Part shown: piece after piece, positions 1 to 64,000 of the stretch | Layout: each line of letters opens with the position of its first letter | Numbering within the stretch: position 1 is the stretch's first letter | Assembly: GCF_019355395.1 (NCBI RefSeq) | Contig: NZ_CP048829.1 | Coordinates: forward strand, 2,893,001 to 2,957,000 | DNA: 64,000 nucleotides | Source of the DNA: Chordicoccus furentiruminis | GTDB lineage: Bacteria > Bacillota > Clostridia > Lachnospirales > Lachnospiraceae | Reading direction: 5' to 3' | Made by a program: the position numbers and the translations under genes | Notes under the pieces: generated by a model | Database searches by the model: none | What the model saw: only the letters and a program-made list of their open reading frames with translations | Told to the model about the DNA's origin: nothing

Positions 1-2
1 GC

Positions 3-185
3 AGGAGCCAGAAGCATGCCTGGATCCGCAGCGAAACTTGGGATGAGCAGGTGGAGAAGCTGCTGAAGGAGCGGGAGCCCTGGTACCGGAAGACGGCGGA
101 CGTCACGATTGACGCAAATGACAAAAGCGCGGACGCCGTTGCGGATGAAATTATAGCAGATCAGGAGAGGGCGTCGGGGAACTGA
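3..185 (+). CDS. shikimate kinase-like protein, C-terminal fragment (cut by window edge)
   Basis: An open frame enters from the left edge and stops at 183-185. The last 60 residues run from a Trp/Lys-rich stretch through EREPWYRKTADVTIDAND to a helix ending DEIIADQERASGN. The pattern 'R-x-x-W/L-Y-x-x-A-D-x-T-I-D' followed by a short amphipathic helix is the typical end of shikimate kinase and related P-loop kinases, and resembles the end of the AroK half of the fusion at 1191-2480. It converges with aroE on the other strand and overlaps its 3' end by 35 bp. The N-terminal P-loop lies outside the window, so the assignment to shikimate kinase is inference; another small-metabolite kinase is possible. 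Confidence 0.5.
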   Translation, partial: RSQKHAWIRSETWDEQVEKLLKEREPWYRKTADVTIDANDKSADAVADEIIADQERASGN

Positions 186-1023
186 GATACGCGGCGACTT
201 CGTCCACGGGCATCTCCCGCCCGGTCCAGATATGAAACGATGCGGCACCCTGACCGATCAGCATGGACAGGCCGTTCGAGCAGCGGCAGCCTGCGAAACG
301 GGCCTGGGTGAGCAGCGGCGTGCATGCCGGATGATAGATGATGTCGTAGACGAACAGCCCGGGATGAAGATACGTACTATCCGGAATCAGAGATTCTTCC
401 GGGTGCGGACTGCCGGCCATCCCGACATTGGTTCCGTTGGCCAGCACCGTGCTTCCGCCAAGGTCGGCCCGAAGCTGTTCTGGATCATGATAGGAGCGGA
501 TGCGGATGACAGTGCGGCTGTGGGGCGCAAGTTTTTCCGCGATTTCCTCCACATGCTGGCGTGAGGACGGACGGTTGCAGTAGACCGCGATCTCGCCCGC
601 GCCGTCAAGGGCAGCCTGAATGAGAATCGCACTGGCCGCTCCGCCGCTTCCAAGAAGCGTCAGTTTCCGGCCGTTCAGACGGATTCCATATTGCCCGAGC
701 GCGCTGAGAAAACCGATTCCGTCAGTTGTGTAACCGTAAAGGCGTCCGTTGTCATTCTTCACGGTGTTGACAGAACCGCCGATCCGGGAGGCGGTGGAGA
801 GCTCGTCGCAAAGAGAGAGCATGGCCTGCTTGTCCGGCATCGTCACGTTCCAGCCGGACGCGCCGCGGCTCTTCAGCCATTCGACAGCATCCGGAACCTC
901 GTCTGCCTGAGCCTCGTGCAGTGCATATATAGCATCGATACCGAGACGGCGGAAGGTGTAGTTCATCATCGCGGGTGAAGAAGAGTGCGCGATCGGGCTT
1001 CCGATCAGATAATAGGACTGCAT
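151..1023 (-). CDS. aroE: shikimate dehydrogenase AroE
   Basis: 290 residues, normal length for AroE. It performs the NADPH-dependent reduction of 3-dehydroshikimate to shikimate in the cytoplasm. Visible family motifs: the shikimate-binding segment GSPIAHSSSP (residues 8-17), NVTMPDK with catalytic Lys65, the Asn in SVNT (86), YTTDGIGF with catalytic Asp101, and the nucleotide-binding loop GSGGAA (125-130). The start is supported by a GGAGG on the minus strand about 8 nt upstream of the ATG. It lies divergent from the aroD-aroK fusion and convergent with the kinase-like fragment, so three shikimate-pathway genes cluster here. Confidence 0.95.
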   Translation of the reverse strand: MQSYYLIGSPIAHSSSPAMMNYTFRRLGIDAIYALHEAQADEVPDAVEWLKSRGASGWNVTMPDKQAMLSLCDELSTASRIGGSVNTVKNDNGRLYGYTTDGIGFLSALGQYGIRLNGRKLTLLGSGGAASAILIQAALDGAGEIAVYCNRPSSRQHVEEIAEKLAPHSRTVIRIRSYHDPEQLRADLGGSTVLANGTNVGMAGSPHPEESLIPDSTYLHPGLFVYDIIYHPACTPLLTQARFAGCRCSNGLSMLIGQGAASFHIWTGREMPVDEVAAYLSSPTPSPDLL

Positions 1024-1134
1024 GACATTTGCCTCCGATCTGTCAGGATTGCTTCATTTTAGCACAGCGAAGCGAAAGGCGGAAGACGGGGAATGTGTTT
1101 CACGACAGGCGCTGAAACAGGCAGACAAACACGG

Positions 1135-1163
1135 TTGACAGGTCCCGGCCGGCTGCATACAGA
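1135..1163 (+). promoter_or_regulatory. possible promoter of aroD-aroK
   Basis: TTGACA (1135-1140), a 17-bp spacer, then TACAGA (1158-1163), 28 bp before the preferred aroD-aroK start. The -35 is perfect but the -10 matches consensus at only three positions, so this is tentative. Confidence 0.4.
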
Positions 1164-1190
1164 ACGGCGGGACAGGAAATGAGGGAAGAG

Positions 1191-2480
1191 ATGCGGCAGA
1201 TTATCGTACGGGGGACAGCACTTGGAGATGGTATTCCGAAGACAGCCGTGCCGCTGATGGCGGAAGATGAGGCGGGATGCCTTACAGATGCGGCTGAAGC
1301 GATCCGCGCGGGAAGTGAAATACTGGAGCTTCGCGCGGATGCGCTGAGAGCGGACTTGTGTCGTGCCCCGAAGCTTCATGAGCTCCTGTGCTCTCTCCGA
1401 AAGACAGCCGGGGATGTACCGGTTCTGTTTACGTTCCGGACGAAAGCGGAGGGAGGAAGGCGTGAGGCGGATGACGCGGAATATGCCGGTATTGTCCGGG
1501 ACGCGCTGAACTCACGGATGGTCGATCTGATCGACATCGAGCAGGAACGTACGGCGTCGGCGGATCTTCTTGAGGAGGCGCATGCGGTTTCTGTACCGGC
1601 GGTTCTTTCCTTTCATGACTTCCGGCAAACACCTCCGCTTTCCGCTCTCGAGGAGCGGCTTGAAGCGATGAAAGACGCCGGAGCGGATCTGGCGAAGATT
1701 GCCGTCACGCCGAGAGATCATCTGGATCCTTCGCGCGTGCTCGCCGCGTCCGCCTGGGCGAAACAGCATCTGGGTCTGCCTTTCGTGCTGATCTCGATGG
1801 GAGAGATCGGACGGATTACCAGGCTTTCCGCGGCCTTTTTTGGAAGTGTCTTTACCTTCGGATGCCTTCCGGGCCGGGACAGCGCGCCGGGACAGATGGA
1901 GGTTCCGGCACTTCGTGCGAAAATGAGGGAAGCGGCCGGGGCAAAGCGGAAAGAAGGGGCGATTTTCCTGAACGGCTTCATGGGCTCCGGGAAGACGACG
2001 GTCGGAGCGGCGCTCGCCGCGAAAACCGGACGGCCGTTCATTGACCTTGACCAGCGGATCGAGGAGAGGGAAGGCTGCGCGGTCAGCCGGATCTTTGAGA
2101 CGAAGGGCCAGCCGTACTTCCGGGATCTCGAGACTCGGGAAATCGCCGAACTGTACCATGAGGGACCGGCTGTGGTATCCTGCGGCGGCGGAGCGGTTCT
2201 CCGGACGGAGAATACGGATCTGATGCGCTGCTTAGGACGGATCGTCCTGCTCCGCGCAAAGCCGGAGACCGTGCTTGAGCGGCTTACCGGCGAGGCTGCT
2301 AACAGGCCGAACATCCGGGGGAGAATGACACGGGACGGGATCCGCCGCCTGATGGAAGAAAGAAAGGCACGCTATGAAGAGGCGGCGGATCAGACGATTG
2401 ACACGGACGGAAAAACGCCGGAGCAGATTGCGGACGAGATTCTGGAAAGCGATGGATTTCTTTCTTGCACAAGGGCATGA
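1191..2480 (+). CDS. aroD-aroK: fused type I 3-dehydroquinate dehydratase / shikimate kinase
   Basis: About 429 residues carrying two shikimate-pathway enzymes in one chain. Residues 1 to about 245 are a type I dehydroquinase: ELRAD strand, the His of SFHDF (about 142) and the Schiff-base Lys of AKIAV (about 169). Residues about 255-429 are shikimate kinase: P-loop GFMGSGKTT, DLDQRIEE, FRDLETRE and the VVSCGGG loop. Together they would catalyse 3-dehydroquinate to 3-dehydroshikimate and shikimate to shikimate 3-phosphate, the steps on either side of AroE. An ATG at 1179 is also in frame, but GAGGGAAGAG sits just before the ATG at 1191, so 1191 is preferred. A second kinase-like tail at the window start suggests kinase redundancy. 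Confidence 0.92.
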   Translation: MRQIIVRGTALGDGIPKTAVPLMAEDEAGCLTDAAEAIRAGSEILELRADALRADLCRAPKLHELLCSLRKTAGDVPVLFTFRTKAEGGRREADDAEYAGIVRDALNSRMVDLIDIEQERTASADLLEEAHAVSVPAVLSFHDFRQTPPLSALEERLEAMKDAGADLAKIAVTPRDHLDPSRVLAASAWAKQHLGLPFVLISMGEIGRITRLSAAFFGSVFTFGCLPGRDSAPGQMEVPALRAKMREAAGAKRKEGAIFLNGFMGSGKTTVGAALAAKTGRPFIDLDQRIEEREGCAVSRIFETKGQPYFRDLETREIAELYHEGPAVVSCGGGAVLRTENTDLMRCLGRIVLLRAKPETVLERLTGEAANRPNIRGRMTRDGIRRLMEERKARYEEAADQTIDTDGKTPEQIADEILESDGFLSCTRA

Positions 2481-2493
2481 TTTACGCTAAAAT
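2465..2493 (+). promoter_or_regulatory. promoter of efp
   Basis: TTGCAC (2465-2470), 17-bp spacer, TAAAAT (2488-2493). It overlaps the last codons of aroD-aroK and lies about 30 bp before efp, so efp is probably transcribed on its own as well as by read-through. Confidence 0.55.
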
Positions 2494-2524
2494 GAAGTGT
2501 ACATTTCAAGGAGGACAGTGATTT

Positions 2525-3082
2525 ATGATTTCCGCAGGCGATTTTAAAAACGGTTTGACTCTGGAAATTGACGGTCAGGTGATGCAGATCCTGGAATTTC
2601 AGCATGTGAAACCAGGTAAGGGCGCAGCGTTTGTCCGTACAAAGATGAAGAATGTGATTAACGGAGGCGTTGTCGAGAAAACCTTCCGCCCTACCGAGAA
2701 ATTCCCGGCGGCGAGGATTGACCGCAAGAATTACCAGTACCTGTATAACGACGGCGATCTTTACTATTTCATGGATCCCGAGAGCTTCGAGCAGATCATG
2801 ATCAACAAGGATACGATCGGCGACAGCATGAAATTCGTCAAGGAAAATGACGAAGTGAAGGTGGATTCCTACAACGGGAATGTCTTTGCGATCGAGCCTC
2901 CGCTGTTTGTGGAACTGGAAATTACTGATACAGAGCCCGGATTTGCGGGCAATACGGCTCAGGGCGCCAACAAGCCGGCAACGGTTGAGACGGGTGCCTC
3001 GATTCAGGTGCCGCTGTTCGTCAATATCGGCGATAAGGTCAAGATTGACACAAGAACAGGCGAGTATCTTTCAAGAGTCTGA
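2525..3082 (+). CDS. efp: elongation factor P
   Basis: 185 residues, the standard length. EF-P binds the ribosome between the P and E sites and relieves stalling at polyproline. The protein begins [10 protein letters not shown] and has the tip loop [10 protein letters not shown] with Lys32 at the position that is modified in many bacteria, followed by three beta-barrel domains ending in the family C-terminus [13 protein letters not shown] strong Shine-Dalgarno AAGGAGG lies 9 nt upstream. No EF-P modification gene is seen nearby. A hairpin terminator follows directly. Confidence 0.97.
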
Positions 3083-3089
3083 ATATCCG

Positions 3090-3117
3090 GCCTCCCCTTC
3101 ACGGGGAGGCTGTTTCG
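3090..3117 (+). terminator. terminator after efp
   Basis: GCCTCCCC (3090-3097) pairs perfectly with GGGGAGGC (3103-3110) over a 5-nt loop, followed by TGTTTCG. It begins 8 bp after the efp stop. The T-run is weak. Confidence 0.7.
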
Positions 3118-3330
3118 CATTTCCGTTGGATCAGCCGTCCGACGGAATCTGTTTATCCCGCACTTCTTTTCTGATCGATTCTCTTTTTTCCTGAAAAAAC
3201 GAACAGGCGGATCCGTCCGCCCGGCGCGTCTGCGGCCGGGGAGGGAGGAGTCTGCCCGGACATCCGACGAAGAGGCGGCCGCCCTCGCGGCGCGTCTTAT
3301 ATCATGCTATCCGAAAAAGGAGAATCGAAC

Positions 3331-4239
3331 ATGGATTATCAGCAGTTTGTCGCCGAGCTGACCGACAAGGTGAGAGAAAGAACCGCCGAGGGAGAGACCG
3401 TTGAGGTCCGAAGCGTGCCGCATAACAACAGTACGATGATGGACGGACTGACCATCACCCGACCGGGGCAGCTGGTGGTCCCGAATATTTATCTGGAGCC
3501 GTATTTCGACCGTTACCGGGACGGATCGGGGTTGGATGAGATCGCCGATGAGATCGTCTGCCAGAATGAACGGAGAGTCTGTCCTGAAGGCATGACGTAT
3601 GGAGATCTGCATTCTTTTGAGAGGATCTGCGGCAGCATACGGTTCCGGCTGATCAGCCGTGATCTCAACGGGGAGCTTCTTCGTTCTGTCCCGCATCGTC
3701 CATTCATGGATCTCGAGATGATCTGCTTCTACCGGCCGCAGGTTATGGGGATCCCTGAAGCTTCAGCCCTGGTGCAGAACGGGGATCTGCCTGACTGGAA
3801 CATCACGGAAGAGGAACTCTTCCGGCTGGCGATGGATCAGACAGCCGCTTCCGAAAAACCCCGGCTGCGCCATATCACAGACGTGATCCGCGATATCGGA
3901 CCGGAGGAAGAGGCTTCGGAGGACAGCTCTGAAGGCACGATGGCGCCGATGTTCGTCCTGTCGAATGAGAGCGGAATCTTCGGGGCAGCCTGTATGGCAT
4001 ATCCGGATCTTTTCGCCCGTGTCGCGGAGAAGCTCGGCATGGACTTCTGGATCCTCCCGAGCAGTATTCACGAGCTGATTCTTCTGCCGGACTACGGGAT
4101 GTACACGGCCGCCGAACTGGGCGACCTTGTGAAAAGCGTCAATTTGTCCTCTGTTCCGCCCTGGGAGGTTTTGTCTGACAGCGTGTACCGTTATGACAGG
4201 AAACATCATCAGCTGACAATGGAGCTCTATCCGGACTGA
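3331..4239 (+). CDS. DUF5688 family protein
   Basis: 302 residues from the ATG at 3331, chosen because AAGGAG lies about 8 nt before it; an upstream in-frame ATG at 3304 lacks such a site. The sequence (MDYQQFVAELTDKVRERTAEG, then VPHNNSTMMDGLTI and a C-terminal FWILPSSIHELILLP block) resembles the DUF5688 proteins common in Lachnospiraceae. No catalytic motif, signal peptide or membrane segment is visible, and the function is unknown. It stands alone between the efp terminator and the T-box promoter. Confidence 0.65.
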   Translation: MDYQQFVAELTDKVRERTAEGETVEVRSVPHNNSTMMDGLTITRPGQLVVPNIYLEPYFDRYRDGSGLDEIADEIVCQNERRVCPEGMTYGDLHSFERICGSIRFRLISRDLNGELLRSVPHRPFMDLEMICFYRPQVMGIPEASALVQNGDLPDWNITEEELFRLAMDQTAASEKPRLRHITDVIRDIGPEEEASEDSSEGTMAPMFVLSNESGIFGAACMAYPDLFARVAEKLGMDFWILPSSIHELILLPDYGMYTAAELGDLVKSVNLSSVPPWEVLSDSVYRYDRKHHQLTMELYPD

Positions 4240-4300
4240 CGCGGTTTAACCGGGCCGCCATCCGCCGCCATCCGGCGCCTCACCGCTGCAATTTTCGGGC

Positions 4301-4330
4301 TTTACAACCGGTCAGGTCCGGGCTTATAAT
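4301..4330 (+). promoter_or_regulatory. promoter of the thrS T-box leader
   Basis: TTTACA (4301-4306), 18-bp spacer, perfect TATAAT (4325-4330). It lies immediately upstream of the leader that controls thrS. Confidence 0.75.
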
Positions 4331-4335
4331 ACGGG

Positions 4336-4602
4336 CGTTAAATCGTTGACGAGGAAAGTACGTCAGGGAAAATTTACAGAGAAAAGCGTCGAGGGTGATG
4401 CGGATATCGCCGGCGGTGAGAGCGCTTTGAATGGGAACTGACCGAAGACCACCTCCGAGAGGCCCCAATCCGGCACGGTGATTCTGTTACAATCGATCAA
4501 ATGAGTGGCTGTCGAAAGACGGCAAGAAGGGTGGAACCGCGCAGAAATCTACGTCCCTTGTCCTGCAGCTTGAAGAAAGCTGCAGCCTAAGGGACGTTTT
4601 TT
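4336..4602 (+). promoter_or_regulatory. T-box leader (tRNA-sensing riboswitch) of thrS
   Basis: The T-box sequence GTGGAACCGCG is at 4531-4541, preceded by AAGAAGG, and is followed by a terminator. A long Stem I region with AGTA near its start (about 4357) precedes it. ACC at 4441-4443, in GAACTGACCGAAG, is the likeliest specifier triplet and encodes Thr, which fits the downstream gene. Uncharged tRNA-Thr would stabilise the antiterminator and allow thrS expression. The specifier assignment is inference. Confidence 0.9.
4551..4602 (+). terminator. T-box-controlled terminator
   Basis: ACGTCCCTT (4551-4559) pairs with AAGGGACGT, enclosing an internal CTGCAGCTT/AAGCTGCAG hairpin, then TTTTTT. 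The 5' arm overlaps the antiterminator region after the T-box, the expected mutually exclusive arrangement. Confidence 0.9.
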
Positions 4603-4709
4603 ACGTCCCTCTGTATCTGATAAGCCCGTCGGAAATCAGACGGGAACGCGCCGGGGACGGCTGCATGTCCCCAAAGACGCATGAGCACATATTTCAAGGA
4701 GGCTGTTCT

Positions 4710-6473
4710 ATGGAACACGAGGAATTTCTGAAAGTCTACCGCCATTCTATGTCACATATTCTGGCCAAGGCCGTGATCGAGCTCTTTGGCAAAGAGAATG
4801 TACAGTATGCGATCGGACCGCAGATTGCGGATGGCTTTTACTATGACTTTACGCTGCCGAGAACGCTGAACAAGGATGACTTCGCGGCGATCGAGAACAA
4901 AATGCACGAGATCATCAAGCGCAGAGAGCCGTGGACAAGAAAAGAAGTGACGAAGAAAGAGGCGCTGGATCTCTTCCGTGACCAGAAGTACAAGACGGAG
5001 CTGATCCGGGATCTGCCGGAAGATGAGACGATTACGATCTATACGACCGGCGATGACTACGTGGATCTCTGCCGCGGCCCGCATGTCGACAATTCCGCCG
5101 AGCTGCTCGGCGTCGCGTTCAAGGTGAAGTCGGTATCCGGTTCCTACTGGCGCGGCGATGAGCATAATGATCAGCTGCAGCGGATCTATGTCTATGCGTT
5201 CCCGACCAAGCAGGAGCTGAAGGAGCACCTTGATCTGGTCCGCGAGGCGATGGAGCGAGATCACAAGAAGCTGGGACCGCAGCTGGACCTCTTCATGTTC
5301 GATCCCACCGCTCCGGGTATGCCGTACTGGCTGCCGAGAGGATGGAAGCTCTTCAACGCGCTGCTCGACTATTGGAGAGAAGTGCATGAGCGGCACGGCT
5401 ACACCGAGATCTCCGCTCCGGTGATCAACAGCAAGGAAATCTGGGAGACCAGCGGCCACTGGGGCCATTATCGCCAGAATATGTTCTGCATTCAGGAGGA
5501 CGGAGAGGATTACTGGGCTGTCAAGCCGATGAACTGCCCGAACGCGGTCAAGGTTTATCAGCGTGAGCAGCGCAGCTACAAGGATCTCCCGATGCGGATC
5601 AATACCGTCGATGTGATTCACCGCAAGGAGAAGTCCGGCGAGCTGAACGGGCTGTTCCGCGTCCAGATGTTCCGTCAGGATGATGCTCACAACCTGATCC
5701 GCGAAGACCAGATCGAGAGCGAGATCCATGATGTCATGAGCATCGCGGACGAAATTTACCGCACGCTCGGCCTTACCTACCGCGCGGAGCTGTCAACCCG
5801 TCCGGATGATTATATGGGCGATATCCGTGTCTGGGATCAGGCTGAGGCGGATCTGAAGGCGATCCTGAACAAGATTTACGGCGAGGGCAATTACGAGATC
5901 AACGAGGGCGACGGCGCTTTCTACGGACCGAAGATCGACCTTCAGATGAAGGACTGCCTCGGCCGCGAGTGGCAGATGGGTACGATTCAGCTTGACTTCC
6001 AGTTGCCGCTGAATTTCGACATGAAGTATGTGGACAAGGACGGCCAGTTCAAGCGTCCGGTCATGGTTCACCGTGCGATTTTCGGATCGATGGAGCGCTT
6101 CATCGGCATCCTGATCGAAAACTTCAAGGGTTCCTTCCCGTTCTGGCTGAGCCCGGTACAGGTCGGCGTGGTGCCGATCCGCACGGAACATAATGAATAC
6201 GCGAAGGAAGTATGTGAGCTTCTCAGAAAGAACCGGATCCGCTTCGAGGTGGACTACAGCGACCGGAATATGAAGGAGAAGATCAAGGCCTGCAAGAACT
6301 ACAAGGATCCGTACACCATCGTGCTCGGCGACAAGGAGAGGGATGAACGTACGGTCTCCATCAACATCCGTGGCAACAAGCAGCTGCACGGCGTTCCGCT
6401 TGACCGCTTCATCGCGATGTGCAATCAGATGAACGAAGAGCACAGCCTTGAGCTCCTGGAGTCGGCGGACTGA
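4710..6473 (+). CDS. thrS: threonyl-tRNA synthetase lacking the TGS domain
   Basis: 587 residues from ATG 4710, which has AAGGAGG about 8 nt upstream; the in-frame ATG at 4665 has no such site. It charges tRNA-Thr. The editing domain comes first, with HSMSH (His12, His16) and DLCRGPH (Cys121, His125). Class II motifs follow: motif 2 around FRVQMFRQDDAH and motif 3 around VMVHRAIFGSMERF, with zinc ligands in MNCPNA, DDAH and VHRA, then the anticodon-binding domain. The usual N-terminal TGS domain (about 60 residues) is absent, making this a short ThrRS. It is preceded by its own T-box. Confidence 0.96.
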   Translation: MEHEEFLKVYRHSMSHILAKAVIELFGKENVQYAIGPQIADGFYYDFTLPRTLNKDDFAAIENKMHEIIKRREPWTRKEVTKKEALDLFRDQKYKTELIRDLPEDETITIYTTGDDYVDLCRGPHVDNSAELLGVAFKVKSVSGSYWRGDEHNDQLQRIYVYAFPTKQELKEHLDLVREAMERDHKKLGPQLDLFMFDPTAPGMPYWLPRGWKLFNALLDYWREVHERHGYTEISAPVINSKEIWETSGHWGHYRQNMFCIQEDGEDYWAVKPMNCPNAVKVYQREQRSYKDLPMRINTVDVIHRKEKSGELNGLFRVQMFRQDDAHNLIREDQIESEIHDVMSIADEIYRTLGLTYRAELSTRPDDYMGDIRVWDQAEADLKAILNKIYGEGNYEINEGDGAFYGPKIDLQMKDCLGREWQMGTIQLDFQLPLNFDMKYVDKDGQFKRPVMVHRAIFGSMERFIGILIENFKGSFPFWLSPVQVGVVPIRTEHNEYAKEVCELLRKNRIRFEVDYSDRNMKEKIKACKNYKDPYTIVLGDKERDERTVSINIRGNKQLHGVPLDRFIAMCNQMNEEHSLELLESAD

Positions 6474-6539
6474 ACCGGAACGGACATACAGATTCGTCCC
6501 GTATAATGCGTGACGGAAAGGGGTATGTGATCAGAAACT

Positions 6540-7304
6540 ATGCTTGATACCTTTTCAAGAACCAAACTGCTTCTCGGAGAGGAGGCGATGGAACGGCTGC
6601 GCGCGTCGCGCGTAGCTGTTTTTGGCATCGGCGGTGTCGGCGGCTATGTCGTGGAAGCGCTGGCGCGGAGCGGCGTCGGATCCTTTGAGCTGGTGGACGA
6701 CGACCGCATCTGTCTCACGAATGTGAACCGCCAGATTCTCGCCACCCGGAAGACGATCGGAAAATACAAGATTGATGTGGCGGAGGAGAGGATTCACGAC
6801 ATCAACCCTCAGGCTGAGGTGACGAAGCAGCGATGCTTCTATCTTCCTGCAAGAGCGGCTGAATTTGATTTTTCATCCTATTCCTATGTCGTCGATGCGG
6901 TGGATACGGTCACAGCGAAGATCGACCTCATCATGCGCGCAAAATCCAGCGACGTTCCGATCATCAGCTGCATGGGAGCGGGCAACCGGCTGGACCCGAC
7001 GCAGCTCAGTGTGGCGGATATCTATGAGACATCAAACGATCCGCTTTCGAAAGTGATGCGGCACGAACTCCGGAAGCGGGGCGTCACGGATCTGAAAGTT
7101 GTTTACTCGACAGAAAAAGCGCGCAGGCCGATCGATGATCCGTCGATCAGCTGCCGCTATCACTGTGTCTGCCCGCCCGGGACCGAACGGAAATGCACGG
7201 ACCGCCGGGACATTCCGGGCTCGACGGCGTTTGTTCCGCCGGTTGCCGGCATGATCATCGCCGCTGAAGTCGTCGCGGATCTGACAGGTGTCCGGAACAG
7301 CTGA
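6540..7304 (+). CDS. tcdA: tRNA threonylcarbamoyladenosine dehydratase TcdA
   Basis: 254 residues of the ThiF/E1-like superfamily. TcdA cyclises t6A37 to ct6A in tRNA using ATP. Motifs: the nucleotide-binding GIGGVGGYV (about residues 29-37), ELVDDDRICLTNVNRQ, a VVDAVDTVTAK stretch, the CxxP-like region CVCPPGTERKC and the terminal PGSTAFVPPVAG typical of TcdA/CsdL. The start is fixed by an upstream in-frame stop at 6528. An AAAGGGG lies about 16 nt away, further than usual. It follows thrS, a functional neighbour through threonine and tRNA. Confidence 0.9.
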   Translation: MLDTFSRTKLLLGEEAMERLRASRVAVFGIGGVGGYVVEALARSGVGSFELVDDDRICLTNVNRQILATRKTIGKYKIDVAEERIHDINPQAEVTKQRCFYLPARAAEFDFSSYSYVVDAVDTVTAKIDLIMRAKSSDVPIISCMGAGNRLDPTQLSVADIYETSNDPLSKVMRHELRKRGVTDLKVVYSTEKARRPIDDPSISCRYHCVCPPGTERKCTDRRDIPGSTAFVPPVAGMIIAAEVVADLTGVRNS

Positions 7305-7317
7305 GAGGAGAGAAAAG

Positions 7318-8472
7318 ATGAGCGGTGTGAACTGTCCATACAGGAAATCCTGCGGCGGTTGTACGACGATCGGCCAGGACTATGAATCGACACTTCGGAA
7401 GAAAGAGAAGTGGGTGGAGAATCTTCTCCGTCCGTATGTGAGGCTTGACGGGATTGTCGGCATGGAACAGCCGCTTCATTACCGTAACAAGGTGCACCGT
7501 GTCTGTTCTTATGAGCGTTTCGGAGGACGTGAGCGTCACATCGCGGGCATTTATGCGGAGGGAACGCATCGCGTTGTGCCGGTGAAGCACTGCCTGATCG
7601 AAAATGAGACCGCGGATGCGATGATCGATGATCTGATGGACATGGTCCGGTCATTCCGGATCCGGATTTACAATGAGGACACCGGTGTCGGGCTGCTCCG
7701 GCACATCCTGATCCGGACTGCGCACGCAACCGGACAGGTGATGGTGGTGCTCGTGCTCACATCTCCGGTGCTCCCCGGAAAGAAGCACTTTCTGAAGGCG
7801 CTGCTTGCCGCGCATCCGGAGATCACGACGGTTGTCATCAATATCAATGACCGGCGTACATCGATGGTGCTTGGAGAACGGGAACAGGTGGCGTACGGAC
7901 CGGGATTCATCGAGGATGTGCTCCTCGGGAAACGTTTTCGCATTTCCTCCCGTTCCTTCTATCAGGTCAACTCAGTGCAGGCGGAGAGAATTTACGCACA
8001 GGCAATCGAGTATGCCACTCTGAAAGGCAGGGAGACAGTTGTCGATGCATACTGCGGAATCGGGACGATCGGTTTGGCCGCATCGGATCGCGCAGGCCGC
8101 GTGATCGGCGTTGAGTCCAACGCGGACGCGGCGGCAGACGCGGCCGTCAACGCGAAGCTCAATCATGCGGATCATGCGCTTTTTATCTGTGACGACGCGG
8201 CGGACTATTTGCAGCGTATGGCGGCAGAGAGAAAAAAGGCAGATGTCATCTTCATGGATCCTCCGCGCTCCGGCTCTTCGGAAGTATTTCTGGAAGCCGC
8301 CGTCGCGGTTTCCCCGGGCCGGATTGTCTATATTTCCTGCAATCCGGAGACGCTCGCACGGGATCTCGGCTGGCTTTCGAAGCATGGATACCGGGCGAGA
8401 AAGGCGATGGCGTTTGATCAGTTTTGCTTTGCGGACCACATCGAGACCGTCTGTCTACTAACACATTCTTGA
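7318..8472 (+). CDS. rlmD: 23S rRNA (uracil-5-)-methyltransferase, RlmD/TrmA family, with altered C-terminus
   Basis: 384 residues from ATG 7318 (GAGGAGAG upstream). It is a SAM-dependent m5U methyltransferase of the COG2265 type. The N-terminus has the iron-sulfur ligands CPYRKSCGGC (Cys6, 12, 15) and no TRAM domain. The SAM motif is VDAYCGIGTIG, followed by the family DPPRSG and the catalytic Cys in YISCNPETLARD. The protein ends DHIETVCLLTHS, soon after the conserved 'HVETV' that marks the end of the core fold. A separate piece at 10877-11032 encodes HVETVCLLSKK plus a longer tail, so the original tail may have been displaced by integration (see findings). Confidence 0.9.
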   Translation: MSGVNCPYRKSCGGCTTIGQDYESTLRKKEKWVENLLRPYVRLDGIVGMEQPLHYRNKVHRVCSYERFGGRERHIAGIYAEGTHRVVPVKHCLIENETADAMIDDLMDMVRSFRIRIYNEDTGVGLLRHILIRTAHATGQVMVVLVLTSPVLPGKKHFLKALLAAHPEITTVVININDRRTSMVLGEREQVAYGPGFIEDVLLGKRFRISSRSFYQVNSVQAERIYAQAIEYATLKGRETVVDAYCGIGTIGLAASDRAGRVIGVESNADAAADAAVNAKLNHADHALFICDDAADYLQRMAAERKKADVIFMDPPRSGSSEVFLEAAVAVSPGRIVYISCNPETLARDLGWLSKHGYRARKAMAFDQFCFADHIETVCLLTHS

Positions 8473-8944
8473 AGAAATAGGGATGAAAAAGCCTGATTTA
8501 CTGGGGTTTCCGTCACCGGGAGCAGAGCGTGCTCGGTGTGATGGAAGCCCTCTTTTTATGTCTGAGGGAACTGGTCAGGAGCAGTGGCGTGGCTACGATT
8601 TTACTATTTCAGAAAACGAGTCAACGATTTTACTATTTGGGGTTGGTCGAGACTATGAGTTTATTGATGAAGAGAAAGAAAGCGGCGGCAGCGGAGTGAT
8701 GCGTTCAATGCCATGTTGAACGGCATCAAGAATATCTGCGGAAATATATTGACGGATATCAAGTGAAGCTGGTCAGTGATACAAGCTAAGGGAGGTTGTG
8801 GGAGGTGAGCTTTGTGCTGAAGAAATTTTAGATTTCGCAACCAGCTTTAACATTTCAGAGATATAAATGTTCGGTTTGGTTGGTAGACATGGTATGCCTT
8901 GCAATTAAAATAATGTTAAAATAAATTGCAAAGGTGAGAAATAC
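8473..8944 (+). other. degenerate stretch after rlmD, with an RlmD-tail-like remnant
   Basis: No convincing gene. At 8646-8699 one frame reads VETMSLLMKRKKAAAAE-stop, matching the 'VETVxLL' signature of RlmD C-termini. Just before it, the 15-mer ACGATTTTACTATTT occurs twice (8595-8609 and 8624-8638). The 78-codon frame at 8483-8719 runs through these repeats and resembles nothing I know. Composition turns AT-rich toward the acyltransferase gene. Confidence 0.5.
8899..8931. promoter_or_regulatory. inverted repeat upstream of the acyltransferase gene
   Basis: TTGCAATT (8899-8906) and its exact reverse complement AATTGCAA (8924-8931) flank an A/T-rich core containing TAAAAT (8917-8922). It sits 14 bp before the next gene's start. 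An operator over a promoter is likely, possibly for the XRE-AbrB regulator encoded at the end of this operon. Confidence 0.45.
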
Positions 8945-10033
8945 ATGAGAAAATACTACTTAGACAATATCAGATGGGTAACTGTAGTTTTGGTTGTCAT
9001 TTATCATGTGATTTACATGTATAATGGCGAAGGCATTCTCGGAGGAGTTGGAAAGATTACTTCTCTTGATATGCAGTATTATGACATTTTCCTATATGCG
9101 GTCTATCCATGGTTTATGCTTCTGTTATTCCTTGTATCGGGAATATGCTCCAGATATTATCTGGACAGTCACACCGCAAAGGAATTTGCGAAAAACAGGA
9201 CAAGGAAGCTGCTTATTCCCTCTACCGTAGGACTATTTGCGTTTCAGTTCATCCAGGGATATGTCAGCATGTCAATAGGCGACGCTTTTGATTCCATGCA
9301 CGAAGTACCTGCCGTAATCAAGTATTTCATTATGGTGTTAAGCGGAACGGGAGTTCTGTGGTACATACAGCTGCTTTGGCTATTTTCGATGGTTCTTCTT
9401 CTCGTCAGAAAAATAGATAAGGACAGGCTGTGGAAATTGGGTGGAAAGGCTAACCTCATAGCGATACTTTTGATGGCTCTTGTAATATGGGGAGCAGCGC
9501 AGATTCTTAACACGCCGGTTGTTGTGGTTTATCGGTTTGGATATTACGGAGCTGCTTTCTTGCTTGGCTACTTTGTGTTTTCACATGATGAGGTAATTGC
9601 GACACTGAAAAAATATTTTGTATTGCTGCTTGTTCTTGGTGTAGGTGTTGGAACAGCCTTCTGCATCATGTACTTTGGTGACAACTATGCGGAAGCCCCT
9701 ATCAACAGATCGATCCTGTTTACAGTTTTCGGATGGTTGGCAAGTATGGCGATTCTTGGCGGTGCAGCAAAGTATGCTGATAAGCAAAACGCTTTTACGA
9801 TATGGATGAGTAAAAACAATTTTGGGTTATATGTATTTCATTACCTTGGGATATCAACAGCAGCCCTGCTTCTTGGAAAACCAGGTAATCTTCCGACAAC
9901 TATGATTTATATTATCAGCTTGATTGCAGGCTTTGTGGTGGCATATGCCTTGAATGCCGTAATCTCCAGAATACCATTCTTCAGATGGGCGGTGCTCGGA
10001 ATAAAGAAAGAGAGAAAAAACGATGTTTCATGA
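8945..10033 (+). CDS. acyltransferase family 3 membrane protein
   Basis: 362 residues with about ten hydrophobic segments. It starts MRKYYLDNIRWVTVVLVVIYHV; the 'R-x-x-D-N-I-R...H' opening is that of acyltransferase-3/OafA-like membrane proteins, which O-acylate surface sugars or other exported molecules at the cytoplasmic membrane. AAAGGTGAG lies 6 nt before the ATG. It overlaps the following regulator gene by 11 bp, so the two are probably co-transcribed. GC content is well below that of rlmD, which suggests transfer. The acyl acceptor cannot be deduced. Confidence 0.85.
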   Translation: MRKYYLDNIRWVTVVLVVIYHVIYMYNGEGILGGVGKITSLDMQYYDIFLYAVYPWFMLLLFLVSGICSRYYLDSHTAKEFAKNRTRKLLIPSTVGLFAFQFIQGYVSMSIGDAFDSMHEVPAVIKYFIMVLSGTGVLWYIQLLWLFSMVLLLVRKIDKDRLWKLGGKANLIAILLMALVIWGAAQILNTPVVVVYRFGYYGAAFLLGYFVFSHDEVIATLKKYFVLLLVLGVGVGTAFCIMYFGDNYAEAPINRSILFTVFGWLASMAILGGAAKYADKQNAFTIWMSKNNFGLYVFHYLGISTAALLLGKPGNLPTTMIYIISLIAGFVVAYALNAVISRIPFFRWAVLGIKKERKNDVS

Positions 10034-10454
10034 CAATCTGATAACACTTAGAAAAATGAAAAACATGACGCAGGAAGATATAGCTGATATAGTTGGCGTT
10101 TCCCGGCAGTCTGTAGCAAAGTGGGAAACCGGAGAAACTGTTCCTGATTTGGACAAGTGTAAAAAACTTGCGGAAATATTTGAAGTGTCGCTTGATGATC
10201 TGGCCAATTATAAATCGGAGGATAGCATGGGTATGCCGCTTCCACCAAAAGGAAAACATCTCTTCGGAATGGTAACTGTAGGTGATAAAGGGCAGATTGT
10301 GATTCCTGCTAAAGCAAGAAAGATATTTGAGATTTCACCTGGAGATCAGTTGGTGGTACTTGGCGATGAAAGACAAGGACTTGCTATCATGAAATCAGAA
10401 AGCATCTTAGCCTTTGCCGATGCAGTCAGGAACGGAACGGTAGTACAGGAATAG
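10023..10454 (+). CDS. XRE-type HTH regulator fused to an AbrB/SpoVT-like domain
   Basis: 143 residues. The N-terminus (about 5-60) is a helix-turn-helix of the XRE type: MTQEDIADIVGVSRQSVAKWE. The C-terminal half (about 82-125) is an AbrB-type swapped-hairpin domain: TVGDKGQIVIPAKARKIFEI. This gives two DNA-binding modules in one small protein. It starts inside the acyltransferase gene. The inverted repeat at 8899-8931 is a plausible target, by inference only. Confidence 0.85.
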   Translation: MFHDNLITLRKMKNMTQEDIADIVGVSRQSVAKWETGETVPDLDKCKKLAEIFEVSLDDLANYKSEDSMGMPLPPKGKHLFGMVTVGDKGQIVIPAKARKIFEISPGDQLVVLGDERQGLAIMKSESILAFADAVRNGTVVQE

Positions 10455-10560
10455 ATAACGAGACAATGGATATGTTCCTGACCGCGTTTATGTGAACAGG
10501 CGCAGGGAATGATTATTTATTTCGTTGACTCGTGCCAAGCCGTTTTCATCAACTGACAGG

Positions 10561-10803
10561 ATGGTAAAGCACCTTAACGAGCTTGCTGGATCACTTAAGG
10601 ATCATGAGAAGGCTGTTTTTCTGCAGGTTTTCCAGTATCGTATAACAGAAAAGAAGGAACGTCTGAGGTCAACGCACTATGAGGAGGTGTCACAAACCTT
10701 CAGGAATGCTGCGAAGGCAGGCGTTGAATTCTGGGAGATTCAGCTGGATTTCAGACCGGAAGGGGTAGCGCTTTACAAAGTAACGAGAAGTGAAGACTTA
10801 TAA
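10561..10803 (+). CDS. small hypothetical protein
   Basis: 80 residues from ATG 10561 (MVKHLNELAGSLKDHEKAVF); the frame is open from a TTG at 10525. It is mostly helical and charged, ending FRPEGVALYKVTRSEDL. No known family is recognised and no clear ribosome-binding site precedes the ATG. It lies in the accessory island and may be a truncated remnant. Confidence 0.4.
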   Translation: MVKHLNELAGSLKDHEKAVFLQVFQYRITEKKERLRSTHYEEVSQTFRNAAKAGVEFWEIQLDFRPEGVALYKVTRSEDL

Positions 10804-10876
10804 ATCCAGCTTGTAGAAGCGTTCAGCCGACGAAAAACAGTAGATTTCTTCGGTTGGAGGCGCTTTGGTTGGTTAA

Positions 10877-11032
10877 TTCGCTTGTACTGTGGACATTCAT
10901 AATGGTGTCTCGGGGCACGTGGAGACGGTGTGCCTCTTGAGCAAGAAAAATGCGAAGCCGAAGGACTGTGTTGAGATTAGCGTTGATGCTGAGGATTATT
11001 ACAGGATCAAGAGTTCAGAGAAAGACATTTGA
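10877..11032 (+). pseudogene. displaced C-terminal tail of an RlmD-type methyltransferase
   Basis: A 51-codon frame without its own good start reads NGVSGHVETVCLLSKKNAKP, then a VEISVDAEDYYRIK segment and a stop at 11030-11032. 'HVETVCLLS' is the hallmark of RlmD C-termini, and the extra charged tail is of the kind seen in Firmicutes RlmD proteins. It lies 2.4 kb downstream of rlmD in the same orientation and is followed by a terminator, as the true end of an rlmD gene would be. Confidence 0.65.
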
Positions 11033-11062
11033 CAGACTACTAAAGTTTGAAGAGTATGTGAA

Positions 11063-11112
11063 AAAACCTGTGGAATGAACCGTGATAGGGGATTTCCACA
11101 GGTTTTCCTTTT
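11063..11112 (+). terminator. terminator after the rlmD-tail remnant
   Basis: AAAACCTGTGGAA and TTCCACAGGTTTT form a 13-bp perfect stem around a 17-18-nt loop, followed by CCTTTT. Confidence 0.75.
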
Positions 11113-11140
11113 GCTGAAATTGCATTGCTCTTATATTAAA

Positions 11141-11160
11141 CATGACATACAGATGTCGTG
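11141..11160. promoter_or_regulatory. operator-like inverted repeat before the WYL regulator
   Basis: CATGACAT (11141-11148) and ATGTCGTG (11153-11160) are complementary at seven of eight positions, 38 bp before the start of the WYL regulator. Autoregulation is plausible. Confidence 0.4.
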
Positions 11161-11197
11161 TTATATGCGTTAGTATATAAATGGAGCGTAAGAGAAT

Positions 11198-12109
11198 ATG
11201 AAGATAGACAGGCTGATAGGAATATTGTCAATCTTATTGCAGGAAGACAAGACAACAGCTCCTGAACTGGCAGAAAGGTTTGAAGTGTCTCGCAGGACGA
11301 TTAACCGAGATATTGAGGACCTTTGCAAGGCCGGTATTCCTGTTCGTACAGTTCAGGGCACTGGCGGCGGGATCAGTATTATGGACGGATACCGGATGGA
11401 CAGGACGATCCTGACATCCAGGGACATGCAGATGATCCTTGCAGGACTGAGTGGCCTGGACAGCGTGAGCGGGAGCAGTTATTACGGTCAGCTGATGGAA
11501 AAAATACAGGCGGGATCTTCTGAGTTCATCAGCGGACGGGATTCCATTTTGATCGATCTGTCATCGTGGTATCGGGATTCGCTGGCGCCGAAGATAGAAA
11601 CGATACAGGATGCGATCGGAGACAGGCACATGGTCCGGTTTCGGTATTATGCTCCGTCCGGTGACAGCGAGCGGACGGTTGAACCTTATTATCTGGTATT
11701 TCGATGGTCAAGCTGGTACCTTTGGGGCTGGTGTATGGATCGTAAGGATTACAGATTGTTTAAGCTGAATCGCATGGATCGCGTTACAGAAACGGATAAA
11801 GAATTTGTCTGTCGAGATGCACCTATTCCGGATCTTTCAGCTGAAAAAATATTTCCGGGTGAGATTAAGGTTAAGGTGTTATTTTCACCGGATATGAAAT
11901 GGCGCCTGATCGAAGACTTCGGACCTGATTGCTTTACAGAAGCGGATGATGGAAGACTGCTCTTTACAGCGGACTACGCGGATATGGAAAACCTTGTGAC
12001 CTGGCTCATGACTTTCGGAGCGAAGGCTGAAGTGCTGGAGCCGGCAGAAGCGCGGGATATTATCCGCAGGAATGCAGAGGAGACATTACAGCTTTATGAG
12101 GAGGATTAA
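11198..12109 (+). CDS. HTH/WYL-domain transcriptional regulator (YafY-like)
   Basis: 303 residues. The N-terminal winged HTH (RLIGILSILLQEDKTTAPEL, then FEVSRRTINRDIEDL) is of the HTH_11 type. The central WYL domain is at about 140-210 (RFRYYAPSGDSERTVEPYYL, then SSWYLWGWC), followed by a C-terminal WCX-like extension. WYL proteins bind ligands and regulate transcription. It precedes a GyrI-like gene by 5 bp and a GNAT gene after that, probably one operon. Confidence 0.92.
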   Translation: MKIDRLIGILSILLQEDKTTAPELAERFEVSRRTINRDIEDLCKAGIPVRTVQGTGGGISIMDGYRMDRTILTSRDMQMILAGLSGLDSVSGSSYYGQLMEKIQAGSSEFISGRDSILIDLSSWYRDSLAPKIETIQDAIGDRHMVRFRYYAPSGDSERTVEPYYLVFRWSSWYLWGWCMDRKDYRLFKLNRMDRVTETDKEFVCRDAPIPDLSAEKIFPGEIKVKVLFSPDMKWRLIEDFGPDCFTEADDGRLLFTADYADMENLVTWLMTFGAKAEVLEPAEARDIIRRNAEETLQLYEED

Positions 12110-12114
12110 CATTT

Positions 12115-12753
12115 ATGGCATTTGATTTCAAAAAAGAATACCAAGAATTCTATATGCCGAAAGGAACACCTTCAATAGTAACTGTGCCGGAAATGAATTT
12201 TATCGCGGTACGCGGCAGCGGGGATCCCAATGATGAGGAAGGCGAGTACAAACAGGCGATAGGTCTTCTGTACGGTATTGCTTTTACGATCAAGATGAGT
12301 AAGAAAGGCAGCTATCAGATCGATGGATATTTTGATTATGTGGTGCCGCCTTTGGAAGGATTCTGGTGGCAGGATGGAATGATCGGTGTCGATTATACCC
12401 ATAAGGATTCTTTCCGGTGGATCTCCGTCATCCGTCTGCCGGATTTTGTGACGAAAGATGATTTTGACTGGGCTGTCAAAGAAGCTGCGGCAAAAAAGAA
12501 ACAGGATTTTTCGAAAGTTGAGTTCTTTACCTATGATGAAGGGCTGTGTGTTCAGTGTATGCATATCGGGGCTTATGATGATGAGCCTGCCACGGTAGCG
12601 GCGATGCACAGATTTATGGAAGAGCAGGGATATGCTCTTGATATTACGGACGAACGCATGCACCATGAGATTTATCTGGGCGATGCGCGGAAAGCAGCAC
12701 CGGAGAAGCTGAGGACCGTGATCCGTCATCCGATAAAAGTGAAGGAGAATTGA
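12115..12753 (+). CDS. GyrI-like small-molecule-binding protein
   Basis: 212 residues with no membrane segment. The opening FYMPKGTPSIVTVPEMNFIAVRGSGDPN and the later VVPPLEGFWW / FRWISVIRLPDFV blocks match stand-alone GyrI-like proteins. These share the effector-binding fold of the AraC/MerR regulators and often sit beside WYL or MerR regulators. GAGGAGG precedes the ATG. It may bind or hydrolyse a hydrophobic toxic compound, but the ligand is unknown. Confidence 0.85.
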   Translation: MAFDFKKEYQEFYMPKGTPSIVTVPEMNFIAVRGSGDPNDEEGEYKQAIGLLYGIAFTIKMSKKGSYQIDGYFDYVVPPLEGFWWQDGMIGVDYTHKDSFRWISVIRLPDFVTKDDFDWAVKEAAAKKKQDFSKVEFFTYDEGLCVQCMHIGAYDDEPATVAAMHRFMEEQGYALDITDERMHHEIYLGDARKAAPEKLRTVIRHPIKVKEN

Positions 12754-12757
12754 TCCG

Positions 12758-13504
12758 ATGGAGTACATCAAAGTTACAAAGGAAAATCTGGAAAAGGAGC
12801 ATATCTGCTGTGCCATTTCCAATAATAAGGATGTTCAGGTGTCATCGAAGAAGGCGTGGCTGGCCGACAGGTTTGAAGAGGGACTTGTCTTTCTGAAGAG
12901 TGTGGAGCGGGGAAAGTGCTTTATAGAATATATCCCGGCTGAGAACGCGTGGGTTCCAATCCAGGCTGACGGCTATATGTATATCGATTGCCTGTGGGTG
13001 TCCGGTTCCTTCAAAGGTCATGGCTATTCTGCAGAATTGCTGAACGCCTGTATTGAGGACAGTAAAGAAAAGGGGAAGAAAGGGCTGTGTATATTAGCAG
13101 CAGCTAAGAAGAAGCCGTTCCTTGCCGACCCTAAGTTTCTGAAATATAAGGGCTTTATCGTATGCGACGAGGCGGACAATGGCATTCAGTTGTGGTACTT
13201 GCCATTTGTGACGGATGCAGACAAGCCTCATTTCAGGGAATGTGCAAAGCATCCGCGCATAGAAGAAAAAGGTTATGTACTGTATTACACCAGCCAGTGT
13301 CCGTTCAATGCGAAGTATGTTCCAGTGCTGGAGCAGACTGCCAGAGAAAATGATATACCATTCCATGCGATCCATATCGAAAGCAGAGAGAAAGCACAGA
13401 ATGCTCCGACTCCGATTACAAACTATGCGTTGTTTCATGACGGAGAATATATTACGAATGAGCAGATGAACGATAAAAAGTTTCTGAAACTTGTGAATGC
13501 TTGA
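12758..13504 (+). CDS. GNAT acetyltransferase with YoaP-like C-terminal domain
   Basis: 248 residues. Residues about 1-145 are a GNAT fold (IDCLWVSGSFKGHGYSAELL carries the acetyl-CoA loop). Residues about 165-245 form the YoaP-like extension, beginning GYVLYYTSQCPFNAKYVP, which has a thioredoxin-like look with one Cys. It starts 4 bp after the GyrI-like gene. The substrate is unknown. Confidence 0.85.
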   Translation: MEYIKVTKENLEKEHICCAISNNKDVQVSSKKAWLADRFEEGLVFLKSVERGKCFIEYIPAENAWVPIQADGYMYIDCLWVSGSFKGHGYSAELLNACIEDSKEKGKKGLCILAAAKKKPFLADPKFLKYKGFIVCDEADNGIQLWYLPFVTDADKPHFRECAKHPRIEEKGYVLYYTSQCPFNAKYVPVLEQTARENDIPFHAIHIESREKAQNAPTPITNYALFHDGEYITNEQMNDKKFLKLVNA

Positions 13505-13521
13505 TCAGGAGCAATACCGCC

Positions 13522-13587
13522 ATGGAGTTTTTGTTGCTCACGTGGAACAATGTCGAGACAGTGGCTCTGCTAACGAGAGCAAATTGA
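13522..13587 (+). pseudogene. short RlmD-tail-like remnant
   Basis: A 21-codon frame ends NNVETVALLTRAN-stop, which again carries the 'VETVxLL' end signature of RlmD proteins. It follows the GNAT gene directly and marks the right border of the accessory island. It is too short to be a gene; it reads as a recombination scar. Confidence 0.5.
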
Positions 13588-13623
13588 AAGAGGGCCGAAA
13601 AAGCCCGTGTTTAAGCCATTTCT

Positions 13624-13671
13624 GCGGCATCCGTCTTTCTGAGAAGAGAGGTGGGTGCCGCTTTTTCTTTT
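13624..13671 (+). terminator. terminator at the right edge of the rlmD island
   Basis: GCGGCA (13624-13629) pairs with TGCCGC (13656-13661), with an inner TCTTTCT/AAGAGA pairing, then TTTTTCTTTT. Confidence 0.65.
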
Positions 13672-13726
13672 AGAAAAAATGGGTCAATCACTTTTTCTGT
13701 GTGCTTGATGGTTACTGGTTACGTAC

Positions 13727-13918
13727 GCCACCCTTGACTGAACCTGTCAGAAACGCTGCGGCTTAAGTGCCGACGGTGAAGAACTCAAGAACAGCCTGCC
13801 TTCTTCACCATATCGGCTGCTCAGTATAGCGTTTCTGCCAGAACCCGCCAAGGGCAGGCCCTGCTTCGCAGGGTGGCTGTTTCTATGCCTCAGGCTCAGG
13901 AGCCTAAGAACAGCCTGC
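13727..13918 (+). ncRNA. structured RNA candidate, copy A
   Basis: About 190 nt without coding potential that folds into a multi-stem structure shared with copy B at 40995-41177. Closing pairs are GCCA (13727)/TGGC (13874) and CCCTTG (13731)/CAAGGG (13849). Next is the stem CAGAAACGCT (13748)/AGCGTTTCTG (13828). The inner stem is GCCGA (13769)/TCGGC (13813) plus GGTGAAGAA (13775)/TTCTTCACC (13801), closing a 17-nt loop. A side hairpin CCCTGC-TTC-GCAGGG and a 3' hairpin follow. The loop sequence AAGAACAGCCTGC recurs at 13906-13918. It lies 110 bp upstream of an ISL3 transposase. Stems differ from copy B but keep pairing, so RNA function is likely. The name is unknown. Confidence 0.65.
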
Positions 13919-14027
13919 TTATAACACTTTGCACCTTTACACTTGAATAAAAGAAGGATCATCCTGTAAGGTTGTACGTATCATCCTGGCAAGATGAGAT
14001 ACCACAATCCAAAGGAGACCCTTCATC

Positions 14028-15440
14028 ATGCAGTATATCCGACCTGAGGCTGACGGACAACTCACATTTGCAGAATCAACAGATTTTTTGATGATTCCGT
14101 GCTGCCTGTATGGCTTCCATAATACGGAGACTACCGTTCATGAAGCGGTATCCGGCAGAAAAGTCTTCTGCTACCACGGTACGCTGGATGTCCCTCCGGA
14201 AGAAACGGTCTGTCCGGAGTGCGGCGCGAGGATGCATGTGAACCAGCATCCGGAGATCACTCTGCGGCATCTTTGCATCGGCGGGAATCTCTCCAGTGTT
14301 GTGTTTCCGCATAACCAGTTTCGGTGTCCGGAATGCGGCGGGACACATTCCCAGTTCATCTCTTTTAAAGCGGATGGGCACCGGATCACGGAAGAACTGT
14401 ACCAGTACACCCGGGATCTTTTGGCTCATGGAACATATACACTCAAGCAGGTTTCCGAGATCACCGGCCTTGGGAAAAACGTTGTCAAGGCAATCGATAA
14501 AAAGCGCCTGCAGGATGCGTATACGATTGACGGCAAAAAGCTGCGTAAGCCGGAACATAAGGCAAAGTTTCTTGGTATCGATGAGTTCAAGCTGCATAAC
14601 GGGCACCGCTACGCTACGCACATCATCGACATGGAGCGCGGCCACGTCCTCTGGATCGGCCACGGCAAGAAGAAGCAGGTCGTCTACGACTTCATTGACC
14701 ATGTCGGGATGGAGTGGATGGAAAGCGTAGAAGCTGTCGCCTGCGACATGAATTCCGATTTCCAGGAGGCCTTCGAGGAGCGCTGCGAATGGATCCAGCC
14801 GGTATTCGACTACTTCCACATCGTCAAAAACTTCAATGATAAGGTGGTCAGCGAAGTCCGGCGCGATGAGCAGAGACGGCTCACTGAAGAAGGAAACCTC
14901 GAAGCAGCCAGGGCACTCAAGCGCACCCGCTATATCCTTACGTCCAGCCGCTCGACCCTTCAGCGGAAGGATCAGGAAGCATCTGAGGGCAAAGTGTTGT
15001 CAAAGGGCGGCGGTCTCTTCAATAAGGAAGAGGTCATCCGGAAGTCCGGATATGAGGCAAAGTATGACGCGCTCCTTGCGGAAAACGAGCTCCTGTTCAC
15101 GCTGGATCTCATCAAGGAGAAACTCAGCGAGGCGTACCGGCAGACCAGTGAAGTAGTCATGGCGGAGATGATGACTGAGACCATAGATATCTGCTTCGCC
15201 ACAGGGAACAGACATCTGCGGTGGTTCGGCCGCCTGATTGAAAACCACTTTGAAGGTATCATTGCCCATGCGACTTACCGGATCTCAGCCGGAAAGATCG
15301 AAGGACTGAACAACAAGATCAAAACACTCAGGCGGCAGGGCTATGGCTATCCAGATGACGAATACTTCTTCCTGAAGATCTTCGACATCAGCCGTCGGGA
15401 CTATGACCGGAACCCTGCATCACACAGAAAATGTGACTGA
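14028..15440 (+). CDS. ISL3-family transposase (first copy)
   Basis: 470 residues. N-terminal zinc-binding cysteines (VCPECGARM and FRCPECGGTH) precede an HTH-like part and the DDE domain with FLGIDEFKLHNGHRY, VACDMNSDF and the closing KIEGLNNKIKTLRRQGYGY, which carries the catalytic Glu. It would move the element by cut-and-paste. GGAGA lies about 11 nt before the ATG. I could not identify convincing terminal inverted repeats, so the element borders are open. It is only distantly similar to the ISL3 transposase at 39561. Confidence 0.92.
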   Translation: MQYIRPEADGQLTFAESTDFLMIPCCLYGFHNTETTVHEAVSGRKVFCYHGTLDVPPEETVCPECGARMHVNQHPEITLRHLCIGGNLSSVVFPHNQFRCPECGGTHSQFISFKADGHRITEELYQYTRDLLAHGTYTLKQVSEITGLGKNVVKAIDKKRLQDAYTIDGKKLRKPEHKAKFLGIDEFKLHNGHRYATHIIDMERGHVLWIGHGKKKQVVYDFIDHVGMEWMESVEAVACDMNSDFQEAFEERCEWIQPVFDYFHIVKNFNDKVVSEVRRDEQRRLTEEGNLEAARALKRTRYILTSSRSTLQRKDQEASEGKVLSKGGGLFNKEEVIRKSGYEAKYDALLAENELLFTLDLIKEKLSEAYRQTSEVVMAEMMTETIDICFATGNRHLRWFGRLIENHFEGIIAHATYRISAGKIEGLNNKIKTLRRQGYGYPDDEYFFLKIFDISRRDYDRNPASHRKCD

Positions 15441-15889
15441 GCCAGAAAAAATGATGGCTTCGGATTGTCTGAATGAAGCCGCGCCTCAGAGACATGGCTT
15501 CACGGACCGCCCGTATCGGGACGGATCCTGAACAAGGTCAGAACAGAATCCGGAATATTGTTTTTTATCCGGTCCATATTCTGCGAAGGACAAGCTGTTC
15601 GGTTCCGTCGTCAGGACGTGTTCAGAACCTGTCTGCGGATTCTTCCTTTATGTCATAAATAACATCTATTTCTGAAAGACAATCGCAATAAATGTGCAGA
15701 TTGTGCAATTTACGGATGCCAGGTGCGTGATGTCTGGTGAAATTGATCTTCCGGATCCATCTCTTACAAAATGATCTGAGAAATCTGGCAAAGAGGTAAA
15801 ATGCAACCGGTTCACTTTCAAAAAAAGGCGTGATAATATACATAAAAAGCATAAAATATTTGATCAATACTTGAAAGGTATGATTCGGA
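15441..15889. other. intergenic region between ISL3 transposase and lysR
   Basis: No supported gene. GGCTTC (15456), GAAGCC (15475) and GGCTTC (15496) can form alternative hairpins shortly after the transposase stop, and GCCCGTATCGGGAC gives another small stem; the IS end probably lies here. The last 60 bp before lysR are A/T-rich and probably hold its promoter. Confidence 0.4.
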
Positions 15890-16789
15890 ATGGAAACCAG
15901 AGACCTCAGATACTTTCTTACCATCTGTGAGCAGAAATCCTTATCTTCTGCAGCGAAAGCGCTCTGTATCTCAGAGCCGCCTCTGTCCAGATGGCTGAAG
16001 AAATTTGAAAAACAATGTGGCGGAAGCCTGTTCACAAGAAGCAATGGCATCTATCTTCCTACCAATTTGGGGGAATACCTGAGAGAACAGGCTGAAAATT
16101 TCATTGAACTCTCCAATAAGATCGACAATGGACTCAGTGAGATGACGGGCGGCGGTCAGGTCCGGATCTCAATCGGAACGATTGAAACGGTCGGAATGTC
16201 CCTGCTTTCAGAATGGATTGCGGGGTTTCATCGGATTCATCCGGAAGTGACCTATCAGGTGGTCAACAGCCATACGGATGATATTATTGAGAAACTCCGA
16301 TATCGGGTCTTCGATATCGGGATCGTCAGAGAGCCGTTCAACAGCCTCGGCTATGAAACCCTTCAGATATCGGAAGAACCCTGGGTCGCGATCATCAGTC
16401 GGGAGCATCCGCTGTCCGGAGAGGTGGAACCGACTCTCGATCTGTGTCAGCTGGCCGATGAACCTCTGATCGCGCCCGCAAGAACGGCACATGCCACCCA
16501 GATGGAAACCTGGTTCGGAGAGATCGGTGTAAAACCGAATATTATCTGTACTTATAATGCCATTTTGAACGGACTTGCCCTGGCAAGACAGAATGTGGGG
16601 ATCATGCTGAGTCCGATGGTCCCGGGATCCAATCTCAACCTGGATTTACTGACCGTGAAGAAGATCGTCAATCCGAAACTGACCAGCAGAAGTATTCTGG
16701 TCTGCGACAGTAAGACGATTCATGCTCCGGTCATCGATGATTTTATCCGGTACATCAGACAAGGTATTAAATCAAAAAAAAATAGCTGA
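15890..16789 (+). CDS. LysR-family regulator of the downstream catabolic operon
   Basis: 299 residues, standard LysR length. The N-terminal winged HTH is METRDLRYFLTICEQKSLSSA followed by CISEPPLSRWLKKFE. Residues about 90-295 form the periplasmic-binding-protein-like effector domain. It is co-directional with, and 160 bp upstream of, the 14-gene heterocycle operon, the natural candidate for its target. GAAAGG lies 11 nt before the start. An inverted repeat and promoter at 16805-16856 could be its binding region. Confidence 0.9.
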   Translation: METRDLRYFLTICEQKSLSSAAKALCISEPPLSRWLKKFEKQCGGSLFTRSNGIYLPTNLGEYLREQAENFIELSNKIDNGLSEMTGGGQVRISIGTIETVGMSLLSEWIAGFHRIHPEVTYQVVNSHTDDIIEKLRYRVFDIGIVREPFNSLGYETLQISEEPWVAIISREHPLSGEVEPTLDLCQLADEPLIAPARTAHATQMETWFGEIGVKPNIICTYNAILNGLALARQNVGIMLSPMVPGSNLNLDLLTVKKIVNPKLTSRSILVCDSKTIHAPVIDDFIRYIRQGIKSKKNS

Positions 16790-16804
16790 TAGGTATCGAA
16801 ATTT

Positions 16805-16856
16805 GCATTCGCTCTTTGCGGATGCGTTTGACAAATTCAGATAACAGGCATAAAGT
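16805..16856 (+). promoter_or_regulatory. operator-like repeat and promoter of the catabolic operon
   Basis: GCATTCGC (16805-16812) and GCGGATGC (16818-16825) are inverted with one mismatch. TTGACA (16828-16833), a 17-bp spacer and TAAAGT (16851-16856) follow. The repeat adjoining the -35 is where LysR activators usually bind. Transcripts would start upstream of the palindrome at 16883-16931. Confidence 0.5.
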
Positions 16857-16882
16857 ACTGCCCAACAAAACAAATTTCCAGA

Positions 16883-16939
16883 AAAAGACAATGGCGTCGT
16901 AAAGTACTAAAGTACGAAGCCGTTGTCTTTTGTTTTTCA
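16883..16939 (+). terminator. terminator or attenuator between lysR and the catabolic operon
   Basis: A 49-bp near-perfect palindrome: AAAAGACAATGGC and GCCGTTGTCTTTT as outer arms, with TCGTA/TACGA and AGTAC pairs inside, followed by GTTTTT. It ends about 20 bp before the first operon gene, so a promoter can hardly fit after it. If the promoter at 16828-16856 is real, this hairpin is in the leader and must be passed or relieved. Confidence 0.7.
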
Positions 16940-16952
16940 AGAAGGAGGCATG

Positions 16953-18080
16953 ATGAGCACAGACTTTCTGTATCTGTCCGAACCGGACATGATAAAAGCA
17001 GGTGTATTGGATGCAGGCAGATGCGTGGATGTCTGCGAAGAAGTTTTCTCTCTTCTGGGAACCGGAGATTATCTGATGGGCGGACCAAGTCATAACTCGC
17101 ATGGACTGGTCCTGATGTTTCCTAAGTCAAGTCCGTTCCCGGGCATGCCGCTTGAAGGGCCGGAGAGACGATTCATCGCCATGCCGGCTTATCTGGGCGG
17201 ACGGTTCCACGTATGCGGAGAGAAATGGTATGGATCCAATGTAGAGAATGTTCATTCGCGCAATCTTCCCCGATCCATTCTGATGATCACATTAAATGAT
17301 CCGGATAGCTGCGCACCGCTTGCATATATGTCAGGAAATCTGGTCAGTGCCATGCGGACCGGTGCGATCCCGGGGGTTGCTGTCCGGCATGCGGCCAATC
17401 AGGATGCGAAAACAATAGCCCTGATCGGAGGCGGCCCGATCCAGAAGGCAACTCTGATGGCAATGAAGGCTGAATTGCCCGGGCTCTCCGAAGTACGAGT
17501 CATGACTGCTCACAGAGCGAGTGCACAAAAGTTCCTTGCGTGGTGCGAAACGCAGGGAATGTCCGGTATCGCGACTTCTCTTGAAGAAGATGACAGGGCT
17601 CTGGAGAAGACAATTCTGGACAGCGATATCGTCAGCATCGCGGCTTCTCCGAAAAAGCCGATTTTTGTCGAAGACAAATGGATCAAGGAAGGAGCAACGG
17701 TTCTTCTTACATCTCCGATTGAAGCAGATGATGATTTCTGGCTGAACAATCAGGTCATTTATGACAATATCCGGATGCATGAGACTTATTTCGAAGAAGC
17801 GATGTCCCTCGGTGGTCCGGAGAAAGCGGTAAACGGATGGGGCAAAATGTATCGCCTGATTGCAGATGGCCGTATGACAGCACTCAAGGGTGCCTTTAAT
17901 ATGGGCACTGTGGTTTCGGAACATCAGACAGTCCGTACGGATAAGAGGCAGAAAGTGGTCTTTGTTACCAGTGGAATGGTCGTGTTTGACGTTGGCTGGA
18001 GCTGTGATATTTATCACAATGCCATTAAGAAAGGCATTGGGACCAGATTAAATTTATGGGAGAAACCATATTGGTCATGA
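16953..18080 (+). CDS. ornithine cyclodeaminase / mu-crystallin family protein
   Basis: About 375 residues. AAGGAGG lies 4 nt before the ATG at 16953; an adjacent ATG at 16950 is also possible. The Rossmann motif is TIALIGGGPIQKATLMA (about 165-180), preceded by SAMRTGAIPGVAVRHAA, both typical of the ornithine cyclodeaminase/mu-crystallin superfamily, whose members deaminate amino acids or reduce cyclic imines with NAD(P). Databases label some close relatives 'tyramine oxidase subunit B', for which the sequence gives no support. First gene of the operon, possibly handling an imino or amino intermediate late in the pathway. Confidence 0.8.
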   Translation: MSTDFLYLSEPDMIKAGVLDAGRCVDVCEEVFSLLGTGDYLMGGPSHNSHGLVLMFPKSSPFPGMPLEGPERRFIAMPAYLGGRFHVCGEKWYGSNVENVHSRNLPRSILMITLNDPDSCAPLAYMSGNLVSAMRTGAIPGVAVRHAANQDAKTIALIGGGPIQKATLMAMKAELPGLSEVRVMTAHRASAQKFLAWCETQGMSGIATSLEEDDRALEKTILDSDIVSIAASPKKPIFVEDKWIKEGATVLLTSPIEADDDFWLNNQVIYDNIRMHETYFEEAMSLGGPEKAVNGWGKMYRLIADGRMTALKGAFNMGTVVSEHQTVRTDKRQKVVFVTSGMVVFDVGWSCDIYHNAIKKGIGTRLNLWEKPYWS

Positions 18081-19453
18081 AAAAAATAATGCCTTATCAG
18101 AAACTGGAAGAGGAGATAAAGAACCAGGCTGCATTTGCCTGCTCCCTGCGGTACGAGGATATTCCCGAGAAAGTCCGCATGAGAGCCAGATACGTTCTTC
18201 TCGATTCAGTTGGATGTATTTTAAAAGGTCTGAACGGACAAACCGTTTCTTCTTCTTTTGATGACGCGGTCATGGAGACGTCAGCTGCAATGCTCAGCAC
18301 AGAATTGTACGAGGGAAATCGATTCGCGTGCGGGCATCCTGCCTGTCATATTGTGCCGATGATGCTTGAGTACCTGAGAAGACACGATGTCAGTGAGAGA
18401 AAAGTGCTGACTGCATTTGTGGCAGCTTATGAGATCGCCGCCAGATGGGGAAGTGCAGTCCGATTTGAGAGAACGATTCTCGGACACGGGACCGTGATGA
18501 CGGCGGGCGCTGCAGTGGCATTTTCGCTTCTTGAGAATGATGATGAGAGCACAGTGACGCAGTCGATTCTTCTTGCCAATTCGCTTCCGATGCTCTCAGT
18601 GTGGCAGACCGTCTATGATGGGAGCCGGTTGCATGATGCTTATCCCGGACTGGCTGCACTGAATGGAATCAGAGCTGTCAAGATGGCAAGACAGGGATAT
18701 TACAGCACAGGAAGAATCATCCTGGATGTATATGAAAACAAAATGCGGGCGACTGCCTGCTTCGACAATCTGGATAAGGGGCTGCTTTCAGAAGATGCCG
18801 GGAACGGCAAGACCGATTATCTGCTCCTGAAGAATTATTTTAAACTTTTTACAGGATGCCGCTTCATCCATCCATTTGCAGATGTGGTTCAGGAGGAGAT
18901 GGAGCACGGGTTAACGGAAGATGAAATCAGCAGCATCGAGGTCTATACCTACGAGAAAGCAGCTCAGCTGAATGAATGCAATATTCCGAACGATCTGTCC
19001 GCGAAGTTTTCGATGTCCATCTCCATCGCAGCTCAGTTAGTACGGGGAAATCTGGGAGTTGATGAGATTCACGATTGTATGCTTGATCCGAAGATCATGG
19101 ATTTATCAGGGCGAATCAAGTTGTTCCACGACGGTCACTATGATGAATGTCTTCCGGATCTGAGAGGCGGACGAATCCGGATCATCAAAAAGAATGGAAG
19201 TGAAATTGTGCGTGAGACGCTCCATGCAAGAGGAGATTTCGATTATCCGGGAGAAACATTTGAGACGGATGTGAAAAAGAAATTCAGCCGCAATGTTGTC
19301 CGTTATCTGAACCGTTCTCAGACGATGATCGAGGAGAAAAATATTCTGAAGATGGGGGAGGAAGAAAAGAAAATCGCACAGGAAACATTTCACTTCTGTC
19401 TCGAAGGCACAGCAGAGAGAAAAAAAGAAAAAATGTGTCTGAAAACAGGCTGA
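18077..19453 (+). CDS. MmgE/PrpD family protein
   Basis: About 458 residues. The start at 18077 overlaps the previous stop as ATGA, indicating translational coupling; an in-frame ATG at 18056 has no better ribosome-binding site. The N-terminal helical domain contains VRMRARYVLLDSVGCILKG, and later HDAYPGLAALNGIRAVKMA and CRFIHPFADVVQEE match the 2-methylcitrate dehydratase/cis-aconitate decarboxylase superfamily. Members dehydrate, decarboxylate or isomerise carboxylic acids without a metal cluster. In this operon it could act on a ring-opened acid. The real substrate is unknown. Confidence 0.85.
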   Translation: MKKIMPYQKLEEEIKNQAAFACSLRYEDIPEKVRMRARYVLLDSVGCILKGLNGQTVSSSFDDAVMETSAAMLSTELYEGNRFACGHPACHIVPMMLEYLRRHDVSERKVLTAFVAAYEIAARWGSAVRFERTILGHGTVMTAGAAVAFSLLENDDESTVTQSILLANSLPMLSVWQTVYDGSRLHDAYPGLAALNGIRAVKMARQGYYSTGRIILDVYENKMRATACFDNLDKGLLSEDAGNGKTDYLLLKNYFKLFTGCRFIHPFADVVQEEMEHGLTEDEISSIEVYTYEKAAQLNECNIPNDLSAKFSMSISIAAQLVRGNLGVDEIHDCMLDPKIMDLSGRIKLFHDGHYDECLPDLRGGRIRIIKKNGSEIVRETLHARGDFDYPGETFETDVKKKFSRNVVRYLNRSQTMIEEKNILKMGEEEKKIAQETFHFCLEGTAERKKEKMCLKTG

Positions 19454-19511
19454 TCTGAGAACAGATATGACAAGTGCATCACAGTTCTTTCATAAGGAGA
19501 GGAGAAGCAGA

Positions 19512-20348
19512 ATGGAAACAAAAATTTTCAAGGCAGCAGCGGTCAATATGGACTGTGAACTCGGAAATGTAAAAGCGAATCTGAATAAGATGCAGGACAT
19601 CTGCCAGGAAGCCTCGAGAAACGGTGCGCTGGCGATCTGTTTCCCGGAACTTGCGACGACCGGTTACAGCCCGACCATTCTGGGAGAAAAATACTATGAG
19701 ATTTCGGAACCCATTCCGGGAAGATCAACGGATTTCCTCTGCAAATTAGCCAAGGCAACCGGCCTTTATATCGTAACCGGAATCTCTGAAAAGAGTGCGG
19801 TGCCGGGAAGACTCTTTAACTCTCAGATCGCGATTTCTCCTGAAGGAAAAGTTGTGAGTGTTTATCGAAAAATTCATGTCTGGGGTCTGGAGAAGCTGAC
19901 ATGGCGGGAAAGCATCTCCTGCGAATACGGAACGTTCCAGATGCCGATGTGTCAGGCGGGCCATATGATCTGCTACGATACCTCTTTCCCTGAAACGGCC
20001 AGGGTACTTGCCTTGATGGGAAGCAACGTGATTTTCGATTCGGCAGCCTGGAGAAACCTGGAGGCTGATATCTGGGAACTGAATACGAGAGCGAGAGCGG
20101 TCGAAAATCATGTCTTTATGATCTGTTCGAACCGCTGCGGGGTGGAAGGCGATTCTACTTTAAATGGTGAAAGCCGTATCATCGGACCGAGAGGAAATGT
20201 CCTTGCAGCGGCAGGCCATGATGAAGAGATCATCTACGCGGATATCGATATTGATGCCTGCATCAAGGATAACGCCATGATGCTTTCTTATATGAAGGAC
20301 AGAAGACCAGAGGCATACTCACTGATTACGGATTGCTCAAACAGATAA
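19512..20348 (+). CDS. carbon-nitrogen hydrolase (nitrilase superfamily)
   Basis: 278 residues from ATG 19512 (AAGGAGAGGAGA upstream). The catalytic triad is visible: Glu in CFPELATTGYS, Lys in YRKIHVWG, Cys in MICYDTSFPE, and the later Glu/Arg-rich WELNTRARAVEN supports the fold. Members hydrolyse amides, N-carbamoyl compounds or nitriles. Next to a PreA-like reductase the closest functional parallel is beta-ureidopropionase of the reductive pyrimidine pathway, but the motif alone does not prove carbamoyl specificity. Confidence 0.88.
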   Translation: METKIFKAAAVNMDCELGNVKANLNKMQDICQEASRNGALAICFPELATTGYSPTILGEKYYEISEPIPGRSTDFLCKLAKATGLYIVTGISEKSAVPGRLFNSQIAISPEGKVVSVYRKIHVWGLEKLTWRESISCEYGTFQMPMCQAGHMICYDTSFPETARVLALMGSNVIFDSAAWRNLEADIWELNTRARAVENHVFMICSNRCGVEGDSTLNGESRIIGPRGNVLAAAGHDEEIIYADIDIDACIKDNAMMLSYMKDRRPEAYSLITDCSNR

Positions 20349-20357
20349 GGATGGGTC

Positions 20358-21449
20358 ATGTCTATGGATTTGGAGACAAAGCTGAAATCAGGCATTACGC
20401 TGAATAATCCCCTTATGGTTGCGTCCGGTCCACTTTCAGGATCTGCGGAACGGATCATTCAGACGGCCGGATACGGGCCCGGCGGAATTGTCACCAAAAC
20501 AATCTCTACATCGCTGCCACCGGAGAGACATCCCTTCATCTTCGGTCATCAGCAATACCTGCTGAATGATGAGCCCTGGTCGGAATTTTCTTCCGACACC
20601 TGGATGAAAGCATTCTTCCCGGAAATAAGGAAGAGCATCACAATTCCGCTGATTGTCAGCATCGGCTATTCGGCGGAGGATGTAGCGGAACTCGTTCCGG
20701 AATTCAACGAATTCGCGGATGCCTTTGAGTTGTCGGTCCAGTACGTCAGTCATGAAGAGGAGCGGGTCCTGCGGATCATCCGGACAGTCCGGAATCTTTC
20801 AGACAAGCCGGTTTATCTGAAACTCAGCAGTCATTTTCCGGACATAGAGCAGCTTGCCGGTGACGCTCTTTCAGAGGGAGCGTCGGGACTGGTTGTGATG
20901 AATTCGATCGGGCCCGCGACGAAGATGGTATCGGGAGAAAACAAGGTCCTGTTCGGGAATGAGGAAGGCGATGTGTGGATGTCCGGGCCGGTGATCAAAC
21001 CTCTCACCCTGTCGCTGATCAGAAGACTTCACAGGCGCTTCCCGGAGAGTGAAATCATCGGCGTGGGCGGCATTGCCACCGCAGAGGATGTCGTCGAATT
21101 TCTGATGGCAGGTGCCAGTGCCGTACAGATGGTTTCCGCCGCATTGCTGTATGGAAAACAGCGGTATTCCGAAATTGTCAAAAACCTTCCGGACGCACTG
21201 AAGCAATATGGATTTGAATCGGTTGAAGCATGCAGACAATCCGTTGAAAAGCCGGGTGATCCGGGAGATACGGAAGGCATTCGCATTGATCCGGAGAAAT
21301 GCAGCCGGTGCGGCCTTTGCGAGCGGGTATGTCCATTCTATGCAATGAGGCATTGTGAAGTCGACAGAACCCGGTGCATGCGATGCGGGCTGTGTGAGAG
21401 CCGCTGCCCGAGAGGCGCAATCAGCGGAGCTTTCAGAACGGCAGTGTAG
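20358..21449 (+). CDS. dihydroorotate/dihydropyrimidine dehydrogenase-like protein with two 4Fe-4S motifs
   Basis: 363 residues. Residues 1 to about 300 form an FMN-binding TIM barrel of the DHODH/PreA type (NPLMVASGPLSGSAE, VYLKLSSHFPDI, IIGVGGIATAEDVVEFLMAGA). The C-terminus adds a ferredoxin domain with CSRCGLCERVCP and CMRCGLCESRCP. This is the layout of PreA, which reduces the pyrimidine ring 5,6 double bond. PreA normally works with an NADH/FAD partner PreT, and none is seen here, so its electron donor is open. It starts 9 bp after the nitrilase stop. Confidence 0.85.
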   Translation: MSMDLETKLKSGITLNNPLMVASGPLSGSAERIIQTAGYGPGGIVTKTISTSLPPERHPFIFGHQQYLLNDEPWSEFSSDTWMKAFFPEIRKSITIPLIVSIGYSAEDVAELVPEFNEFADAFELSVQYVSHEEERVLRIIRTVRNLSDKPVYLKLSSHFPDIEQLAGDALSEGASGLVVMNSIGPATKMVSGENKVLFGNEEGDVWMSGPVIKPLTLSLIRRLHRRFPESEIIGVGGIATAEDVVEFLMAGASAVQMVSAALLYGKQRYSEIVKNLPDALKQYGFESVEACRQSVEKPGDPGDTEGIRIDPEKCSRCGLCERVCPFYAMRHCEVDRTRCMRCGLCESRCPRGAISGAFRTAV

Positions 21450-21493
21450 GGCGGCAGAACCATAAAAAGAATTTAATCGTACATCATCAGGAC

Positions 21494-21532
21494 AGTCTCA
21501 ATGGGGAGCGATCTTCATGGAGACTTTTTGTT
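21494..21532 (+). terminator. terminator or attenuator before the ABC importer genes
   Basis: AGTCTC (21494-21499) pairs with GAGACT (21520-21525), extended by ATG/CAT, then TTTTTGTTTT. It splits the operon into an enzyme part and a transporter part. Partial termination would set their ratio. Confidence 0.6.
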
Positions 21533-21553
21533 TTGAAGGAGGAAGACATCTGT

Positions 21554-23128
21554 ATGGCAGAGAAAATTCTTGAGATGAAAAATGTCAGTAAAACGTTCCC
21601 GGGAATTAAGGCTAACCAGGGGGTCAATCTCTCGTTATACAGAGGTGAAATTCATGCACTCCTTGGGGAAAATGGTGCAGGAAAGAGTACTCTGATGAAT
21701 ATCCTGACAGGAATCTACCAGCCTGATGAAGGTCAGATCTTCTTCAACGGGAAACAGGTTGATGTCACAAGCCCGAAAAAAGCAGCAGAACTTGGGATCG
21801 GCATGGTGCATCAGCACTTCAGGCTGATCCCGGTCCTGACCGTTGCGGAGAACATCATTCTGACTTCAGGCAGATGCCCGGCGGTTCTTGATGAACGTTA
21901 TATCAACAGTGAGATCCGGGACTGCGGAGAGAAGTACGGACTTGAACTTGATCCGGAAGCCAAAGTGTGGCAGCTCTCGGTCGGAGAACAGCAGAGGGTC
22001 GAAATCGTGAAACTCCTTTATCACGGAGCCGATGTTCTGATTCTGGATGAGCCGTCCGCGGTCCTGACACCGCAGGAATCAGTAAGACTTTTCAGAACCC
22101 TTAGAAAGATGGCGGACAGCGGAAAATCAATCGTATTTATTTCACATAAGATGCATGAAGTGATGGAATATGCAGACCGCGTGACCGTGCTGCGGAGAGG
22201 AAAGAGTGTCGCGACCGTGAAGCGCGGCGAAGCGTCAGTCGATGATCTGACTTACCTTATGATGGGTCATGCGCTCTCGAACATGTCCGAAAAAGAAGAA
22301 TTGCCATGTGGCGAAACAATTCTGGAATGTGACGGTGTCTGCGCGAAAAATGATCGTGGCATCCAGGGACTTAAGCATATCAGTTTTACACTCCGTTCAG
22401 GCGAGATTCTTGGTGTCGCCGGGGTCGCAGGAAACGGACAGAACCTGCTGGCCGAAGTGCTTGCGGGAATGCGGGAGGCGCCGCGGGGAAAAATCCTCTA
22501 TAAGGGGATCAATATTACCAGATATTCGATTAAGAAACGGAAAGAAAACGGGATTGCATTTGCTCCGGAGGACAGACTTGGCACAGGTCTTGTGCCTCAG
22601 ATGGATCTGATGGCCAATCTGATTCTGAAGGATTATGACAAGCTTCAGTTCAGCCGGCACGGCATCTTCCGGAAGAAGGCGATTCGCAGTATCACAGAGA
22701 AATGCGCGGAAAAATATGATATCCGAAGCGCAGGTGTGAACCGTCCGGTTGGCCTGATGTCCGGAGGAAATCAGCAGAAACTTCTGCTGGCACGCGAAGT
22801 AAGCCGGGACGCGGACGTTCTGATCGTGGCATATCCTTCAAGGGGACTCGATATCGGTGCTGTGAGTGCTGTTCATCATATCCTTGATGAAGAGAGAAAA
22901 AAAGGGACAGCGATTCTGATGATCTCAGAAGATCTGGATGAGATTTTTGAGATGTCGGACAGAATCTGCGTGCTTTTTGACGGCTATATGAGTCAGGAAC
23001 TGGAAACGACCGAAACGACCAAAACCGAGATCGGAAAACTGATGGCAGGCGAAGGAATCAAGACAGATGAGCATATTCGTCAGGACAGGAAGGACAGACA
23101 TATTCGATCCATAAGTGTCGCTGTATGA
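21554..23128 (+). CDS. ABC transporter ATP-binding protein, nucleoside/sugar (NupO/YufO) type
   Basis: 524 residues with two ATPase domains in tandem. The first has Walker A GENGAGKST and signature LSVGEQQRVEI with VLILDEPSAVLTP. The second has a degenerate Walker A (GVAGVAGNGQ) and signature MSGGNQQKLLLAREV with LIVAYPSRGLD, the normal asymmetry of RbsA/NupO-type ATPases. It powers import with the permeases and BMP protein that follow. AAGGAGG precedes the ATG at 21554. Transporters of this type usually carry nucleosides, purines or related compounds. Confidence 0.92.
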   Translation: MAEKILEMKNVSKTFPGIKANQGVNLSLYRGEIHALLGENGAGKSTLMNILTGIYQPDEGQIFFNGKQVDVTSPKKAAELGIGMVHQHFRLIPVLTVAENIILTSGRCPAVLDERYINSEIRDCGEKYGLELDPEAKVWQLSVGEQQRVEIVKLLYHGADVLILDEPSAVLTPQESVRLFRTLRKMADSGKSIVFISHKMHEVMEYADRVTVLRRGKSVATVKRGEASVDDLTYLMMGHALSNMSEKEELPCGETILECDGVCAKNDRGIQGLKHISFTLRSGEILGVAGVAGNGQNLLAEVLAGMREAPRGKILYKGINITRYSIKKRKENGIAFAPEDRLGTGLVPQMDLMANLILKDYDKLQFSRHGIFRKKAIRSITEKCAEKYDIRSAGVNRPVGLMSGGNQQKLLLAREVSRDADVLIVAYPSRGLDIGAVSAVHHILDEERKKGTAILMISEDLDEIFEMSDRICVLFDGYMSQELETTETTKTEIGKLMAGEGIKTDEHIRQDRKDRHIRSISVAV

Positions 23129-23169
23129 AAAGAAATGGAATGAAGAAGCGAGACTGAAAGGAGCTGTTC

Positions 23170-24300
23170 ATGAATAAACATAAGTTGATCATTTCAAGGC
23201 GAAGTCATATTCCTGTCTGGTTCCGCGCCTTAAATATTCTGCTTTTTGCCTTCCTGGCTCTGGCGTTCTGCAGCATTTTCATGGTCATGCAGGGGCTGAA
23301 TCCATTCCGTGTGTATTTCAATATGTTTCGGTCCGCCTTCGGATCGGCAAACGGATGGAGTAAAAGCATTCTGGCCGGAATACCTCTGATGATCTGCGGA
23401 CTCGGTGTTTCCATCGCATTTCGTATGAACCTGAATAACATCGGGGCCGAAGGACAATTTGCGATGGGGGCGATTGCCTCTGCCGGTTTCATTCTGTTCG
23501 GACCGAAGATTCCTTCGTCTCTGCAGATTCCGGTCATGATTGTCTTATCCCTTCTTGCCGGTGCCGGATGGGCGCTGATCGCAGCTCTCCTCAAAGCGTT
23601 CTGGAATGTGAATGAAACCATTGTCACGCTGATGCTGAATTACATCGCGCTGCTTTTCCTTGATTATCTGTGCTATGGACCATGGAAGGGCGCCGGTGGA
23701 TTGAATCTTCCCTATACGGCTAATATACCGGAGACGGCTCAGATGCCGATGCTCTTTGGTGGCTCATTCAGCTCCGCATTCCTGATTGCGGTCGCGGTCG
23801 CTGTATTTCTGTTCTGGTTATTCCGGTATACCACGATCGGATATCAGATTGATGTCATCAAGAACAGCACAAATGCCGCACGCTATGCAGGCATGAATGT
23901 CAGGAAGAATATCCTGATCGTCTTAACCGTCAGCGGTGCGCTTTGCGGCCTGACCGGTGCCGTGCAGGTATCCAGCGTGATATACAGACTGCAGCCGAAT
24001 CTTCCGAATGGAGCTGGGTATACCGCCATTATCATCGCGTATCTCAGCAAATTTAACCCTCTTGCGATCATTCTTGTCTCCATCTTCTTCGGAGGACTTG
24101 ACCGGGGCGCTTATGCAGTTCAGATCGACGGTGTCCCATCCCAGGTGGCTACGATGATCCGGGGTGCCATTCTGATCTTTGTCATCGCAAGTGAGTTCTT
24201 CACACAGTACAGAATTAAAAGGACAACTATGGCGATGGAGAACCAGACGAAACAGAAAAAGCAGATCCTTATTAAGACAGTAGCGCAGAAAGAAGGCTGA
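23170..24300 (+). CDS. ABC transporter permease, nucleoside type (NupP-like)
   Basis: 376 residues with about nine hydrophobic segments after a short basic N-terminus. The conserved RMNLNNIGAEGQFAMGAIA and RYAGMNVRKNILIVLTVSGALCGLTGA mark the BPD_transp_2 family of nucleoside/ribose permeases. AAAGGAG lies about 8 nt upstream. Pairs with the next gene to form the membrane channel. Confidence 0.92.
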   Translation: MNKHKLIISRRSHIPVWFRALNILLFAFLALAFCSIFMVMQGLNPFRVYFNMFRSAFGSANGWSKSILAGIPLMICGLGVSIAFRMNLNNIGAEGQFAMGAIASAGFILFGPKIPSSLQIPVMIVLSLLAGAGWALIAALLKAFWNVNETIVTLMLNYIALLFLDYLCYGPWKGAGGLNLPYTANIPETAQMPMLFGGSFSSAFLIAVAVAVFLFWLFRYTTIGYQIDVIKNSTNAARYAGMNVRKNILIVLTVSGALCGLTGAVQVSSVIYRLQPNLPNGAGYTAIIIAYLSKFNPLAIILVSIFFGGLDRGAYAVQIDGVPSQVATMIRGAILIFVIASEFFTQYRIKRTTMAMENQTKQKKQILIKTVAQKEG

Positions 24301-24305
24301 TCGTG

Positions 24306-25232
24306 ATGACTGTACTGGTATCTATCTTAAGTTCGACCGTTGTCATGGCAACATGCCTTTTATATGCCACCATCGGAGAAATATTTGCACAGCGATCCGG
24401 CGTGATGAACCTGGGACTTGAAGGCATTATGCTGATTGGAGCAGTCACAGGATATATCGCGGACTGTAACACAAAAAATCTTGGAATAGCTGTTCTGACA
24501 GCGATTGCGGCGGGTATATTGGTTGGAATTCTCTATGCTTTTCTGACCGTATCCCTGATGGCGGATCAGACGGTCTGCGGACTTGCATTTCTTACCTTTG
24601 GAACAGGACTCGCCGGTTTTATCGGCAGTGCATATACCAATATCCCTGCAGGTCATCAGTTTCAGAAGATTGCGATTCCGCTTCTCTCAAAAATCCCGCT
24701 GATCGGCACCGTGCTGTTCAATCAGAATATACTGGTCTATTTCATGTATCTTCTGATCCCGGCAGCTATGTTTTACATCTACCGGACAAGGTTCGGACTG
24801 ATGCTTCGGGCTCTGGGCGAGAATCCGGGAGCTCTGGATGCAGCGGGGTATAACATCTTTGCGATGCGTTATGGCTATGTCATATTCGGGTGCGCCATGA
24901 CTTCCCTCGCAGGGGCTTACCTGTCTTTAGCCTATACAAATCTCTGGAATGAGAACATGGTGAATGGACTCGGATGGATTGCCTGTGCGCTTGTCATATT
25001 CGGTTCCTGGAACCCGCTGGTCTCCATGATCGGTGCCTTGATCTTCGGAAGTGTGAGTGTTCTGGCCAATTATTTTCAGCTGCTGCTGCCAATGGTACCG
25101 TCTCAGTTCATGAAAATGCTTCCATATTTTCTCACCATCGTTGTGCTGGTTCTGACAACGGGCAGTTTCCGAAAAAAGCATGTGGAAGTGCCTGCCGCTC
25201 TGGGAGTTGCGTACGACAGAGAGAACCGGTGA
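24306..25232 (+). CDS. ABC transporter permease, nucleoside type (NupQ-like)
   Basis: 308 residues. The family motif FAQRSGVMNLGLEGIMLIGAV comes early, then about eight membrane segments. It starts 5 bp after the first permease. A GTG three bases earlier is possible. The second channel subunit of the importer. Confidence 0.92.
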   Translation: MTVLVSILSSTVVMATCLLYATIGEIFAQRSGVMNLGLEGIMLIGAVTGYIADCNTKNLGIAVLTAIAAGILVGILYAFLTVSLMADQTVCGLAFLTFGTGLAGFIGSAYTNIPAGHQFQKIAIPLLSKIPLIGTVLFNQNILVYFMYLLIPAAMFYIYRTRFGLMLRALGENPGALDAAGYNIFAMRYGYVIFGCAMTSLAGAYLSLAYTNLWNENMVNGLGWIACALVIFGSWNPLVSMIGALIFGSVSVLANYFQLLLPMVPSQFMKMLPYFLTIVVLVLTTGSFRKKHVEVPAALGVAYDRENR

Positions 25233-25309
25233 CATAAAAAACGGGCACAAGCTGCCAGCCTGAAAGGGTTTTCATCAGCATTTCATATAAAAAACAGGGA
25301 GGAAAGCTT

Positions 25310-26500
25310 ATGAGAAAAAAGATGATTTCCGCACTCTTGAGTGGTGTACTGGCCGTTGGAATGTTGGCAGGATGCCTTCCGGTTTCGGCTTCCGCAACTT
25401 CTTCAGAAGAGGCTGTTTCTTCCGTCGCAGAAGCGGCATCTGCTGAAAGTCTTCCTGATTCGGCGGAGGAAACAGCTCCTCTGACAGGCGATATCAGCAA
25501 GTTGAAAGTCGGCATGATTCTGAACGTTTCACATGATGACGGCGGTTTCAACCAGGCGGAGTATGACGCCTTCCAGCGTTCGATGAAAGATCTGGGGCTT
25601 TCAGATGATCAGTTTATCTACGTCGAAGGTGTGTCGGAGGAGACGGTTGCCACGACCAATGCAGTCGAGCAGATGGTGGATAACGGCTGCAATATGATCA
25701 TCGGCGGCTCTACCGGATATGCTCCGATTCTGAGCGATCTCGCCAAGAAATATCCGGATGTGCAGTTTGTTCAGGTCGGCGTGCCGGCGGATAATCTGAT
25801 CACCTATCATATCCGCGCCTATGATGCAATGTATGTCATCGGTTATCTGATGGCCGAGATGTCTGATTCGGACCAGCTCGGGTATGTGGCAGGTATGTCG
25901 GAAGCTTCAGTGCGGTTTTCTGTGAATGGTTTTGCCCTTGGTGCAAAAGCATATAACAAAAATGCAACCGTCAACCTTCTGTGGGCCAACAGCTGGTATG
26001 ATCCGGCGGCCGAGACGGAATGCGCCAATACGCTGATTGCTTCCGGTATCAAATATATCGGAGCAGGAACCACATCTTCCGGTGTTGCGCAGGCATGCCA
26101 GAGCGCGGGTGCTTTCTGCACAGGCTATGACGTCGATCACACAGCGTACGCGCCGCAGTCCGTTGCCGCATCGTTCGTCTTCAACTGGACTCCGATTTAT
26201 GATGATATCGTCACGAATTACGTCAACAGTGATTACAAGGTGACGGTCAATAACTATTTCTGGGGCGCGGAACATGACTGTGCTCAGATTGTCTTCAACA
26301 AGGATATCATTCCGGATCAGGCTCTTGCGGATGCGGAAAAGGTTCAGGAGGATATCGCATCAGGGAAAATTGATGTTTATGCCGGCGAGCTGAAGGATAA
26401 CGAAGGAAATGTCCTGGTTGAAGAAGGCAAGACGATGCCGGATGACGAGATTCTGAATCAGGAATTCCTGGTTGACAATGTGAAAGGCACATGGAAATAA
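25310..26500 (+). CDS. BMP-family substrate-binding lipoprotein
   Basis: 396 residues. The signal peptide ends in a lipobox LAGC with lipidated Cys22, then a Ser/Ala/Glu-rich linker, then the BMP domain from about residue 65 (KVGMILNVSHDDGGFNQAEYDA, MIIGGSTGYAP, YDAMYVIGYLMAEMS). PnrA/BmpA relatives bind purine nucleosides. It gives the importer its specificity and is the best handle for finding the pathway substrate. It is the last of the four transporter genes and is followed by a hairpin. Confidence 0.93.
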   Translation: MRKKMISALLSGVLAVGMLAGCLPVSASATSSEEAVSSVAEAASAESLPDSAEETAPLTGDISKLKVGMILNVSHDDGGFNQAEYDAFQRSMKDLGLSDDQFIYVEGVSEETVATTNAVEQMVDNGCNMIIGGSTGYAPILSDLAKKYPDVQFVQVGVPADNLITYHIRAYDAMYVIGYLMAEMSDSDQLGYVAGMSEASVRFSVNGFALGAKAYNKNATVNLLWANSWYDPAAETECANTLIASGIKYIGAGTTSSGVAQACQSAGAFCTGYDVDHTAYAPQSVAASFVFNWTPIYDDIVTNYVNSDYKVTVNNYFWGAEHDCAQIVFNKDIIPDQALADAEKVQEDIASGKIDVYAGELKDNEGNVLVEEGKTMPDDEILNQEFLVDNVKGTWK

Positions 26501-26559
26501 AAATACTGACCTCTGGCAGGAAACATAATTTCCGGGCTTTATAAACTTGTATCTTGTGC

Positions 26560-26594
26560 GTTCATCCGGATTGCCGTCAGGCATCCGGATGAAC
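26560..26594. repeat. inverted repeat between BMP gene and xdh genes
   Basis: GTTCATCCGGAT and TCCGGATGAAC plus TGCC/GGCA around a 4-nt GTCA tip form a strong hairpin. No T-run follows, so it may be an mRNA stabiliser or a weak pause site rather than a terminator. Confidence 0.5.
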
Positions 26595-26640
26595 AAATGC
26601 TATTCATCACAGATAGCCGAAGAGAGACGGGAGCAGCAGG

Positions 26641-28761
26641 ATGAGTTTGATCAAGACACCGGTTGTCCGACGCGACAATCATATCAAGGTGGCAGGCCTT
26701 GCCGTTTATACGGATGATACGAAGATGGAAGGAATGCTGCAGGGCGTACTGGTGCGTTCCACAAGACCACACGCGAAGATGACAGGCATTCATTATCCGG
26801 ACCTTCCCGAGCATTATTTTGTCGTCGATGCACAGGATGTCCCGAAGGAGAACTACCTTCGGAATCAGGAGGATGGGCAGAGGCTCTTTGCAGAGGGCGA
26901 AGTGAACTATGTCGGAGAAGGCATCGCGATGATCTGCGGTCCGGATCGCAGAACAGCAAGAAGCCTTGCCGGAGAGGTAGTCGTGGATTATGAGGATCTT
27001 CCGCTGACGGATACGATCGAGACGTCGACGAAGGTACAGGTCGCCTATCATTATGAGAAGGGCGAAGGCCTCTCGGTTTTTGACCATGCCGCTTCTGTTT
27101 ATGAGGAAACCTTCCGGACGGGCTATCAGGAACATATGTATCTGGAAACAAACGGCATGGTCGCGGATTATCAGGACGGACATCTGACCATAACCGGGTC
27201 GATGCAGAACCCATATTATATTCATGACTATTCTTCGAGAGTGCTCGGTATCCCGTTCCAGAATATTCATGTGATCAGCGCCTACACGGGAGGCGGATTC
27301 GGAGGAAAAGAGGATTATCCGTCCGAGCTTGCCTGCCAGGCGGCGGTCGCGTCCATGAAGACAGGACATCCGGTGAAAGTCGTGCTGAACCGCCGGGAAG
27401 ATGTCGCGGATACTCCGAAGCGGCATCCCGCCAAAGTGACGTATCGGGCTGCGCTGGATGAGAACAAGACGGTCATCGGACTTAAGGTGGATCTGACATT
27501 GGACGGAGGCGCTTATACGACAGTCAGTGCCGTTGTCCTGCAGCGCTCCGTGATCACGTGCACGGGGGTTTACAATATCCCGAACCTTTATGTCGACGGA
27601 AGATGCGTGATGACCAATCATGTTCCAAGCGGTGCCTTCCGCGGCTTTGGAGCACCTCAGACACATTTTGCGATCGAGACACTGATGGACCATCTTGCCG
27701 GCCTCGTCGGAGAAGATCCGCTGCATTTCAAGATGCGTCACTTTGTGAAACAGTTTGATAAGACATCAACGGACGGGCTGTTTCACTATCCTGTCATTCT
27801 GGATCAACTGATTGACAAAGCGGAGGAGCTGTCCTCCTATCGTGAAAAACGGGAGAAATACCGCAGTCAGACAGGACGGTTCAGGCGGGGAATCGGAATG
27901 TCATTCTCAATTCATGGCATGGGTTTCACGGGATCCGCTGAAAAAGATTTCCTGAAATCAGAGGTCAAACTCCATAAGAGAAAAGATGATAAAGTCGAGA
28001 TTCTGACTGTCAACAACGAGATCGGACAGGGTGTCAAGACGGCTTTCTGCAAGATCGTGGCCGAGGCGGCCGGCATTCCATTAGACGATGTCATCTACGA
28101 TCAGCCGGATACAGCTGTCTGTGTCAATTCGGGCCCGACTGTTGCCTCCAGATCAATCATGATACCGGGAAAACTACTTCAGAGAGCCGGTGAGCAGATC
28201 CGCAAAGAATGGCAAAGCGGTGTCGAGAACACTGTGATCAAGCATTATGAACACCCCTCCTTCATGATTCCATGGGATCTGGAGCACTTTAAGGGAGACC
28301 CTTATCCGACTTACGGATGGGGCTGCAATGTGGTGGAAGTGGAACTGGATACCCTGACCGGAGAAGTCCGTGTGGTTTACGGCTGCGGCGTGTATGATGT
28401 GGGAATTGCGATTGATGAACGGATTCTGGCAGGGCAGATTCAGGGCGGCCTGATGCAGGGAATCGGGTACGGCATGATGGAAAATATGGTTTACCGGAAC
28501 GGATTCCTGCAGCAGGGGAGCCTGACGGACTATATGATTCCGACTTCGATGGATTCAGCGCATTTTGATACAGCGACTGTCGATAATTATTATGACTGTG
28601 GGCCGTTTGGCGCAAAGGGAGCAGGAGAACTGACGCTTCTTGGCGGAGCTCCGGCTGTCGTGCAGGCGATCGAAAAGGCCAGCGGATGCATGTTTTCCAA
28701 TATTCCGGTTACGCCGGAGAAGATTGAAGAGAAAATGGAGAGGAGGCGCGGGCATGGCTGA
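26641..28761 (+). CDS. xanthine-dehydrogenase-type molybdenum subunit
   Basis: 706 residues of the xanthine oxidase large-subunit family. Visible: VRRDNHIKVAGLAVYTDD at the N-terminus, the molybdopterin contacts GGGFGGKED and GAFRGFGAPQ, TVNNEIGQGVKTAF, and GAKGAGE with the catalytic base near Glu663. It hydroxylates a carbon next to nitrogen in an aromatic heterocycle, such as hypoxanthine or xanthine. GGGAG precedes the start. It overlaps the iron-sulfur subunit by 8 bp and forms the classic three-subunit enzyme with the next two genes. Confidence 0.93.
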   Translation: MSLIKTPVVRRDNHIKVAGLAVYTDDTKMEGMLQGVLVRSTRPHAKMTGIHYPDLPEHYFVVDAQDVPKENYLRNQEDGQRLFAEGEVNYVGEGIAMICGPDRRTARSLAGEVVVDYEDLPLTDTIETSTKVQVAYHYEKGEGLSVFDHAASVYEETFRTGYQEHMYLETNGMVADYQDGHLTITGSMQNPYYIHDYSSRVLGIPFQNIHVISAYTGGGFGGKEDYPSELACQAAVASMKTGHPVKVVLNRREDVADTPKRHPAKVTYRAALDENKTVIGLKVDLTLDGGAYTTVSAVVLQRSVITCTGVYNIPNLYVDGRCVMTNHVPSGAFRGFGAPQTHFAIETLMDHLAGLVGEDPLHFKMRHFVKQFDKTSTDGLFHYPVILDQLIDKAEELSSYREKREKYRSQTGRFRRGIGMSFSIHGMGFTGSAEKDFLKSEVKLHKRKDDKVEILTVNNEIGQGVKTAFCKIVAEAAGIPLDDVIYDQPDTAVCVNSGPTVASRSIMIPGKLLQRAGEQIRKEWQSGVENTVIKHYEHPSFMIPWDLEHFKGDPYPTYGWGCNVVEVELDTLTGEVRVVYGCGVYDVGIAIDERILAGQIQGGLMQGIGYGMMENMVYRNGFLQQGSLTDYMIPTSMDSAHFDTATVDNYYDCGPFGAKGAGELTLLGGAPAVVQAIEKASGCMFSNIPVTPEKIEEKMERRRGHG

Positions 28762-29305
28762 ACTGGCAATGCGTCAGGGAAAAGTGAGGACGGAAACAGG
28801 TCCTGCGGAGAATGCTCCGGCCGAATTCAAGCTGAAGGTAAATGGCAGGTGGTGCAGCGTTCATGGATCACCGACAGACCGTCTCCTCGACGTTCTCCGC
28901 GGAGAACTGCAGCTGACCGGAGTGAAAGAAGGGTGCGGAGAAGGAGAATGCGGTGCCTGCTCCGTGATCATTGACGGACGGCTCTGTAATTCCTGCCTTG
29001 TCGCAATCGGAAGTGTAGAAGGGTGCAGCATCACGACCATCGAGGGACTCCGGGGGACGGAACGATATGCCACCATCGAGAAGGCGTTTGGAGATGCCGG
29101 CGCTGTACAGTGCGGCTTCTGCATTCCTGGAATGGTGATGGCAGCCGAGGCGCTGTTGGAGAAGAATGATTCGCCTTCAGTCGATGAGATCAGGCTGGCG
29201 ATATCGGGAAATCTTTGCCGCTGTACGGGTTATAACATGATCATTGATGGTATCCGACTGGCTGCAGAAAGGGGGCGTGGATTATGGAAAGATGCCGCCC
29301 GCTGA
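28754..29305 (+). CDS. xanthine-dehydrogenase-type 2Fe-2S subunit
   Basis: 183 residues from ATG 28754, chosen because GAGGAGG lies just upstream and the start overlaps the previous stop. Two clusters are visible: plant-type EGCGEGECGACSV with the later NSCL, and CGFCIPGM with GNLCRCTGY. The first 25 residues are an unusual Ala/Glu-rich extension. It passes electrons from the molybdenum centre to FAD. Confidence 0.95.
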   Translation: MAELAMRQGKVRTETGPAENAPAEFKLKVNGRWCSVHGSPTDRLLDVLRGELQLTGVKEGCGEGECGACSVIIDGRLCNSCLVAIGSVEGCSITTIEGLRGTERYATIEKAFGDAGAVQCGFCIPGMVMAAEALLEKNDSPSVDEIRLAISGNLCRCTGYNMIIDGIRLAAERGRGLWKDAAR

Positions 29306-30135
29306 CGATATCGGACGCTCTTGGGGAGATGAAATCCGGTGATGCGACTGTTTTTGCAGGCGGTACCGATCTGATGGTTCGGAAAGTCTGGAAGAATAAA
29401 TGCGTCTTCATCGGCAGCATCCCTGAACTTAAGACGGTTCGGAAAACAAAAAGTGGAATGGAAATCGGAGCCGCCGCCACGATCACTGAACTTCTGGAGA
29501 ATCCGATTATTCCTGATTTTATGAAGAAGGTGTTTGAGCAGATGGCTTCTCCTGCGATACGGAATCGGGCGACTCTCGGTGGCAATGCAGGCAACGCATC
29601 TCCTGCCGGTGATTCACTCCCTATGCTCTATGCGCTGCGTGCCGGGATTGTCCTGGCAGATCTGGATCCGGCAGGACAGGTCTTTACGCGAACGCTTCCG
29701 ATCCGGGACTTCATTACCGGTGTCAGGAAAACGGTCATCCGGCCGGAGGAACTGATCGTTCGGTTTCTGATCCCGGCGGATTCTCTTGGAGATCAGAACC
29801 TTTACTATGAAAAGAAAGTTGGCGCACGACGGGCAGAAGCGATCTCCAAACTATCTTTTTTCGGACGAGTCAGACGAAAGGACGGGAAGATCGAGGACTT
29901 TGCTGCGGCGTTTGGCGCGGTAGGCAGGACCGTCGTGACTAATGCTGAAGCAGAAGAGCTGATTCGCGGCATGACGATGGATGAGCTTTCTTCGAACAGA
30001 GAAAAGATCATGACACTCTACGACGATGTGATTCATCCGATCGATGATCAGCGTTCCACGGCGGATTACAGAAAAACGGTTTCCATGAACCTGCTTCGGG
30101 ATTTTCTTGATCTCGTGGAGAAAGACAATTCCTGA
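29284..30135 (+). CDS. xanthine-dehydrogenase-type FAD subunit
   Basis: 283 residues, overlapping the 2Fe-2S gene by 22 bp. FAD-binding motifs are VFAGGTDLMV (about 20-29), ASPAIRNRATLGGNAGNASPAGD and the C-terminal CO-dehydrogenase flavoprotein domain. It completes the heterotrimer and hands electrons to an external acceptor. Confidence 0.93.
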   Translation: MERCRPLTISDALGEMKSGDATVFAGGTDLMVRKVWKNKCVFIGSIPELKTVRKTKSGMEIGAAATITELLENPIIPDFMKKVFEQMASPAIRNRATLGGNAGNASPAGDSLPMLYALRAGIVLADLDPAGQVFTRTLPIRDFITGVRKTVIRPEELIVRFLIPADSLGDQNLYYEKKVGARRAEAISKLSFFGRVRRKDGKIEDFAAAFGAVGRTVVTNAEAEELIRGMTMDELSSNREKIMTLYDDVIHPIDDQRSTADYRKTVSMNLLRDFLDLVEKDNS

Positions 30136-30226
30136 AGATCGGGAAGGCAGCTGGATTCCTGAAAAGGATCCCATCGCAGGCTGCCACAAACGGATGACAA
30201 TCAGGCAGGCATACAGGAAAATGCAA

Positions 30227-31582
30227 ATGGACGATCAGAGAAAAAAACTTCTAATTGTAGGAAATGGCACCATCATCACGATGACAGAGAAAGGCATCGT
30301 GAAAGATGGTGCGGTTGTGCTGGATCCGGATCGTGACATCATTGCGGATATCGGGGAAACGAAGTCTGTTCTCCGGAAGTATGACGGGATCAATTACGAT
30401 TACCTGGATGCAGAAGGGTATCTCGTTTTTCCCGGCTTCATCAATGCGCATGAGCACAGCTATGCATCGTTTGTACGCGGACTTTGTATAAAGGATCCCC
30501 AGCCGACTGACTTTATGGAAAATCTGAGGCGTAAATGGTGGGTACTGGACGAATCTCTTGATGAGAAGCAGGTGGAGATCGAGACACTCGTATCCTATCT
30601 GGATGCGGTTCATCATGGCGTCACGACCCAATTTGAGCACCATGTCTCGTTCGGTTTCATCGACGGGAGCCTTTCCGTGATCGGAAAGGCAGCCGATCAG
30701 ATCGGAATCCGGACCTGTTCCTGCTTTGAGGTCTCGGACAGAAACGGCATGGAGAAGGCAGATGCCGCCATCAGGGAAAACGTCCGATGGATGAAAGAGG
30801 CGGAGGAGAAAAAGGACGGTCTGAATACCGGCGTCATGGGCCTTCATGCTTCGTTTACGCTCTCCGACCGAACCCTGACAAGAGTCAGGGAAGCGCTTCC
30901 GAAAGGCGGCGGCTGTCACATCCATGTTGCGGAAAGTAAGGAGGATGTAGAGGACTGCATTTCCCGCTATGGTGTTCGGATTCCGGAGCGTCTTGAGCGG
31001 TATGACCTTCTGAATGATAAGACGATCATTGCGCATGGCGTCTTTTTGAACCGGGATGATATGGAGAGGATCAGCAGGAAAAATGCGGCTGTCGTCAACA
31101 ATTTTGAATCGAACATGAATAATGCTGTCGGCTGTCCGCCCACAAGGGAACTGGTTTATGAGGGTATTCTGACGTGCCTGGGAATGGATGGTTATACGCA
31201 CAGTGTTCCGGATTCCCTTCGGATCGGCAGTGCACTGCTGAAGTTATCCTCCCATGATATCAACGCGGGATGGGGCGAACTCTGGAAAATGGTGACGGAG
31301 GGAAATCCGATCCTCGCGGGCAGATTCTTTGATAAGAAGTTCGGACAGATTGCAGAGGGGTTTGTCCCGGACCTTGTACTGTCCCGTTATGATCCGCCGA
31401 CACCTCTCAATCGTGATACGCTGGAAGCCCATCTGATCTTCGGTCTGGACAGTCGGAGTATCAGTACGGTGATCTGCCACGGAAGAATCGTGATGAGAGA
31501 TGGTGTGGTTCTGGGTGTGGATGAAGAGAAGGTCCTTGCGGAATCCAGAGTGCAGGCCAGACGTCTCTGGGAAAAAATGTAA
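30227..31582 (+). CDS. ssnA: SsnA-like aminohydrolase/amidohydrolase
   Basis: About 451 residues; ATG 30227 is preferred (AGGA 8 nt upstream), with ATG 30221 close by. A metal-dependent amidohydrolase: FPGFINAHEHSYASF carries the HxH motif, then HIHVAES, IIAHGVFL and CLGMDGYTHS with the metal-binding Asp. Overall it matches SsnA, a guanine-deaminase-like enzyme found next to molybdenum hydroxylases and, in gut bacteria, in purine/urate gene clusters. It would deaminate or open a ring produced by the hydroxylases. Confidence 0.82.
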   Translation: MDDQRKKLLIVGNGTIITMTEKGIVKDGAVVLDPDRDIIADIGETKSVLRKYDGINYDYLDAEGYLVFPGFINAHEHSYASFVRGLCIKDPQPTDFMENLRRKWWVLDESLDEKQVEIETLVSYLDAVHHGVTTQFEHHVSFGFIDGSLSVIGKAADQIGIRTCSCFEVSDRNGMEKADAAIRENVRWMKEAEEKKDGLNTGVMGLHASFTLSDRTLTRVREALPKGGGCHIHVAESKEDVEDCISRYGVRIPERLERYDLLNDKTIIAHGVFLNRDDMERISRKNAAVVNNFESNMNNAVGCPPTRELVYEGILTCLGMDGYTHSVPDSLRIGSALLKLSSHDINAGWGELWKMVTEGNPILAGRFFDKKFGQIAEGFVPDLVLSRYDPPTPLNRDTLEAHLIFGLDSRSISTVICHGRIVMRDGVVLGVDEEKVLAESRVQARRLWEKM

Positions 31583-31641
31583 ACGTCTGTCTGACCGTTA
31601 CGCGGGATTTAAGTGAAACAGAACATCCGGAGAGGGAAACA

Positions 31642-34629
31642 ATGGCGTATACGTTGACGGTGAACGGTAAGGAATATACAACCGATGAAGATAAACCGCT
31701 CCTCCGCTTTCTGCGGGATGATCTTCACCTGTATTCAGTGAAGGATGGCTGTTCTGAAGGTGCCTGCGGAACATGTACGGTGATCGCCGATGGCGTCGCA
31801 GTCAAGTCCTGTGTCATGAGCACGAAGCGTGCTGAAGGCCGGAAGATCACGACAGTGGAAGGATTGTCCGCTTTTGAGAAAGAAGTCTTTGTCTATGCTT
31901 TCGGGGTAAAGGGTGCGGTTCAGTGCGGATTCTGCACACCCGGGATGGTTATGTGCGCGAAGGCTCTGATCGACAAAAATCCGGATCCGAAAGAGGAGAA
32001 AATCAAAGCTGGAATCCGGGGAAATCTTTGCCGGTGTACCGGATATAAAAAAATCATCGAGGCGATCAGACTTGCGGCGGAGATTCTCCGGGGCGACCGT
32101 GTGATGGATGTGTCCCCGGAGGATCCGGATGCGGGCATCGGAACGAGGACGATCCGTGTCGATGTCAGAAGAAAGGTGCTGGGATACGGAAAATATCCGG
32201 ATGATATAGGACCGGAATATTTTGTGAGAGAAGGATCAGGAGAAGCGGAGGTTCTGGCAGAAAAGACCGGGATGACGCTTTCTGCTGACAGGGTGGTGCT
32301 TAATCCGGATGACCCCGGCTGCACGTATGCTCAGATGGTCCCTTCGGATATGCCTTCTTTAGCTTATGCATCGGCAGTTCGTTCCAGATATCCGCGGGCT
32401 CTTGTGAAAAAAATAGATTTTGCGGAAGCCGCTGCGCTTCCGGGGGTACTGGGCGTTCTGACTGCAAAGGATGTACCGGTCAATAAAGTCGGGCATATCC
32501 AGCAGGATTGGGATGTTCTGATCGGTGAAGGCAGCATAACGAGATGCGTCGGGGATGCTATCTGTCTGGTGGTTGCGGGATCCATGCAGACTCTGATGGA
32601 GGCAAAAAAACGGATCCGGATCGAATATGAAGTCCTGGAACCGGTCCGCAGTATTGAAGAAGCGAAGAAAGCGGACGCGCCGAAAGTGCATTCCGGTGGA
32701 AATCTCTGTCAGAGCCGGCATGTCATTCGGGGAGATGCGAAAAAGGCACTGGAAGAGTCGGCTTTTACGGCAACAGGATCTTTTTCAACCCCTTTTACGG
32801 AACATGCTTTTCTTGAACCGGAATGTGCCGTTGCATTTCCGTACAAAAACGGTGTGAAAGTGCTGGCTGCCAACCAGTCTGAATACGACGCGAGAAGAGA
32901 AATTCTGCATATGTTCGGCTGGGAGAACGATCCTCAGAGAGTCGTTGTGGAGGATATGCTGATCGGAGGCGGATTTGGGGGAAAAGAGGATCTTTCGGTC
33001 GAGCATCTTGCAGCGCTGGCTGCAGTTCGGTTCAAGCAGCCTGTGAAGGTGAAGCTGACACGGCAGGAGAGCATCAACTTCCATCCCAAGCGCCACGCCA
33101 TGAAGGGAACCTTTACGATTGGCTGCGATGCACAGGGGATTCTTACAGGACTGGATTGCGAGATTCATTTTGACACAGGGGCGTATGCGTCACTCTGCGG
33201 CCCTGTCCTGGAACGGGCATGCACGCATTCAGTAGGCCCGTACTGTTATCAGAATACCGATATCAGAGGATATGGCTGGTACACCAACAACCCGCCGGGA
33301 GGCGCTTTCCGGGGATTCGGTGTCTGCCAGTCTGAATTTGCAGTTGAATCTCTTCTCAACGTTCTGGCGAAGAAGGCGGGGATCTCGCCATGGGAAATCC
33401 GATACCGCAATGCGATCGAGCCTGGAAAAGTACTTCCGAACGGTCAGATCGCGGATGTATCGACGGCACTGAAGGAGACACTTCTTGAGGTCAAACCGTA
33501 TTTTGATCAGAATGCCGATCATTGCGGGATCTCCTGCGCCATGAAAAATGCCGGTGTCGGAGTGGGTCTTCCGGATAAAGGACGCGCCCGTCTGGTGATT
33601 GAGCATGGGCAGGTGGTCATCTATTCTGCGGCGGCCGATATCGGACAGGGGTGTCTGACGGTTTTCTGTCAGGATGTGGCGGAGGCGACCGGACTTACGA
33701 TCCGAAGAATCCGGAACGGAATCGCCAATACAGAAAATGCACCTGATTCGGGTGCGACATCCGGATCAAGACAGACGCTTCTGACAGGAGAAGCGGTCAG
33801 AGGTGCCGCTTTTCTTCTTCGGGATGCCATGTTGGCCGCGGAAAGAGCAGCGCAGTCCGGGCAGTCCATTGAGGATGTTTTAAGGCAGACAGAGGGATTT
33901 ATCCATCCGAGGCAGGCCATGAATCAGACCGCGCAGTATGGAACGACCACGGATTTTGCACCGGTGGATCGAAACGGCTTTGTAAGTCCTGCCTTTACCA
34001 TTGAATCAGATGGAACACTGTCGGCCTATGGAAGCGGTCTGGATCAGGGTACCTATGGAAAGAAAGGAACTCAGACCGCGATCAGCGGCTCTCCGGTGAA
34101 GGATCCTGATGCCGCGATCAGAGCGCTGGAGGGAAGAAAATTTTATTACGAATATTTTGAACCGACGGACAGACTGGGCGCGGACGTTCCGAATGCCAAA
34201 AGTCATGTGACTTATTCTTTCGGCACAAATGTCGCTGTGCTCGATGATCAGGGAAAAGTGACAACCATTTATGCCGTGTATGATGCGGGAAAGGTCGTCA
34301 ACCCGGTATCGATACAGGGCCAGATTGAGGGCGGAGCGCTGATGAGCATGGGATATGCGCTGACAGAGAATTTTCCATTGAAAGACTGTGTTCCTCAGGC
34401 AAAATTCGGCACGCTCGGGCTTCTGCGTGCCACGCAGATACCGGATATTGAGGCCGATACGGTCGAGAAAGAGACGCTGCTTGGAACCTCTTATGGGGCT
34501 AAGGGAATTGGAGAAATCACCAGTATTCCTACGGCCGCCGCCATCGGAGGCGCTTATTTCGCAAAGGACGGGAAGCTGCGATGCCGACTGCCTCTGGAGG
34601 ACACGTTTTATTCCAGGAAGCGGAGATGA
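31642..34629 (+). CDS. fused 2Fe-2S/molybdenum hydroxylase (XdhD / selenium-dependent xanthine dehydrogenase type)
   Basis: 995 residues. Residues 1 to about 155 are the 2Fe-2S part (DGCSEGACGTCTV, CGFCTPGM, GNLCRCTGY). After a linker, the molybdopterin part has GGGFGGKEDLSVEH, GGAFRGFGVCQ, AADIGQGCLTVFC and GAKGIGE with catalytic Glu near 958. No FAD domain is present, so it needs a partner, possibly the FAD subunit at 29284. This fused layout is that of E. coli XdhD and the so-called selenium-dependent xanthine dehydrogenases. It is a second hydroxylase in the same operon, implying two oxidation steps or two substrates. No in-frame TGA codon is seen. Confidence 0.88.
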   Translation: MAYTLTVNGKEYTTDEDKPLLRFLRDDLHLYSVKDGCSEGACGTCTVIADGVAVKSCVMSTKRAEGRKITTVEGLSAFEKEVFVYAFGVKGAVQCGFCTPGMVMCAKALIDKNPDPKEEKIKAGIRGNLCRCTGYKKIIEAIRLAAEILRGDRVMDVSPEDPDAGIGTRTIRVDVRRKVLGYGKYPDDIGPEYFVREGSGEAEVLAEKTGMTLSADRVVLNPDDPGCTYAQMVPSDMPSLAYASAVRSRYPRALVKKIDFAEAAALPGVLGVLTAKDVPVNKVGHIQQDWDVLIGEGSITRCVGDAICLVVAGSMQTLMEAKKRIRIEYEVLEPVRSIEEAKKADAPKVHSGGNLCQSRHVIRGDAKKALEESAFTATGSFSTPFTEHAFLEPECAVAFPYKNGVKVLAANQSEYDARREILHMFGWENDPQRVVVEDMLIGGGFGGKEDLSVEHLAALAAVRFKQPVKVKLTRQESINFHPKRHAMKGTFTIGCDAQGILTGLDCEIHFDTGAYASLCGPVLERACTHSVGPYCYQNTDIRGYGWYTNNPPGGAFRGFGVCQSEFAVESLLNVLAKKAGISPWEIRYRNAIEPGKVLPNGQIADVSTALKETLLEVKPYFDQNADHCGISCAMKNAGVGVGLPDKGRARLVIEHGQVVIYSAAADIGQGCLTVFCQDVAEATGLTIRRIRNGIANTENAPDSGATSGSRQTLLTGEAVRGAAFLLRDAMLAAERAAQSGQSIEDVLRQTEGFIHPRQAMNQTAQYGTTTDFAPVDRNGFVSPAFTIESDGTLSAYGSGLDQGTYGKKGTQTAISGSPVKDPDAAIRALEGRKFYYEYFEPTDRLGADVPNAKSHVTYSFGTNVAVLDDQGKVTTIYAVYDAGKVVNPVSIQGQIEGGALMSMGYALTENFPLKDCVPQAKFGTLGLLRATQIPDIEADTVEKETLLGTSYGAKGIGEITSIPTAAAIGGAYFAKDGKLRCRLPLEDTFYSRKRR

Positions 34630-35258
34630 TCTTCCGAAAAATCAGAACGGTGGCGGTTATGGAGAAGAATCATACGGTATCTTGTACGGCATTGATTACG
34701 GCAGCGGGCAGATCGACGCGTATGAAGCAGTTCAAGCAGCTCATGGAGATCAATGGTGTCAGTATGGCTGAGCGGGTTGTCGGGTTAATCCGGGAGGCAG
34801 GTATCCGCGATATTGTCATGATCACGGGATTTAATGAAAATCGTCTCAGAGAGGCGCTGAAAGAGTATCCTATCGTATTTCTTCATAACGAGAAGTTTGC
34901 AACGACGGATATGTTCGAGAGCGCGAAGGTCGGGCTTCGATATCTGCAGGGTAAGGCTGAACGTGTTTTGTTTTGCCCGGTTGATGTGCCTTTCTTTCAA
35001 TCAGAGACCATTCGTCTTGAGATGAAGAGGACAGAGAATGTTGTGTACCCGTCCTTTCATTTTCATGCAGGGCACCCTGTTCTCTTTGACGGGGAGGTGA
35101 TTCCGTCCCTTCTCCGATACCATGGCTCCGGAGGAATGAAAGGCGCATTCGATTCTCTCAGTGGTGCGACAAAATATTATCTTGACGTGGATGACGCAGG
35201 AATTCTGCGGGATCTGGATGAGCCGGAAGATCTTGGCAAGGATCCGCAAATACGATGA
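34626..35258 (+). CDS. MocA/MobA-like nucleotidyltransferase
   Basis: 210 residues. ATG 34626 overlaps the previous stop (ATGA) and has AGGAAG upstream; a start at 34659 is possible. The NTP-transferase motif is TALITAAGRSTRMKQFKQL (about 20-38), then VLFCPVDVPFF and a Pro-His box GHPVLFDG, as in MocA, which adds CMP to molybdopterin to make the dinucleotide cofactor used by xanthine-dehydrogenase-type enzymes. Its position directly after the fused hydroxylase supports cofactor maturation for that enzyme. Confidence 0.82.
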   Translation: MIFRKIRTVAVMEKNHTVSCTALITAAGRSTRMKQFKQLMEINGVSMAERVVGLIREAGIRDIVMITGFNENRLREALKEYPIVFLHNEKFATTDMFESAKVGLRYLQGKAERVLFCPVDVPFFQSETIRLEMKRTENVVYPSFHFHAGHPVLFDGEVIPSLLRYHGSGGMKGAFDSLSGATKYYLDVDDAGILRDLDEPEDLGKDPQIR

Positions 35259-35288
35259 TCGACTTTGAGTCGGGAAAGGGTGAACAGG

Positions 35289-36632
35289 ATGAAAACGCTG
35301 ATTCAGAATGCAACAGTCTATACGGTTGATTCGGAAGATACCGTTCTTGAAAATGCTTCAATTCTGATTGACGGGACAAGAATTGCACGGATTCTGAAGG
35401 CGGGAGAGAAGCTGCCTGATGCGGATAAGACGATTGATGCCCGGGGCAAGGTGGTGTTTCCGGGGTTCGTCAACACGCATATCCATATCTTCCAGTCGCT
35501 TCTCAAAGGACTCGGTGCCGACAAACGCCTGATTGACTGGCTGAATGCATCGGCGCTTCCGTATGGAGCCAAGATCGGGCCGGATCTGCAGTATGAAGCC
35601 GCGCGGCTTGCCAGTGCGGAGGCTTTGCAGTCAGGATGCACCACTTTGTGCGAATTCTTCTATACGACGCAGTCTGAGGAGCTGGCCCACGCCGTGATTT
35701 CAGGCATGCAGGAGCTGGGAATTCGAAGCGTCTTCATCAGAACGTTTCAGGATACAGGAACCGAGTATGGGATGCCGGACTGCTTCATCGAAACAGCAGC
35801 GGATGCGATGAAGAAAACCGATCAGCTTGTCAGTCAGTATAACGGGAAGAGCGACATGCTTCAGATCTGGACCGGACCGGATGTCACCTGGTCCACGACA
35901 AAGGAAGGCTACCTGACGATGCTTGAATATTGCAGGGAGAAGCATGTCCGTTATTCCATGCATATTCAGGAGACGGAAGTCGACAATGAGATGAGCAATC
36001 GCTATTATGGAAAGAATATTGTCGACCTTCTGGATGAAATCGGTTTTCTGTCAGACCAGATGCTTGCGGTGCACTGTGTCAATCTGACGGATCATGAACT
36101 GAACCTTTTTGCCGGACATGGCGTGAATGTCAGCCATTGTCCTATGGCGAACATGTATCTTGCTTCAGGCTACGCTCCGACGGTGAAAATGCTGCAGCAG
36201 GGAATCAATCTTTCGCTTGGCACGGATGGCGCGGCCAGCAATAATACGACGAATATGCTGGAAACGATGAAAATGGCCACAGTAACACAGAAAGCCAACT
36301 ATCGCGACGCGACGATCATGACCGCAAAGCAGATCTTAAGAGCGGCCACTATGGGAGGCGCGAAGGCGATCGGAATGGAAGATGAGATCGGATCGGTTGA
36401 GGAAGGCAAGAAGGCTGATCTGATCATCTTTGATCCTTATCACCTCACCAGTTTCCCGATGCATGACCCGCTGGCAACGCTCGTCTATTCATCCTGTGTT
36501 CCGAATATCGAGACGACTATTGTGAACGGGAAAATCATGTATCACCGTGGCCATTTTGCAGGCATGGAAGATCTGAACGGTATGTACCGGAACATCGAAG
36601 CGGGACTAGCCAAGGTCAGAATGCAGTTGTAA
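35289..36632 (+). CDS. TrzN/AtzB-type amidohydrolase
   Basis: 447 residues from ATG 35289. The COG0402 amidohydrolase family motifs are FPGFVNTHIHIFQSL (HxH), HIQETEVD, AVHCVNLTDHE and NLSLGTDGAASNNT with metal-binding Asp. Relatives deaminate or dechlorinate triazines, 8-oxoguanine, guanine or S-adenosylhomocysteine. It is only distantly similar to SsnA in this operon and is the last gene, so the operon encodes two distinct aminohydrolases. The natural substrate is unclear. Confidence 0.85.
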   Translation: MKTLIQNATVYTVDSEDTVLENASILIDGTRIARILKAGEKLPDADKTIDARGKVVFPGFVNTHIHIFQSLLKGLGADKRLIDWLNASALPYGAKIGPDLQYEAARLASAEALQSGCTTLCEFFYTTQSEELAHAVISGMQELGIRSVFIRTFQDTGTEYGMPDCFIETAADAMKKTDQLVSQYNGKSDMLQIWTGPDVTWSTTKEGYLTMLEYCREKHVRYSMHIQETEVDNEMSNRYYGKNIVDLLDEIGFLSDQMLAVHCVNLTDHELNLFAGHGVNVSHCPMANMYLASGYAPTVKMLQQGINLSLGTDGAASNNTTNMLETMKMATVTQKANYRDATIMTAKQILRAATMGGAKAIGMEDEIGSVEEGKKADLIIFDPYHLTSFPMHDPLATLVYSSCVPNIETTIVNGKIMYHRGHFAGMEDLNGMYRNIEAGLAKVRMQL

Positions 36633-36679
36633 TACAAACTGAGCTCATTTTTGATGAATTCGAGCTGTTTCTTTGTCCT

Positions 36680-36730
36680 CCCCTTCCCATTTGTGTTACA
36701 CTTAATTTGATTATGTGATGCAGGAAGGGG
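36680..36730. repeat. stem-loop motif with TTGTGTTACACT, copy 1
   Basis: CCCCTTCC (36680-36687) and GGAAGGGG (36723-36730) flank TTTGTGTTACACTTAATTT. The same loop with different but again complementary arms recurs at 38927-38979. TACACT could act as a -10 for the EAL gene about 100 bp on. Confidence 0.5.
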
Positions 36731-36815
36731 AAGCTTTCTGTTTTCCCGGGGCCTTATAGATCAGGAGAGGCAGAACCGATAACTGAAAAAGATCGCAAGC
36801 GAGGGGGAAATTGCG

Positions 36816-38918
36816 ATGAGTGAAGCAGAGAGGCAGGAGACGCTGCAGGAAGACAGAGAGCAGGTCCATGAAGATACAGGAATCTCTTTTGAGTTTGATT
36901 ATCTGACCGGGCTTATGGGAATGCGCCGGTTTCTCGCCTGCAATGAACAGATCCGCGAGACAGTGAAAAAAGAAAATCGGATCCCGGACCGGTGGATTGT
37001 CTTTTTCAATCTTTCGTCATTCAAGCTGTACAATGTGACCTACGGCATTGAGGCGGGCGATCATGTGCTGAAGAGCATTGCGGATATCTTGAGGGACGTC
37101 TTCCGGACAGACATCATTGCCCGTTTCGCGGATGATCACTTCGTCGTCAGCGTAAAGTCGGGTGAGGTGGAAGCGAAGACGAACGAGGTCATCCGGAGAG
37201 TATCGAAGATTGACACCCGGTCCGTCTTAAGGATGAAGGCCGGGCTTTACCACATCAGCGACGCAGCGGTCCGGGCCAACGAGGCCTGCGATTACGCGAA
37301 GCTGGCGTGTGACTCGATTGCAAAAAATATGACGCGCTCTGTCTGCATCTATGACGAGTCCCTCTCGGAGAGACTGAAACTTGATCAGTACATCGTGGAC
37401 CACATCCGCGAAGCGATTGCAAAGGGATGGATCGAAATCGTTCTTCAGCCGGTGATCCGGTCGCTCTCCGGAAAAGTCTGCGGGGCGGAGGCGCTCTCGC
37501 GCTGGCATGACCCGGTTAAAGGGAATCTTTCACCGGCTGCCTTCATACCGGCTCTCGAGCAGGCGCATCTGATTCATCTGCTCGATACATATGTGGTGAA
37601 GCAGGCATGTGAGACGATCCGTGAAGTTCTGGACAACGGAGATGAGCCTGTCCCGATCTCCTTCAACCTTTCCCGCCTGGATTTTCAGGATACGGATCCG
37701 GTCAGGGTCGTCGAGGAAAATGTCTCCCGGTATGATATCCCGCGGGATTATCTCTGCGTCGAGATCACGGAGACAGCCCTGATGCAGGACACAGCTGTCA
37801 TCCAGAGCGCGATGGACCGCTTCCGGAAGCTCGGTTACCAGGTCTGGATGGATGATTTCGGGAGCGGCTATTCATCCCTCAACACGCTTAAGGACTTCAC
37901 GTTTGATGAGATCAAGATCGATATGATGTTTCTCTCTTCCTTCACAGAGAGAAGCCGGATGATCCTGAAATCGGTCATCTCCATGGCGAAGGAGATGAAG
38001 ACGCAGACGCTCGCGGAAGGCGTGGAGACAAAGGAGCAGTTTGAATATCTGCGGTCGATCGGCTGTGAGAAAGTACAGGGGTATTATTTTGGAAGGCCGA
38101 TGAACCGGGCGGATTACAATAGGAATATCGAGGAAAACGGCCTGGAAGTTGAGCCGCACTCGATGGCCGGTTATTATGCGGAGATCGGTCATGTGGATAT
38201 GATCAGCGACAAGCCGCTGGCTCTCCTTGAGCACGATACCGGCGACTTTCATCCGGTTTTCTTGAATGACGCTTTCCAGCAGATTCTGCATGAGGTTGGG
38301 ATCGAGTCACTCGAGGAAGCCGAAAGAAGACTGAATGACAAGAGCGTTGTGACCCATAATACCTATGAACGTTTTGTGAAGAAGGTGGAGAGTGGGAACC
38401 GGGAGATGGTTCTGGTCTACCCGGAGCGGGACAAGATGATGCGGCTGGAGGCTCAGAAGGTTGCGCAGTTCGGGAGCCGGTACATGCTGCGGCTGTCGAT
38501 CAGTTATACAGAGGAAAGGGAGGTTTCCAGAAAGCAGAAAAAGCCTGATGCCTATCTGCGTTCTCTGGCCATGGTTTACGATGGCGTGGTCGCCGTCCAT
38601 CTGAAGGAAGGCTATATTGAGCGGGTTCTGTCGAACGGCTCGTTTGAGATGTTCGAGCAGAGATATACCGGTCTTAAGCAGAGCTTTCATCTGTTCGCAC
38701 AGACTTTCATTGCACCGGAAGACAGGGAACGGTACCTGGCCTTCATCGATATGGATACGCTGGCCGAACGGATCAGGGAAAGCGGAAAAGGGTTTATCTC
38801 CGATCAGTTCCGGATCTATGACACGAAAATAGAGACATTTATAACGAAGATGCTGATCGCCTTCCTGGCGCCCAACATGGATAGTGAGATCGCCTTTGGT
38901 ATGATGCGAAGTGTGTAA
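36816..38918 (+). CDS. c-di-GMP phosphodiesterase candidate (degenerate GGDEF + EAL + PAS-like)
   Basis: 700 residues, no membrane segment. Residues about 28-180 form a GGDEF fold whose signature is degenerate (ARFADDHFVV in place of GGDEF), so cyclase activity is unlikely. Residues about 190-440 are an EAL domain with GAEALSRWHDP, VEITETAL, MDDFGSGYSSL, IKIDMMF and LAEGVET, which looks catalytically complete and would hydrolyse c-di-GMP. The C-terminal 260 residues contain PAS-like repeats. GAGGGGGAA precedes the start. It is probably a cytosolic sensor-phosphodiesterase. Confidence 0.88.
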   Translation: MSEAERQETLQEDREQVHEDTGISFEFDYLTGLMGMRRFLACNEQIRETVKKENRIPDRWIVFFNLSSFKLYNVTYGIEAGDHVLKSIADILRDVFRTDIIARFADDHFVVSVKSGEVEAKTNEVIRRVSKIDTRSVLRMKAGLYHISDAAVRANEACDYAKLACDSIAKNMTRSVCIYDESLSERLKLDQYIVDHIREAIAKGWIEIVLQPVIRSLSGKVCGAEALSRWHDPVKGNLSPAAFIPALEQAHLIHLLDTYVVKQACETIREVLDNGDEPVPISFNLSRLDFQDTDPVRVVEENVSRYDIPRDYLCVEITETALMQDTAVIQSAMDRFRKLGYQVWMDDFGSGYSSLNTLKDFTFDEIKIDMMFLSSFTERSRMILKSVISMAKEMKTQTLAEGVETKEQFEYLRSIGCEKVQGYYFGRPMNRADYNRNIEENGLEVEPHSMAGYYAEIGHVDMISDKPLALLEHDTGDFHPVFLNDAFQQILHEVGIESLEEAERRLNDKSVVTHNTYERFVKKVESGNREMVLVYPERDKMMRLEAQKVAQFGSRYMLRLSISYTEEREVSRKQKKPDAYLRSLAMVYDGVVAVHLKEGYIERVLSNGSFEMFEQRYTGLKQSFHLFAQTFIAPEDRERYLAFIDMDTLAERIRESGKGFISDQFRIYDTKIETFITKMLIAFLAPNMDSEIAFGMMRSV

Positions 38919-38926
38919 ATTGCTCC

Positions 38927-38979
38927 CCCTCTCTCTTTGTGTTACACTGATTTCTGTCGTGCAGCGCAAAGAGGGAGGG
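38927..38979. repeat. stem-loop motif with TTGTGTTACACT, copy 2
   Basis: CCCTCTCTCTTTG (38927-38939) and CAAAGAGGGAGGG (38967-38979) flank TGTTACACTGATTT. The right arm contains the ribosome-binding site GAGGGAGGG of the next gene, so folding in an mRNA would hide it. Confidence 0.5.
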
Positions 38980-38985
38980 AGTTTT

Positions 38986-39300
38986 ATGTCATCCGGATTC
39001 ATGTCGAAAGCAGGCAGGGCAGCGCCTGTACTGGAATGTCTGCTGCTTTTTTCAGCGTTTTCCGAGCTTCTGACGGCTGATTCCTATCTCTCTCCGTATC
39101 TTTTTGTCTTTGCGCCGGCCGTTCTCTGCCTGCATTTCAATCAGAAATCGAAGACAGAGGATACCGGAAAGCAGAAGTGGCTGATCCGGATCTTTTCTTT
39201 TCTGTTCGCGGTTATGCTGACGCTTGCCAACTATCCGGTCTGGGATGGCGGAAGAGTCAGGAAAATAGAGGCTTCTGGCACATGTGTGAGAGCCCTCTAG
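38986..39300 (+). pseudogene. N-terminal fragment of a membrane protein, truncated by an ISL3 element
   Basis: The frame starts at ATG 38986 behind GAGGGAGGG and encodes three hydrophobic segments (LECLLLFSAFSELL, LFVFAPAVLCLHF, IRIFSFLFAVMLTLANYPVW). From 39268 the codons come from the left inverted repeat of the IS, ending at a stop at 39298. The opening resembles large polytopic proteins of the DUF6020 type, which is a weak guess. The rest of the gene is not found on the other side of the IS, so the break involved more than a simple insertion. Confidence 0.6.
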
Positions 39301-39500
39301 CCTCTCTTTGATGTTATGGCTGTTTGTGCAGCCTGGTTACCGAAGCAATCTCGAAGGGGGATCACCTCCCGTTCTTCCCCTTGATGTGCTTTTCATAACG
39401 AGCCCCGTTTGGCGCGGGCGGCGGGTCCCATGGGGCAGTGGGTCGACGCGCCGGGGCGACCGGTGACATAACCTTCCGGGTTCGCATCAATAATTGAAAA

Positions 39501-39567
39501 AAATCACCCGGGCTCCCATAATGTATAGCTGACAAAGAAACACAGAACGGGAGGCTCCGAGTGATTT
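39501..39567 (+). promoter_or_regulatory. hairpin masking the transposase ribosome-binding site
   Basis: AAATCACCCGGGCTCCC (39501-39517) can pair with GGGAGGCTCCGAGTGATTT (39549-39567), with small bulges. The right arm contains both the Shine-Dalgarno GGGAGG and the GTG start at 39561. Read-through mRNA would be silenced, the usual self-protection of IS transposase genes. Confidence 0.65.
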
Positions 39568-40925
39568 CAGTTACTACATTATGCAAAGAACTGTTGAATG
39601 TCAATGGTCTTGTCGTTGACGATGCCGATTTTTTTACCAACAAGTATGGTGAACTATGTGTCTTGATCAAAGTACATCTGCGCAAGGGTTTACAGTGGAG
39701 ATGCCCTGTATGCGGCAAGCGTTATACCCGGATCTATGACGCTCCTTATGAGAATAAGCGCTGGCGGGCGTTGGATTTCGGTGGAATTCTTGTTTACATC
39801 GAAGCATACCTTCCGCGTATTTGCTGCAAGGAGCATGGTGTCAAGACCGCCGATGTCCCATGGGCTTTCCCGAATTCGAACTTTACTAAAGACTTCGATT
39901 ACACCGTCACCTGGATGGGCAAGTATCTCAGCCGCAGTGCCATCTCCAAATATATGAGGATTGACTGGCGCACTGTCGGCAGATGTATCGCACGAGTCCA
40001 CGAAGATCTCGAACCTGATGTCAACGTCCGTCTTGACGGAGCTGTGAAGATCGGGATCGATGAAACCAGCTACCGTAAAGGGCACAGCTACATCACAGTT
40101 GTTGTAAACCACGAGACCAATACCGTTATCTGGGCTGCAAAGGATCACGGCAAGTCGGTTCTGCAGAAGTTCTGCGAACAGCTGACTCCAGAGCAGCGCG
40201 CATCCATCAGGGTAGTGACCGGCGACGGCGCACGTTGGATCACAGACTGCGTAAAGGAGTATTTCCCAAATGCAGAACGCTGTGTTGATCCGTTCCACGT
40301 CGTGGAGTGGGCAACCGAAGCGCTTGACAAGGTACGTGTCGTCGCCTGGCGAAGAGCACAGGAGGCCGCAAAGGCCGTTGCTGTATCCAGAGGCAAAGGC
40401 CGTCCCAGGAAGGACGATACAGAAGCCCAGATCGCAGCGGCTGCCAAGAAGAAAGCTGACCAGATCAAAAAGTCCATGTACTCCCTGGGCAAGGCACCGG
40501 AACACCTGACATCGAATCAGGCAGTCCGCCTCGAAATGATCGCCAAGTCTGATAATCAGCTGTATCGAGCATACCTTCTAAAAGAAAAGCTGCGGTTGAT
40601 CTTCCAGATCGATGACGTCGATGAGGCGGAGCAGGAACTCATTGCCTGGGTTAAATGGGCCCGGCATTGCCGCATACCTGAGTTCGTAGAACTGCAGAGA
40701 AAGATCATGCGGCAAAAGGATCATATCCTGAACACGATACGGCTTGATGTCAGCAACGCACGTATCGAAGCAACCAACAACAAGATAAAACTGCTCATCC
40801 GACAGGCCTACGGATTTCGTGATGTCGACAATATGATTCACATGGTCATGCTGTATTGTTCGGACCTGAAAATCCCGTTGCCGAATCGAGGTACTCGGAG
40901 AGGCGTTTTATCTCATGCGGCGTAG
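39561..40925 (+). CDS. ISL3-family transposase (second copy)
   Basis: 454 residues with GTG start behind GGGAGG. It has N-terminal zinc-finger cysteines (WRCPVCGKRY, ICCKEHG), an HTH part, then the DDE domain: KIGIDETSYRKGHSY, VVTGDGARW, VDPFHVVEWA and NARIEATNNKIKLL. It lies in the ISL3 element 39268-40968 and is intact. Distinct from the copy at 14028. Confidence 0.93.
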   Translation: MISVTTLCKELLNVNGLVVDDADFFTNKYGELCVLIKVHLRKGLQWRCPVCGKRYTRIYDAPYENKRWRALDFGGILVYIEAYLPRICCKEHGVKTADVPWAFPNSNFTKDFDYTVTWMGKYLSRSAISKYMRIDWRTVGRCIARVHEDLEPDVNVRLDGAVKIGIDETSYRKGHSYITVVVNHETNTVIWAAKDHGKSVLQKFCEQLTPEQRASIRVVTGDGARWITDCVKEYFPNAERCVDPFHVVEWATEALDKVRVVAWRRAQEAAKAVAVSRGKGRPRKDDTEAQIAAAAKKKADQIKKSMYSLGKAPEHLTSNQAVRLEMIAKSDNQLYRAYLLKEKLRLIFQIDDVDEAEQELIAWVKWARHCRIPEFVELQRKIMRQKDHILNTIRLDVSNARIEATNNKIKLLIRQAYGFRDVDNMIHMVMLYCSDLKIPLPNRGTRRGVLSHAA

Positions 40926-40994
40926 GGAAAAGTGGGGGTTACGCTTCCACACCTATGCCAGAAGAGCCAAATAATAAACCTTTTTCAGATAGAC

Positions 40995-41177
40995 GGCACC
41001 CTTGACAGCATGCCGGAGCTGCGTTGGAGTGGCTGTGCCGACGGTGAGGAACTCATGAACAGACAGGCTTCTCCCGTCGCGGGCATCCCAGCGTAACGCA
41101 GCTGCGGCATGCCGTCAAGGGCAGGCCCCTTCGGGGTGCCTGGGTGTCTGCCTCTGGTTCAGAATCTATGAACAGAC
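40995..41177 (+). ncRNA. structured RNA candidate, copy B
   Basis: About 183 nt between an ISL3 right end and the stop of the minus-strand transposase. Pairings: GGCA (40995)/TGCC (41137), CCCTTGAC (40999)/GTCAAGGG (41114), GCATGCCG (41008)/CGGCATGC (41105) continuing as AGCTGCGTT (41017)/AACGCAGCT (41095), and an inner stem CGACGG..GA..AA (41039)/TTCTCCCGTCG (41069) with a 17-nt loop. GGGCAGG and a CCCC-TTC-GGGG hairpin follow. Compared with copy A the stems differ in sequence but not in pairing, while GTGCCGACGGTGA, GAACTCA and GGGCAGG are conserved. Loop sequence ATGAACAGAC recurs at the 3' end (41168-41177). Confidence 0.65.
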
Positions 41178-42623
41178 TTATGCCTGCGCAGCTTTTTGCT
41201 GTTCCAGGATGGCCTTCTGGCCGAGGTATATCATGATCTGCCATTTGCCTGGCATGCTGCCGGCGAGTTCAATGTCAGGATCTTTGTTGAGCACCTGGAA
41301 GCGGTTGTGCCTGTGAGGACGCAGAAAGTTGTAGTAGGCAACCCAGAGCACCAGATTATAGTTGGCGCCTTCCAATCCATCGAAGCCGTTGGTGTGACGG
41401 TAGGACGCCTTGTACGTGCGGTTGAGCCGCTCGATCAGCTGTTTGTACGGGCGGTACTCCGTTGTGACGGCATCGCTGTTGGTTAGTCCGATGACCTGGG
41501 TAATCTCGAATTTCATCTTTTCGCCGAACTTGTAGAGGAACTGCTGGGCGGCCAGAGGGTAGGCGCTGTATCCATCAGCAATGAATTTAAAGCCTTCGGG
41601 AAGAACATTCCCCAGATGCCGGAAGGCCATCCGCATGGCCATGATACATGGCCCGACACTGCGGCTGGCGGATACCCGGTAGCCGATGATGGAGCGGCTT
41701 ACCGCATCCATGATGAACCAGATGTAAGATTTAATGCCGCGGACCTTGATGTAAGTCTCATCCGCCACAAAAGCGGAGCCGGGATGGTAGTCGTAATGGT
41801 CAACGAAGGGCTTTACACATCTGGCGGCAATCTTACAGTAGTTGGCAACCTGCTGGTGGCTGACCCGGAAGCCATAGAGATCCATGAGGGCCTGTGATGT
41901 TTTTCTCAGGGAAAGCTGGAGGTTGACATGGAGCGTCAGACATAAGCCCATGATGTTCTGGTCAAACTTGCGGAAACGCATAGCAGCTACTTTTCCAGAA
42001 CCATCGTCCAGTTTCATCTGGAAGAAGTCCATGGTGAACTCGCGGTAAAGATAGTGGAGTTTGTAGTCACTCTTGCCGTTCGGTGAGTCGGGATCCACAT
42101 GCTTCAGGCTGTTCTTGTAGTATGAACAGTTCCGATTCACGCACTTCCAGATGGTGAAATGCTTACGGCTCTTTACGGGCACAAGGGAATGGCCGCAGAA
42201 GGGGCAATGGAGCTCGAATTTTTTGTTAAAGCGTCTGGTCCCGGGAGAAAACATCTTCCCGCAGGCCTTACAAAGGCATTGTCCTTTGGAACCGTTATTG
42301 CGGTAAATGTAGTCGACGGGGGCGTTGCAGCAGGGACAGCGAAGGCCAGAAGGAAGATCACAATCCTTCCGGCGCCTGACTGGAGGCAGGTCACGGCCGT
42401 TGTGGCTTCGCTTGTATTCCATCCGGAGATGCTTCCAGTCTTTTTTCTCAACGGGAATAATGACAGGCAGCTTATCCGTTTTGAATTTCTCGTATTTTGG
42501 GGAAGTGGCGTCATCGAAAGCCCACTGTTTAAGGGGAATATATTTGCAGATAAAAGAAATCAGCCAGCAGTTCTGGCGATAAAGGTCATTCACGACCGCA
42601 ACCAAATATTGTATAATGTCCAT
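41178..42623 (-). CDS. DDE-type transposase with N-terminal zinc ribbons
   Basis: 481 residues. ATG 42623 is preferred over a GTG four codons upstream because AGAGGTGAT fits it. The N-terminal half has three CxxC pairs (RCPCCNAP, CLCKACGKMF, HCPFCGHSL). The C-terminal half is an integrase-like DDE domain: VADETYIKVRG, FIADGYSAYPL and YKQLIERLNRTYK with catalytic Glu. I cannot assign the IS family with confidence. Its end abuts structured RNA copy B, which lies on the opposite strand. Element borders were not found. Confidence 0.85.
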   Translation of the reverse strand: MDIIQYLVAVVNDLYRQNCWLISFICKYIPLKQWAFDDATSPKYEKFKTDKLPVIIPVEKKDWKHLRMEYKRSHNGRDLPPVRRRKDCDLPSGLRCPCCNAPVDYIYRNNGSKGQCLCKACGKMFSPGTRRFNKKFELHCPFCGHSLVPVKSRKHFTIWKCVNRNCSYYKNSLKHVDPDSPNGKSDYKLHYLYREFTMDFFQMKLDDGSGKVAAMRFRKFDQNIMGLCLTLHVNLQLSLRKTSQALMDLYGFRVSHQQVANYCKIAARCVKPFVDHYDYHPGSAFVADETYIKVRGIKSYIWFIMDAVSRSIIGYRVSASRSVGPCIMAMRMAFRHLGNVLPEGFKFIADGYSAYPLAAQQFLYKFGEKMKFEITQVIGLTNSDAVTTEYRPYKQLIERLNRTYKASYRHTNGFDGLEGANYNLVLWVAYYNFLRPHRHNRFQVLNKDPDIELAGSMPGKWQIMIYLGQKAILEQQKAAQA

Positions 42624-42802
42624 GAGCAATATCACCTCTTTCTAATGTTGGTTTGGCGATTGACATTATACACAAAAGTAGGGGGTATTGCTCTTTTTAT
42701 TTGCAAATCCTCCAAAATCAAGGGTTATACACAGTTATACAGAGGTTATACATTACACTACGCAGATACGACGCGGAGGAACAAGATAGAGTCCGTATAA
42801 TG

Positions 42803-44165
42803 GTGTAAATTCAATAATTCAAAAGAGCCAATGGCTCTTCCTTCAGGTATAATGAGAATCTCGACATTCAACAAAGTACCGAAAGGAGAACCAATGGCTC
42901 AACTCAATATTACATTGAATCAGGACGAAATTCTACAGTTACTTTCTGCCGATCCGGAGGATGCTTTCCGAACCCTCCTTCAGGATAGCCTGAATTCGGT
43001 TCTTAAGGCCGAATCCCAGGAGCAGCTCCAGGCGGCGCCGTATGAGCGCTCAGAAGGCCGTACAGACTCGAGAAACGGTTTCCGAACCAGAGATCTCAAA
43101 ACGCGGATCGGAACGATAACGTTGAATGTACCGAGACACAGAAACCAGCCATTCCATACGATGGTCTTTGAGAACTACTCCCGCAGCGAGGCCGCTCTGG
43201 TTACGACCATGGCGGAAATGGTCGTGAGCGGTGTATCCACCAGGAAAGTTGCAAGGGTCGTAGAAACGCTCTGCGGTTCATCGATTTCTAAATCCGCCGT
43301 TTCCGATGTCTGCAAGGATCTCGATAAGGAAGTCGAGGCATTCCGCAGCCGGCCGATCGAAGGGAATTATCCGTTTCTCACGGTCGACGCTACGTATTTC
43401 AAGGTGCGTGAGAACGGCCGGGTTGTCTCGAAAGCGCTGATGATTGCCTATGGCACCAATGACGATGGAAAGCGCGAAATCCTTGGCTTCTCGGCCTACC
43501 GTAACGAGTCACGTGAGACATGGAAAGATTTCCTGACAGGCCTGAAAAAGCGCGGCTTGTGCGGCCTCATGATGATTACGTCCGATGCTCACGATGGCAT
43601 TATCAATGCATCCAGGGAGGTATTTCCTGATGTTCCATGGCAACGGTGTCAGTTTCACTTTTCAAAGAACATCGCCGACAAAGCACCGAAGAAGGTACAG
43701 GCTGGTCTCCGTGCTGAACTGCAGGAAATGTTCAACTGCAAAAAGATCAAGGATGCCAGGAAAAAGCGGGACCAGGTTCTCGCCGATTATCAGGAATCCG
43801 CTTCGTCAGCCATGGAATGCCTTGACGAGGGCTTCGAAAGCGCTATGACCGTTATGACGCTTCCGGAAGGGATGCGCCGCTTCTTCCGGACATCGAACCA
43901 CATTGAGCGGCTGAACCGAGAGCTGAAACGGCGTTCCGGTGTTATCGGGATATTTCCGAATGAAGCTTCGCTGATCCGGCTGATGGGATCTGTCCTGATG
44001 GAACAGAACAGCATCAGTCAGGCCAGAAAGGCAATCTTCAGCAAAGAGTCTTATCAGAAGCTGCTGAAATCAGATGCTCGAAATCACCTGCACCAGATTG
44101 CCGAAGAACAGGCCGCCCTCCTGGCAGCATAGTTATCAACAGTTATACCTGAAGGCAATTTACAC
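42803..44165 (+). mobile_element. IS256-family insertion sequence
   Basis: Right end: TTATACCTGAAGG (44143-44155) then AATTTACAC (44157-44165). The left end carries the same two blocks inverted, GTGTAAATT (42803-42811) and CCTTCAGGTATAA (42840-42852), but separated by 28 nt that include the hairpin AGAGCCA/TGGCTCT. One transposase gene inside. No target duplication is evident. Confidence 0.75.
42894..44132 (+). CDS. IS256-family transposase
   Basis: 412 residues from ATG 42894 with GAAAGGAG upstream. It is a Transposase_mut family protein: FRTRDLKTRIGTITLNVPRHR, LTVDATYFKVREN (first Asp), MMITSDAHDGI (second Asp), WQRCQFHFSKNI and the C-terminal TSNHIERLNRELKRR with catalytic Glu. It appears intact. 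Confidence 0.95.
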   Translation: MAQLNITLNQDEILQLLSADPEDAFRTLLQDSLNSVLKAESQEQLQAAPYERSEGRTDSRNGFRTRDLKTRIGTITLNVPRHRNQPFHTMVFENYSRSEAALVTTMAEMVVSGVSTRKVARVVETLCGSSISKSAVSDVCKDLDKEVEAFRSRPIEGNYPFLTVDATYFKVRENGRVVSKALMIAYGTNDDGKREILGFSAYRNESRETWKDFLTGLKKRGLCGLMMITSDAHDGIINASREVFPDVPWQRCQFHFSKNIADKAPKKVQAGLRAELQEMFNCKKIKDARKKRDQVLADYQESASSAMECLDEGFESAMTVMTLPEGMRRFFRTSNHIERLNRELKRRSGVIGIFPNEASLIRLMGSVLMEQNSISQARKAIFSKESYQKLLKSDARNHLHQIAEEQAALLAA

Positions 44166-44192
44166 ACAAATTTGGACTTGACTAGGAACAAA

Positions 44193-45515
44193 ATGAAAGA
44201 CATGGGCATAAAGAAAAAGAAACATGTAGCGATCAGAAGAATTGTTATCTTATGTATTCTTGCCGTGCTGGTTCTTACAGGGACTGTATTTTCCCATTTT
44301 GGCGGATTTGGAACCGGGGAGAGTGCAGATCCTAAAGAATTTGCCGCATATGCAGGACAGATTTCTGAGATAGCAATTCCTGATAATACAAGAATCATTG
44401 CGCTGGGAGAGGCGACGCACGGAAACCGTGAATTTCAGCAACTGAAACTGGATGTGTTTCAGATCATGGTGGAACAATATGGCGTCCGGGCGTTTGCCCT
44501 AGAGGGCGATTACGGTGGGTGCGAGGCAGTCAACCGTTATATTCATGGTGGAGATGGTACAGCAAAAGAGGCTGCTGGCGCGATTGGGTTTGCCATCTAC
44601 CGGACCGATGAAATGGAGGATCTGATTTCCTGGATGCGCAGCTATAACGAGACTGCTGCCGAAGGAGATGATATCCGGTTTTATGGGTTTGATATGCAGC
44701 AAACAGAATACAATTATCAATTCCTTCTGGAAGAATTGAAGAGCCTGGGTCATGATACTGCAGAACTGGAGAAACTCCGGGTCGGTGAGGAATGGTCTGC
44801 TTTATATAATCGCGAGGAAAGGGTATCGTTTCTTACTAAGCTCAATCAGGAGTTATCAGAGAGAAACCTCGCGTCCGACACGGATCGGGCCATGGATACA
44901 GCGGTGCATCTGACGGACATTTTATTGCAGAATCAGGCGATGGAAAAGGCGTATGAAGAGAATTTCGCGGACGCCAACGGGATCCGCGACCAGTACATGG
45001 CGGACAATACGATGTGGATCCTCGCACAGGAAGAGAAAAAGGGGAATGACAGGATTTTCATTACGGGACATAACGGTCATCTGGAGCAGTCAGGCACATA
45101 TGTCGGCGGTGAGAATAAGGTTATGGGGAATCTGCTGACTGACAGAATCGGAAGGGATGCATACTTCGCCATAGGGACGGATTTTTATAAAACGACATGT
45201 AATTTTCCGACAAGCTCCGGAAAACGTGTGAACAGGACATTTTATTCGAGAGATCCGCTTGCGAAGGCTTCCCGTAAAAACGATTATGACGTTTCATGGC
45301 TGGATTTCTCAGTTATTCCCGCAGACGGGGGTTTGGCAGAAATGGTGAACGGATACATATTCATGGGCAACATCGGGGAGAATCCGATGGATGGCCTGAA
45401 CGGAATTGTGTATCGTCTCCTCCCGTATGCTTATCGGGTCTGGCAGGTTCCGTCAGAGCTGTATGACGGGATGATCTTTGTGACAGAAGCGCATCCTATA
45501 AGTATCAATAACTGA
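44193..45515 (+). CDS. erythromycin esterase family protein, membrane-anchored
   Basis: About 440 residues from ATG 44193 (TAGGA upstream). An N-terminal hydrophobic anchor (IVILCILAVLVLTGTVFSHF) precedes an EreA/B-like domain with IIALGEATHGNREF and ALEGDYGG, then FYGFDMQQ and FITGHNGHLEQSG, the His/Glu motif set of the family. It starts only 28 bp after the IS256 right end, so the IS may have replaced or supply its promoter. Members hydrolyse macrolide lactones or other esters. Resistance activity here is unproven. Confidence 0.85.
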   Translation: MKDMGIKKKKHVAIRRIVILCILAVLVLTGTVFSHFGGFGTGESADPKEFAAYAGQISEIAIPDNTRIIALGEATHGNREFQQLKLDVFQIMVEQYGVRAFALEGDYGGCEAVNRYIHGGDGTAKEAAGAIGFAIYRTDEMEDLISWMRSYNETAAEGDDIRFYGFDMQQTEYNYQFLLEELKSLGHDTAELEKLRVGEEWSALYNREERVSFLTKLNQELSERNLASDTDRAMDTAVHLTDILLQNQAMEKAYEENFADANGIRDQYMADNTMWILAQEEKKGNDRIFITGHNGHLEQSGTYVGGENKVMGNLLTDRIGRDAYFAIGTDFYKTTCNFPTSSGKRVNRTFYSRDPLAKASRKNDYDVSWLDFSVIPADGGLAEMVNGYIFMGNIGENPMDGLNGIVYRLLPYAYRVWQVPSELYDGMIFVTEAHPISINN

Positions 45516-45558
45516 AAGGTACAGGAAAAGCAGTGATCGATTATTCTTGTTTTTGTTC

Positions 45559-45589
45559 TTGACTCTCACACTGTGGCAGGCATTAAGCT
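45559..45589 (+). promoter_or_regulatory. MerR-type promoter with 19-bp spacer
   Basis: TTGACT (45559-45564) and TAAGCT (45584-45589) are 19 bp apart, the over-long spacing that MerR-family activators correct by untwisting DNA. The spacer begins CTCACACTGTGG. It lies 38 bp before the merR-like gene, so autoregulation is likely. Confidence 0.65.
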
Positions 45590-45627
45590 TGACGTGAGCT
45601 CAAAAACCAGTAACAGGAGGTACCGCC

Positions 45628-46458
45628 ATGCTGAAGATCGGAGAATTTTCAAAACTGTCCAGAGTCAGCGTCAGAATGCTCCGCCACTATGATGAGATCG
45701 GCCTTTTGAAACCGGCCGAGATCGATCGCTTCACGGATTATCGGTATTACAGAGAGGATCAGCTCCCCATAGCGGGCCGCATTGCCGCCCTGAAGGATAT
45801 GGGCTTTTCCCTTGCTGATATCGTCAGGATCCTTGAAGTCTATGATGACCGTGAGAAATTGGAACAGTTCTTTTCTGCCCGGCAGAAAGAGTTGGAGACC
45901 TTATCAAAGGATACGGCATATAAGCTGACGCTTCTGGACGCAGCCAGAAAAAGGCTGAGAAAGGAAGAAGACATGAGTTATAACGTTACCCTCAAGACAA
46001 TCCCCGAGCGCTATGCCGCGACCATCCGGATGACCATTCCCCGCTATGAAGATGAAGGCATGATCTGGGGCAAACTGGAAGAAGAGACTTGCCGGATGAA
46101 TCTCGTGGAGGATGATCCCTGCCTTTGCGCGGTGACCTACCTCGACGGAGAGTACAAGGAAGAAAACGTCGAAATGATGGCCTGGAAGACCGTCAAGGGC
46201 AGCTATCCTGACACGGAGCACGTGAAGTTCCGTACGCTGCCGGAGGTCATGGTTGCGAGCTGCATATATCAGGGAAGCTACACCCAGATCACGGATGTTT
46301 ACACTGCCGTGATCGCATGGATGGAAGCGAACGGTTACGAGCCTGCTGAGCCGATGTTCAACATTTACCACGTCAGTCCGCATGAGACACAGAATCCGGA
46401 TGAGTTTGTGACGGAGATTTGCTATCCGGTGAAGAAGAGAAAAGAGATTTTGAGGTGA
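45628..46458 (+). CDS. MerR-family regulator with GyrI-like effector domain
   Basis: 276 residues. HTH domain 1-70 (LKIGEFSKLSRVSVRMLRHY), coiled-coil about 75-115, then a GyrI-like ligand domain (VTLKTIPERYAATIRMTIPRYE, ending FVTEICYPVKK). This BmrR-type layout binds hydrophobic cations or drugs. AGGAGG precedes the ATG. It is the only regulator near the esterase gene and may control it or a remote efflux gene. Confidence 0.92.
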   Translation: MLKIGEFSKLSRVSVRMLRHYDEIGLLKPAEIDRFTDYRYYREDQLPIAGRIAALKDMGFSLADIVRILEVYDDREKLEQFFSARQKELETLSKDTAYKLTLLDAARKRLRKEEDMSYNVTLKTIPERYAATIRMTIPRYEDEGMIWGKLEEETCRMNLVEDDPCLCAVTYLDGEYKEENVEMMAWKTVKGSYPDTEHVKFRTLPEVMVASCIYQGSYTQITDVYTAVIAWMEANGYEPAEPMFNIYHVSPHETQNPDEFVTEICYPVKKRKEILR

Positions 46459-46464
46459 TTCTAT

Positions 46465-46489
46465 GCCCCGGCCCCCAAAAGGCCGGGGC
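46465..46489. terminator. strong GC hairpin after merR-like gene
   Basis: GCCCCGGCC (46465-46473) pairs perfectly with GGCCGGGGC (46481-46489) over a CCCAAAA loop, starting 6 bp after the stop. There is no T-run. The following stretch to 46700 holds only weak open frames (one of 80 codons at 46577-46819 that I do not accept as a gene). Confidence 0.55.
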
Positions 46490-46700
46490 CGTCGCCCATC
46501 CCTGGTGAGGTCGTGAAATGATAAGGGCAGGACAGATCTGAGCAGGAAATAAGACTGAAGCAACTGAATACATTGTTTGGAAGAGAAGGATCGGGTGACC
46601 GGTTCTTCTTTTTGCAACACCAACCTGGCAATAGCTGCTGTGCTTGCAAGGGCAGACATTAGCCAAGTGCAAGAACATGGAGCACGTAATGCGGAATGCC

Positions 46701-46739
46701 TTGACAACTATACATCCTTATATAATAATGATTATATAA
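46701..46739 (+). promoter_or_regulatory. promoter and operator of the TetR-like gene
   Basis: TTGACA (46701-46706), 17-bp spacer and AATAAT. The perfect palindrome TTATATAAT-AATG-ATTATATAA (46718-46739) covers the -10. The position fits autorepression by the TetR-like protein starting 28 bp on. Confidence 0.7.
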
Positions 46740-46766
46740 CGCAAATTATAAGGATGGAGGACTGCT

Positions 46767-47324
46767 ATGCCGCCGAAAGTGAAAATTACAAAGAAAATGG
46801 TTACGGATGCCTCGTTTGAAGTGATCAGGGCAAGCGGACATGAGAACCTGAATGCCAGGACAATTTCGGAATATCTGGGTTGCTCAACCCAGCCGGTGCT
46901 GTACAGCTTCAAGACGGTGGATGAGATCAGGGAAGCCGCCTATGAGATAGCGGATCAGTATCATACGGAGTTCATTATGCCGAAGGATAAGGAGGAAAAT
47001 CCGATGTTGGCTCTGGGACTCAATTATGTGCGGTTTGGACAGGAAGAAAAGAACCTGTTCCGTTTTCTGTTCCAGACAGATAAGTTTGGCGGAAAAGATG
47101 TGGCAGTTCTTATGGCTGATCCCGGACTTTCGGAGATCATGGGAATTATGGCGGCAGGGCTTAAGGTGGATACAGAGCAGGCAAAAGAGATGTTCCTGAC
47201 ATTTTTCTGTGTGGCTCATGGCATGGCGAGTCTGCTTGCCAATAATTCCATGGAATATGATGAGGGGCAGTGCAAGAAGATGCTGGAGAATGTCTTCTTT
47301 GGAATGATCGCTGCAAAGAAATAA
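46767..47324 (+). CDS. TetR-family regulator
   Basis: 185 residues. The HTH is TKKMVTDASFEVIRASGHENL, then RTISEYLGCSTQPVLYSF, followed by an all-helical ligand domain (NYVRFGQEEKNLFRFLFQTD). A 22-bp palindrome overlaps its own promoter. It leads a run of genes for a CPBP protease, a flavodoxin and, after a terminator, a PAP2 phosphatase. Confidence 0.88.
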   Translation: MPPKVKITKKMVTDASFEVIRASGHENLNARTISEYLGCSTQPVLYSFKTVDEIREAAYEIADQYHTEFIMPKDKEENPMLALGLNYVRFGQEEKNLFRFLFQTDKFGGKDVAVLMADPGLSEIMGIMAAGLKVDTEQAKEMFLTFFCVAHGMASLLANNSMEYDEGQCKKMLENVFFGMIAAKK

Positions 47325-47386
47325 GGAATTCTCCCGAAAACAGGTTCTGCTCCCTCCGAATGACGAATTCCGGAAAGGAAAAAAGT

Positions 47387-48106
47387 ATGCGTAAGCTGTA
47401 TGAAAAGAAAGAAATACTATTTGCAGTGCTTTGGATTGTCCTCTACTGCGTTGTTTTAGGCACGATCAGAGGAAACTTCGGGGATACGAGTATTGCCATG
47501 TTGATAGCGCTGCTTGTTTTTGCGGCAGGAATCATCACATTTGTAAAAGCAAATCATTTGGAAGAAAAATACGGACTTACCGGATGGCCGAAAGATATGA
47601 AGAGGTATCTGTTCTTTATGCCGATGTGGATTTTGGCTACGGGTAATATCTGGGATGGATTCGCTCCTTCCTATCAGGGCGCTTCACTGGTGATAGCGGT
47701 GCTCTCTATGATCCTTGTTGGCTTTGTGGAAGAAATGATCTTCAGAGGATTTCTTTTCAGGGCGATGCTGGGGAAGGATAAGACGATTGTGGCAATCATA
47801 GTTTCTGCTTTGACGTTCGGTATAGGTCATATCGTGAATCTCTTTACAGGACATGCAGGCTTTGAGACGGTCATGCAGATCATTTTTGCCATCAGCTGGG
47901 GATTTATCCTGACAATGGTCTGCTATAAGAGCGGCAGTATTATCCCGTGTATCATTGCGCACTCCATGATCGATGTCCTTTCGTTGTTCGGTGCGGATAA
48001 TGAGCTGATTGACTGGATTTACATAGGAGTAACGATAGTAGTTGCGATTATTTACTGTACCTGGCTTGGCAAGATGAAAAATGAAAAACCGGAGGATATA
48101 GGATGA
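47387..48106 (+). CDS. CPBP-family intramembrane metalloprotease
   Basis: 239 residues from ATG 47387 (GGAAAGGA upstream). About seven membrane segments and the three CPBP motifs EEMIFRGFLFR, FGIGHIVNLF and HSMIDVLS, with glutamates and histidines that bind metal. These Abi/CAAX-like proteases act in the membrane in immunity, peptide maturation or regulated proteolysis. Overlaps the flavodoxin gene by 4 bp. Confidence 0.9.
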   Translation: MRKLYEKKEILFAVLWIVLYCVVLGTIRGNFGDTSIAMLIALLVFAAGIITFVKANHLEEKYGLTGWPKDMKRYLFFMPMWILATGNIWDGFAPSYQGASLVIAVLSMILVGFVEEMIFRGFLFRAMLGKDKTIVAIIVSALTFGIGHIVNLFTGHAGFETVMQIIFAISWGFILTMVCYKSGSIIPCIIAHSMIDVLSLFGADNELIDWIYIGVTIVVAIIYCTWLGKMKNEKPEDIG

Positions 48107-48552
48107 ATGCAAACACGGTTATAGTCTATGCTTCGAAACATCATGGAAATACGAAGAAATTATTAGAAGCTATAGCGGAGCAGGAAGATGTGGAGCTGTT
48201 GGATATTGCAGAGAATGAGCAATATGACCTTTCAGGTTATGACCGCATAGGGATTGCTTCCGGCATAGCCTATGGGAAGTATTACCCTCAGATGCTAAAG
48301 TTTCTTGAAAACAATCTTCCGTGCGATAAAGATGTATTTTACATTCATACTGCAGGAGATCCAAGAGAGAATCATGCGGATAGCGCGAAAAAAATTGCGG
48401 AAGAAAAAAACTGCCGCTGCCTGGGCGTGTTCTATTGTAAGGGATTTGATACTTTCGGACCATTCAAGCTGGTTGGAGGCATAAATAAAAATCGACCAAA
48501 TACAGAGGATATGGAACAGGTGCTTCGGTTTTATCGAGGACTGAATAAATGA
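48103..48552 (+). CDS. flavodoxin-like protein
   Basis: 149 residues beginning MNANTVIVYASKHHGNTKKLL, where the S/T-x-x-G-N-T-like loop binds the FMN phosphate. ASGIAYGKYYPQM and IHTAGDPREN follow. It is a small electron carrier or protoporphyrinogen-oxidase-like flavodoxin. GGAGGATATAGG lies before its start, inside the end of the protease gene. Confidence 0.85.
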   Translation: MNANTVIVYASKHHGNTKKLLEAIAEQEDVELLDIAENEQYDLSGYDRIGIASGIAYGKYYPQMLKFLENNLPCDKDVFYIHTAGDPRENHADSAKKIAEEKNCRCLGVFYCKGFDTFGPFKLVGGINKNRPNTEDMEQVLRFYRGLNK

Positions 48553-48592
48553 AAAATCTGAAAAAACCTTATTATATGGGCAGGACACGAAT

Positions 48593-48627
48593 CGTATCGC
48601 GGATGTGACGATACGTTTCTTTCCTTT
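48593..48627 (+). terminator. terminator after flavodoxin gene
   Basis: CGTATCG (48593-48599) pairs with CGATACG (48609-48615), followed by TTTCTTTCCTTTTT. Confidence 0.7.
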
Positions 48628-48691
48628 TTCATGGGTCTTTGTTACTTTCAAATTGCCAATGGGCAATACTAAATGAAAGGACGAAGAGAAC

Positions 48692-49375
48692 ATGAAGGAA
48701 AAAAGAAATCTGCTGGCAGGGGCAGGGTTGATCGGTGCTTTTGCCCTGTGGACTGTTTTGATCCGGTGGGTCGATGTACAGGCTGTGGGGCAGAATGGAA
48801 CGAAGATTGGATTTGCTGATTTTAATGTATGGTTCCATCAGCTGACCGGCGTGCACATGACGCTTTACACGATCACGGACTGGCTGGGACTTGTACCCAT
48901 ATTTATATGCCTCTGCTTCGGAGTGCTGGGTCTGGTGCAGCTGATAAAGAGACGGAGCCTGCTAAGGGTTGATCCGGATATCCTGTTATTAGGTATCTAT
49001 TATGTTCTGGTCATAGCCTGTTACCTGATCTTTGAAATGATTCCGATCAATTACAGACCGGTGCTGATAGAGGGAAGGCTGGAAGCATCCTATCCGTCAT
49101 CAACGACGTTGCTGGTGCTGTCTGTAATGCCGACATTGATGTTCCAGGTATACAGACGAGCGGTGAATTCTATGCTCAGAAAAGCGGTGGCGGTGTTCGT
49201 ATTCGCTTTTTCGACATTTATGGTAATCGGAAGGCTGATCTCAGGGGTACATTGGGCGACAGATATTGTTGCCTCCGTAATCCTAAGCGCAGGGCTGTTT
49301 ATGCTGTATAGGTCCGTGGTTTTGTATGTGGACAACGCAAAGAGAGGTAATAGGAACAAGGATGGAGTTCAATGA
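48692..49375 (+). CDS. PAP2-family membrane phosphatase
   Basis: 227 residues with about six membrane segments. The PAP2 motifs are reduced but recognisable: YPSSTTLLVLS (from PSGH) and RLISGVHWATDIVAS (SR-xx-xxxH-xxxD). Acts on lipid phosphates such as undecaprenyl pyrophosphate or phosphatidate. It overlaps the next gene by 14 bp. Confidence 0.88.
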   Translation: MKEKRNLLAGAGLIGAFALWTVLIRWVDVQAVGQNGTKIGFADFNVWFHQLTGVHMTLYTITDWLGLVPIFICLCFGVLGLVQLIKRRSLLRVDPDILLLGIYYVLVIACYLIFEMIPINYRPVLIEGRLEASYPSSTTLLVLSVMPTLMFQVYRRAVNSMLRKAVAVFVFAFSTFMVIGRLISGVHWATDIVASVILSAGLFMLYRSVVLYVDNAKRGNRNKDGVQ

Positions 49376-49964
49376 AAAGCTGCAGGAATTGAGAAAGGCC
49401 AGGTCGCTGACACAGGAAGAACTGGCGGAGGCTCTGTATGTTTCAAGAACCGCAATATCGAAGTGGGAGTCCGGCAGAGGGTATCCAAGCATCGACTCGT
49501 TAAAAGAAATCTCACGGTTTTTCTCCGTTACGATTGATGAACTGATCTGTTCGGATGAGATGATCACTGTGGCAGAAAACGATAAGCGGGAATTTGTCAG
49601 TAAATATATCTCGCTCATTTGCTGCGTGATGGATGTTCTGCTGGTGATGCTGATGTTTATTCCCGCCTTTGGAAATGGGACAGATTTCTCCGGGACGGTA
49701 TCTCTATTCGGATTGACCGGAATCAGCCCGTGGGTGAGGATCGTATTTATCGTGATTATCAGCATTGCGATTCTGAACGGAATCTGCGGTGTGATCATTG
49801 CCCATTTCAATAAACCTGTTTGGATCAGACACCGGCTTGTTACGGGATTGGTTCTGTCGATACTCGAGGTTATAGTGTTTATTGCGACAAGGCAGCCGTA
49901 TGCCGGTATCGTCTGTTTAGCGTTCCTGGTTATAAAAGGTTTTTTGATAGCCAAAACGAAATGA
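49362..49964 (+). CDS. XRE-family regulator with membrane-embedded C-terminus
   Basis: 200 residues from ATG 49362. Residues 1-65 are an XRE HTH (FNEKLQELRKARSLTQEELA, then LYVSRTAISKWESGRGYPS). Residues about 85-200 carry four hydrophobic segments. A DNA-binding domain tethered to the membrane suits envelope-stress sensing, fitting the PAP2 partner with which it overlaps. Confidence 0.88.
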   Translation: MEFNEKLQELRKARSLTQEELAEALYVSRTAISKWESGRGYPSIDSLKEISRFFSVTIDELICSDEMITVAENDKREFVSKYISLICCVMDVLLVMLMFIPAFGNGTDFSGTVSLFGLTGISPWVRIVFIVIISIAILNGICGVIIAHFNKPVWIRHRLVTGLVLSILEVIVFIATRQPYAGIVCLAFLVIKGFLIAKTK

Positions 49965-50068
49965 CAACATGAAGCAGAAATCAGACCGAAAGGTTTTGAT
50001 AATAAAGAAAAGAAGGAGAATTGCTGTTTGAAGACATTTAGCAAATTAATAGAGATTGTGGCATAACC

Positions 50069-50100
50069 GGGAGGTTTGCCAACAGTCTCGCAAGCCTCCC
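50069..50100 (+). promoter_or_regulatory. hairpin in the leader of the RNHCP gene
   Basis: GGGAGGTTTGC (50069-50079) pairs with GCAAGCCTCCC (50090-50100), allowing one G-U-type position. GGTTTAAGATTTTACTTTT follows, so this could be a terminator or attenuator 40 bp before the gene. Confidence 0.5.
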
Positions 50101-50139
50101 AGAAGGTTTAAGATTTTACTTTTAGGAGGTTGGTACTCA

Positions 50140-50568
50140 ATGAATCGGGAAAACAAGAAAAAATCATTTGAGAAGAATTACTATAAAACCCATCCATGCA
50201 ATGAATCCTTCGTCTGTAAGGTCTGCGGCAAAACCGTTGTACCGACAGGCGCAGGGAGCGATCATCGGAACCATTGCCCGTACTGTCTCTCCAGCCAGCA
50301 TCTGGACAATGAACCGGGAGACCGGGCGGCAGGCTGCGGCGGTGTGATGGAGCCGATAGCGGTATGGGTAAGGAAGAATGGAGAATGGGCTATTATTCAT
50401 CGCTGCAAGGTATGTGGGACATTAAGTTCCAATCGCATCGCAGCGGATGATAATCCCATGAAGCTGATGTCACTGGCTATGAAGCCGGTTTCGTCTCCTC
50501 CGTTTCCGCTGGAGCGGATTGAGGAGATGACGCGGCTGATGGGCGGTGACGGTGAACTGAAATGGTAA
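50140..50568 (+). CDS. RNHCP domain protein
   Basis: 142 residues from ATG 50140 (AGGAGG upstream). Cysteine pairs CKVCG, CPYCLS and CKVCG with RNHCPYCLSSQH form the RNHCP zinc-binding domain, found as small stand-alone proteins of unknown function in Firmicutes and Actinobacteria. No enzyme motif is visible. Ends before a perfect hairpin. Confidence 0.85.
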   Translation: MNRENKKKSFEKNYYKTHPCNESFVCKVCGKTVVPTGAGSDHRNHCPYCLSSQHLDNEPGDRAAGCGGVMEPIAVWVRKNGEWAIIHRCKVCGTLSSNRIAADDNPMKLMSLAMKPVSSPPFPLERIEEMTRLMGGDGELKW

Positions 50569-50580
50569 TGTAGCAGGCGG

Positions 50581-50609
50581 AGCCGGTACGTTTCATTAGC
50601 GTACCGGCT
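50581..50609 (+). terminator. hairpin after the RNHCP gene
   Basis: AGCCGGTACG (50581-50590) pairs perfectly with CGTACCGGCT (50600-50609). The following CTGTCTC is only weakly T-rich. Confidence 0.55.
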
Positions 50610-50810
50610 CTGTCTCATAGGATTATTATACATAGGCAGAATAGCATGGTTGCAAAGCCACTGACAGGATTATTTCTTCGTCGGTGATATTTTCATTTGA
50701 GCAAAAAAATACGGGGGAATTCGCAGGTTGTCTATATAATCGTTGAATATAGTAGTACATCGTGGTATGATGAATCGGTCATAACAGAATATGATCACGG
50801 GAGATTTATC

Positions 50811-51020
50811 ATGGCAAGACCAAAGAAAAATGGAACATACCTGAATGTATGTATCGAGAGTTCGATTTATGATAGACTAACTCGTTTTTCTGAAGAAGCG
50901 GGTCAGGCAAAAACAGTAGCGGTGGAACGGGCTCTGACCGCGTATCTTGATGACTATGATCAAAAACAGGAGAAATTGCGGGAGATGGAAATTCATCACA
51001 TAAACAAAGGGAGAGGGTAA
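50811..51020 (+). CDS. ribbon-helix-helix DNA-binding protein
   Basis: 69 residues from ATG 50811 (CGGGAG upstream). MARPKKNGTYLNVCIESSIYD fits a beta strand followed by two helices, and EEAGQAKTVAVERALTAYL continues the RHH fold of antitoxins and plasmid repressors. It ends 2 bp before the DUF1016 nuclease gene, so they form a unit, perhaps with the RHH protein repressing it. Confidence 0.75.
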   Translation: MARPKKNGTYLNVCIESSIYDRLTRFSEEAGQAKTVAVERALTAYLDDYDQKQEKLREMEIHHINKGRG

Positions 51021-51022
51021 GC

Positions 51023-52180
51023 ATGAGCAGTAAGCTGATAAAACATAACGATTCCTATCGGAGTTGGATTCAGGAAGTCAGTAAACGGTTCCGCCAGAGC
51101 CAAATCAGGGCAGCTATGAAGGTGAATGATGAAATGCTGCGGTTTTACTGGTCGATTGGCAGGGACATTTCCGCAATGCACCTGGATGCGGAGTATGGTG
51201 ATGGATTTTACCAGGCGGTCAGTACCGACTTGCAGGATGTTTTTCCGGAGGTACATTCATTTTCTGTTACGAACCTGAAATACATGAAGTATTTTTATGA
51301 GCTGTATCCGAATGCACAGAATCGTCCGTGGCTTACGGAGGGATACGAAGCTTTCTCAAATCGTCAGCAGCTTGTTGACGATTTGAGAAGTGCAGAAAAC
51401 CGTCAGCGGGTTGTTGACGATTTGGGTGAGGAAATCATCTTCTATATTCCGTGGGGACATCATATATTTCTGCTCGGCAAATGCAGGGATGATCATGACA
51501 AGGCCTTGTTCTATGTCTGCAAGACCATCGAAAACAACTGGTCAAGAGCCGTCTTGATGAACATTTTTGATACTGCTCTGTATGAACGCCAGGGGAAGGC
51601 TGTTACGAACTTCGCCCTTACATTACCTGCTGTGCAGAGCGACCTGGCGCAGGCCATAACCCGCGATCCCTATAACTTTGATTTCCTTACGATTCGTGAG
51701 AGATACGATGAAAAAGAACTTAAAGCGGCTCTCATGGACAAAGCCGAAAACTTTCTAATGGAGCTTGGCACAGGTTTTGCCTATATGGGCCGTGAAGTCC
51801 GGATCATGGTCGGCGATAAAGAGAAATTCCTTGATATGCTCTTTTATAATACGCAACAGCATTGTTATGTTGTAGTTGAAGTGAAGGCCGTTGATTTTGA
51901 TTCCTCATTCGCCGGCCAGTTGGGGACATATGTGGTGGCGGTGAACCATCAGCGTAAAACGGCGGTTGACAATCCAACAATCGGCTTGCTGATCTGTAAA
52001 GGGATGGATCGTGTCGAGGCACAGTATGCGCTTGAATCCACCAGTCAGCCTTTGGGAGTGTCCAGCTATGAATTGTCCAAACTGATTCCCGAAAAATTCA
52101 AAGGCAGCCTGCCGACGATAGAAGAAATTGAAGCGGAGTTTGCCGACCCGGAAGACGGACAGAATATCCCTAAAGGCTAA
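51023..52180 (+). CDS. DUF1016 (YhcG-type) PD-(D/E)XK nuclease-domain protein
   Basis: 385 residues. The N-terminal DUF1016_N part (RQSQIRAAMKVNDEMLRFYWSIG, YGDGFYQAVSTDLQDVFPE) is followed by a PD-(D/E)XK nuclease domain with FLDMLFYNTQQHCYVVVEVK. These proteins occur in mobile and defence islands. A 13-residue in-frame near-repeat (NRQQLVDDL.../NRQRVVDDL) is encoded at 51362 and 51401. The stop is followed within 6 bp by a truncated foreign gene, so the locus was rearranged. Confidence 0.85.
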   Translation: MSSKLIKHNDSYRSWIQEVSKRFRQSQIRAAMKVNDEMLRFYWSIGRDISAMHLDAEYGDGFYQAVSTDLQDVFPEVHSFSVTNLKYMKYFYELYPNAQNRPWLTEGYEAFSNRQQLVDDLRSAENRQRVVDDLGEEIIFYIPWGHHIFLLGKCRDDHDKALFYVCKTIENNWSRAVLMNIFDTALYERQGKAVTNFALTLPAVQSDLAQAITRDPYNFDFLTIRERYDEKELKAALMDKAENFLMELGTGFAYMGREVRIMVGDKEKFLDMLFYNTQQHCYVVVEVKAVDFDSSFAGQLGTYVVAVNHQRKTAVDNPTIGLLICKGMDRVEAQYALESTSQPLGVSSYELSKLIPEKFKGSLPTIEEIEAEFADPEDGQNIPKG

Positions 52181-52185
52181 ATTGA

Positions 52186-52749
52186 GATGGGGTCAACTAC
52201 ATTTTCAATAGTCAGCATGCGGTTGAGATCATTGCGTTGGTTTCCGGTTCCAGAGAAACGCCTGTTTGGTGCATGATCTATGATGATCTTGAGTATGAAC
52301 ATGAAGCAGACATCTTTGCTAACCAGATGAAATACGTAAAAGCCTTGCTTCCCTATGAGATATTTATGGCGAATATCGAGGCTGGAAACGATAAAGAATT
52401 GAACATCAAGGCTCTGGTTGAAGATTTTGGAATGATGATTACACCGTCGGCATCTCCGAATGGGATATGTGCGGTCACTACTTTGGAGAAAATCTATGAT
52501 AAGTATGGCTTCAACGTATTGAACAGAGTGCTCCGGCTGGTGATTGGAATCTGGGAAGGAATTCCGAACTCTACAAGCGCAAATATGCTGAACGGTGTAG
52601 CCAAATTAGTGGATGCTTATGGCGACTCATTGAAGGATGATGTGTTCAAGGAGAAACTGAGTAAGATCTCGGTGAAGGAAATATCCAGGGCGGCAAAAGA
52701 TCGAAAAGCGGGAGCACTGGGGTATGCTGAAGCATTGCTCCTGTACTAA
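52186..52749 (+). pseudogene. DUF6551-like (ParB-related) gene fragment
   Basis: An open frame without start begins with DGVNYIFNSQHAVEIIALV, the equivalent of the ParB-like 'DGQHR' segment. It continues with YDDLEYEHEADIFANQMKY and a helical region (LEKIYDKYGFNVLNRVLRL, DAYGDSLKDDVFKEKLSKIS), ending abruptly at GYAEALLLY. The N-terminus is missing and the C-terminus is cut at the junction with the next fragment. An ATG-less start at 52237 is possible only as TTG. Probably dead. Confidence 0.65.
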
Positions 52750-53098
52750 CTGGCATGCCGATGAGAAGAAGCTGGCCACATTGTCAGAGTATTTTGTGCG
52801 GTCGAAATCAGAGGTGATTATCGTCAACATGCTGGTGGACAGGGATATACCGTTCAAGTATGAGGAGCCGCTGTACGCTGCGGACGGCACGATGTATCTT
52901 CCTGATTTCACGGTGACATTCCGTGGGGAGACATATTACTGGGAGCATGTCGGAATGCTGGATCGCCCGGATTATAAAGCGCACTGGGAGAAAAAACAGA
53001 AGTGGTACGAGAAGAACTTCCCGGGGCAGCTGCTTGTAACCTATGAAGGAAAGAACCTGTCGCAGGATGCACTGGAGATTATAATGGCGCATTCATGA
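52748..53098 (+). pseudogene. C-terminal fragment of a helicase/nuclease-type protein
   Basis: The frame reads KLATLSEYFVRSKSEVIIVN, then DIPFKYEEPLYAADGTMYLPDF and YYWEHVGMLDRPDYK..W..K..WYEKNFPGQLLVTYEG. This is the conserved terminal domain (PD-(D/E)XK-like) that follows UvrD-type helicases in many Firmicutes. Codons upstream of 52748 are out of frame with the DUF6551 fragment. No own start site. It is a remnant joined to the previous one. Confidence 0.6.
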
Positions 53099-53126
53099 GA
53101 TATGTCCCAGAAACTTGGAGGCTGGC

Positions 53127-53465
53127 ATGGTCGGAAAATATAAAGTCATAACCCTGTGTGGTAGCACCCGCTTTAAGGACGCATTTATGGAGACCCAGAA
53201 GCGGCTGACTCTGGACGGAAATATTGTAATCAGCGTAGGCCTGTTTGGCCATTCCGGGGACAGTGAAGTCTGGGAGAATATGGACGAAGGAACGCTGACT
53301 GCTACAAAGGCCATGCTGGATGACATGCATAAGCGGAAGATCGATATGGCAGACGAGATCTTTGTGATCAACGTTGGAGGATATATCGGTGAAAGTACGC
53401 GGTCAGAGATAGAGTATGCAGAAATGACCGGAAAGCTAATAAAGTATCTTGAACCATTTGAGTGA
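53127..53465 (+). CDS. nucleoside 2-deoxyribosyltransferase-like protein
   Basis: 112 residues from ATG 53127 (TTGGAGG upstream). It starts MVGKYKVITLCGSTRFKDAF; 'GSTRF' followed by MADEIFVINVGGYIGESTRSEIEYA matches short proteins of the nucleoside 2-deoxyribosyltransferase/DUF4406 fold, where the terminal Glu is in the active site. It may hydrolyse or sense a modified nucleotide. Next gene is the PHP-ATPase, 67 bp on. Confidence 0.7.
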   Translation: MVGKYKVITLCGSTRFKDAFMETQKRLTLDGNIVISVGLFGHSGDSEVWENMDEGTLTATKAMLDDMHKRKIDMADEIFVINVGGYIGESTRSEIEYAEMTGKLIKYLEPFE

Positions 53466-53532
53466 GCTGATTTAATAGTCTTTTTTACAATGATATATAA
53501 GGTTGGCCGTGTGCCAACTTATGAGGGATAGG

Positions 53533-55659
53533 ATGAAAATAGATCTTCATTGTCACACAAAAGCCATCAAAAAGGGTGATGGACGAGGGAGAAATGTAAC
53601 ACCTGAGCTATTTAAAACTAAAATTGAAAATGCAGACATTAAAATTGTTGCAATCACAAACCACAACGCATTTGATCTTGAGCAATATAAAAATTTGATG
53701 GAAGCTGTCATTAATACGTGTCAAGTTTGGCCTGGCGTAGAGATTGATGTCTTGGAGCCAGGATCTAAGAGGTGGCACTTGATTGTTGTTGTAAATCCAA
53801 AAGAAGCGTCTGATTTTTCTGCAAGTGTTGATAATCTTTTCAGGGGAGACAATTTGAATGATTGTACACATACTCTTGATGAAATACATGCTGCGTTCAA
53901 GAATCATGATGCTATTTACATCGCACATTTTCATCAAAAGAAACCGGCAATTCCTTTAGAAGATGCAGAAAAGTTGGATGAAATAATCCAAGACCCGCAT
54001 AGGGTATTCAAAGAAACTGCAAATGAAAGCTCCATGAGCGTTTTTGTGAACTATAGATATAATGTGCTGGTCGGAAGTGATGTTAAAGACTGGAATCATT
54101 ATGAAGACTGTAGTTTCTCTGAATTAAAACTCCCCGTTGACAGTTTTGAACAGTTTTGCTTATTGTCGAAAAGGGATGAAACTGTTGTTCAGACTTTACT
54201 GAATAAGAAGGATAGCAAAAATTTAATTGCCCATCCAGCTGTGGGAGTGGATCTACCGATTCGAATCTATGCAGATATGAATGTTATCTTTGGCCAGAAG
54301 GGAACCGGTAAAACCGAAATAGTCAGTAGTTTATTCGAAAGTATGAGGGCAAATGGATATAAATGTGTAAGGTATGTTGCATCTGAGAGAGATGATGATT
54401 TTAAAGCACTTCTGCGTATTTCTGGTATAGAACCAGAGCTGTCTGTAATGGGGGTAAGGGATTGCGAAAACGAGTTTAATGATATTAGGAATTGGGTAGA
54501 TGCGAGTCCGACCCATTTTAATAATTATCTGAACTGGAAGAAAACGGACGGCAATAATGCAAACAAATCACGAATGCGAATAACAAGAGCATCTGCCTTA
54601 CCGAGTATAGAAAATGTAAAAGAAGAGCTTCATAAGGCTGATAAAGAGACGATAGACAATATCTTCCCGAGTATACTTAACATACAGCTTGAAGAATATT
54701 TGAGCCAGGAAGAGAGTGATCAATTAAGAGCATTATTAAGAAGACTAAAGGAAAGTATCTACCAGCATCGCTTTGAGGATTTAATTGCAGAGCAAGTGAT
54801 TCATCTTGTGAATTATACCTTAAACACAATAAAGGAAATTGCTGACAAAAGTACAAATTCAGTTTCTAAGCCATCAACTACAGGGTTGACAGGTTTTGTG
54901 GAAGGCCGATTAAAACTGCTTAAGATCGTTAATACTATACTGAGGGCGTTGTCTGTTGATGAGTCTAATAGTCGGGAAAAAGTAGGAACTCTGGATGAAA
55001 AGGGAGACATATATATCAATACTAAATTTCGGATGCTCTGTGCAGAATCCCGAAAGGAGGAATTTAGAATTGGCATACGAAAACTGCGTGAGGTAAAAGC
55101 AATCCTTGAGTATATCAAACAGAATATATTTAATGTTGACATAGCAGACCAGGTGCAAAACCTCAATGATATTTGTTCGGAAGACAATATTACCTCTGTT
55201 TTGCCCTTTGTTGGAAGATCGAAGCAAATTATAAACAATACCGGGGAATTATACTCGCCTTCAAATGGCGAAAAGGGGATGTTGCTTCTTCAGAGAGCAA
55301 TAATGGAGGATGCGGATGCGTATTTCCTGGATGAACCTGAATTAGGTATGGGGAACTCTTATATAGATACAACGATCCGACCAATACTTGTGAATTTATC
55401 AAAACGACACAAGTTCGTTGTTGTGGCGACCCATAATGCTAATATCGGTGTAAGAACACTTCCGTATACATCAATATATCGCACGCACAGCAATGGAATA
55501 TATACAACGTACATAGGTAATCCGTTTTCAGACCGATTAGTCAATATAAATGATGAGAATGACGTGTTAAATTGGGCTGAAGAAAGCTTAAAATCTCTTG
55601 AAGGTAGCCGGGATGCCTTTTATGAAAGGAAGGATATCTATGAATCAAATAATTCTTGA
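53533..55659 (+). CDS. PHP-domain/ABC-type ATPase fusion (TrlF-like), candidate defence protein
   Basis: 708 residues from ATG 53533 (GAGGGATAGG upstream; ATG 53521 also in frame). The PHP phosphoesterase part has DLHCHT (His6, His8), TNHN (42-45), HFH (132-134) and Asp183. The ATPase part has Walker A GQKGTGKT (254-261), a signature-like SNGEKGMLLL, Walker B FLDEPE (to about 603) and VVATHNANIG. A charged helical segment separates them. PHP-ATPase fusions of this kind are labelled TrlF and occur in defence islands. Strikingly AT-rich against its neighbours. Its 3' end overlaps a small gene by 20 bp. A nuclease role is inference. Confidence 0.82.
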   Translation: MKIDLHCHTKAIKKGDGRGRNVTPELFKTKIENADIKIVAITNHNAFDLEQYKNLMEAVINTCQVWPGVEIDVLEPGSKRWHLIVVVNPKEASDFSASVDNLFRGDNLNDCTHTLDEIHAAFKNHDAIYIAHFHQKKPAIPLEDAEKLDEIIQDPHRVFKETANESSMSVFVNYRYNVLVGSDVKDWNHYEDCSFSELKLPVDSFEQFCLLSKRDETVVQTLLNKKDSKNLIAHPAVGVDLPIRIYADMNVIFGQKGTGKTEIVSSLFESMRANGYKCVRYVASERDDDFKALLRISGIEPELSVMGVRDCENEFNDIRNWVDASPTHFNNYLNWKKTDGNNANKSRMRITRASALPSIENVKEELHKADKETIDNIFPSILNIQLEEYLSQEESDQLRALLRRLKESIYQHRFEDLIAEQVIHLVNYTLNTIKEIADKSTNSVSKPSTTGLTGFVEGRLKLLKIVNTILRALSVDESNSREKVGTLDEKGDIYINTKFRMLCAESRKEEFRIGIRKLREVKAILEYIKQNIFNVDIADQVQNLNDICSEDNITSVLPFVGRSKQIINNTGELYSPSNGEKGMLLLQRAIMEDADAYFLDEPELGMGNSYIDTTIRPILVNLSKRHKFVVVATHNANIGVRTLPYTSIYRTHSNGIYTTYIGNPFSDRLVNINDENDVLNWAEESLKSLEGSRDAFYERKDIYESNNS

Positions 55660-55948
55660 AGTTAAACTGTTTGCCGAGAATACCGATGATGATATTCTTT
55701 CTTTTGCATTCGAAGATGATGAGTGTCGAGTGAATTTGAATAGTGATTCATGCCAGGGAGAATTGAAAGAGGTCTTTTCAAAACTTGTCAAACTATGTCT
55801 TCATAATGATGTAACCCTTGAAATGAAAATAGAAGAAGGTTATAGTCGAGGCTTATATAAGGACGTATGTTCTGAATATGTTATAGAACTTCAGCGTGAA
55901 CTTGATAGTATTAAAGAAAGAATTCGTCGAGAAGTTTCTGCAGAATAA
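55640..55948 (+). CDS. small acidic partner of the PHP-ATPase
   Basis: 102 residues from ATG 55640 (GGAAGG upstream), starting 20 bp inside the ATPase gene and so translationally coupled. An N-terminal beta-like half (NQIILEVKLFAENTDDDILS) is followed by a helical C-terminus (YVIELQRELDSIKERIRREV). No family recognised. Same low GC as the ATPase, so the pair was probably acquired together. It may regulate or target the ATPase. Confidence 0.7.
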   Translation: MNQIILEVKLFAENTDDDILSFAFEDDECRVNLNSDSCQGELKEVFSKLVKLCLHNDVTLEMKIEEGYSRGLYKDVCSEYVIELQRELDSIKERIRREVSAE

Positions 55949-55981
55949 ATATTGAAACACGGATCAAGAAATGGAGAAAAA

Positions 55982-56437
55982 ATGTTAGAGATTGGAACCA
56001 AAGCTCCGGCATTTACCCTGCCGGACCAGAACGGAGAAATGAGAAGCCTTGCAGATTATCAGGGTCAGAAGGTAATTCTGTATTTTTACCCAAAGGACAT
56101 GACTGCCGGCTGCACGAAGCAGGCCTGTGCGTTCGGAGATCTGTATCCACAGTTCCGGGAGAAAGGCGCGGTCGTTCTTGGCGTAAGCAAGGACAGCATA
56201 GCATCCCACAAGAAATTTGAGGAAAAATACGGCCTGCCCTTCACACTTCTTTCTGATCCGGAGAAGGAAGTGATTCAGGCTTACGATGTCTGGAAGGAGA
56301 AGAAGAACTACGGCAAGGTCAGCATGGGTGTTGTCCGGACGACCTACCTGATTGATGAGAACGGTATTATCGTAAAGGCTTTTGATAAGGTTAAGGCAGC
56401 TGATAATCCGGCCCTGATGCTCGGAGAACTGGAATGA
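55982..56437 (+). CDS. bcp: thioredoxin-dependent thiol peroxidase (Bcp)
   Basis: 151 residues from ATG 55982. The peroxiredoxin active site is YPKDMTAGCTKQACAF with peroxidatic Cys and a nearby resolving Cys five residues on, as in BCP/PrxQ. Reduces peroxides at the expense of thioredoxin. It overlaps yaaA as ATGA, so the two oxidative-stress genes are coupled. Confidence 0.95.
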   Translation: MLEIGTKAPAFTLPDQNGEMRSLADYQGQKVILYFYPKDMTAGCTKQACAFGDLYPQFREKGAVVLGVSKDSIASHKKFEEKYGLPFTLLSDPEKEVIQAYDVWKEKKNYGKVSMGVVRTTYLIDENGIIVKAFDKVKAADNPALMLGELE

Positions 56438-57207
56438 GAATCATTATCTCCCCGGCAAAGCAGATGCGGGTGGATACAGATTCTTTTGCCTGCAAAGAGT
56501 TTCCGGTATTTATGGACAGGACGAAAGTCCTGATGAAATGGATCCAGAGTCTGTCTTATGAAGAACAGAAAAAGCTTTGGGTTTGCAACGACAAGATCGC
56601 CCGGCAGAACGCCGAGCGATTTGCGCATATGGATCTTCAGAATAATCTGACGCCGGCGCTACTGGCATATGACGGTATCCAATATACTTACATGGCCCCG
56701 GCAGTCTTTGAGGATGGCCAATACGATTATGTGCAGGAACATCTGCGGATTTTGTCTGGTTTCTATGGCGTGGTGAAACCGATGGATGGCGTTGTGCCAT
56801 ATCGGCTGGAAATGCAGGCGAAGGCTGCTGTAGGTGGTCATAAGAACTTGTATGATTTCTGGGGAGACAGCCTTTATCGGGAAGTGATCGGTGACAGCAG
56901 GACCGTCATCAATCTTGCTTCGAAAGAGTACTCAAAATGCATTGAGAAATATCTGCAGCCGGGTGACCGGTATATTACCTGCGTCTTTGGTGAACTTGAA
57001 GGCAATAAAGTCGTTCAGAAGGGTGTTTACGCCAAAATGGCCAGGGGCGAAATGGTGCGTTTTATGGCAGGAATCCATGCAGAGACTCCGGAGCAGATGA
57101 AGGACTTCAATTGGAGTGGGTATCATTACGAAGATAACCGCTCTTCGGATCAGGAATATGTTTTTATCCGCACAGCAATACCAGGAAAGAAAAGTCTATC
57201 ATTGTAA
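56434..57207 (+). CDS. yaaA: peroxide stress protein YaaA
   Basis: 257 residues, normal length. It starts MRIIISPAKQMRVDTDSFAC and has the family motifs PALLAYDGIQYTYM, LSGFYGVVKPMDGVVPYRLEM and FVIAxxG-like regions. YaaA limits free iron and DNA damage under peroxide. Coupled to bcp. Confidence 0.95.
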   Translation: MRIIISPAKQMRVDTDSFACKEFPVFMDRTKVLMKWIQSLSYEEQKKLWVCNDKIARQNAERFAHMDLQNNLTPALLAYDGIQYTYMAPAVFEDGQYDYVQEHLRILSGFYGVVKPMDGVVPYRLEMQAKAAVGGHKNLYDFWGDSLYREVIGDSRTVINLASKEYSKCIEKYLQPGDRYITCVFGELEGNKVVQKGVYAKMARGEMVRFMAGIHAETPEQMKDFNWSGYHYEDNRSSDQEYVFIRTAIPGKKSLSL

Positions 57208-57231
57208 GTGGACGTAATGGGAGAGATGAGT

Positions 57232-57546
57232 ATGGCATCAAGCAAAGGATACCTGGAATTCATATTGGAGCAGTTATCGGACTTGGATGATATATCCTAT
57301 CGAGCCATGATGGGCGAATACATCATATATTTTCGAAGCAAGGTGGTCGGCGGCATTTACGATGACCGTTTTCTTGTAAAACCCACAAAATCTGCTGTGG
57401 CGATGATGCCGAATGCAGATATGGAACTGCCATATGAAGGCGCGAAGGAAATGCTGCTTGTCGATGACGTGGAGGACAGGGAATTCCTGCGCAAGCTGTT
57501 GGAAGCAATGCATGATGAACTTCCTGGTCCGAAGAAAAAGAAGTAA
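57232..57546 (+). CDS. TfoX N-terminal domain protein
   Basis: 104 residues from ATG 57232 (GGGAGAG upstream; GTG 57208 is a possible alternative). The sequence SYRAMMGEYIIYFRSKVVGGIYDDRFLVKPT matches the TfoX/Sxy N-terminal domain. In Firmicutes these short proteins are of unknown role, not proven competence regulators. Ends in Lys-rich PGPKKKK. Confidence 0.85.
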   Translation: MASSKGYLEFILEQLSDLDDISYRAMMGEYIIYFRSKVVGGIYDDRFLVKPTKSAVAMMPNADMELPYEGAKEMLLVDDVEDREFLRKLLEAMHDELPGPKKKK

Positions 57547-57589
57547 GGGCGAAACAGGCTGACTGCAATTACAGGCAGGGTGAATACAA

Positions 57590-58183
57590 ATGAGTAAGCA
57601 CAGGATGGTGGATGGACGTCTGCTCCAGATGAATAAGAGTTACGGGCAGCTGAAGCAAAAGCAGAAAGAGAAAATCTCGGAGTGGATGTACCAGGCCTAT
57701 CGAAAACAGACTGAAGATAGTCTGTCTGATGAAGAGGCCCTGCAGTTCGTTTTTGACCGCATAGAAGAGGCAAAGATCTGGATTCCGGATTATGAGATCG
57801 TCAACCATTACCGGGCGAAAAAGAGCCAGTTCAGAAAACGCCTTGCCGGAGAAAACGTGCCGCAGCATATCTATGCAATGGAGAGCATTCTGGATAAGGC
57901 GACACAGAAGATGGATGTCCTGGAAAAGAAGATCGAGGAGTATCAGGCATTCCAGTCTGAAATTCAGAAGCTGGAGGCATATTATACGAGCCAGCAGTGG
58001 AAGGATGATTATGCCATGGATGAAGCCGGCATCTTCCCAGAGAAATTGAAACGCGGAGTCCTTTCACAGAATGGTATTTGGAATCTGTTGGAACGGAACA
58101 GGGAATTGTCCCAGAGACTCGGAAACTCGGAGGTACAGGGGCATGATGACGATCATGGCTCGACTTACACACCAGAGAAATAA
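57590..58183 (+). CDS. DUF4298 domain protein
   Basis: 197 residues. The N-terminal part (HRMVDGRLLQMNKSYGQLKQ, DEEALQFVFDRI) is helical. The C-terminal half, MDVLEKKIEEYQAFQSEIQK, YYTSQQWKDDYAMDEAG and LKRGVLSQNGIWNLLERN, is the DUF4298 domain, with coiled-coil character. Function unknown. It sits 12 bp before tag. Confidence 0.85.
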   Translation: MSKHRMVDGRLLQMNKSYGQLKQKQKEKISEWMYQAYRKQTEDSLSDEEALQFVFDRIEEAKIWIPDYEIVNHYRAKKSQFRKRLAGENVPQHIYAMESILDKATQKMDVLEKKIEEYQAFQSEIQKLEAYYTSQQWKDDYAMDEAGIFPEKLKRGVLSQNGIWNLLERNRELSQRLGNSEVQGHDDDHGSTYTPEK

Positions 58184-58194
58184 AGGAGTATGGC

Positions 58195-58800
58195 ATGGGC
58201 TACTGTACTTGGGCCGGAATGAATGAGGCCAATCAGATTTATCATGATACGGAATGGGGAATCCCTGTCCACGATGACCGGCAGATGTTTGAGCATCTGA
58301 CGCTGGAATGCCTTCAGTGCGGTCTTTCCTGGGATCTGATGCTGAAGAAGAGGGAAATCTTCCGTGAATGCTTCTGCAACTTCGAGTATGATCGTATTGC
58401 TGAGTTCGGCGATGAAGATGTAGAACGTATCCTGAATACAGAAGGGATGATCCGATCACCCCGCAAGGTACAGGCTGTTATCAATAACGCCCGGTGTTAT
58501 CAGAGAGTGCGGGAGGAGTTCGGAAGCTTCTGTGATTACATCTGGGGATACTCCGGGGGAAAGACGATTCTCTATCTGGGCCATGATAAGGGGCCGATTC
58601 CGGTGAGCAATGGACTGTCAGACAGAATAAGTAAGGACCTCAAGAAGCGAGGCTTCAAATACGTGGGTGCTGTCACGATCTATTCCCATCTGCAGGCCTG
58701 CGGCGTCATCTGTGACCATGATCCGGAATGCCCTTGTTATCAGAAGATTGTTGCTGCGCATTCAACTGTACGGAAACGCAGGGACAAGGAGGTGCTCTGA
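58195..58800 (+). CDS. tag: DNA-3-methyladenine glycosylase I
   Basis: 201 residues. It removes 3-methyladenine from DNA. Zinc ligands: Cys in YCTWAGMN, His in YHDTEWGIPVHDD, and the C-terminal His/Cys in HLQACGVICDHDPEC. The base-binding region FEHLTLECLQCGLSWDLML is clear. Stop is followed 2 bp later by the next start. Confidence 0.95.
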   Translation: MGYCTWAGMNEANQIYHDTEWGIPVHDDRQMFEHLTLECLQCGLSWDLMLKKREIFRECFCNFEYDRIAEFGDEDVERILNTEGMIRSPRKVQAVINNARCYQRVREEFGSFCDYIWGYSGGKTILYLGHDKGPIPVSNGLSDRISKDLKKRGFKYVGAVTIYSHLQACGVICDHDPECPCYQKIVAAHSTVRKRRDKEVL

Positions 58801-58802
58801 TT

Positions 58803-59336
58803 ATGAAAGTATTGATTTTTAACGGAAGTCCCCGACCCAAGGGAAATACTAAACAGATGATCCAGGCTTTTTGTGAGGGACTGGAGACGGCAGGGCACGA
58901 GTATGGTGTATATGAGGTCTGCAAGATGAATATCCACGGGTGTCTTGCCTGCGAATACTGCCACACAAAGGGAAATGGACAGTGTGTTCAGAAGGATGAC
59001 ATGCAATTTGTCTACCATGAGCTTCAGGAAGCTGAGATGCTCGTGATCGCATCTCCGATCTATTATCATGGCCTTTCCGGGCAGCTGAAATGTACGATTG
59101 ATCGCTTCTATGCAGCAGCATATCCCAACAAACCGGAGAAGCTGAAGAAGGTGGCCATGTTCTTAAGCTCCGGTGATCCGGACATGTATGACGGGGCGCT
59201 GTTCTCATATAAGGGAGATTTTCTGGATTATCTGCAGCTGGAAGATATGGGAGTTTTCACAACTCATGGATATGATCTCGGTGTATCGGAGGAAAAGCTG
59301 GAGGAACTTCGCAGGTTTGGGGCGAGTTTGAGATAG
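58803..59336 (+). CDS. NAD(P)H-dependent FMN reductase/flavodoxin-type protein
   Basis: 177 residues. MKVLIFNGSPRPKGNTKQMI carries the FMN phosphate loop, and MNIHGCLACEYCHTKGNGQC resembles the cysteine cluster of iron-sulfur flavoproteins and related reductases. ASPIYYHGLSGQLKCTIDRF is typical of the family. Cytoplasmic redox enzyme of unknown substrate, coupled to tag. Confidence 0.88.
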   Translation: MKVLIFNGSPRPKGNTKQMIQAFCEGLETAGHEYGVYEVCKMNIHGCLACEYCHTKGNGQCVQKDDMQFVYHELQEAEMLVIASPIYYHGLSGQLKCTIDRFYAAAYPNKPEKLKKVAMFLSSGDPDMYDGALFSYKGDFLDYLQLEDMGVFTTHGYDLGVSEEKLEELRRFGASLR

Positions 59337-59400
59337 CAGAGGATATCGGGACAAATCTGTTTACAAAGATACTTCTTGATTGCGTCACTGAGGAAATGAG

Positions 59401-59955
59401 GTGGTCGTTTTGGAATACAGGAAGACAATCACATTGAAAGACGGCAGGATCTGCATCCTGCGCAATGGGACGGTAGAGGATGGGAAGGCTGTCCTGGATA
59501 ATTTCATCCTGACACACGAGCAGACGGACAATCTGCTTTCCTATCCGGACGAATCGGACATTACTGCGGAACAGGAGGCTCAGTTCCTGAAAAGCAAGTC
59601 AGAAAGCGCCTGCGAAATTGAGATACTGGCGGAAGTGGAGGGTGTTGTTGCCGGTCTGGCCGGGATCGACCAGGTGGGCAGCAAATACAAGATCCGTCAC
59701 AGAGCTGATTTCGGAATCAGTGTAGATCAGGCATACTGGGGACTTGGGATAGGTCGGGCCCTTCTGGAAGCCTGTATCGAATGCGCGAAAAAGGCCGGAT
59801 ATGAGCAGATGGAACTGAATGTGGTTGCTGAGAACAGCAGGGCAATCGACATGTATGAAAAAGCCGGCTTTGTAGAATTCGGAAGGAACCCGAGAGGTTT
59901 CAAATCCCGCATGTCGGGATATCAGGAACTTGTGTATATGAGACTGGAATTGTGA
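59401..59955 (+). CDS. GNAT N-acetyltransferase
   Basis: 184 residues with a GTG start at 59401 supported by GAGG 8 nt upstream. The acetyl-CoA motif is GISVDQAYWGLGIGRALLEA, followed by LNVVAENSRAIDMYEKAGFVEFG. Acceptor unknown. Ten bases separate it from the fusion gene that follows. Confidence 0.9.
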   Translation: MVVLEYRKTITLKDGRICILRNGTVEDGKAVLDNFILTHEQTDNLLSYPDESDITAEQEAQFLKSKSESACEIEILAEVEGVVAGLAGIDQVGSKYKIRHRADFGISVDQAYWGLGIGRALLEACIECAKKAGYEQMELNVVAENSRAIDMYEKAGFVEFGRNPRGFKSRMSGYQELVYMRLEL

Positions 59956-59965
59956 GGATTTTGGG

Positions 59966-60877
59966 ATGCTGGAAACCGAAAGACTGATCCTGCGCCGCTG
60001 GGAAGAGAGTGACGCGGAGAGCTTATATCAATATGCAAAGGATCCGGACGTCGGTCCGATCGCCGGATGGCCGCCACACCAAAGTGTGGATGAGAGTCTG
60101 GATGTGATCCGGAATGTATTTAACGGCCGGGAAGCGTATGCTATCTGTCTGAAAACGGACAACAAAGCAATCGGTGCGATCGAACTTAAACTGAACGGCC
60201 ACACGGATATGACAGAACGTGACGATGAGTGTGAGCTTGGCTATTGGCTGGGCAAGCCGTTCTGGGGACAGGGGATTGTACCGGAGGCTGCCCGGGAGAT
60301 GCTGCGACATGCCTTCGAGGATATCGGCATGCAAAAGGTCTGGTGCGGCTACTATGAAGGCAACCTCAAGTCAAAACGGGTGCAGGAGAAATGCGGATTC
60401 CGTTATCAGTGGACCACGGAAGGTGTCGATGTACCGCTCATGCACGAGACGCGGACAGGGCATGTCAATCTGATGACGAAGGATAACTGGCTCTGGCAAA
60501 AGCTCTATGAAGCAGCTAAGTCTGTGCAGAACGGCAGGAAGATTTCAGATTATGTCGAGGCAGGCGGCGTGGCTGCGGCCATCCTCTCTGCATCAGGAAG
60601 GATTTATACCGGAGTGTGTGTAGATACCTGCTCGACCCTCGGCATATGTGCGGAGCGCAACGCTATTTTCAACATGCTGACCAACGGGGAACAGGACATC
60701 TGCAAGGTGCTGGCTGTTATGTCAAACGGCAAGACCGGTGCACCCTGCGGGGCTTGTAGGGAGCTGATGGTACAGCTGATGCCGACGACATACAAAGACA
60801 TCGAAATCATGTTGGATTATGAACAGGATAAAGTGGTGACACTCGGGGAACTGACGCCGGAGTGGTGGATCGGATAG
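59966..60877 (+). CDS. fusion of a RimL-type GNAT acetyltransferase and a cytidine-deaminase-like domain
   Basis: 303 residues. Residues 1-170 are a GNAT domain of the RimJ/RimL type (LETERLILRRWEESDAESLY, YWLGKPFWGQGIVPEAAREM, SKRVQEKCGF). Residues about 174-303 are a zinc cytidine/blasticidin-S-deaminase-like domain with CAERNAIF (Cys228, Glu230) and PCGACREL (Cys261, Cys264). All catalytic residues of both halves are present in one frame with no frameshift. Acetylation plus deamination of one nucleoside-type compound, for instance an antibiotic, is conceivable but unproven. Confidence 0.88.
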   Translation: MLETERLILRRWEESDAESLYQYAKDPDVGPIAGWPPHQSVDESLDVIRNVFNGREAYAICLKTDNKAIGAIELKLNGHTDMTERDDECELGYWLGKPFWGQGIVPEAAREMLRHAFEDIGMQKVWCGYYEGNLKSKRVQEKCGFRYQWTTEGVDVPLMHETRTGHVNLMTKDNWLWQKLYEAAKSVQNGRKISDYVEAGGVAAAILSASGRIYTGVCVDTCSTLGICAERNAIFNMLTNGEQDICKVLAVMSNGKTGAPCGACRELMVQLMPTTYKDIEIMLDYEQDKVVTLGELTPEWWIG

Positions 60878-60945
60878 CATACTAAACCAAGGGTCGGATG
60901 CTATTCTCGGGAAAAACTGTATATTGATTATTCCGGGCGATCAGC

Positions 60946-60974
60946 CCATGCGCTGAAGCGCGTTCAGCGCATGG
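60946..60974. terminator. perfect 12-bp hairpin between convergent genes
   Basis: CCATGCGCTGAA (60946-60957) and TTCAGCGCATGG (60963-60974). It lies between the GNAT-deaminase gene and the 3' end of istB on the other strand. It could be a bidirectional terminator or part of the IS21 end. Confidence 0.5.
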
Positions 60975-61018
60975 TAATCGCCGTTTAGCAAAGTCGGGCC
61001 GCAGTTGAGCCCATGCCG

Positions 61019-61768
61019 TCAGGCGTGGGATAAATACTGCCGCATATTCACATCACCGGTTTCCACCCAGGTGGTGTTGTGCGCGAAGCGCTCAACGATG
61101 GATTCTGCATAAGTTCCGCCGCGAAGACGCTTCACCCAGTCCTCACGCTTGTAAAGCGTGCAGAAGATCGTGGACGTGCTGTCAAAGCGCCGTTCTGTCA
61201 GTTCCAGAAGGAACTCGACATCTGCTTTGGAAAGTTCCGGCATGAGCCATTCATCCAGGACGAGTACCTTGAAAGCTGCATACTTGTTCAGTACCTTGTT
61301 CTTTCCGCCGGGAAGCAGCGACTTCTCAGCGTACTCTCCCAGCAGATCCGGGAGACGGATATATCTGGTCTTGTGCTGAGCGCGGCATGCCTCTTTTGCC
61401 ATTGCGCAGCCGAGGAAGGTCTTTCCGGAGCTGGGGTATCCCTGGAATACGATGCTGCGACAGTCATCGACAAACCGGCAGCTGGCCAGATCGGCGATAA
61501 TGCCTCGGCTGAGCGGGCGTTTATCGATGTACAGGATGTCATGGATATCCGCCTTCGGGAGACGGAACTTCGCGTTCTTGATCAGCCTGCGCACCTTCTC
61601 ATTGTATTTCCGTTGATAGACACTGTCTGTCAGAAGCTGGAAGCGGTCATCAAAAGGAAGGGCAAGCGTTTGTGGATCCTGCTGTTGTATTTCGAGTTCC
61701 TCTATGAATTCGCCGATATTCAGAACGCGGAGCTTTCTTCTGGTCTCATCATTCAGCATCCGGATCAC
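61019..61768 (-). CDS. istB: IS21-family helper ATPase IstB (first element)
   Basis: 249 residues. P-loop FQGYPSSGKTFLGCA, Walker B KVLVLDEWLM and the ending YAESIVERFAHNT are those of IstB, the AAA+ helper that loads the transposase. Overlaps the truncated istA by 20 bp on the minus strand. Confidence 0.92.
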   Translation of the reverse strand: MIRMLNDETRRKLRVLNIGEFIEELEIQQQDPQTLALPFDDRFQLLTDSVYQRKYNEKVRRLIKNAKFRLPKADIHDILYIDKRPLSRGIIADLASCRFVDDCRSIVFQGYPSSGKTFLGCAMAKEACRAQHKTRYIRLPDLLGEYAEKSLLPGGKNKVLNKYAAFKVLVLDEWLMPELSKADVEFLLELTERRFDSTSTIFCTLYKREDWVKRLRGGTYAESIVERFAHNTTWVETGDVNMRQYLSHA

Positions 61769-62588
61769 CTCCCTTCCGGTAGTAGTCGCTGCCGCGCAGA
61801 TAACCCATGGAGGAGTCGTCAGCGGTAGATCCGGATTCCAGCTGTTCTTTATAAGTGATGTCTTGATTCGCTGTCAGGATTGCTTTAAGGTGGTGGTAAC
61901 GGGGCACCTTAATCCCCCTGCTGATGGCAAGCTCACAGGCAGTTTCCAGACGGGCATCTGTATACGTCCTGCTGAGGCGGAGAACGGCGAGACAGGGATT
62001 ATAGCCCTGTTCTTTTATACTGACACTGCTGAAGATCCGGTCGATGACCTGCCGGGTAGACTTACCGACCGAGCTCGCCCAGTTTCGGATCCGCTCGTCA
62101 TCCCACTGGACGATGTTACGAAAGGCAGGCGGCATGTCTTCCGGATGTGTGGAGTACTTGTTCTTCCTATAGTCCGGAAAACGGTTGTGTGTTGTCAGGC
62201 GTTCTCCTTTGTAATAGAGCTCCACAAAACGATCTGTGACCTTCAAATCCACCTTCTTTTTCGCGTACTGATACGGACAGGAATACCGGTTCTTCTTGTA
62301 CACGACATGGAAGTCGAGGTTTACAGCCCGGCCATAGACCCACTCGGCGATCTCGTAAGGGACATCCGGGAGCGGACGAAGGAATTCCCTTTCTTCCTGA
62401 AGCACCTCATAACGGCTGCCTTCGCGTTTCTGAAAAGCCTCATGGTTGAACTTATAGAGCCTGTCCGCAACTCCCTTCTTGAGTTCTGAGAAGGAGTAAT
62501 ACACATCGTTCCGACACCGGGCAATGATGGCGGTGGCAATCTTACCGACCGTGCCTTCTACGGAAGACTTCTGCTTCTTATCGGTAAT
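61749..62588 (-). pseudogene. istA: IS21 transposase IstA, 3' fragment (first element)
   Basis: About 280 codons of the IstA C-terminus: it starts at ITDKKQKSSVEGTVGKIATA, where the Glu of VEG is the last residue of the DDE triad, and ends with SSMGYLRGSDYYRKGGDPDAE. The N-terminal HTH and first two catalytic Asp are missing. It is cut at the centre of a palindrome shared with the plus-strand fragment. Confidence 0.8.
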
Positions 62589-63417
62589 TTCTGATAAGAA
62601 GCACAAACCAAGCGCTGAAGGCAATGTCGGCCATGTATCGACCTGGATCATTGCCGCCCTGCGTGACGAACAGTTCTTTTCTCTTGCGGGACTCAACAAG
62701 GCGATTCAGGAAAAACTGAAAGCCTACAATGACCGGAAGTTCCAGAAAAAAGAGGGCAGCCGGTCAAGCCTCTTCCGCGAAGAAGAACTGCCACGCCTGG
62801 CAAAGCTCCCAGCCACCCCATATGAAACCGCCGAATGGAAACAAGCGACAGTCCAGTACAATTATCACATAAGCATAGGGAAAATGCTATATTCCGTGCC
62901 TTATGCGTACATCGGCAAGAAGGTCGATGTCAGAGTGACTGAATCGATGATTGAGGTCTTTTACAAACAGGATCGTATCGCCTCTCACAGGAGGCTGAAA
63001 GGGCGTCCTGGCCAGTACAGTACCGTGCCGGAACACATGCCTCCTGATCACCAGAAGTACCTGGAATGGGACGGCGACCGGTTCCGCAAATGGGCCATAA
63101 AGATTGGAAGCAATACAAAACGTACCATTGATGCAATCCTTTCTTCAAAAGCAGTTGAACAGCAGGCTTATCGTGCTTGTATGGCTCTACTGAAGCTGGA
63201 AAAGCGTTATTCGGCAGAGTCCTTGGAAAGCGCCTGTGCAAAGGCTCTGGCATTCAATCCGAGCCCAAGCTATAAATCTGTATGCAACATCCTTGCTGCT
63301 GAAAATACGCTTTTACAGCAGAAGCAGACAGCTCAGACAAAGGCTACACCTCTACAGAATCCTTATGGGATAACCAGAGGAGCAAAGTACTACGGAGGTG
63401 AAAACCATGTCGAATGA
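62587..63417 (+). pseudogene. istA: IS21 transposase IstA, 3' fragment (second element)
   Basis: About 276 codons starting at ISDKKHKPSAEGNVGHVSTW and ending GITRGAKYYGGENHVE. The same point of IstA is lost as in the minus-strand fragment, but the two proteins are clearly different, so two distinct IS21 elements met here. It overlaps the following istB by 11 bp. Confidence 0.8.
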
Positions 63418-64000
63418 ATCTACAATCAATAAGCTCGTCGAGATGCACATGACCCCGATGGCTGATGCCTTCCGAGCTCAGCTCAGGGATCCGAGCATCC
63501 GTGAAATCTCTTTTGAGGACCGTTTCGCCCTGATGGTCGATGCTGAATACAACAGCCGCAAGACCAACCGTCTGAAGCGCCTCATTATGGATGCCTCCTT
63601 CGATCAGCCTGAAGCTTACATCGGAGATATCAATTACGTCTCCGGCAGAAAACTCGATCGAGATCTGATTGGCAGGCTTGCTGGCTGCGAGTACATAACT
63701 GACAATCGGAACATCTTCATCACCGGAGCGACCGGATGCGGCAAGACCTATCTGGCATGCGCTCTCGGAATGGAGGCCTGTAAGCAGTACTACAAAACAC
63801 TGTATGTCCGCCTTCCGGATCTTTTGATCGAATTGGCGGAGGCTAGGAGAACCGATACATACGAGAAAGCAATCAAGAAGTATTCAAAACCTGCACTTCT
63901 GATTATTGATGAATGGCTTCTTCTCCCGCTGACGCAGGAGCAACAGCCGGACATATTCGAGATCCTGAGCAAGAGATACCACAGGAAATCTACGGTCTTC
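63407..64000 (+). CDS. istB: IS21-family helper ATPase IstB (second element), runs off the window
   Basis: At least 198 residues from ATG 63407 with GGAGGTG upstream. P-loop ITGATGCGKTYLACA, Walker B LLIIDEWLLLPL. It continues past the window edge. Differs strongly from the IstB at 61019, confirming a second element. Confidence 0.92.
   Translation, partial: MSNESTINKLVEMHMTPMADAFRAQLRDPSIREISFEDRFALMVDAEYNSRKTNRLKRLIMDASFDQPEAYIGDINYVSGRKLDRDLIGRLAGCEYITDNRNIFITGATGCGKTYLACALGMEACKQYYKTLYVRLPDLLIELAEARRTDTYEKAIKKYSKPALLIIDEWLLLPLTQEQQPDIFEILSKRYHRKSTVF

Follow-up and report, generated by a model that had tools for sequence, protein, structure and literature searches.

Reductive purine degradation and related pathways

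The reductive uric-acid pathway starts with the conversion of urate to yanthine by XdhD (Li et al., 2025, PMC12507026). Reduction of yanthine falls to YgfK, whose place in C. difficile is taken by UacX, a DHOD-type enzyme, and SsnA opens the ring (PMC12507026). The later steps, carried out by HyuA, YgeW or UacY, YgeY, and YgeX, lead to pyruvate (PMC12507026). YqeB is a marker of the selenium cofactor (PMC11448449). Two other routes resemble parts of this chemistry. The pyrimidine pathway (PydA/PreA, PydB, PydC) combines reduction, ring hydrolysis, and ureido removal, and includes a beta-ureidopropionase of the nitrilase superfamily. The xanthinase pathway of purinolytic clostridia also degrades purines anaerobically and possesses a Se-type molybdenum hydroxylase, but it is hydrolytic and lacks a ring reductase.

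Chordicoccus furentiruminis, a gut-type anaerobe, possesses the full canonical set of urate genes. Its canonical cluster (G000:C1:2764746-2778097) contains SsnA, YgfK, a ferredoxin-like gene, XdhAC, YgeY, YgeW, YqeA, and HyuA, with YgeX (2379688) and YqeB (3223354) located outside it. Separate from this set is the operon described here, which lies in the window (the whole stretch of DNA that was analysed, 64,000 nucleotides long) and carries its own importer. Because the host already has a urate route, such an operon more likely serves another substrate. Our preferred reading, to which we assign a probability of about 0.55, is that of an acquired reductive purine (urate)-type module repurposed for another heterocycle and equipped with a new lower half.

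Organization of the operon

The operon comprises 15 co-directional, intact, full-length genes on the + strand (16953-36632), extending from a relative of ornithine cyclodeaminase to a TrzN-like enzyme. Intergenic distances range from overlaps to +140 bp when open reading frames (ORFs) are taken from the first ATG, GTG, or TTG. The original prediction had counted fourteen genes; all the gene families that it named are present on this strand and intact. It had also called the operon LysR-controlled, which agrees with position: a LysR-family gene (15890-16789, + strand; Pfam LysR_substrate and HTH_1) lies upstream in the same direction, just outside the region first assigned to the operon, and from this placement its product is the probable operon regulator. 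The sole good promoter-like site between this gene and the first operon gene is TTGACA-17-TAAAGT (16828-16856, + strand), which scores 10/12 in a consensus scan, although such sites occur in near chance number regionally. On its 3′ side sits a strong hairpin followed by a T-rich stretch (16881-16939, + strand; RNA fold -27.5 kcal/mol, z -3.2 versus shuffles), which could be the lysR terminator or an operon attenuator. An Rfam search of window positions 12000-44000 returned no match.

The first three genes encode an ornithine cyclodeaminase/mu-crystallin family oxidoreductase (OCD; 16953-18080, NF004848 subfamily), a divergent MmgE/PrpD protein with both Pfam domains (18056-19453), and a nitrilase-superfamily C-N hydrolase (19512-20348, Pfam CN_hydrolase), probably a carbamoyl or amide hydrolase. 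They are followed by a UacX-type flavin reductase with two 4Fe-4S clusters and an altered active-site motif (20358-21449). The importer consists of a BMP-type ATPase (21533-23128; 46% to the importer ATPase of L039, a UacX-type urate cluster), two permeases (23170-24300 and 24303-25232), and what is by sequence a BMP/PnrA-like substrate-binding protein (25310-26500; 30% to the BMP protein of L039). A three-subunit hydroxylase is encoded by XdhA, the molybdenum subunit (26641-28761), XdhC, the 2Fe-2S subunit (28754-29305; the listed ORF begins at 28640, with 28754 the probable start), and XdhB, the FAD subunit (29284-30135). The remaining genes encode an SsnA-type amidohydrolase (30221-31582; listed ORF from 30107), a fused XdhAC of the Se-dependent xanthine dehydrogenase type (31642-34629), a MocA-like molybdenum cofactor nucleotidyltransferase (34659-35258; Pfam NTP_transf_3, 41% to MocA of the UacX-type cluster L044), and a TRZ/ATZ-family aminohydrolase (35289-36632) of the 8-oxoguanine, 5′-deoxyadenosine, or AtzB-like kind.

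This inventory supports what had been proposed from the DNA, namely a putative breakdown of an N-heterocycle that combines uptake with molybdenum hydroxylation, reduction, and opening of the ring and whose lower half is unfamiliar. The accompanying statement that the set does not match known urate clusters has to be revised. The upper half (BMP importer, two molybdenum hydroxylases, MocA, UacX, SsnA, and deaminase) is by homology a urate/purine-type module, related to the UacX variant through UacX (support 100/99), XdhA (100), and the marker enzyme SsnA. Like that variant, known from C. difficile (PMC12507026), the operon has molybdenum hydroxylases, MocA, a UacX-type reductase without an FAD domain, and SsnA, and in some UacX loci there is also a BMP-type importer, as well as a gene of the adenine-deaminase or TRZ type. 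In contrast to the variant, it lacks HyuA, UacY/YgeW, YgeY, and YgeX and carries the nitrilase, MmgE/PrpD, and OCD genes instead; its UacX has lost the S(T/A)HYVG motif, and its SsnA comes from the other, YgfK-type branch. The YgfK-type cluster of the host resembles the operon in its XdhAC, which is a sister sequence (65%), and in an SsnA of the same clade (38%). However, it encodes YgfK in place of UacX, has no three-subunit hydroxylase and no BMP importer that we could see, and holds the YgeY, YgeW, YqeA, and HyuA genes that the operon lacks. The xanthinase pathway was rejected as a model, since the reductase is not needed there.

An acquired island

The operon is, judging from composition and surroundings, a horizontally acquired island, because its G+C is foreign, transposases flank it, and its reductase has no close relative in congeners. 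Its G+C content is 0.506, compared with roughly 0.60 for most of the other genome stretches that were read, and its third-position G+C is about 0.55, against values mostly between 0.72 and 0.84 in the host urate cluster. ISL3 transposases flank it on both sides, and a third transposase and a Mutator-type transposase lie further to the right. A search of 41 congeners recovered no close relative of the UacX protein.

A 38-nt repeat, 87% identical between its two copies, occurs beside the flanking transposases (window 13767-13804 and 41035-41072). The same low-G+C island also holds an erythromycin-esterase-family gene followed by a MerR/GyrI-type regulator (window 44172-45515) and a gene for a YhcG-type (DUF1016) PDDEXK nuclease (window 51023-52180).

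A divergent UacX with altered clade-specific positions

The ring reductase had been described as PreA-like. Phylogeny shows it to be UacX-like, since it is nested within the main UacX clade (support 100/99), near the proteins of L039, L040, L041, and L044 (92/85). It has a DHOD-type FMN domain and two 4Fe-4S clusters without an FAD domain, as in UacX, and all eight cluster cysteines are retained. A plain PreA pathway was rejected on the score of the reductase with the PreA model NF006183 (109 versus a cut-off of 335), and nicotinate fermentation was rejected because the ring reductase groups with UacX.

The terminal branch of this protein measures 2.09, against a median of 0.21. It reads SVQYVS where 21/21 other UacX proteins keep S(T/A)HYVG, and ERHPF where all the others have (V/I)P(R/K)PC or VVRPC. 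A profile alignment places the S(T/A)HYVG position at the dihydropyrimidine dehydrogenase loop that surrounds the catalytic cysteine 671. N70, E72, N182, and S183, which align with regions 609-611 and 736-737 of dihydropyrimidine dehydrogenase when mapped by eye, are retained. Near-invariant columns, defined on the other alignment members with the window sequence excluded, are changed at 23 of 99 positions (20 control rows: median 1, maximum 12). Changes affect 14/34 urate-clade-specific columns versus 6/56 of those shared with more distant UacX-like proteins (Fisher p 0.0013). L108, another divergent UacX, displays a weaker form of the pattern (3/45 versus 9/31, p 0.012); it is as divergent overall (mean identity 0.412 versus 0.404 for the window protein), yet it retains S(T/A)HYVG.

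The kinship with dihydropyrimidine dehydrogenase, a profile relative sharing the four residues aligned by eye, raises the question of a substituted pyrimidine as substrate. Its reductive degradation would follow the order of PydA-PydB-PydC, through the UacX-like, SsnA-like, and nitrilase-type enzymes, after which OCD and MmgE/PrpD would act on an unusual amino acid. Reductase, cyclic amidohydrolase, and nitrilase-type enzyme do form the same chemical trio, but we regard this pathway as quite improbable. The reductase and hydroxylases fall in urate-type clades by sequence, the ring hydrolase is SsnA-type, and pyrimidines need neither two molybdenum hydroxylases nor a purine-type deaminase. Moreover, as had been pointed out in the original prediction, neither PreT nor a dihydropyrimidinase appears in the operon gene list, where the only amidohydrolases are of the SsnA and TRZ types.

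SsnA and the molybdenum hydroxylases

The SsnA-type protein scores above the NCBIfam cut-off for SsnA (NF005540, 493 versus 444 bits), keeps its metal-site residues, and falls in a clade of YgfK-type clusters from the same genus (support 99). Its terminal branch is long, at 1.52 versus at most 0.56 within its own clade, and 5/56 near-invariant columns are changed (controls: median 0, maximum 3). The fused hydroxylase exceeds the cut-off for Se-dependent xanthine dehydrogenase (TIGR03311, 1108 versus 830 bits) and groups with the XdhAC of urate clusters as sister to that of the host's own cluster (support 100); with 11/174 near-invariant columns changed (control maximum 68), it is not an outlier. 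XdhA clusters with the XdhA of UacX-type clusters (support 100). It shows changes in 21/167 columns (controls: median 1, maximum 7) and branches first in its clade, a position from which its differences may be partly ancestral. Since UacX and XdhA group with UacX-type clusters, and XdhAC and SsnA with YgfK-type ones, the operon is a mosaic of both versions of the urate module.

A substrate shift at the ring-reducing and ring-opening steps would fit the altered UacX and SsnA better than decay, because clade-specific columns are hit, cluster cysteines and metal residues are kept, and the branches of both proteins are long. Long branches can also arise from relaxed selection. Were the operon a recently acquired, IS-flanked island under no selection in this host, its unusual residues would reflect decay, and the transposases on both sides, the foreign G+C, the long branches, and the missing close UacX relatives in 41 congeners would all be in keeping with such a history. 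We hold this to be very improbable, given that 15/15 genes are intact and full-length, that cluster cysteines and metal ligands are retained, and that the changes in UacX are concentrated in clade-specific columns.

Related loci in other genomes

A search with the reductase in 195 relatives and in 391 genomes from the class recovered 21 loci whose reductase is 32-46% identical to the window UacX and which were assigned to the UacX type on gene content. SsnA is adjacent in all of them, nearly all also have XdhA/C/B or XdhAC, and MocA is found in most. YgeX, YgeY, UacY-like, or HyuA-like genes are present in most loci within the 7.6-20 kb that were read, while adenine deaminase and a BMP importer each occur in some. 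As to the conservation of the neighborhood, proposed earlier as a check, the pairing of SsnA with UacX holds in 21/21 loci, but nitrilase, MmgE/PrpD, and OCD accompany it in 0/21, some of these contigs being short. The approximately 1,000 genomes searched with its reductase yielded no further instance of the complete operon, so conservation cannot serve as evidence. Within 338 genomes of the family there were only four weak UacX relatives, of another subgroup, and a contig scan with the reductase, host genome left out, yielded nothing closer than distant DHOD relatives (27-34%), located on poor contigs.

Several other operons were encountered. One in the same family (L148, G952:C21:8000-27999, 7574-18127) combines a UacX-like reductase (32%), an SsnA-like amidohydrolase, a BMP importer, and a TRZ-type enzyme, and on its gene content is another undescribed operon of the UacX/SsnA kind. 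It also holds two methenyl-tetrahydromethanopterin cyclohydrolase genes (MCH, PF02289), for which this is an odd setting. A locus from the same genus (L114, G022:C9:1-20000, 1593-19987) encodes a UacX-like reductase (29-31%), Xdh subunits, two amidohydrolases, a BMP importer, a FolB-family gene, a flavin reductase, and a TRZ-type enzyme (41% to that of the window), and is possibly an operon for pterin breakdown. At two more loci (L149, G1043:C24; L151, G972:C75), a UacX-like reductase is encoded in a compact operon together with an amidohydrolase and three Xdh subunits; these represent a further subgroup of the family.

A different lower half

The genes that complete urate degradation are located elsewhere in the genome. 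In agreement with the absence of ygeX, ygeY, ygeW, and hydantoinase-type genes noted earlier, tblastn with the E. coli proteins found no match to YgeX, YgeY, or YgeW within the 64 kb window and, for HyuA, only a weak 70-residue match inside the TrzN-like gene; no UacY-type amidohydrolase is in the operon gene list. The nitrilase, MmgE/PrpD, and OCD genes stand in their place. The nitrilase-type protein displays the Glu, Lys, and Cys motifs typical of its superfamily (by inspection), and its nearest PDB relatives are PH0642 and a nitrilase/beta-ureidopropionase entry; it could therefore plausibly remove a ureido or amide group.

Among solved structures, the OCD protein is nearest to 4m54, which a family match assigns to the SbnB type. 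This type is linked to 2,3-diaminopropionate, the final intermediate of the urate route, and in a different genome the gene of a relative of the OCD protein (46%) lies next to those for hydantoinase A and B. A second OCD gene of the subfamily (42%) is present in the host (G000:C1:1326198-1327319); its neighbors include a sugar ABC transporter and a glycosyl-hydrolase-like gene, and no purine genes. The PDB relatives of the MmgE/PrpD protein are weak, namely IRG1 (5e-8) and iminodisuccinate epimerase (3e-5), and the protein may isomerise, dehydrate, or decarboxylate an acid. A search of 391 class genomes yielded no MmgE/PrpD ortholog, the best match reaching 31%. On plasmids, relatives of OCD and MmgE/PrpD turned up in rhizobia, among others, and the annotated plasmid neighborhoods of OCD that were examined are unrelated operons. 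A literature search found no paper combining MmgE, cyclodeaminase, nitrilase, and xanthine dehydrogenase.

The SbnB and beta-ureidopropionase resemblances are what a second, self-contained uric-acid pathway would lead one to expect. Here the upper half, all of whose enzymes are present and whose XdhAC is not unusually changed, would convert urate through yanthine to ureidomethyl-hydantoin, and non-homologous stand-ins would replace HyuA, YgeY/UacY, and YgeX. The nitrilase would act on both ureido groups, the TRZ-type enzyme on the hydantoin ring, and the cyclodeaminase relative on 2,3-diaminopropionate. We judge this arrangement unlikely, as UacX has lost its conserved motif, the SsnA branch is long, the host already possesses a canonical urate gene set, and MmgE/PrpD is left unexplained.

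A proposed pathway

Under the preferred reading, that of a repurposed module, the compound imported by the BMP-type ABC system would be an N-heterocycle, purine-like or related but not uric acid itself, and the TRZ/ATZ-type aminohydrolase would deaminate the imported ring where needed. XdhA/C/B and XdhAC, aided by MocA, would set the oxidation state of the ring. The UacX-like flavoprotein would then dearomatise its pyrimidine part, drawing electrons from two 4Fe-4S clusters (ferredoxin-linked); hydrolysis of the reduced ring would fall to the SsnA-like enzyme. The exposed ureido or amide group would be removed by the nitrilase-type enzyme, and the cyclodeaminase-type oxidoreductase and MmgE/PrpD would process the leftover amino acid skeleton, replacing HyuA, YgeW/UacY, YgeY, and YgeX. 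We infer the purine-like ring as target, the non-urate substrate, the order of steps, and every lower-half step, that of MmgE/PrpD with the least certainty. A more specific form of this proposal is advanced tentatively: an undescribed anaerobic route in which a substrate-shifted UacX and SsnA and a nitrilase-MmgE/PrpD-cyclodeaminase lower half would degrade some N-heterocycle other than urate, such as a modified purine, deazapurine, or pteridine. It would be one of several derivatives that the urate module has given rise to in this bacterial family.

Elucidated as recently as 2025, the reductive urate pathway has ties to gout and to purine balance in the gut. For annotation, the locus is a warning against taking SsnA or a selenium-type xanthine dehydrogenase by itself as a marker of uric-acid degradation. 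The UacX-like, SsnA-like, and nitrilase proteins form a compact test set, and the binding protein offers a handle for finding the substrate. The locus suggests that anaerobes have treated the ring-breaking core of urate degradation as a reusable module and turned it to other heterocycles.

Follow-up and report, generated by a model that had tools for sequence, protein, structure and literature searches.

The closest described relatives of the two-gene locus analysed here are Ppl, TrlF, the PARIS system and PDC-M49, a phage-defence candidate in PADLOC. E. coli Ppl is described in a 2026 review as a single-gene PHP 3′-5′ ssDNA exonuclease; NTPs that occupy its PHP domain as well as its NTPase domain keep it inactive, and nucleotide depletion together with 3′-OH ends releases it (PMC12904381). 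PADLOC candidates of the PDC-M49 kind are mostly still unvalidated, according to one report (PMC12988326), and we found no paper on PDC-M49, nor on any PHP-ATPase accompanied by a small protein, in the PMC literature searched, with bioRxiv and most subscription papers outside that search. The name TrlF possibly goes back to a temperature-restriction locus of Photorhabdus, which is a guess, and the accessible part of PMC7554251 mentions neither PHP nor ATPase.

The locus lies in the window, by which we mean the whole stretch of 64,000 nucleotides of DNA that was analysed, and consists of two genes, A and B (Table 1). The ATG of B is placed 20 bases ahead of the last base of the A stop codon, and an earlier note on this DNA had given the coordinates, the lengths (708 and 102 aa) and the resulting 20 bp overlap exactly. 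The note had also called the cassette far more AT-rich than its neighbours; indeed, GC content is 0.376 in A, 0.333 in B and 0.372 in A and B together, as against 0.459 and 0.481 in the flanks and 0.498 in the window, and the cassette value is undercut by one of 616 segments of the same length. In the window's assembly, an A of this type occurs once. The two arms of the inverted repeat in its leader carry paired changes at a near-identical locus (L068, 99%), which weakly suggests, within a comparison of two or three sequences, that a hairpin has been kept upstream of A. The neighbouring genes, which had been read as remnants, prove to be a mixture. The gene at 51023-52180 is a full-length DUF1016/YhcG PD-(D/E)xK nuclease (PADLOC PDC-S02, E 5.8e-149), and the RHH gene near the cassette has a weak, sub-threshold Pfam match. 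Adjoining the nuclease gene, a DUF6551 gene covering positions 55-218 of a 242-position profile and a C-terminal piece of PDC-S68 covering positions 1083-1199 of 1202 have the appearance of remnants, judged by profile coverage.

Table 1. Positions of the two genes and associated elements in the window
Feature	Position	Strand	Description	Basis
Gene A	53533..55659	+	708 aa; PHP nuclease-type domain fused to ABC/SMC-like ATPase head	Translation
Gene B	55640..55948	+	102 aa acidic partner, net charge -11	Translation
B ribosome-binding sequence GAAAGGAAGG	55624-55633	+	Within the C-terminal codons of A (E698 R699 ... Y703)	
B start ATG	55640-55642	+	Within the C-terminal codons of A	
Inverted repeat GTTGGC-CGTGT-GCCAAC	53502..53518	+	Leader just 5′ of A	Sequence scan

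In the AlphaFold2 model of A, built from 60 aligned sequences (mean pLDDT 89.8), residues from about 1 to 219 form a PHP domain and residues from about 227 to 690 an ABC/SMC-like head, which is split by a helical insertion at about residues 312-473. A is, on this predicted model, a PHP-fold protein. The best solved match of residues 1-219 in VIA-align is Endonuclease Q (Z 15.7, rmsd 3.3, 204 residues of the predicted model aligned), followed at Z 14.2 by RNase AM and by the Pol III alpha PHP domain; DNA/RNA nucleases thus lead the matches. Residues 227-690 match ABC ATPases at Z 13-15 in VIA-align, and the heads of JetC of Wadjet, RecN, SMC and AriA in Foldseek; by sequence, the closest solved relative of the ATPase is AriA of PARIS (E 6e-10). 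The ATPase motifs are a Walker A GQKGTGK (254-260), a signature S577-N-G-E580, a Walker B LDEPE (599-603) and H634, with K260 as the Walker A Lys and E601 as the catalytic Glu. The PHP motifs are H6-x-H8, H44, E70, H82, H132 and D183, which we take to be metal-ligand positions from known PHP proteins. Across the 60 relatives (alignment A5, which omits L120 and near-duplicates), H6, H8, D183, G254, G259, K260, S577, G579, E580, D600, E601 and H634 are kept in all, and H44, E70, H82 and H132 in 59 each. The key residues of the ABC-type ATPase that the earlier note had recognised from its Walker A, signature and Walker B thus hold throughout. Its description of the PHP domain as intact stands for these seven positions and fails at one. 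The usual DxH motif of a PHP site ends in His; the corresponding residue of A is K185, and His occupies this position in 13 of the 60 relatives. The alignment thus indicates that the site is not fully canonical, with one usual ligand position poorly conserved, so PHP activity or metal number may differ.

Judged by E value, window A matches the PDC-M49A models at 1.2e-33 and 3.9e-21, and all 60 relatives match PDC-M49A as well. The PDC-M49 proteins share the architecture of A at a length of about 680 as against 708 aa, and in Enterococcus, Staphylococcus, Rhizobium and Phaeobacter they have a 94-102 aa partner overlapping the end of A (8 B proteins aligned). However, window A is 22% identical to the Enterococcus A, and its motif IV, GSDVxDW in window-type proteins, reads FSD followed by other residues in the three PDC-M49 proteins aligned. 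On these comparisons, A is best classed as a divergent branch of the unvalidated PADLOC candidate PDC-M49. The partners differ further: none of 64 relatives of window B matches the PDC-M49B models at E 1 or less, whereas the Enterococcus B does so at E 4.6e-31, and profile-profile comparison of the two B families by hhalign finds no homology (probability 0.12%). As far as these searches reach, the two families have either diverged past detection or are unrelated proteins in the same slot.

The assignment of A to the TrlF type, which the earlier note had made, is rejected. With the TrlF model NF045780, window A reaches 60.7 bits, over residues 2-260 only, where the cut-off is 350, and B is absent at all 14 loci fetched with that model. 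The relation is a distant one, detected for 59 of the 60 A relatives; both types combine PHP with an ABC ATPase and share a C-terminal tail of the LEGGxxAFxxRxxxY type, but the long open frames of TrlF, five of them here, span 871-1000 codons and Walker B is DQPE in the three TrlF proteins aligned, in contrast to DEPE in A. Two further open frames were seen in these searches. One, of 802 codons (L246, 1480-3885), lies between TrlF and window-type A, with 75 bits to the A profile and no B nearby; the other, of 1192 codons, lies in the window's genome (G000:C1:3249070-3252516) and has ATPase similarity to the TrlF model. Three TrlF proteins match the Ppl model of PADLOC. This model (PDLC02208, 894 positions) is matched by 5 of the 60 A relatives at E 1e-5 or better, and window A is not among its matches at E 0.1. 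Like Ppl, A couples a PHP domain with an NTPase domain, and a comparable gating by nucleotide is presumed; unlike the one-gene Ppl, A is shorter and has a dedicated partner. By sequence, A is a compact branch of a PHP-ABC superfamily to which TrlF, Ppl and PDC-M49A also belong.

B belongs to no recognised family, as the note had held: we found no significant match in the PDB or PADLOC, no NCBIfam match and a single sub-threshold one in Pfam. In its family alignment (A4, 64 members), F46, Y80 and E87 are invariant, as is M1, and the proteins are acidic throughout (net charge -16 to -2, mean -9), which marks B as a real, conserved gene on the evidence of its alignment. The predicted fold is b-b-b-a-b-a (mean pLDDT 87.7). 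An assignment to a known fold was dropped, the best Foldseek E of 0.074 and the best VIA-align Z of 5.3 being too weak; the weak VIA-align matches are, among those listed, mostly RNase H-like (Spt6, Tex, RuvC, integrase, pantothenate kinase), with TolR besides. Nothing enzyme-like was found for B at the level of family or fold, nor does its alignment show a conserved catalytic pattern. A match of profile P0002 in one genome (G080, E 1e-4) was set aside as chance; it sits inside an unrelated 464-aa open frame, presumably related to glycosidases.

The presence of B follows that of A closely. A scan of a one-genome-per-species collection returned 104 A relatives; of the best 80 of 104, which were kept, 77 have a complete overlapping B, one has a B cut by the contig end (L084), and the remaining two (L077 and L146) have a truncated A and no B. 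At L077, where A (968-3007) has lost its C-terminal end, no remnant of B is found in six frames. B is thus present at every locus with a complete A and sufficient downstream sequence, and all 40 A-carrying genomes have exactly one B each. Run against 348 genomes from the phylum, the B profile gives four matches, all beside the four A genes of that sample, one of which is split over two contigs (G622). These four are the only carriers with near-full-length or split full-length matches; the PDC-M49A search as such matched 200 of the 348 genomes, nearly all through short PHP or ABC matches, as well as 10 of 14 controls. In plasmid and phage collections, window B as query finds no match, and the sole match of a Flavobacterium B is the Photobacterium copy, which lies beside A. 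The earlier note had allowed for two other outcomes, that B is widespread without A and that the pair is a core gene of its family; the check favoured the note's reading, as B was not found away from A and, of 42 genomes in the window's genus, just 2 carry A.

Furthermore, A and B have diverged together. Across 65 non-redundant pairs (80 pairs reduced at 90% identity), the pairwise-identity matrices of the two proteins correlate with r 0.946, a value reached in none of 1000 permutations (highest 0.21), at mean identities of 40% for A and 32% for B. The start of B is held in register: of 68 distinct pairs, 65 have the B ATG beginning at base two of the conserved Tyr703 codon, where identical pairs are counted once and nine entries outside the strict tail pattern are set aside (the window, L068, L069, L072, L078, L141 and L142 with variant tails; L077 and L146 truncated). 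This fixed register argues for translational coupling. The Arg699 codon, inside the ribosome-binding sequence, is AGA or AGG in 68 of 70 cases, compared with 69% of 1352 other Arg codons of the same A genes. Pure start-codon selection as the cause of the conserved R699 and Y703 was ruled out, because this tail also occurs in TrlF proteins, which lack B; the tail is thus also a protein motif, independent of the overlap, and the register and the codon bias are the remaining nucleotide-level hints of selection on the B start. The plasmid copies L037 and L264 have an A that is broken into two or three frames, beside a B that is still open; at L037 (4068-6438, E. faecium plasmid pKO1), it is a window-type A that falls into three open frames.

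With a probability of about one half, we read A and B as the two subunits of a single nuclease that is mobile and probably antiviral, that is gated in a Ppl-like manner and in which B is regulatory. A would be a PHP-type metallo-nuclease with an SMC/AriA-like ABC head, and since it has the two modules of Ppl we propose that its engaged, nucleotide-bound heads keep the PHP site idle, by analogy with Ppl. A phage-caused change, such as depletion of the nucleotide pool, exposed nucleic-acid ends or both, would switch A on. Walker B is an obstacle to a simple transfer of this scheme: with DEPE in A against DQPE in TrlF, hydrolysis may matter, and the off-state of Ppl may not carry over. B would be an obligate, non-enzymatic, acidic subunit, made by translational coupling from inside the last codons of A, and most likely docks on A, where it would hold or gate the PHP and ATPase parts until the trigger arrives. 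B is presumably not the toxic part, since nothing enzyme-like matches it and its frame remains open beside a split A. Our preference is for B as a brake rather than an activator, and a brake seems more likely than a sensor or an effector.

A sensor or activator is nevertheless the alternative that fares best, if a doubtful one. Here B would bind a phage product or nucleic acid and thereby license A, which would stay silent in the absence of B. The constant company of B and intact A fits such a role, as does the acidity of the family, which is like that of surfaces mimicking nucleic acid, and the greater divergence of B than of A, which is expected of a sensing part; however, short proteins commonly diverge faster, and the binding of a ligand by B is hypothetical.

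The distribution of the cassette bears on whether a gated nuclease of A and B is antiviral. By record title, the A relatives come from Bacillota, Bacteroidota, several classes of Proteobacteria and Desulfobacterales, as well as Nitrospinota, Ignavibacterium, Collinsella and a Saccharibacteria MAG; the Flavobacterium relative (L102) is from a named cultured strain. Seven contigs of relatives have the downstream bcp gene and no cassette, and their homology to the window sets in at 55976-56045, no more than about 100 bases past the end of B; one of the seven contigs itself starts at that boundary. A window-type pair lies on a Photobacterium plasmid (L035), beside a BsuBI/PstI restriction-modification system, and PDC-M49-type pairs are plasmid-borne in Enterococcus, Staphylococcus, Rhizobium and Phaeobacter. 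Two pairs (L148, L149) are on contigs of a viral collection, and the B of L148 is identical to that of a Bacteroidales locus (L116), so that carriage by phages or prophages is possible. Together, the pairs appear to form a mobile cassette shared by distant bacteria.

Several pairs also adjoin defence genes: AbiL (L003), an annotated phage abortive-infection gene (L036), AbiH (L259), and SIR2 with TIR (L264). Matches to PADLOC families, several models being possible per protein, number at least 170 over 67 upstream neighbours and at least 57 over 62 downstream neighbours, compared with at least 102 over 116 control genes, taken from contig starts of 20 carrier genomes, four of these starts being under 4 kb. 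The scan leaves aside 4 of 133 proteins, over 900 aa, and 11 redundant or special loci (L035, L036, L082, L083, L084, L090, L136, L142, L148, L149 and the window). Since the control regions also matched defence models, an enrichment of defence genes beside the pair is weakly shown. PHP domains also serve histidinol phosphatase and polymerases, and A and B might likewise act in housekeeping nucleotide or nucleic-acid repair rather than against viruses. We consider this improbable for genes that are patchy in the genus and scarce among the phylum genomes sampled (4 of 348), AT-rich compared with their genome neighbourhood, carried on plasmids and adjoined by defence genes. The earlier note's suggestion of a two-gene antiphage module therefore survives as the best reading, through the PDC-M49A match and the defence genes beside several relatives, and loses its TrlF label; a phage phenotype of the pair is inferred.

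A toxin-antitoxin or PARIS-like arrangement, in which an AriA-like A would restrain B as the effector, is very improbable: A does have an AriA-like ABC ATPase head, and 48 of the 60 A relatives match an AriA model, but no AriB partner of the TOPRIM/DUF4435 kind or other effector match was found for B, its alignment holds no catalytic pattern, the ATPase of A is fused instead to a nuclease-type domain of its own, and the open B beside split A genes argues against B as an A-dependent toxin.

PADLOC already has entries for the enzyme half and for the two-gene candidate PDC-M49. To this, the comparisons of sequences and profiles add a large branch whose partner the catalogue fails to recognise, a strict coupling and co-inheritance of A and B across phyla, and two mutually undetectable partner families in the same position. 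As catalogues recognise A and miss B, such loci will be scored as incomplete or not at all. More broadly, and as a tentative reading that we hold at rather less than even odds, these systems may form a wide class of two-subunit immune nucleases. The gate of the compact PHP-ABC enzyme would be an obligate small acidic subunit, which represents a new family and is translated from within the conserved tail of A; unrelated small partners in the sister PDC-M49 slot would mean that replacement of the partner is a general means of retuning the trigger. If B gates A, it would offer a small, separable handle on how the Ppl, TrlF and PDC-M49 nucleases distinguish infection from normal life.
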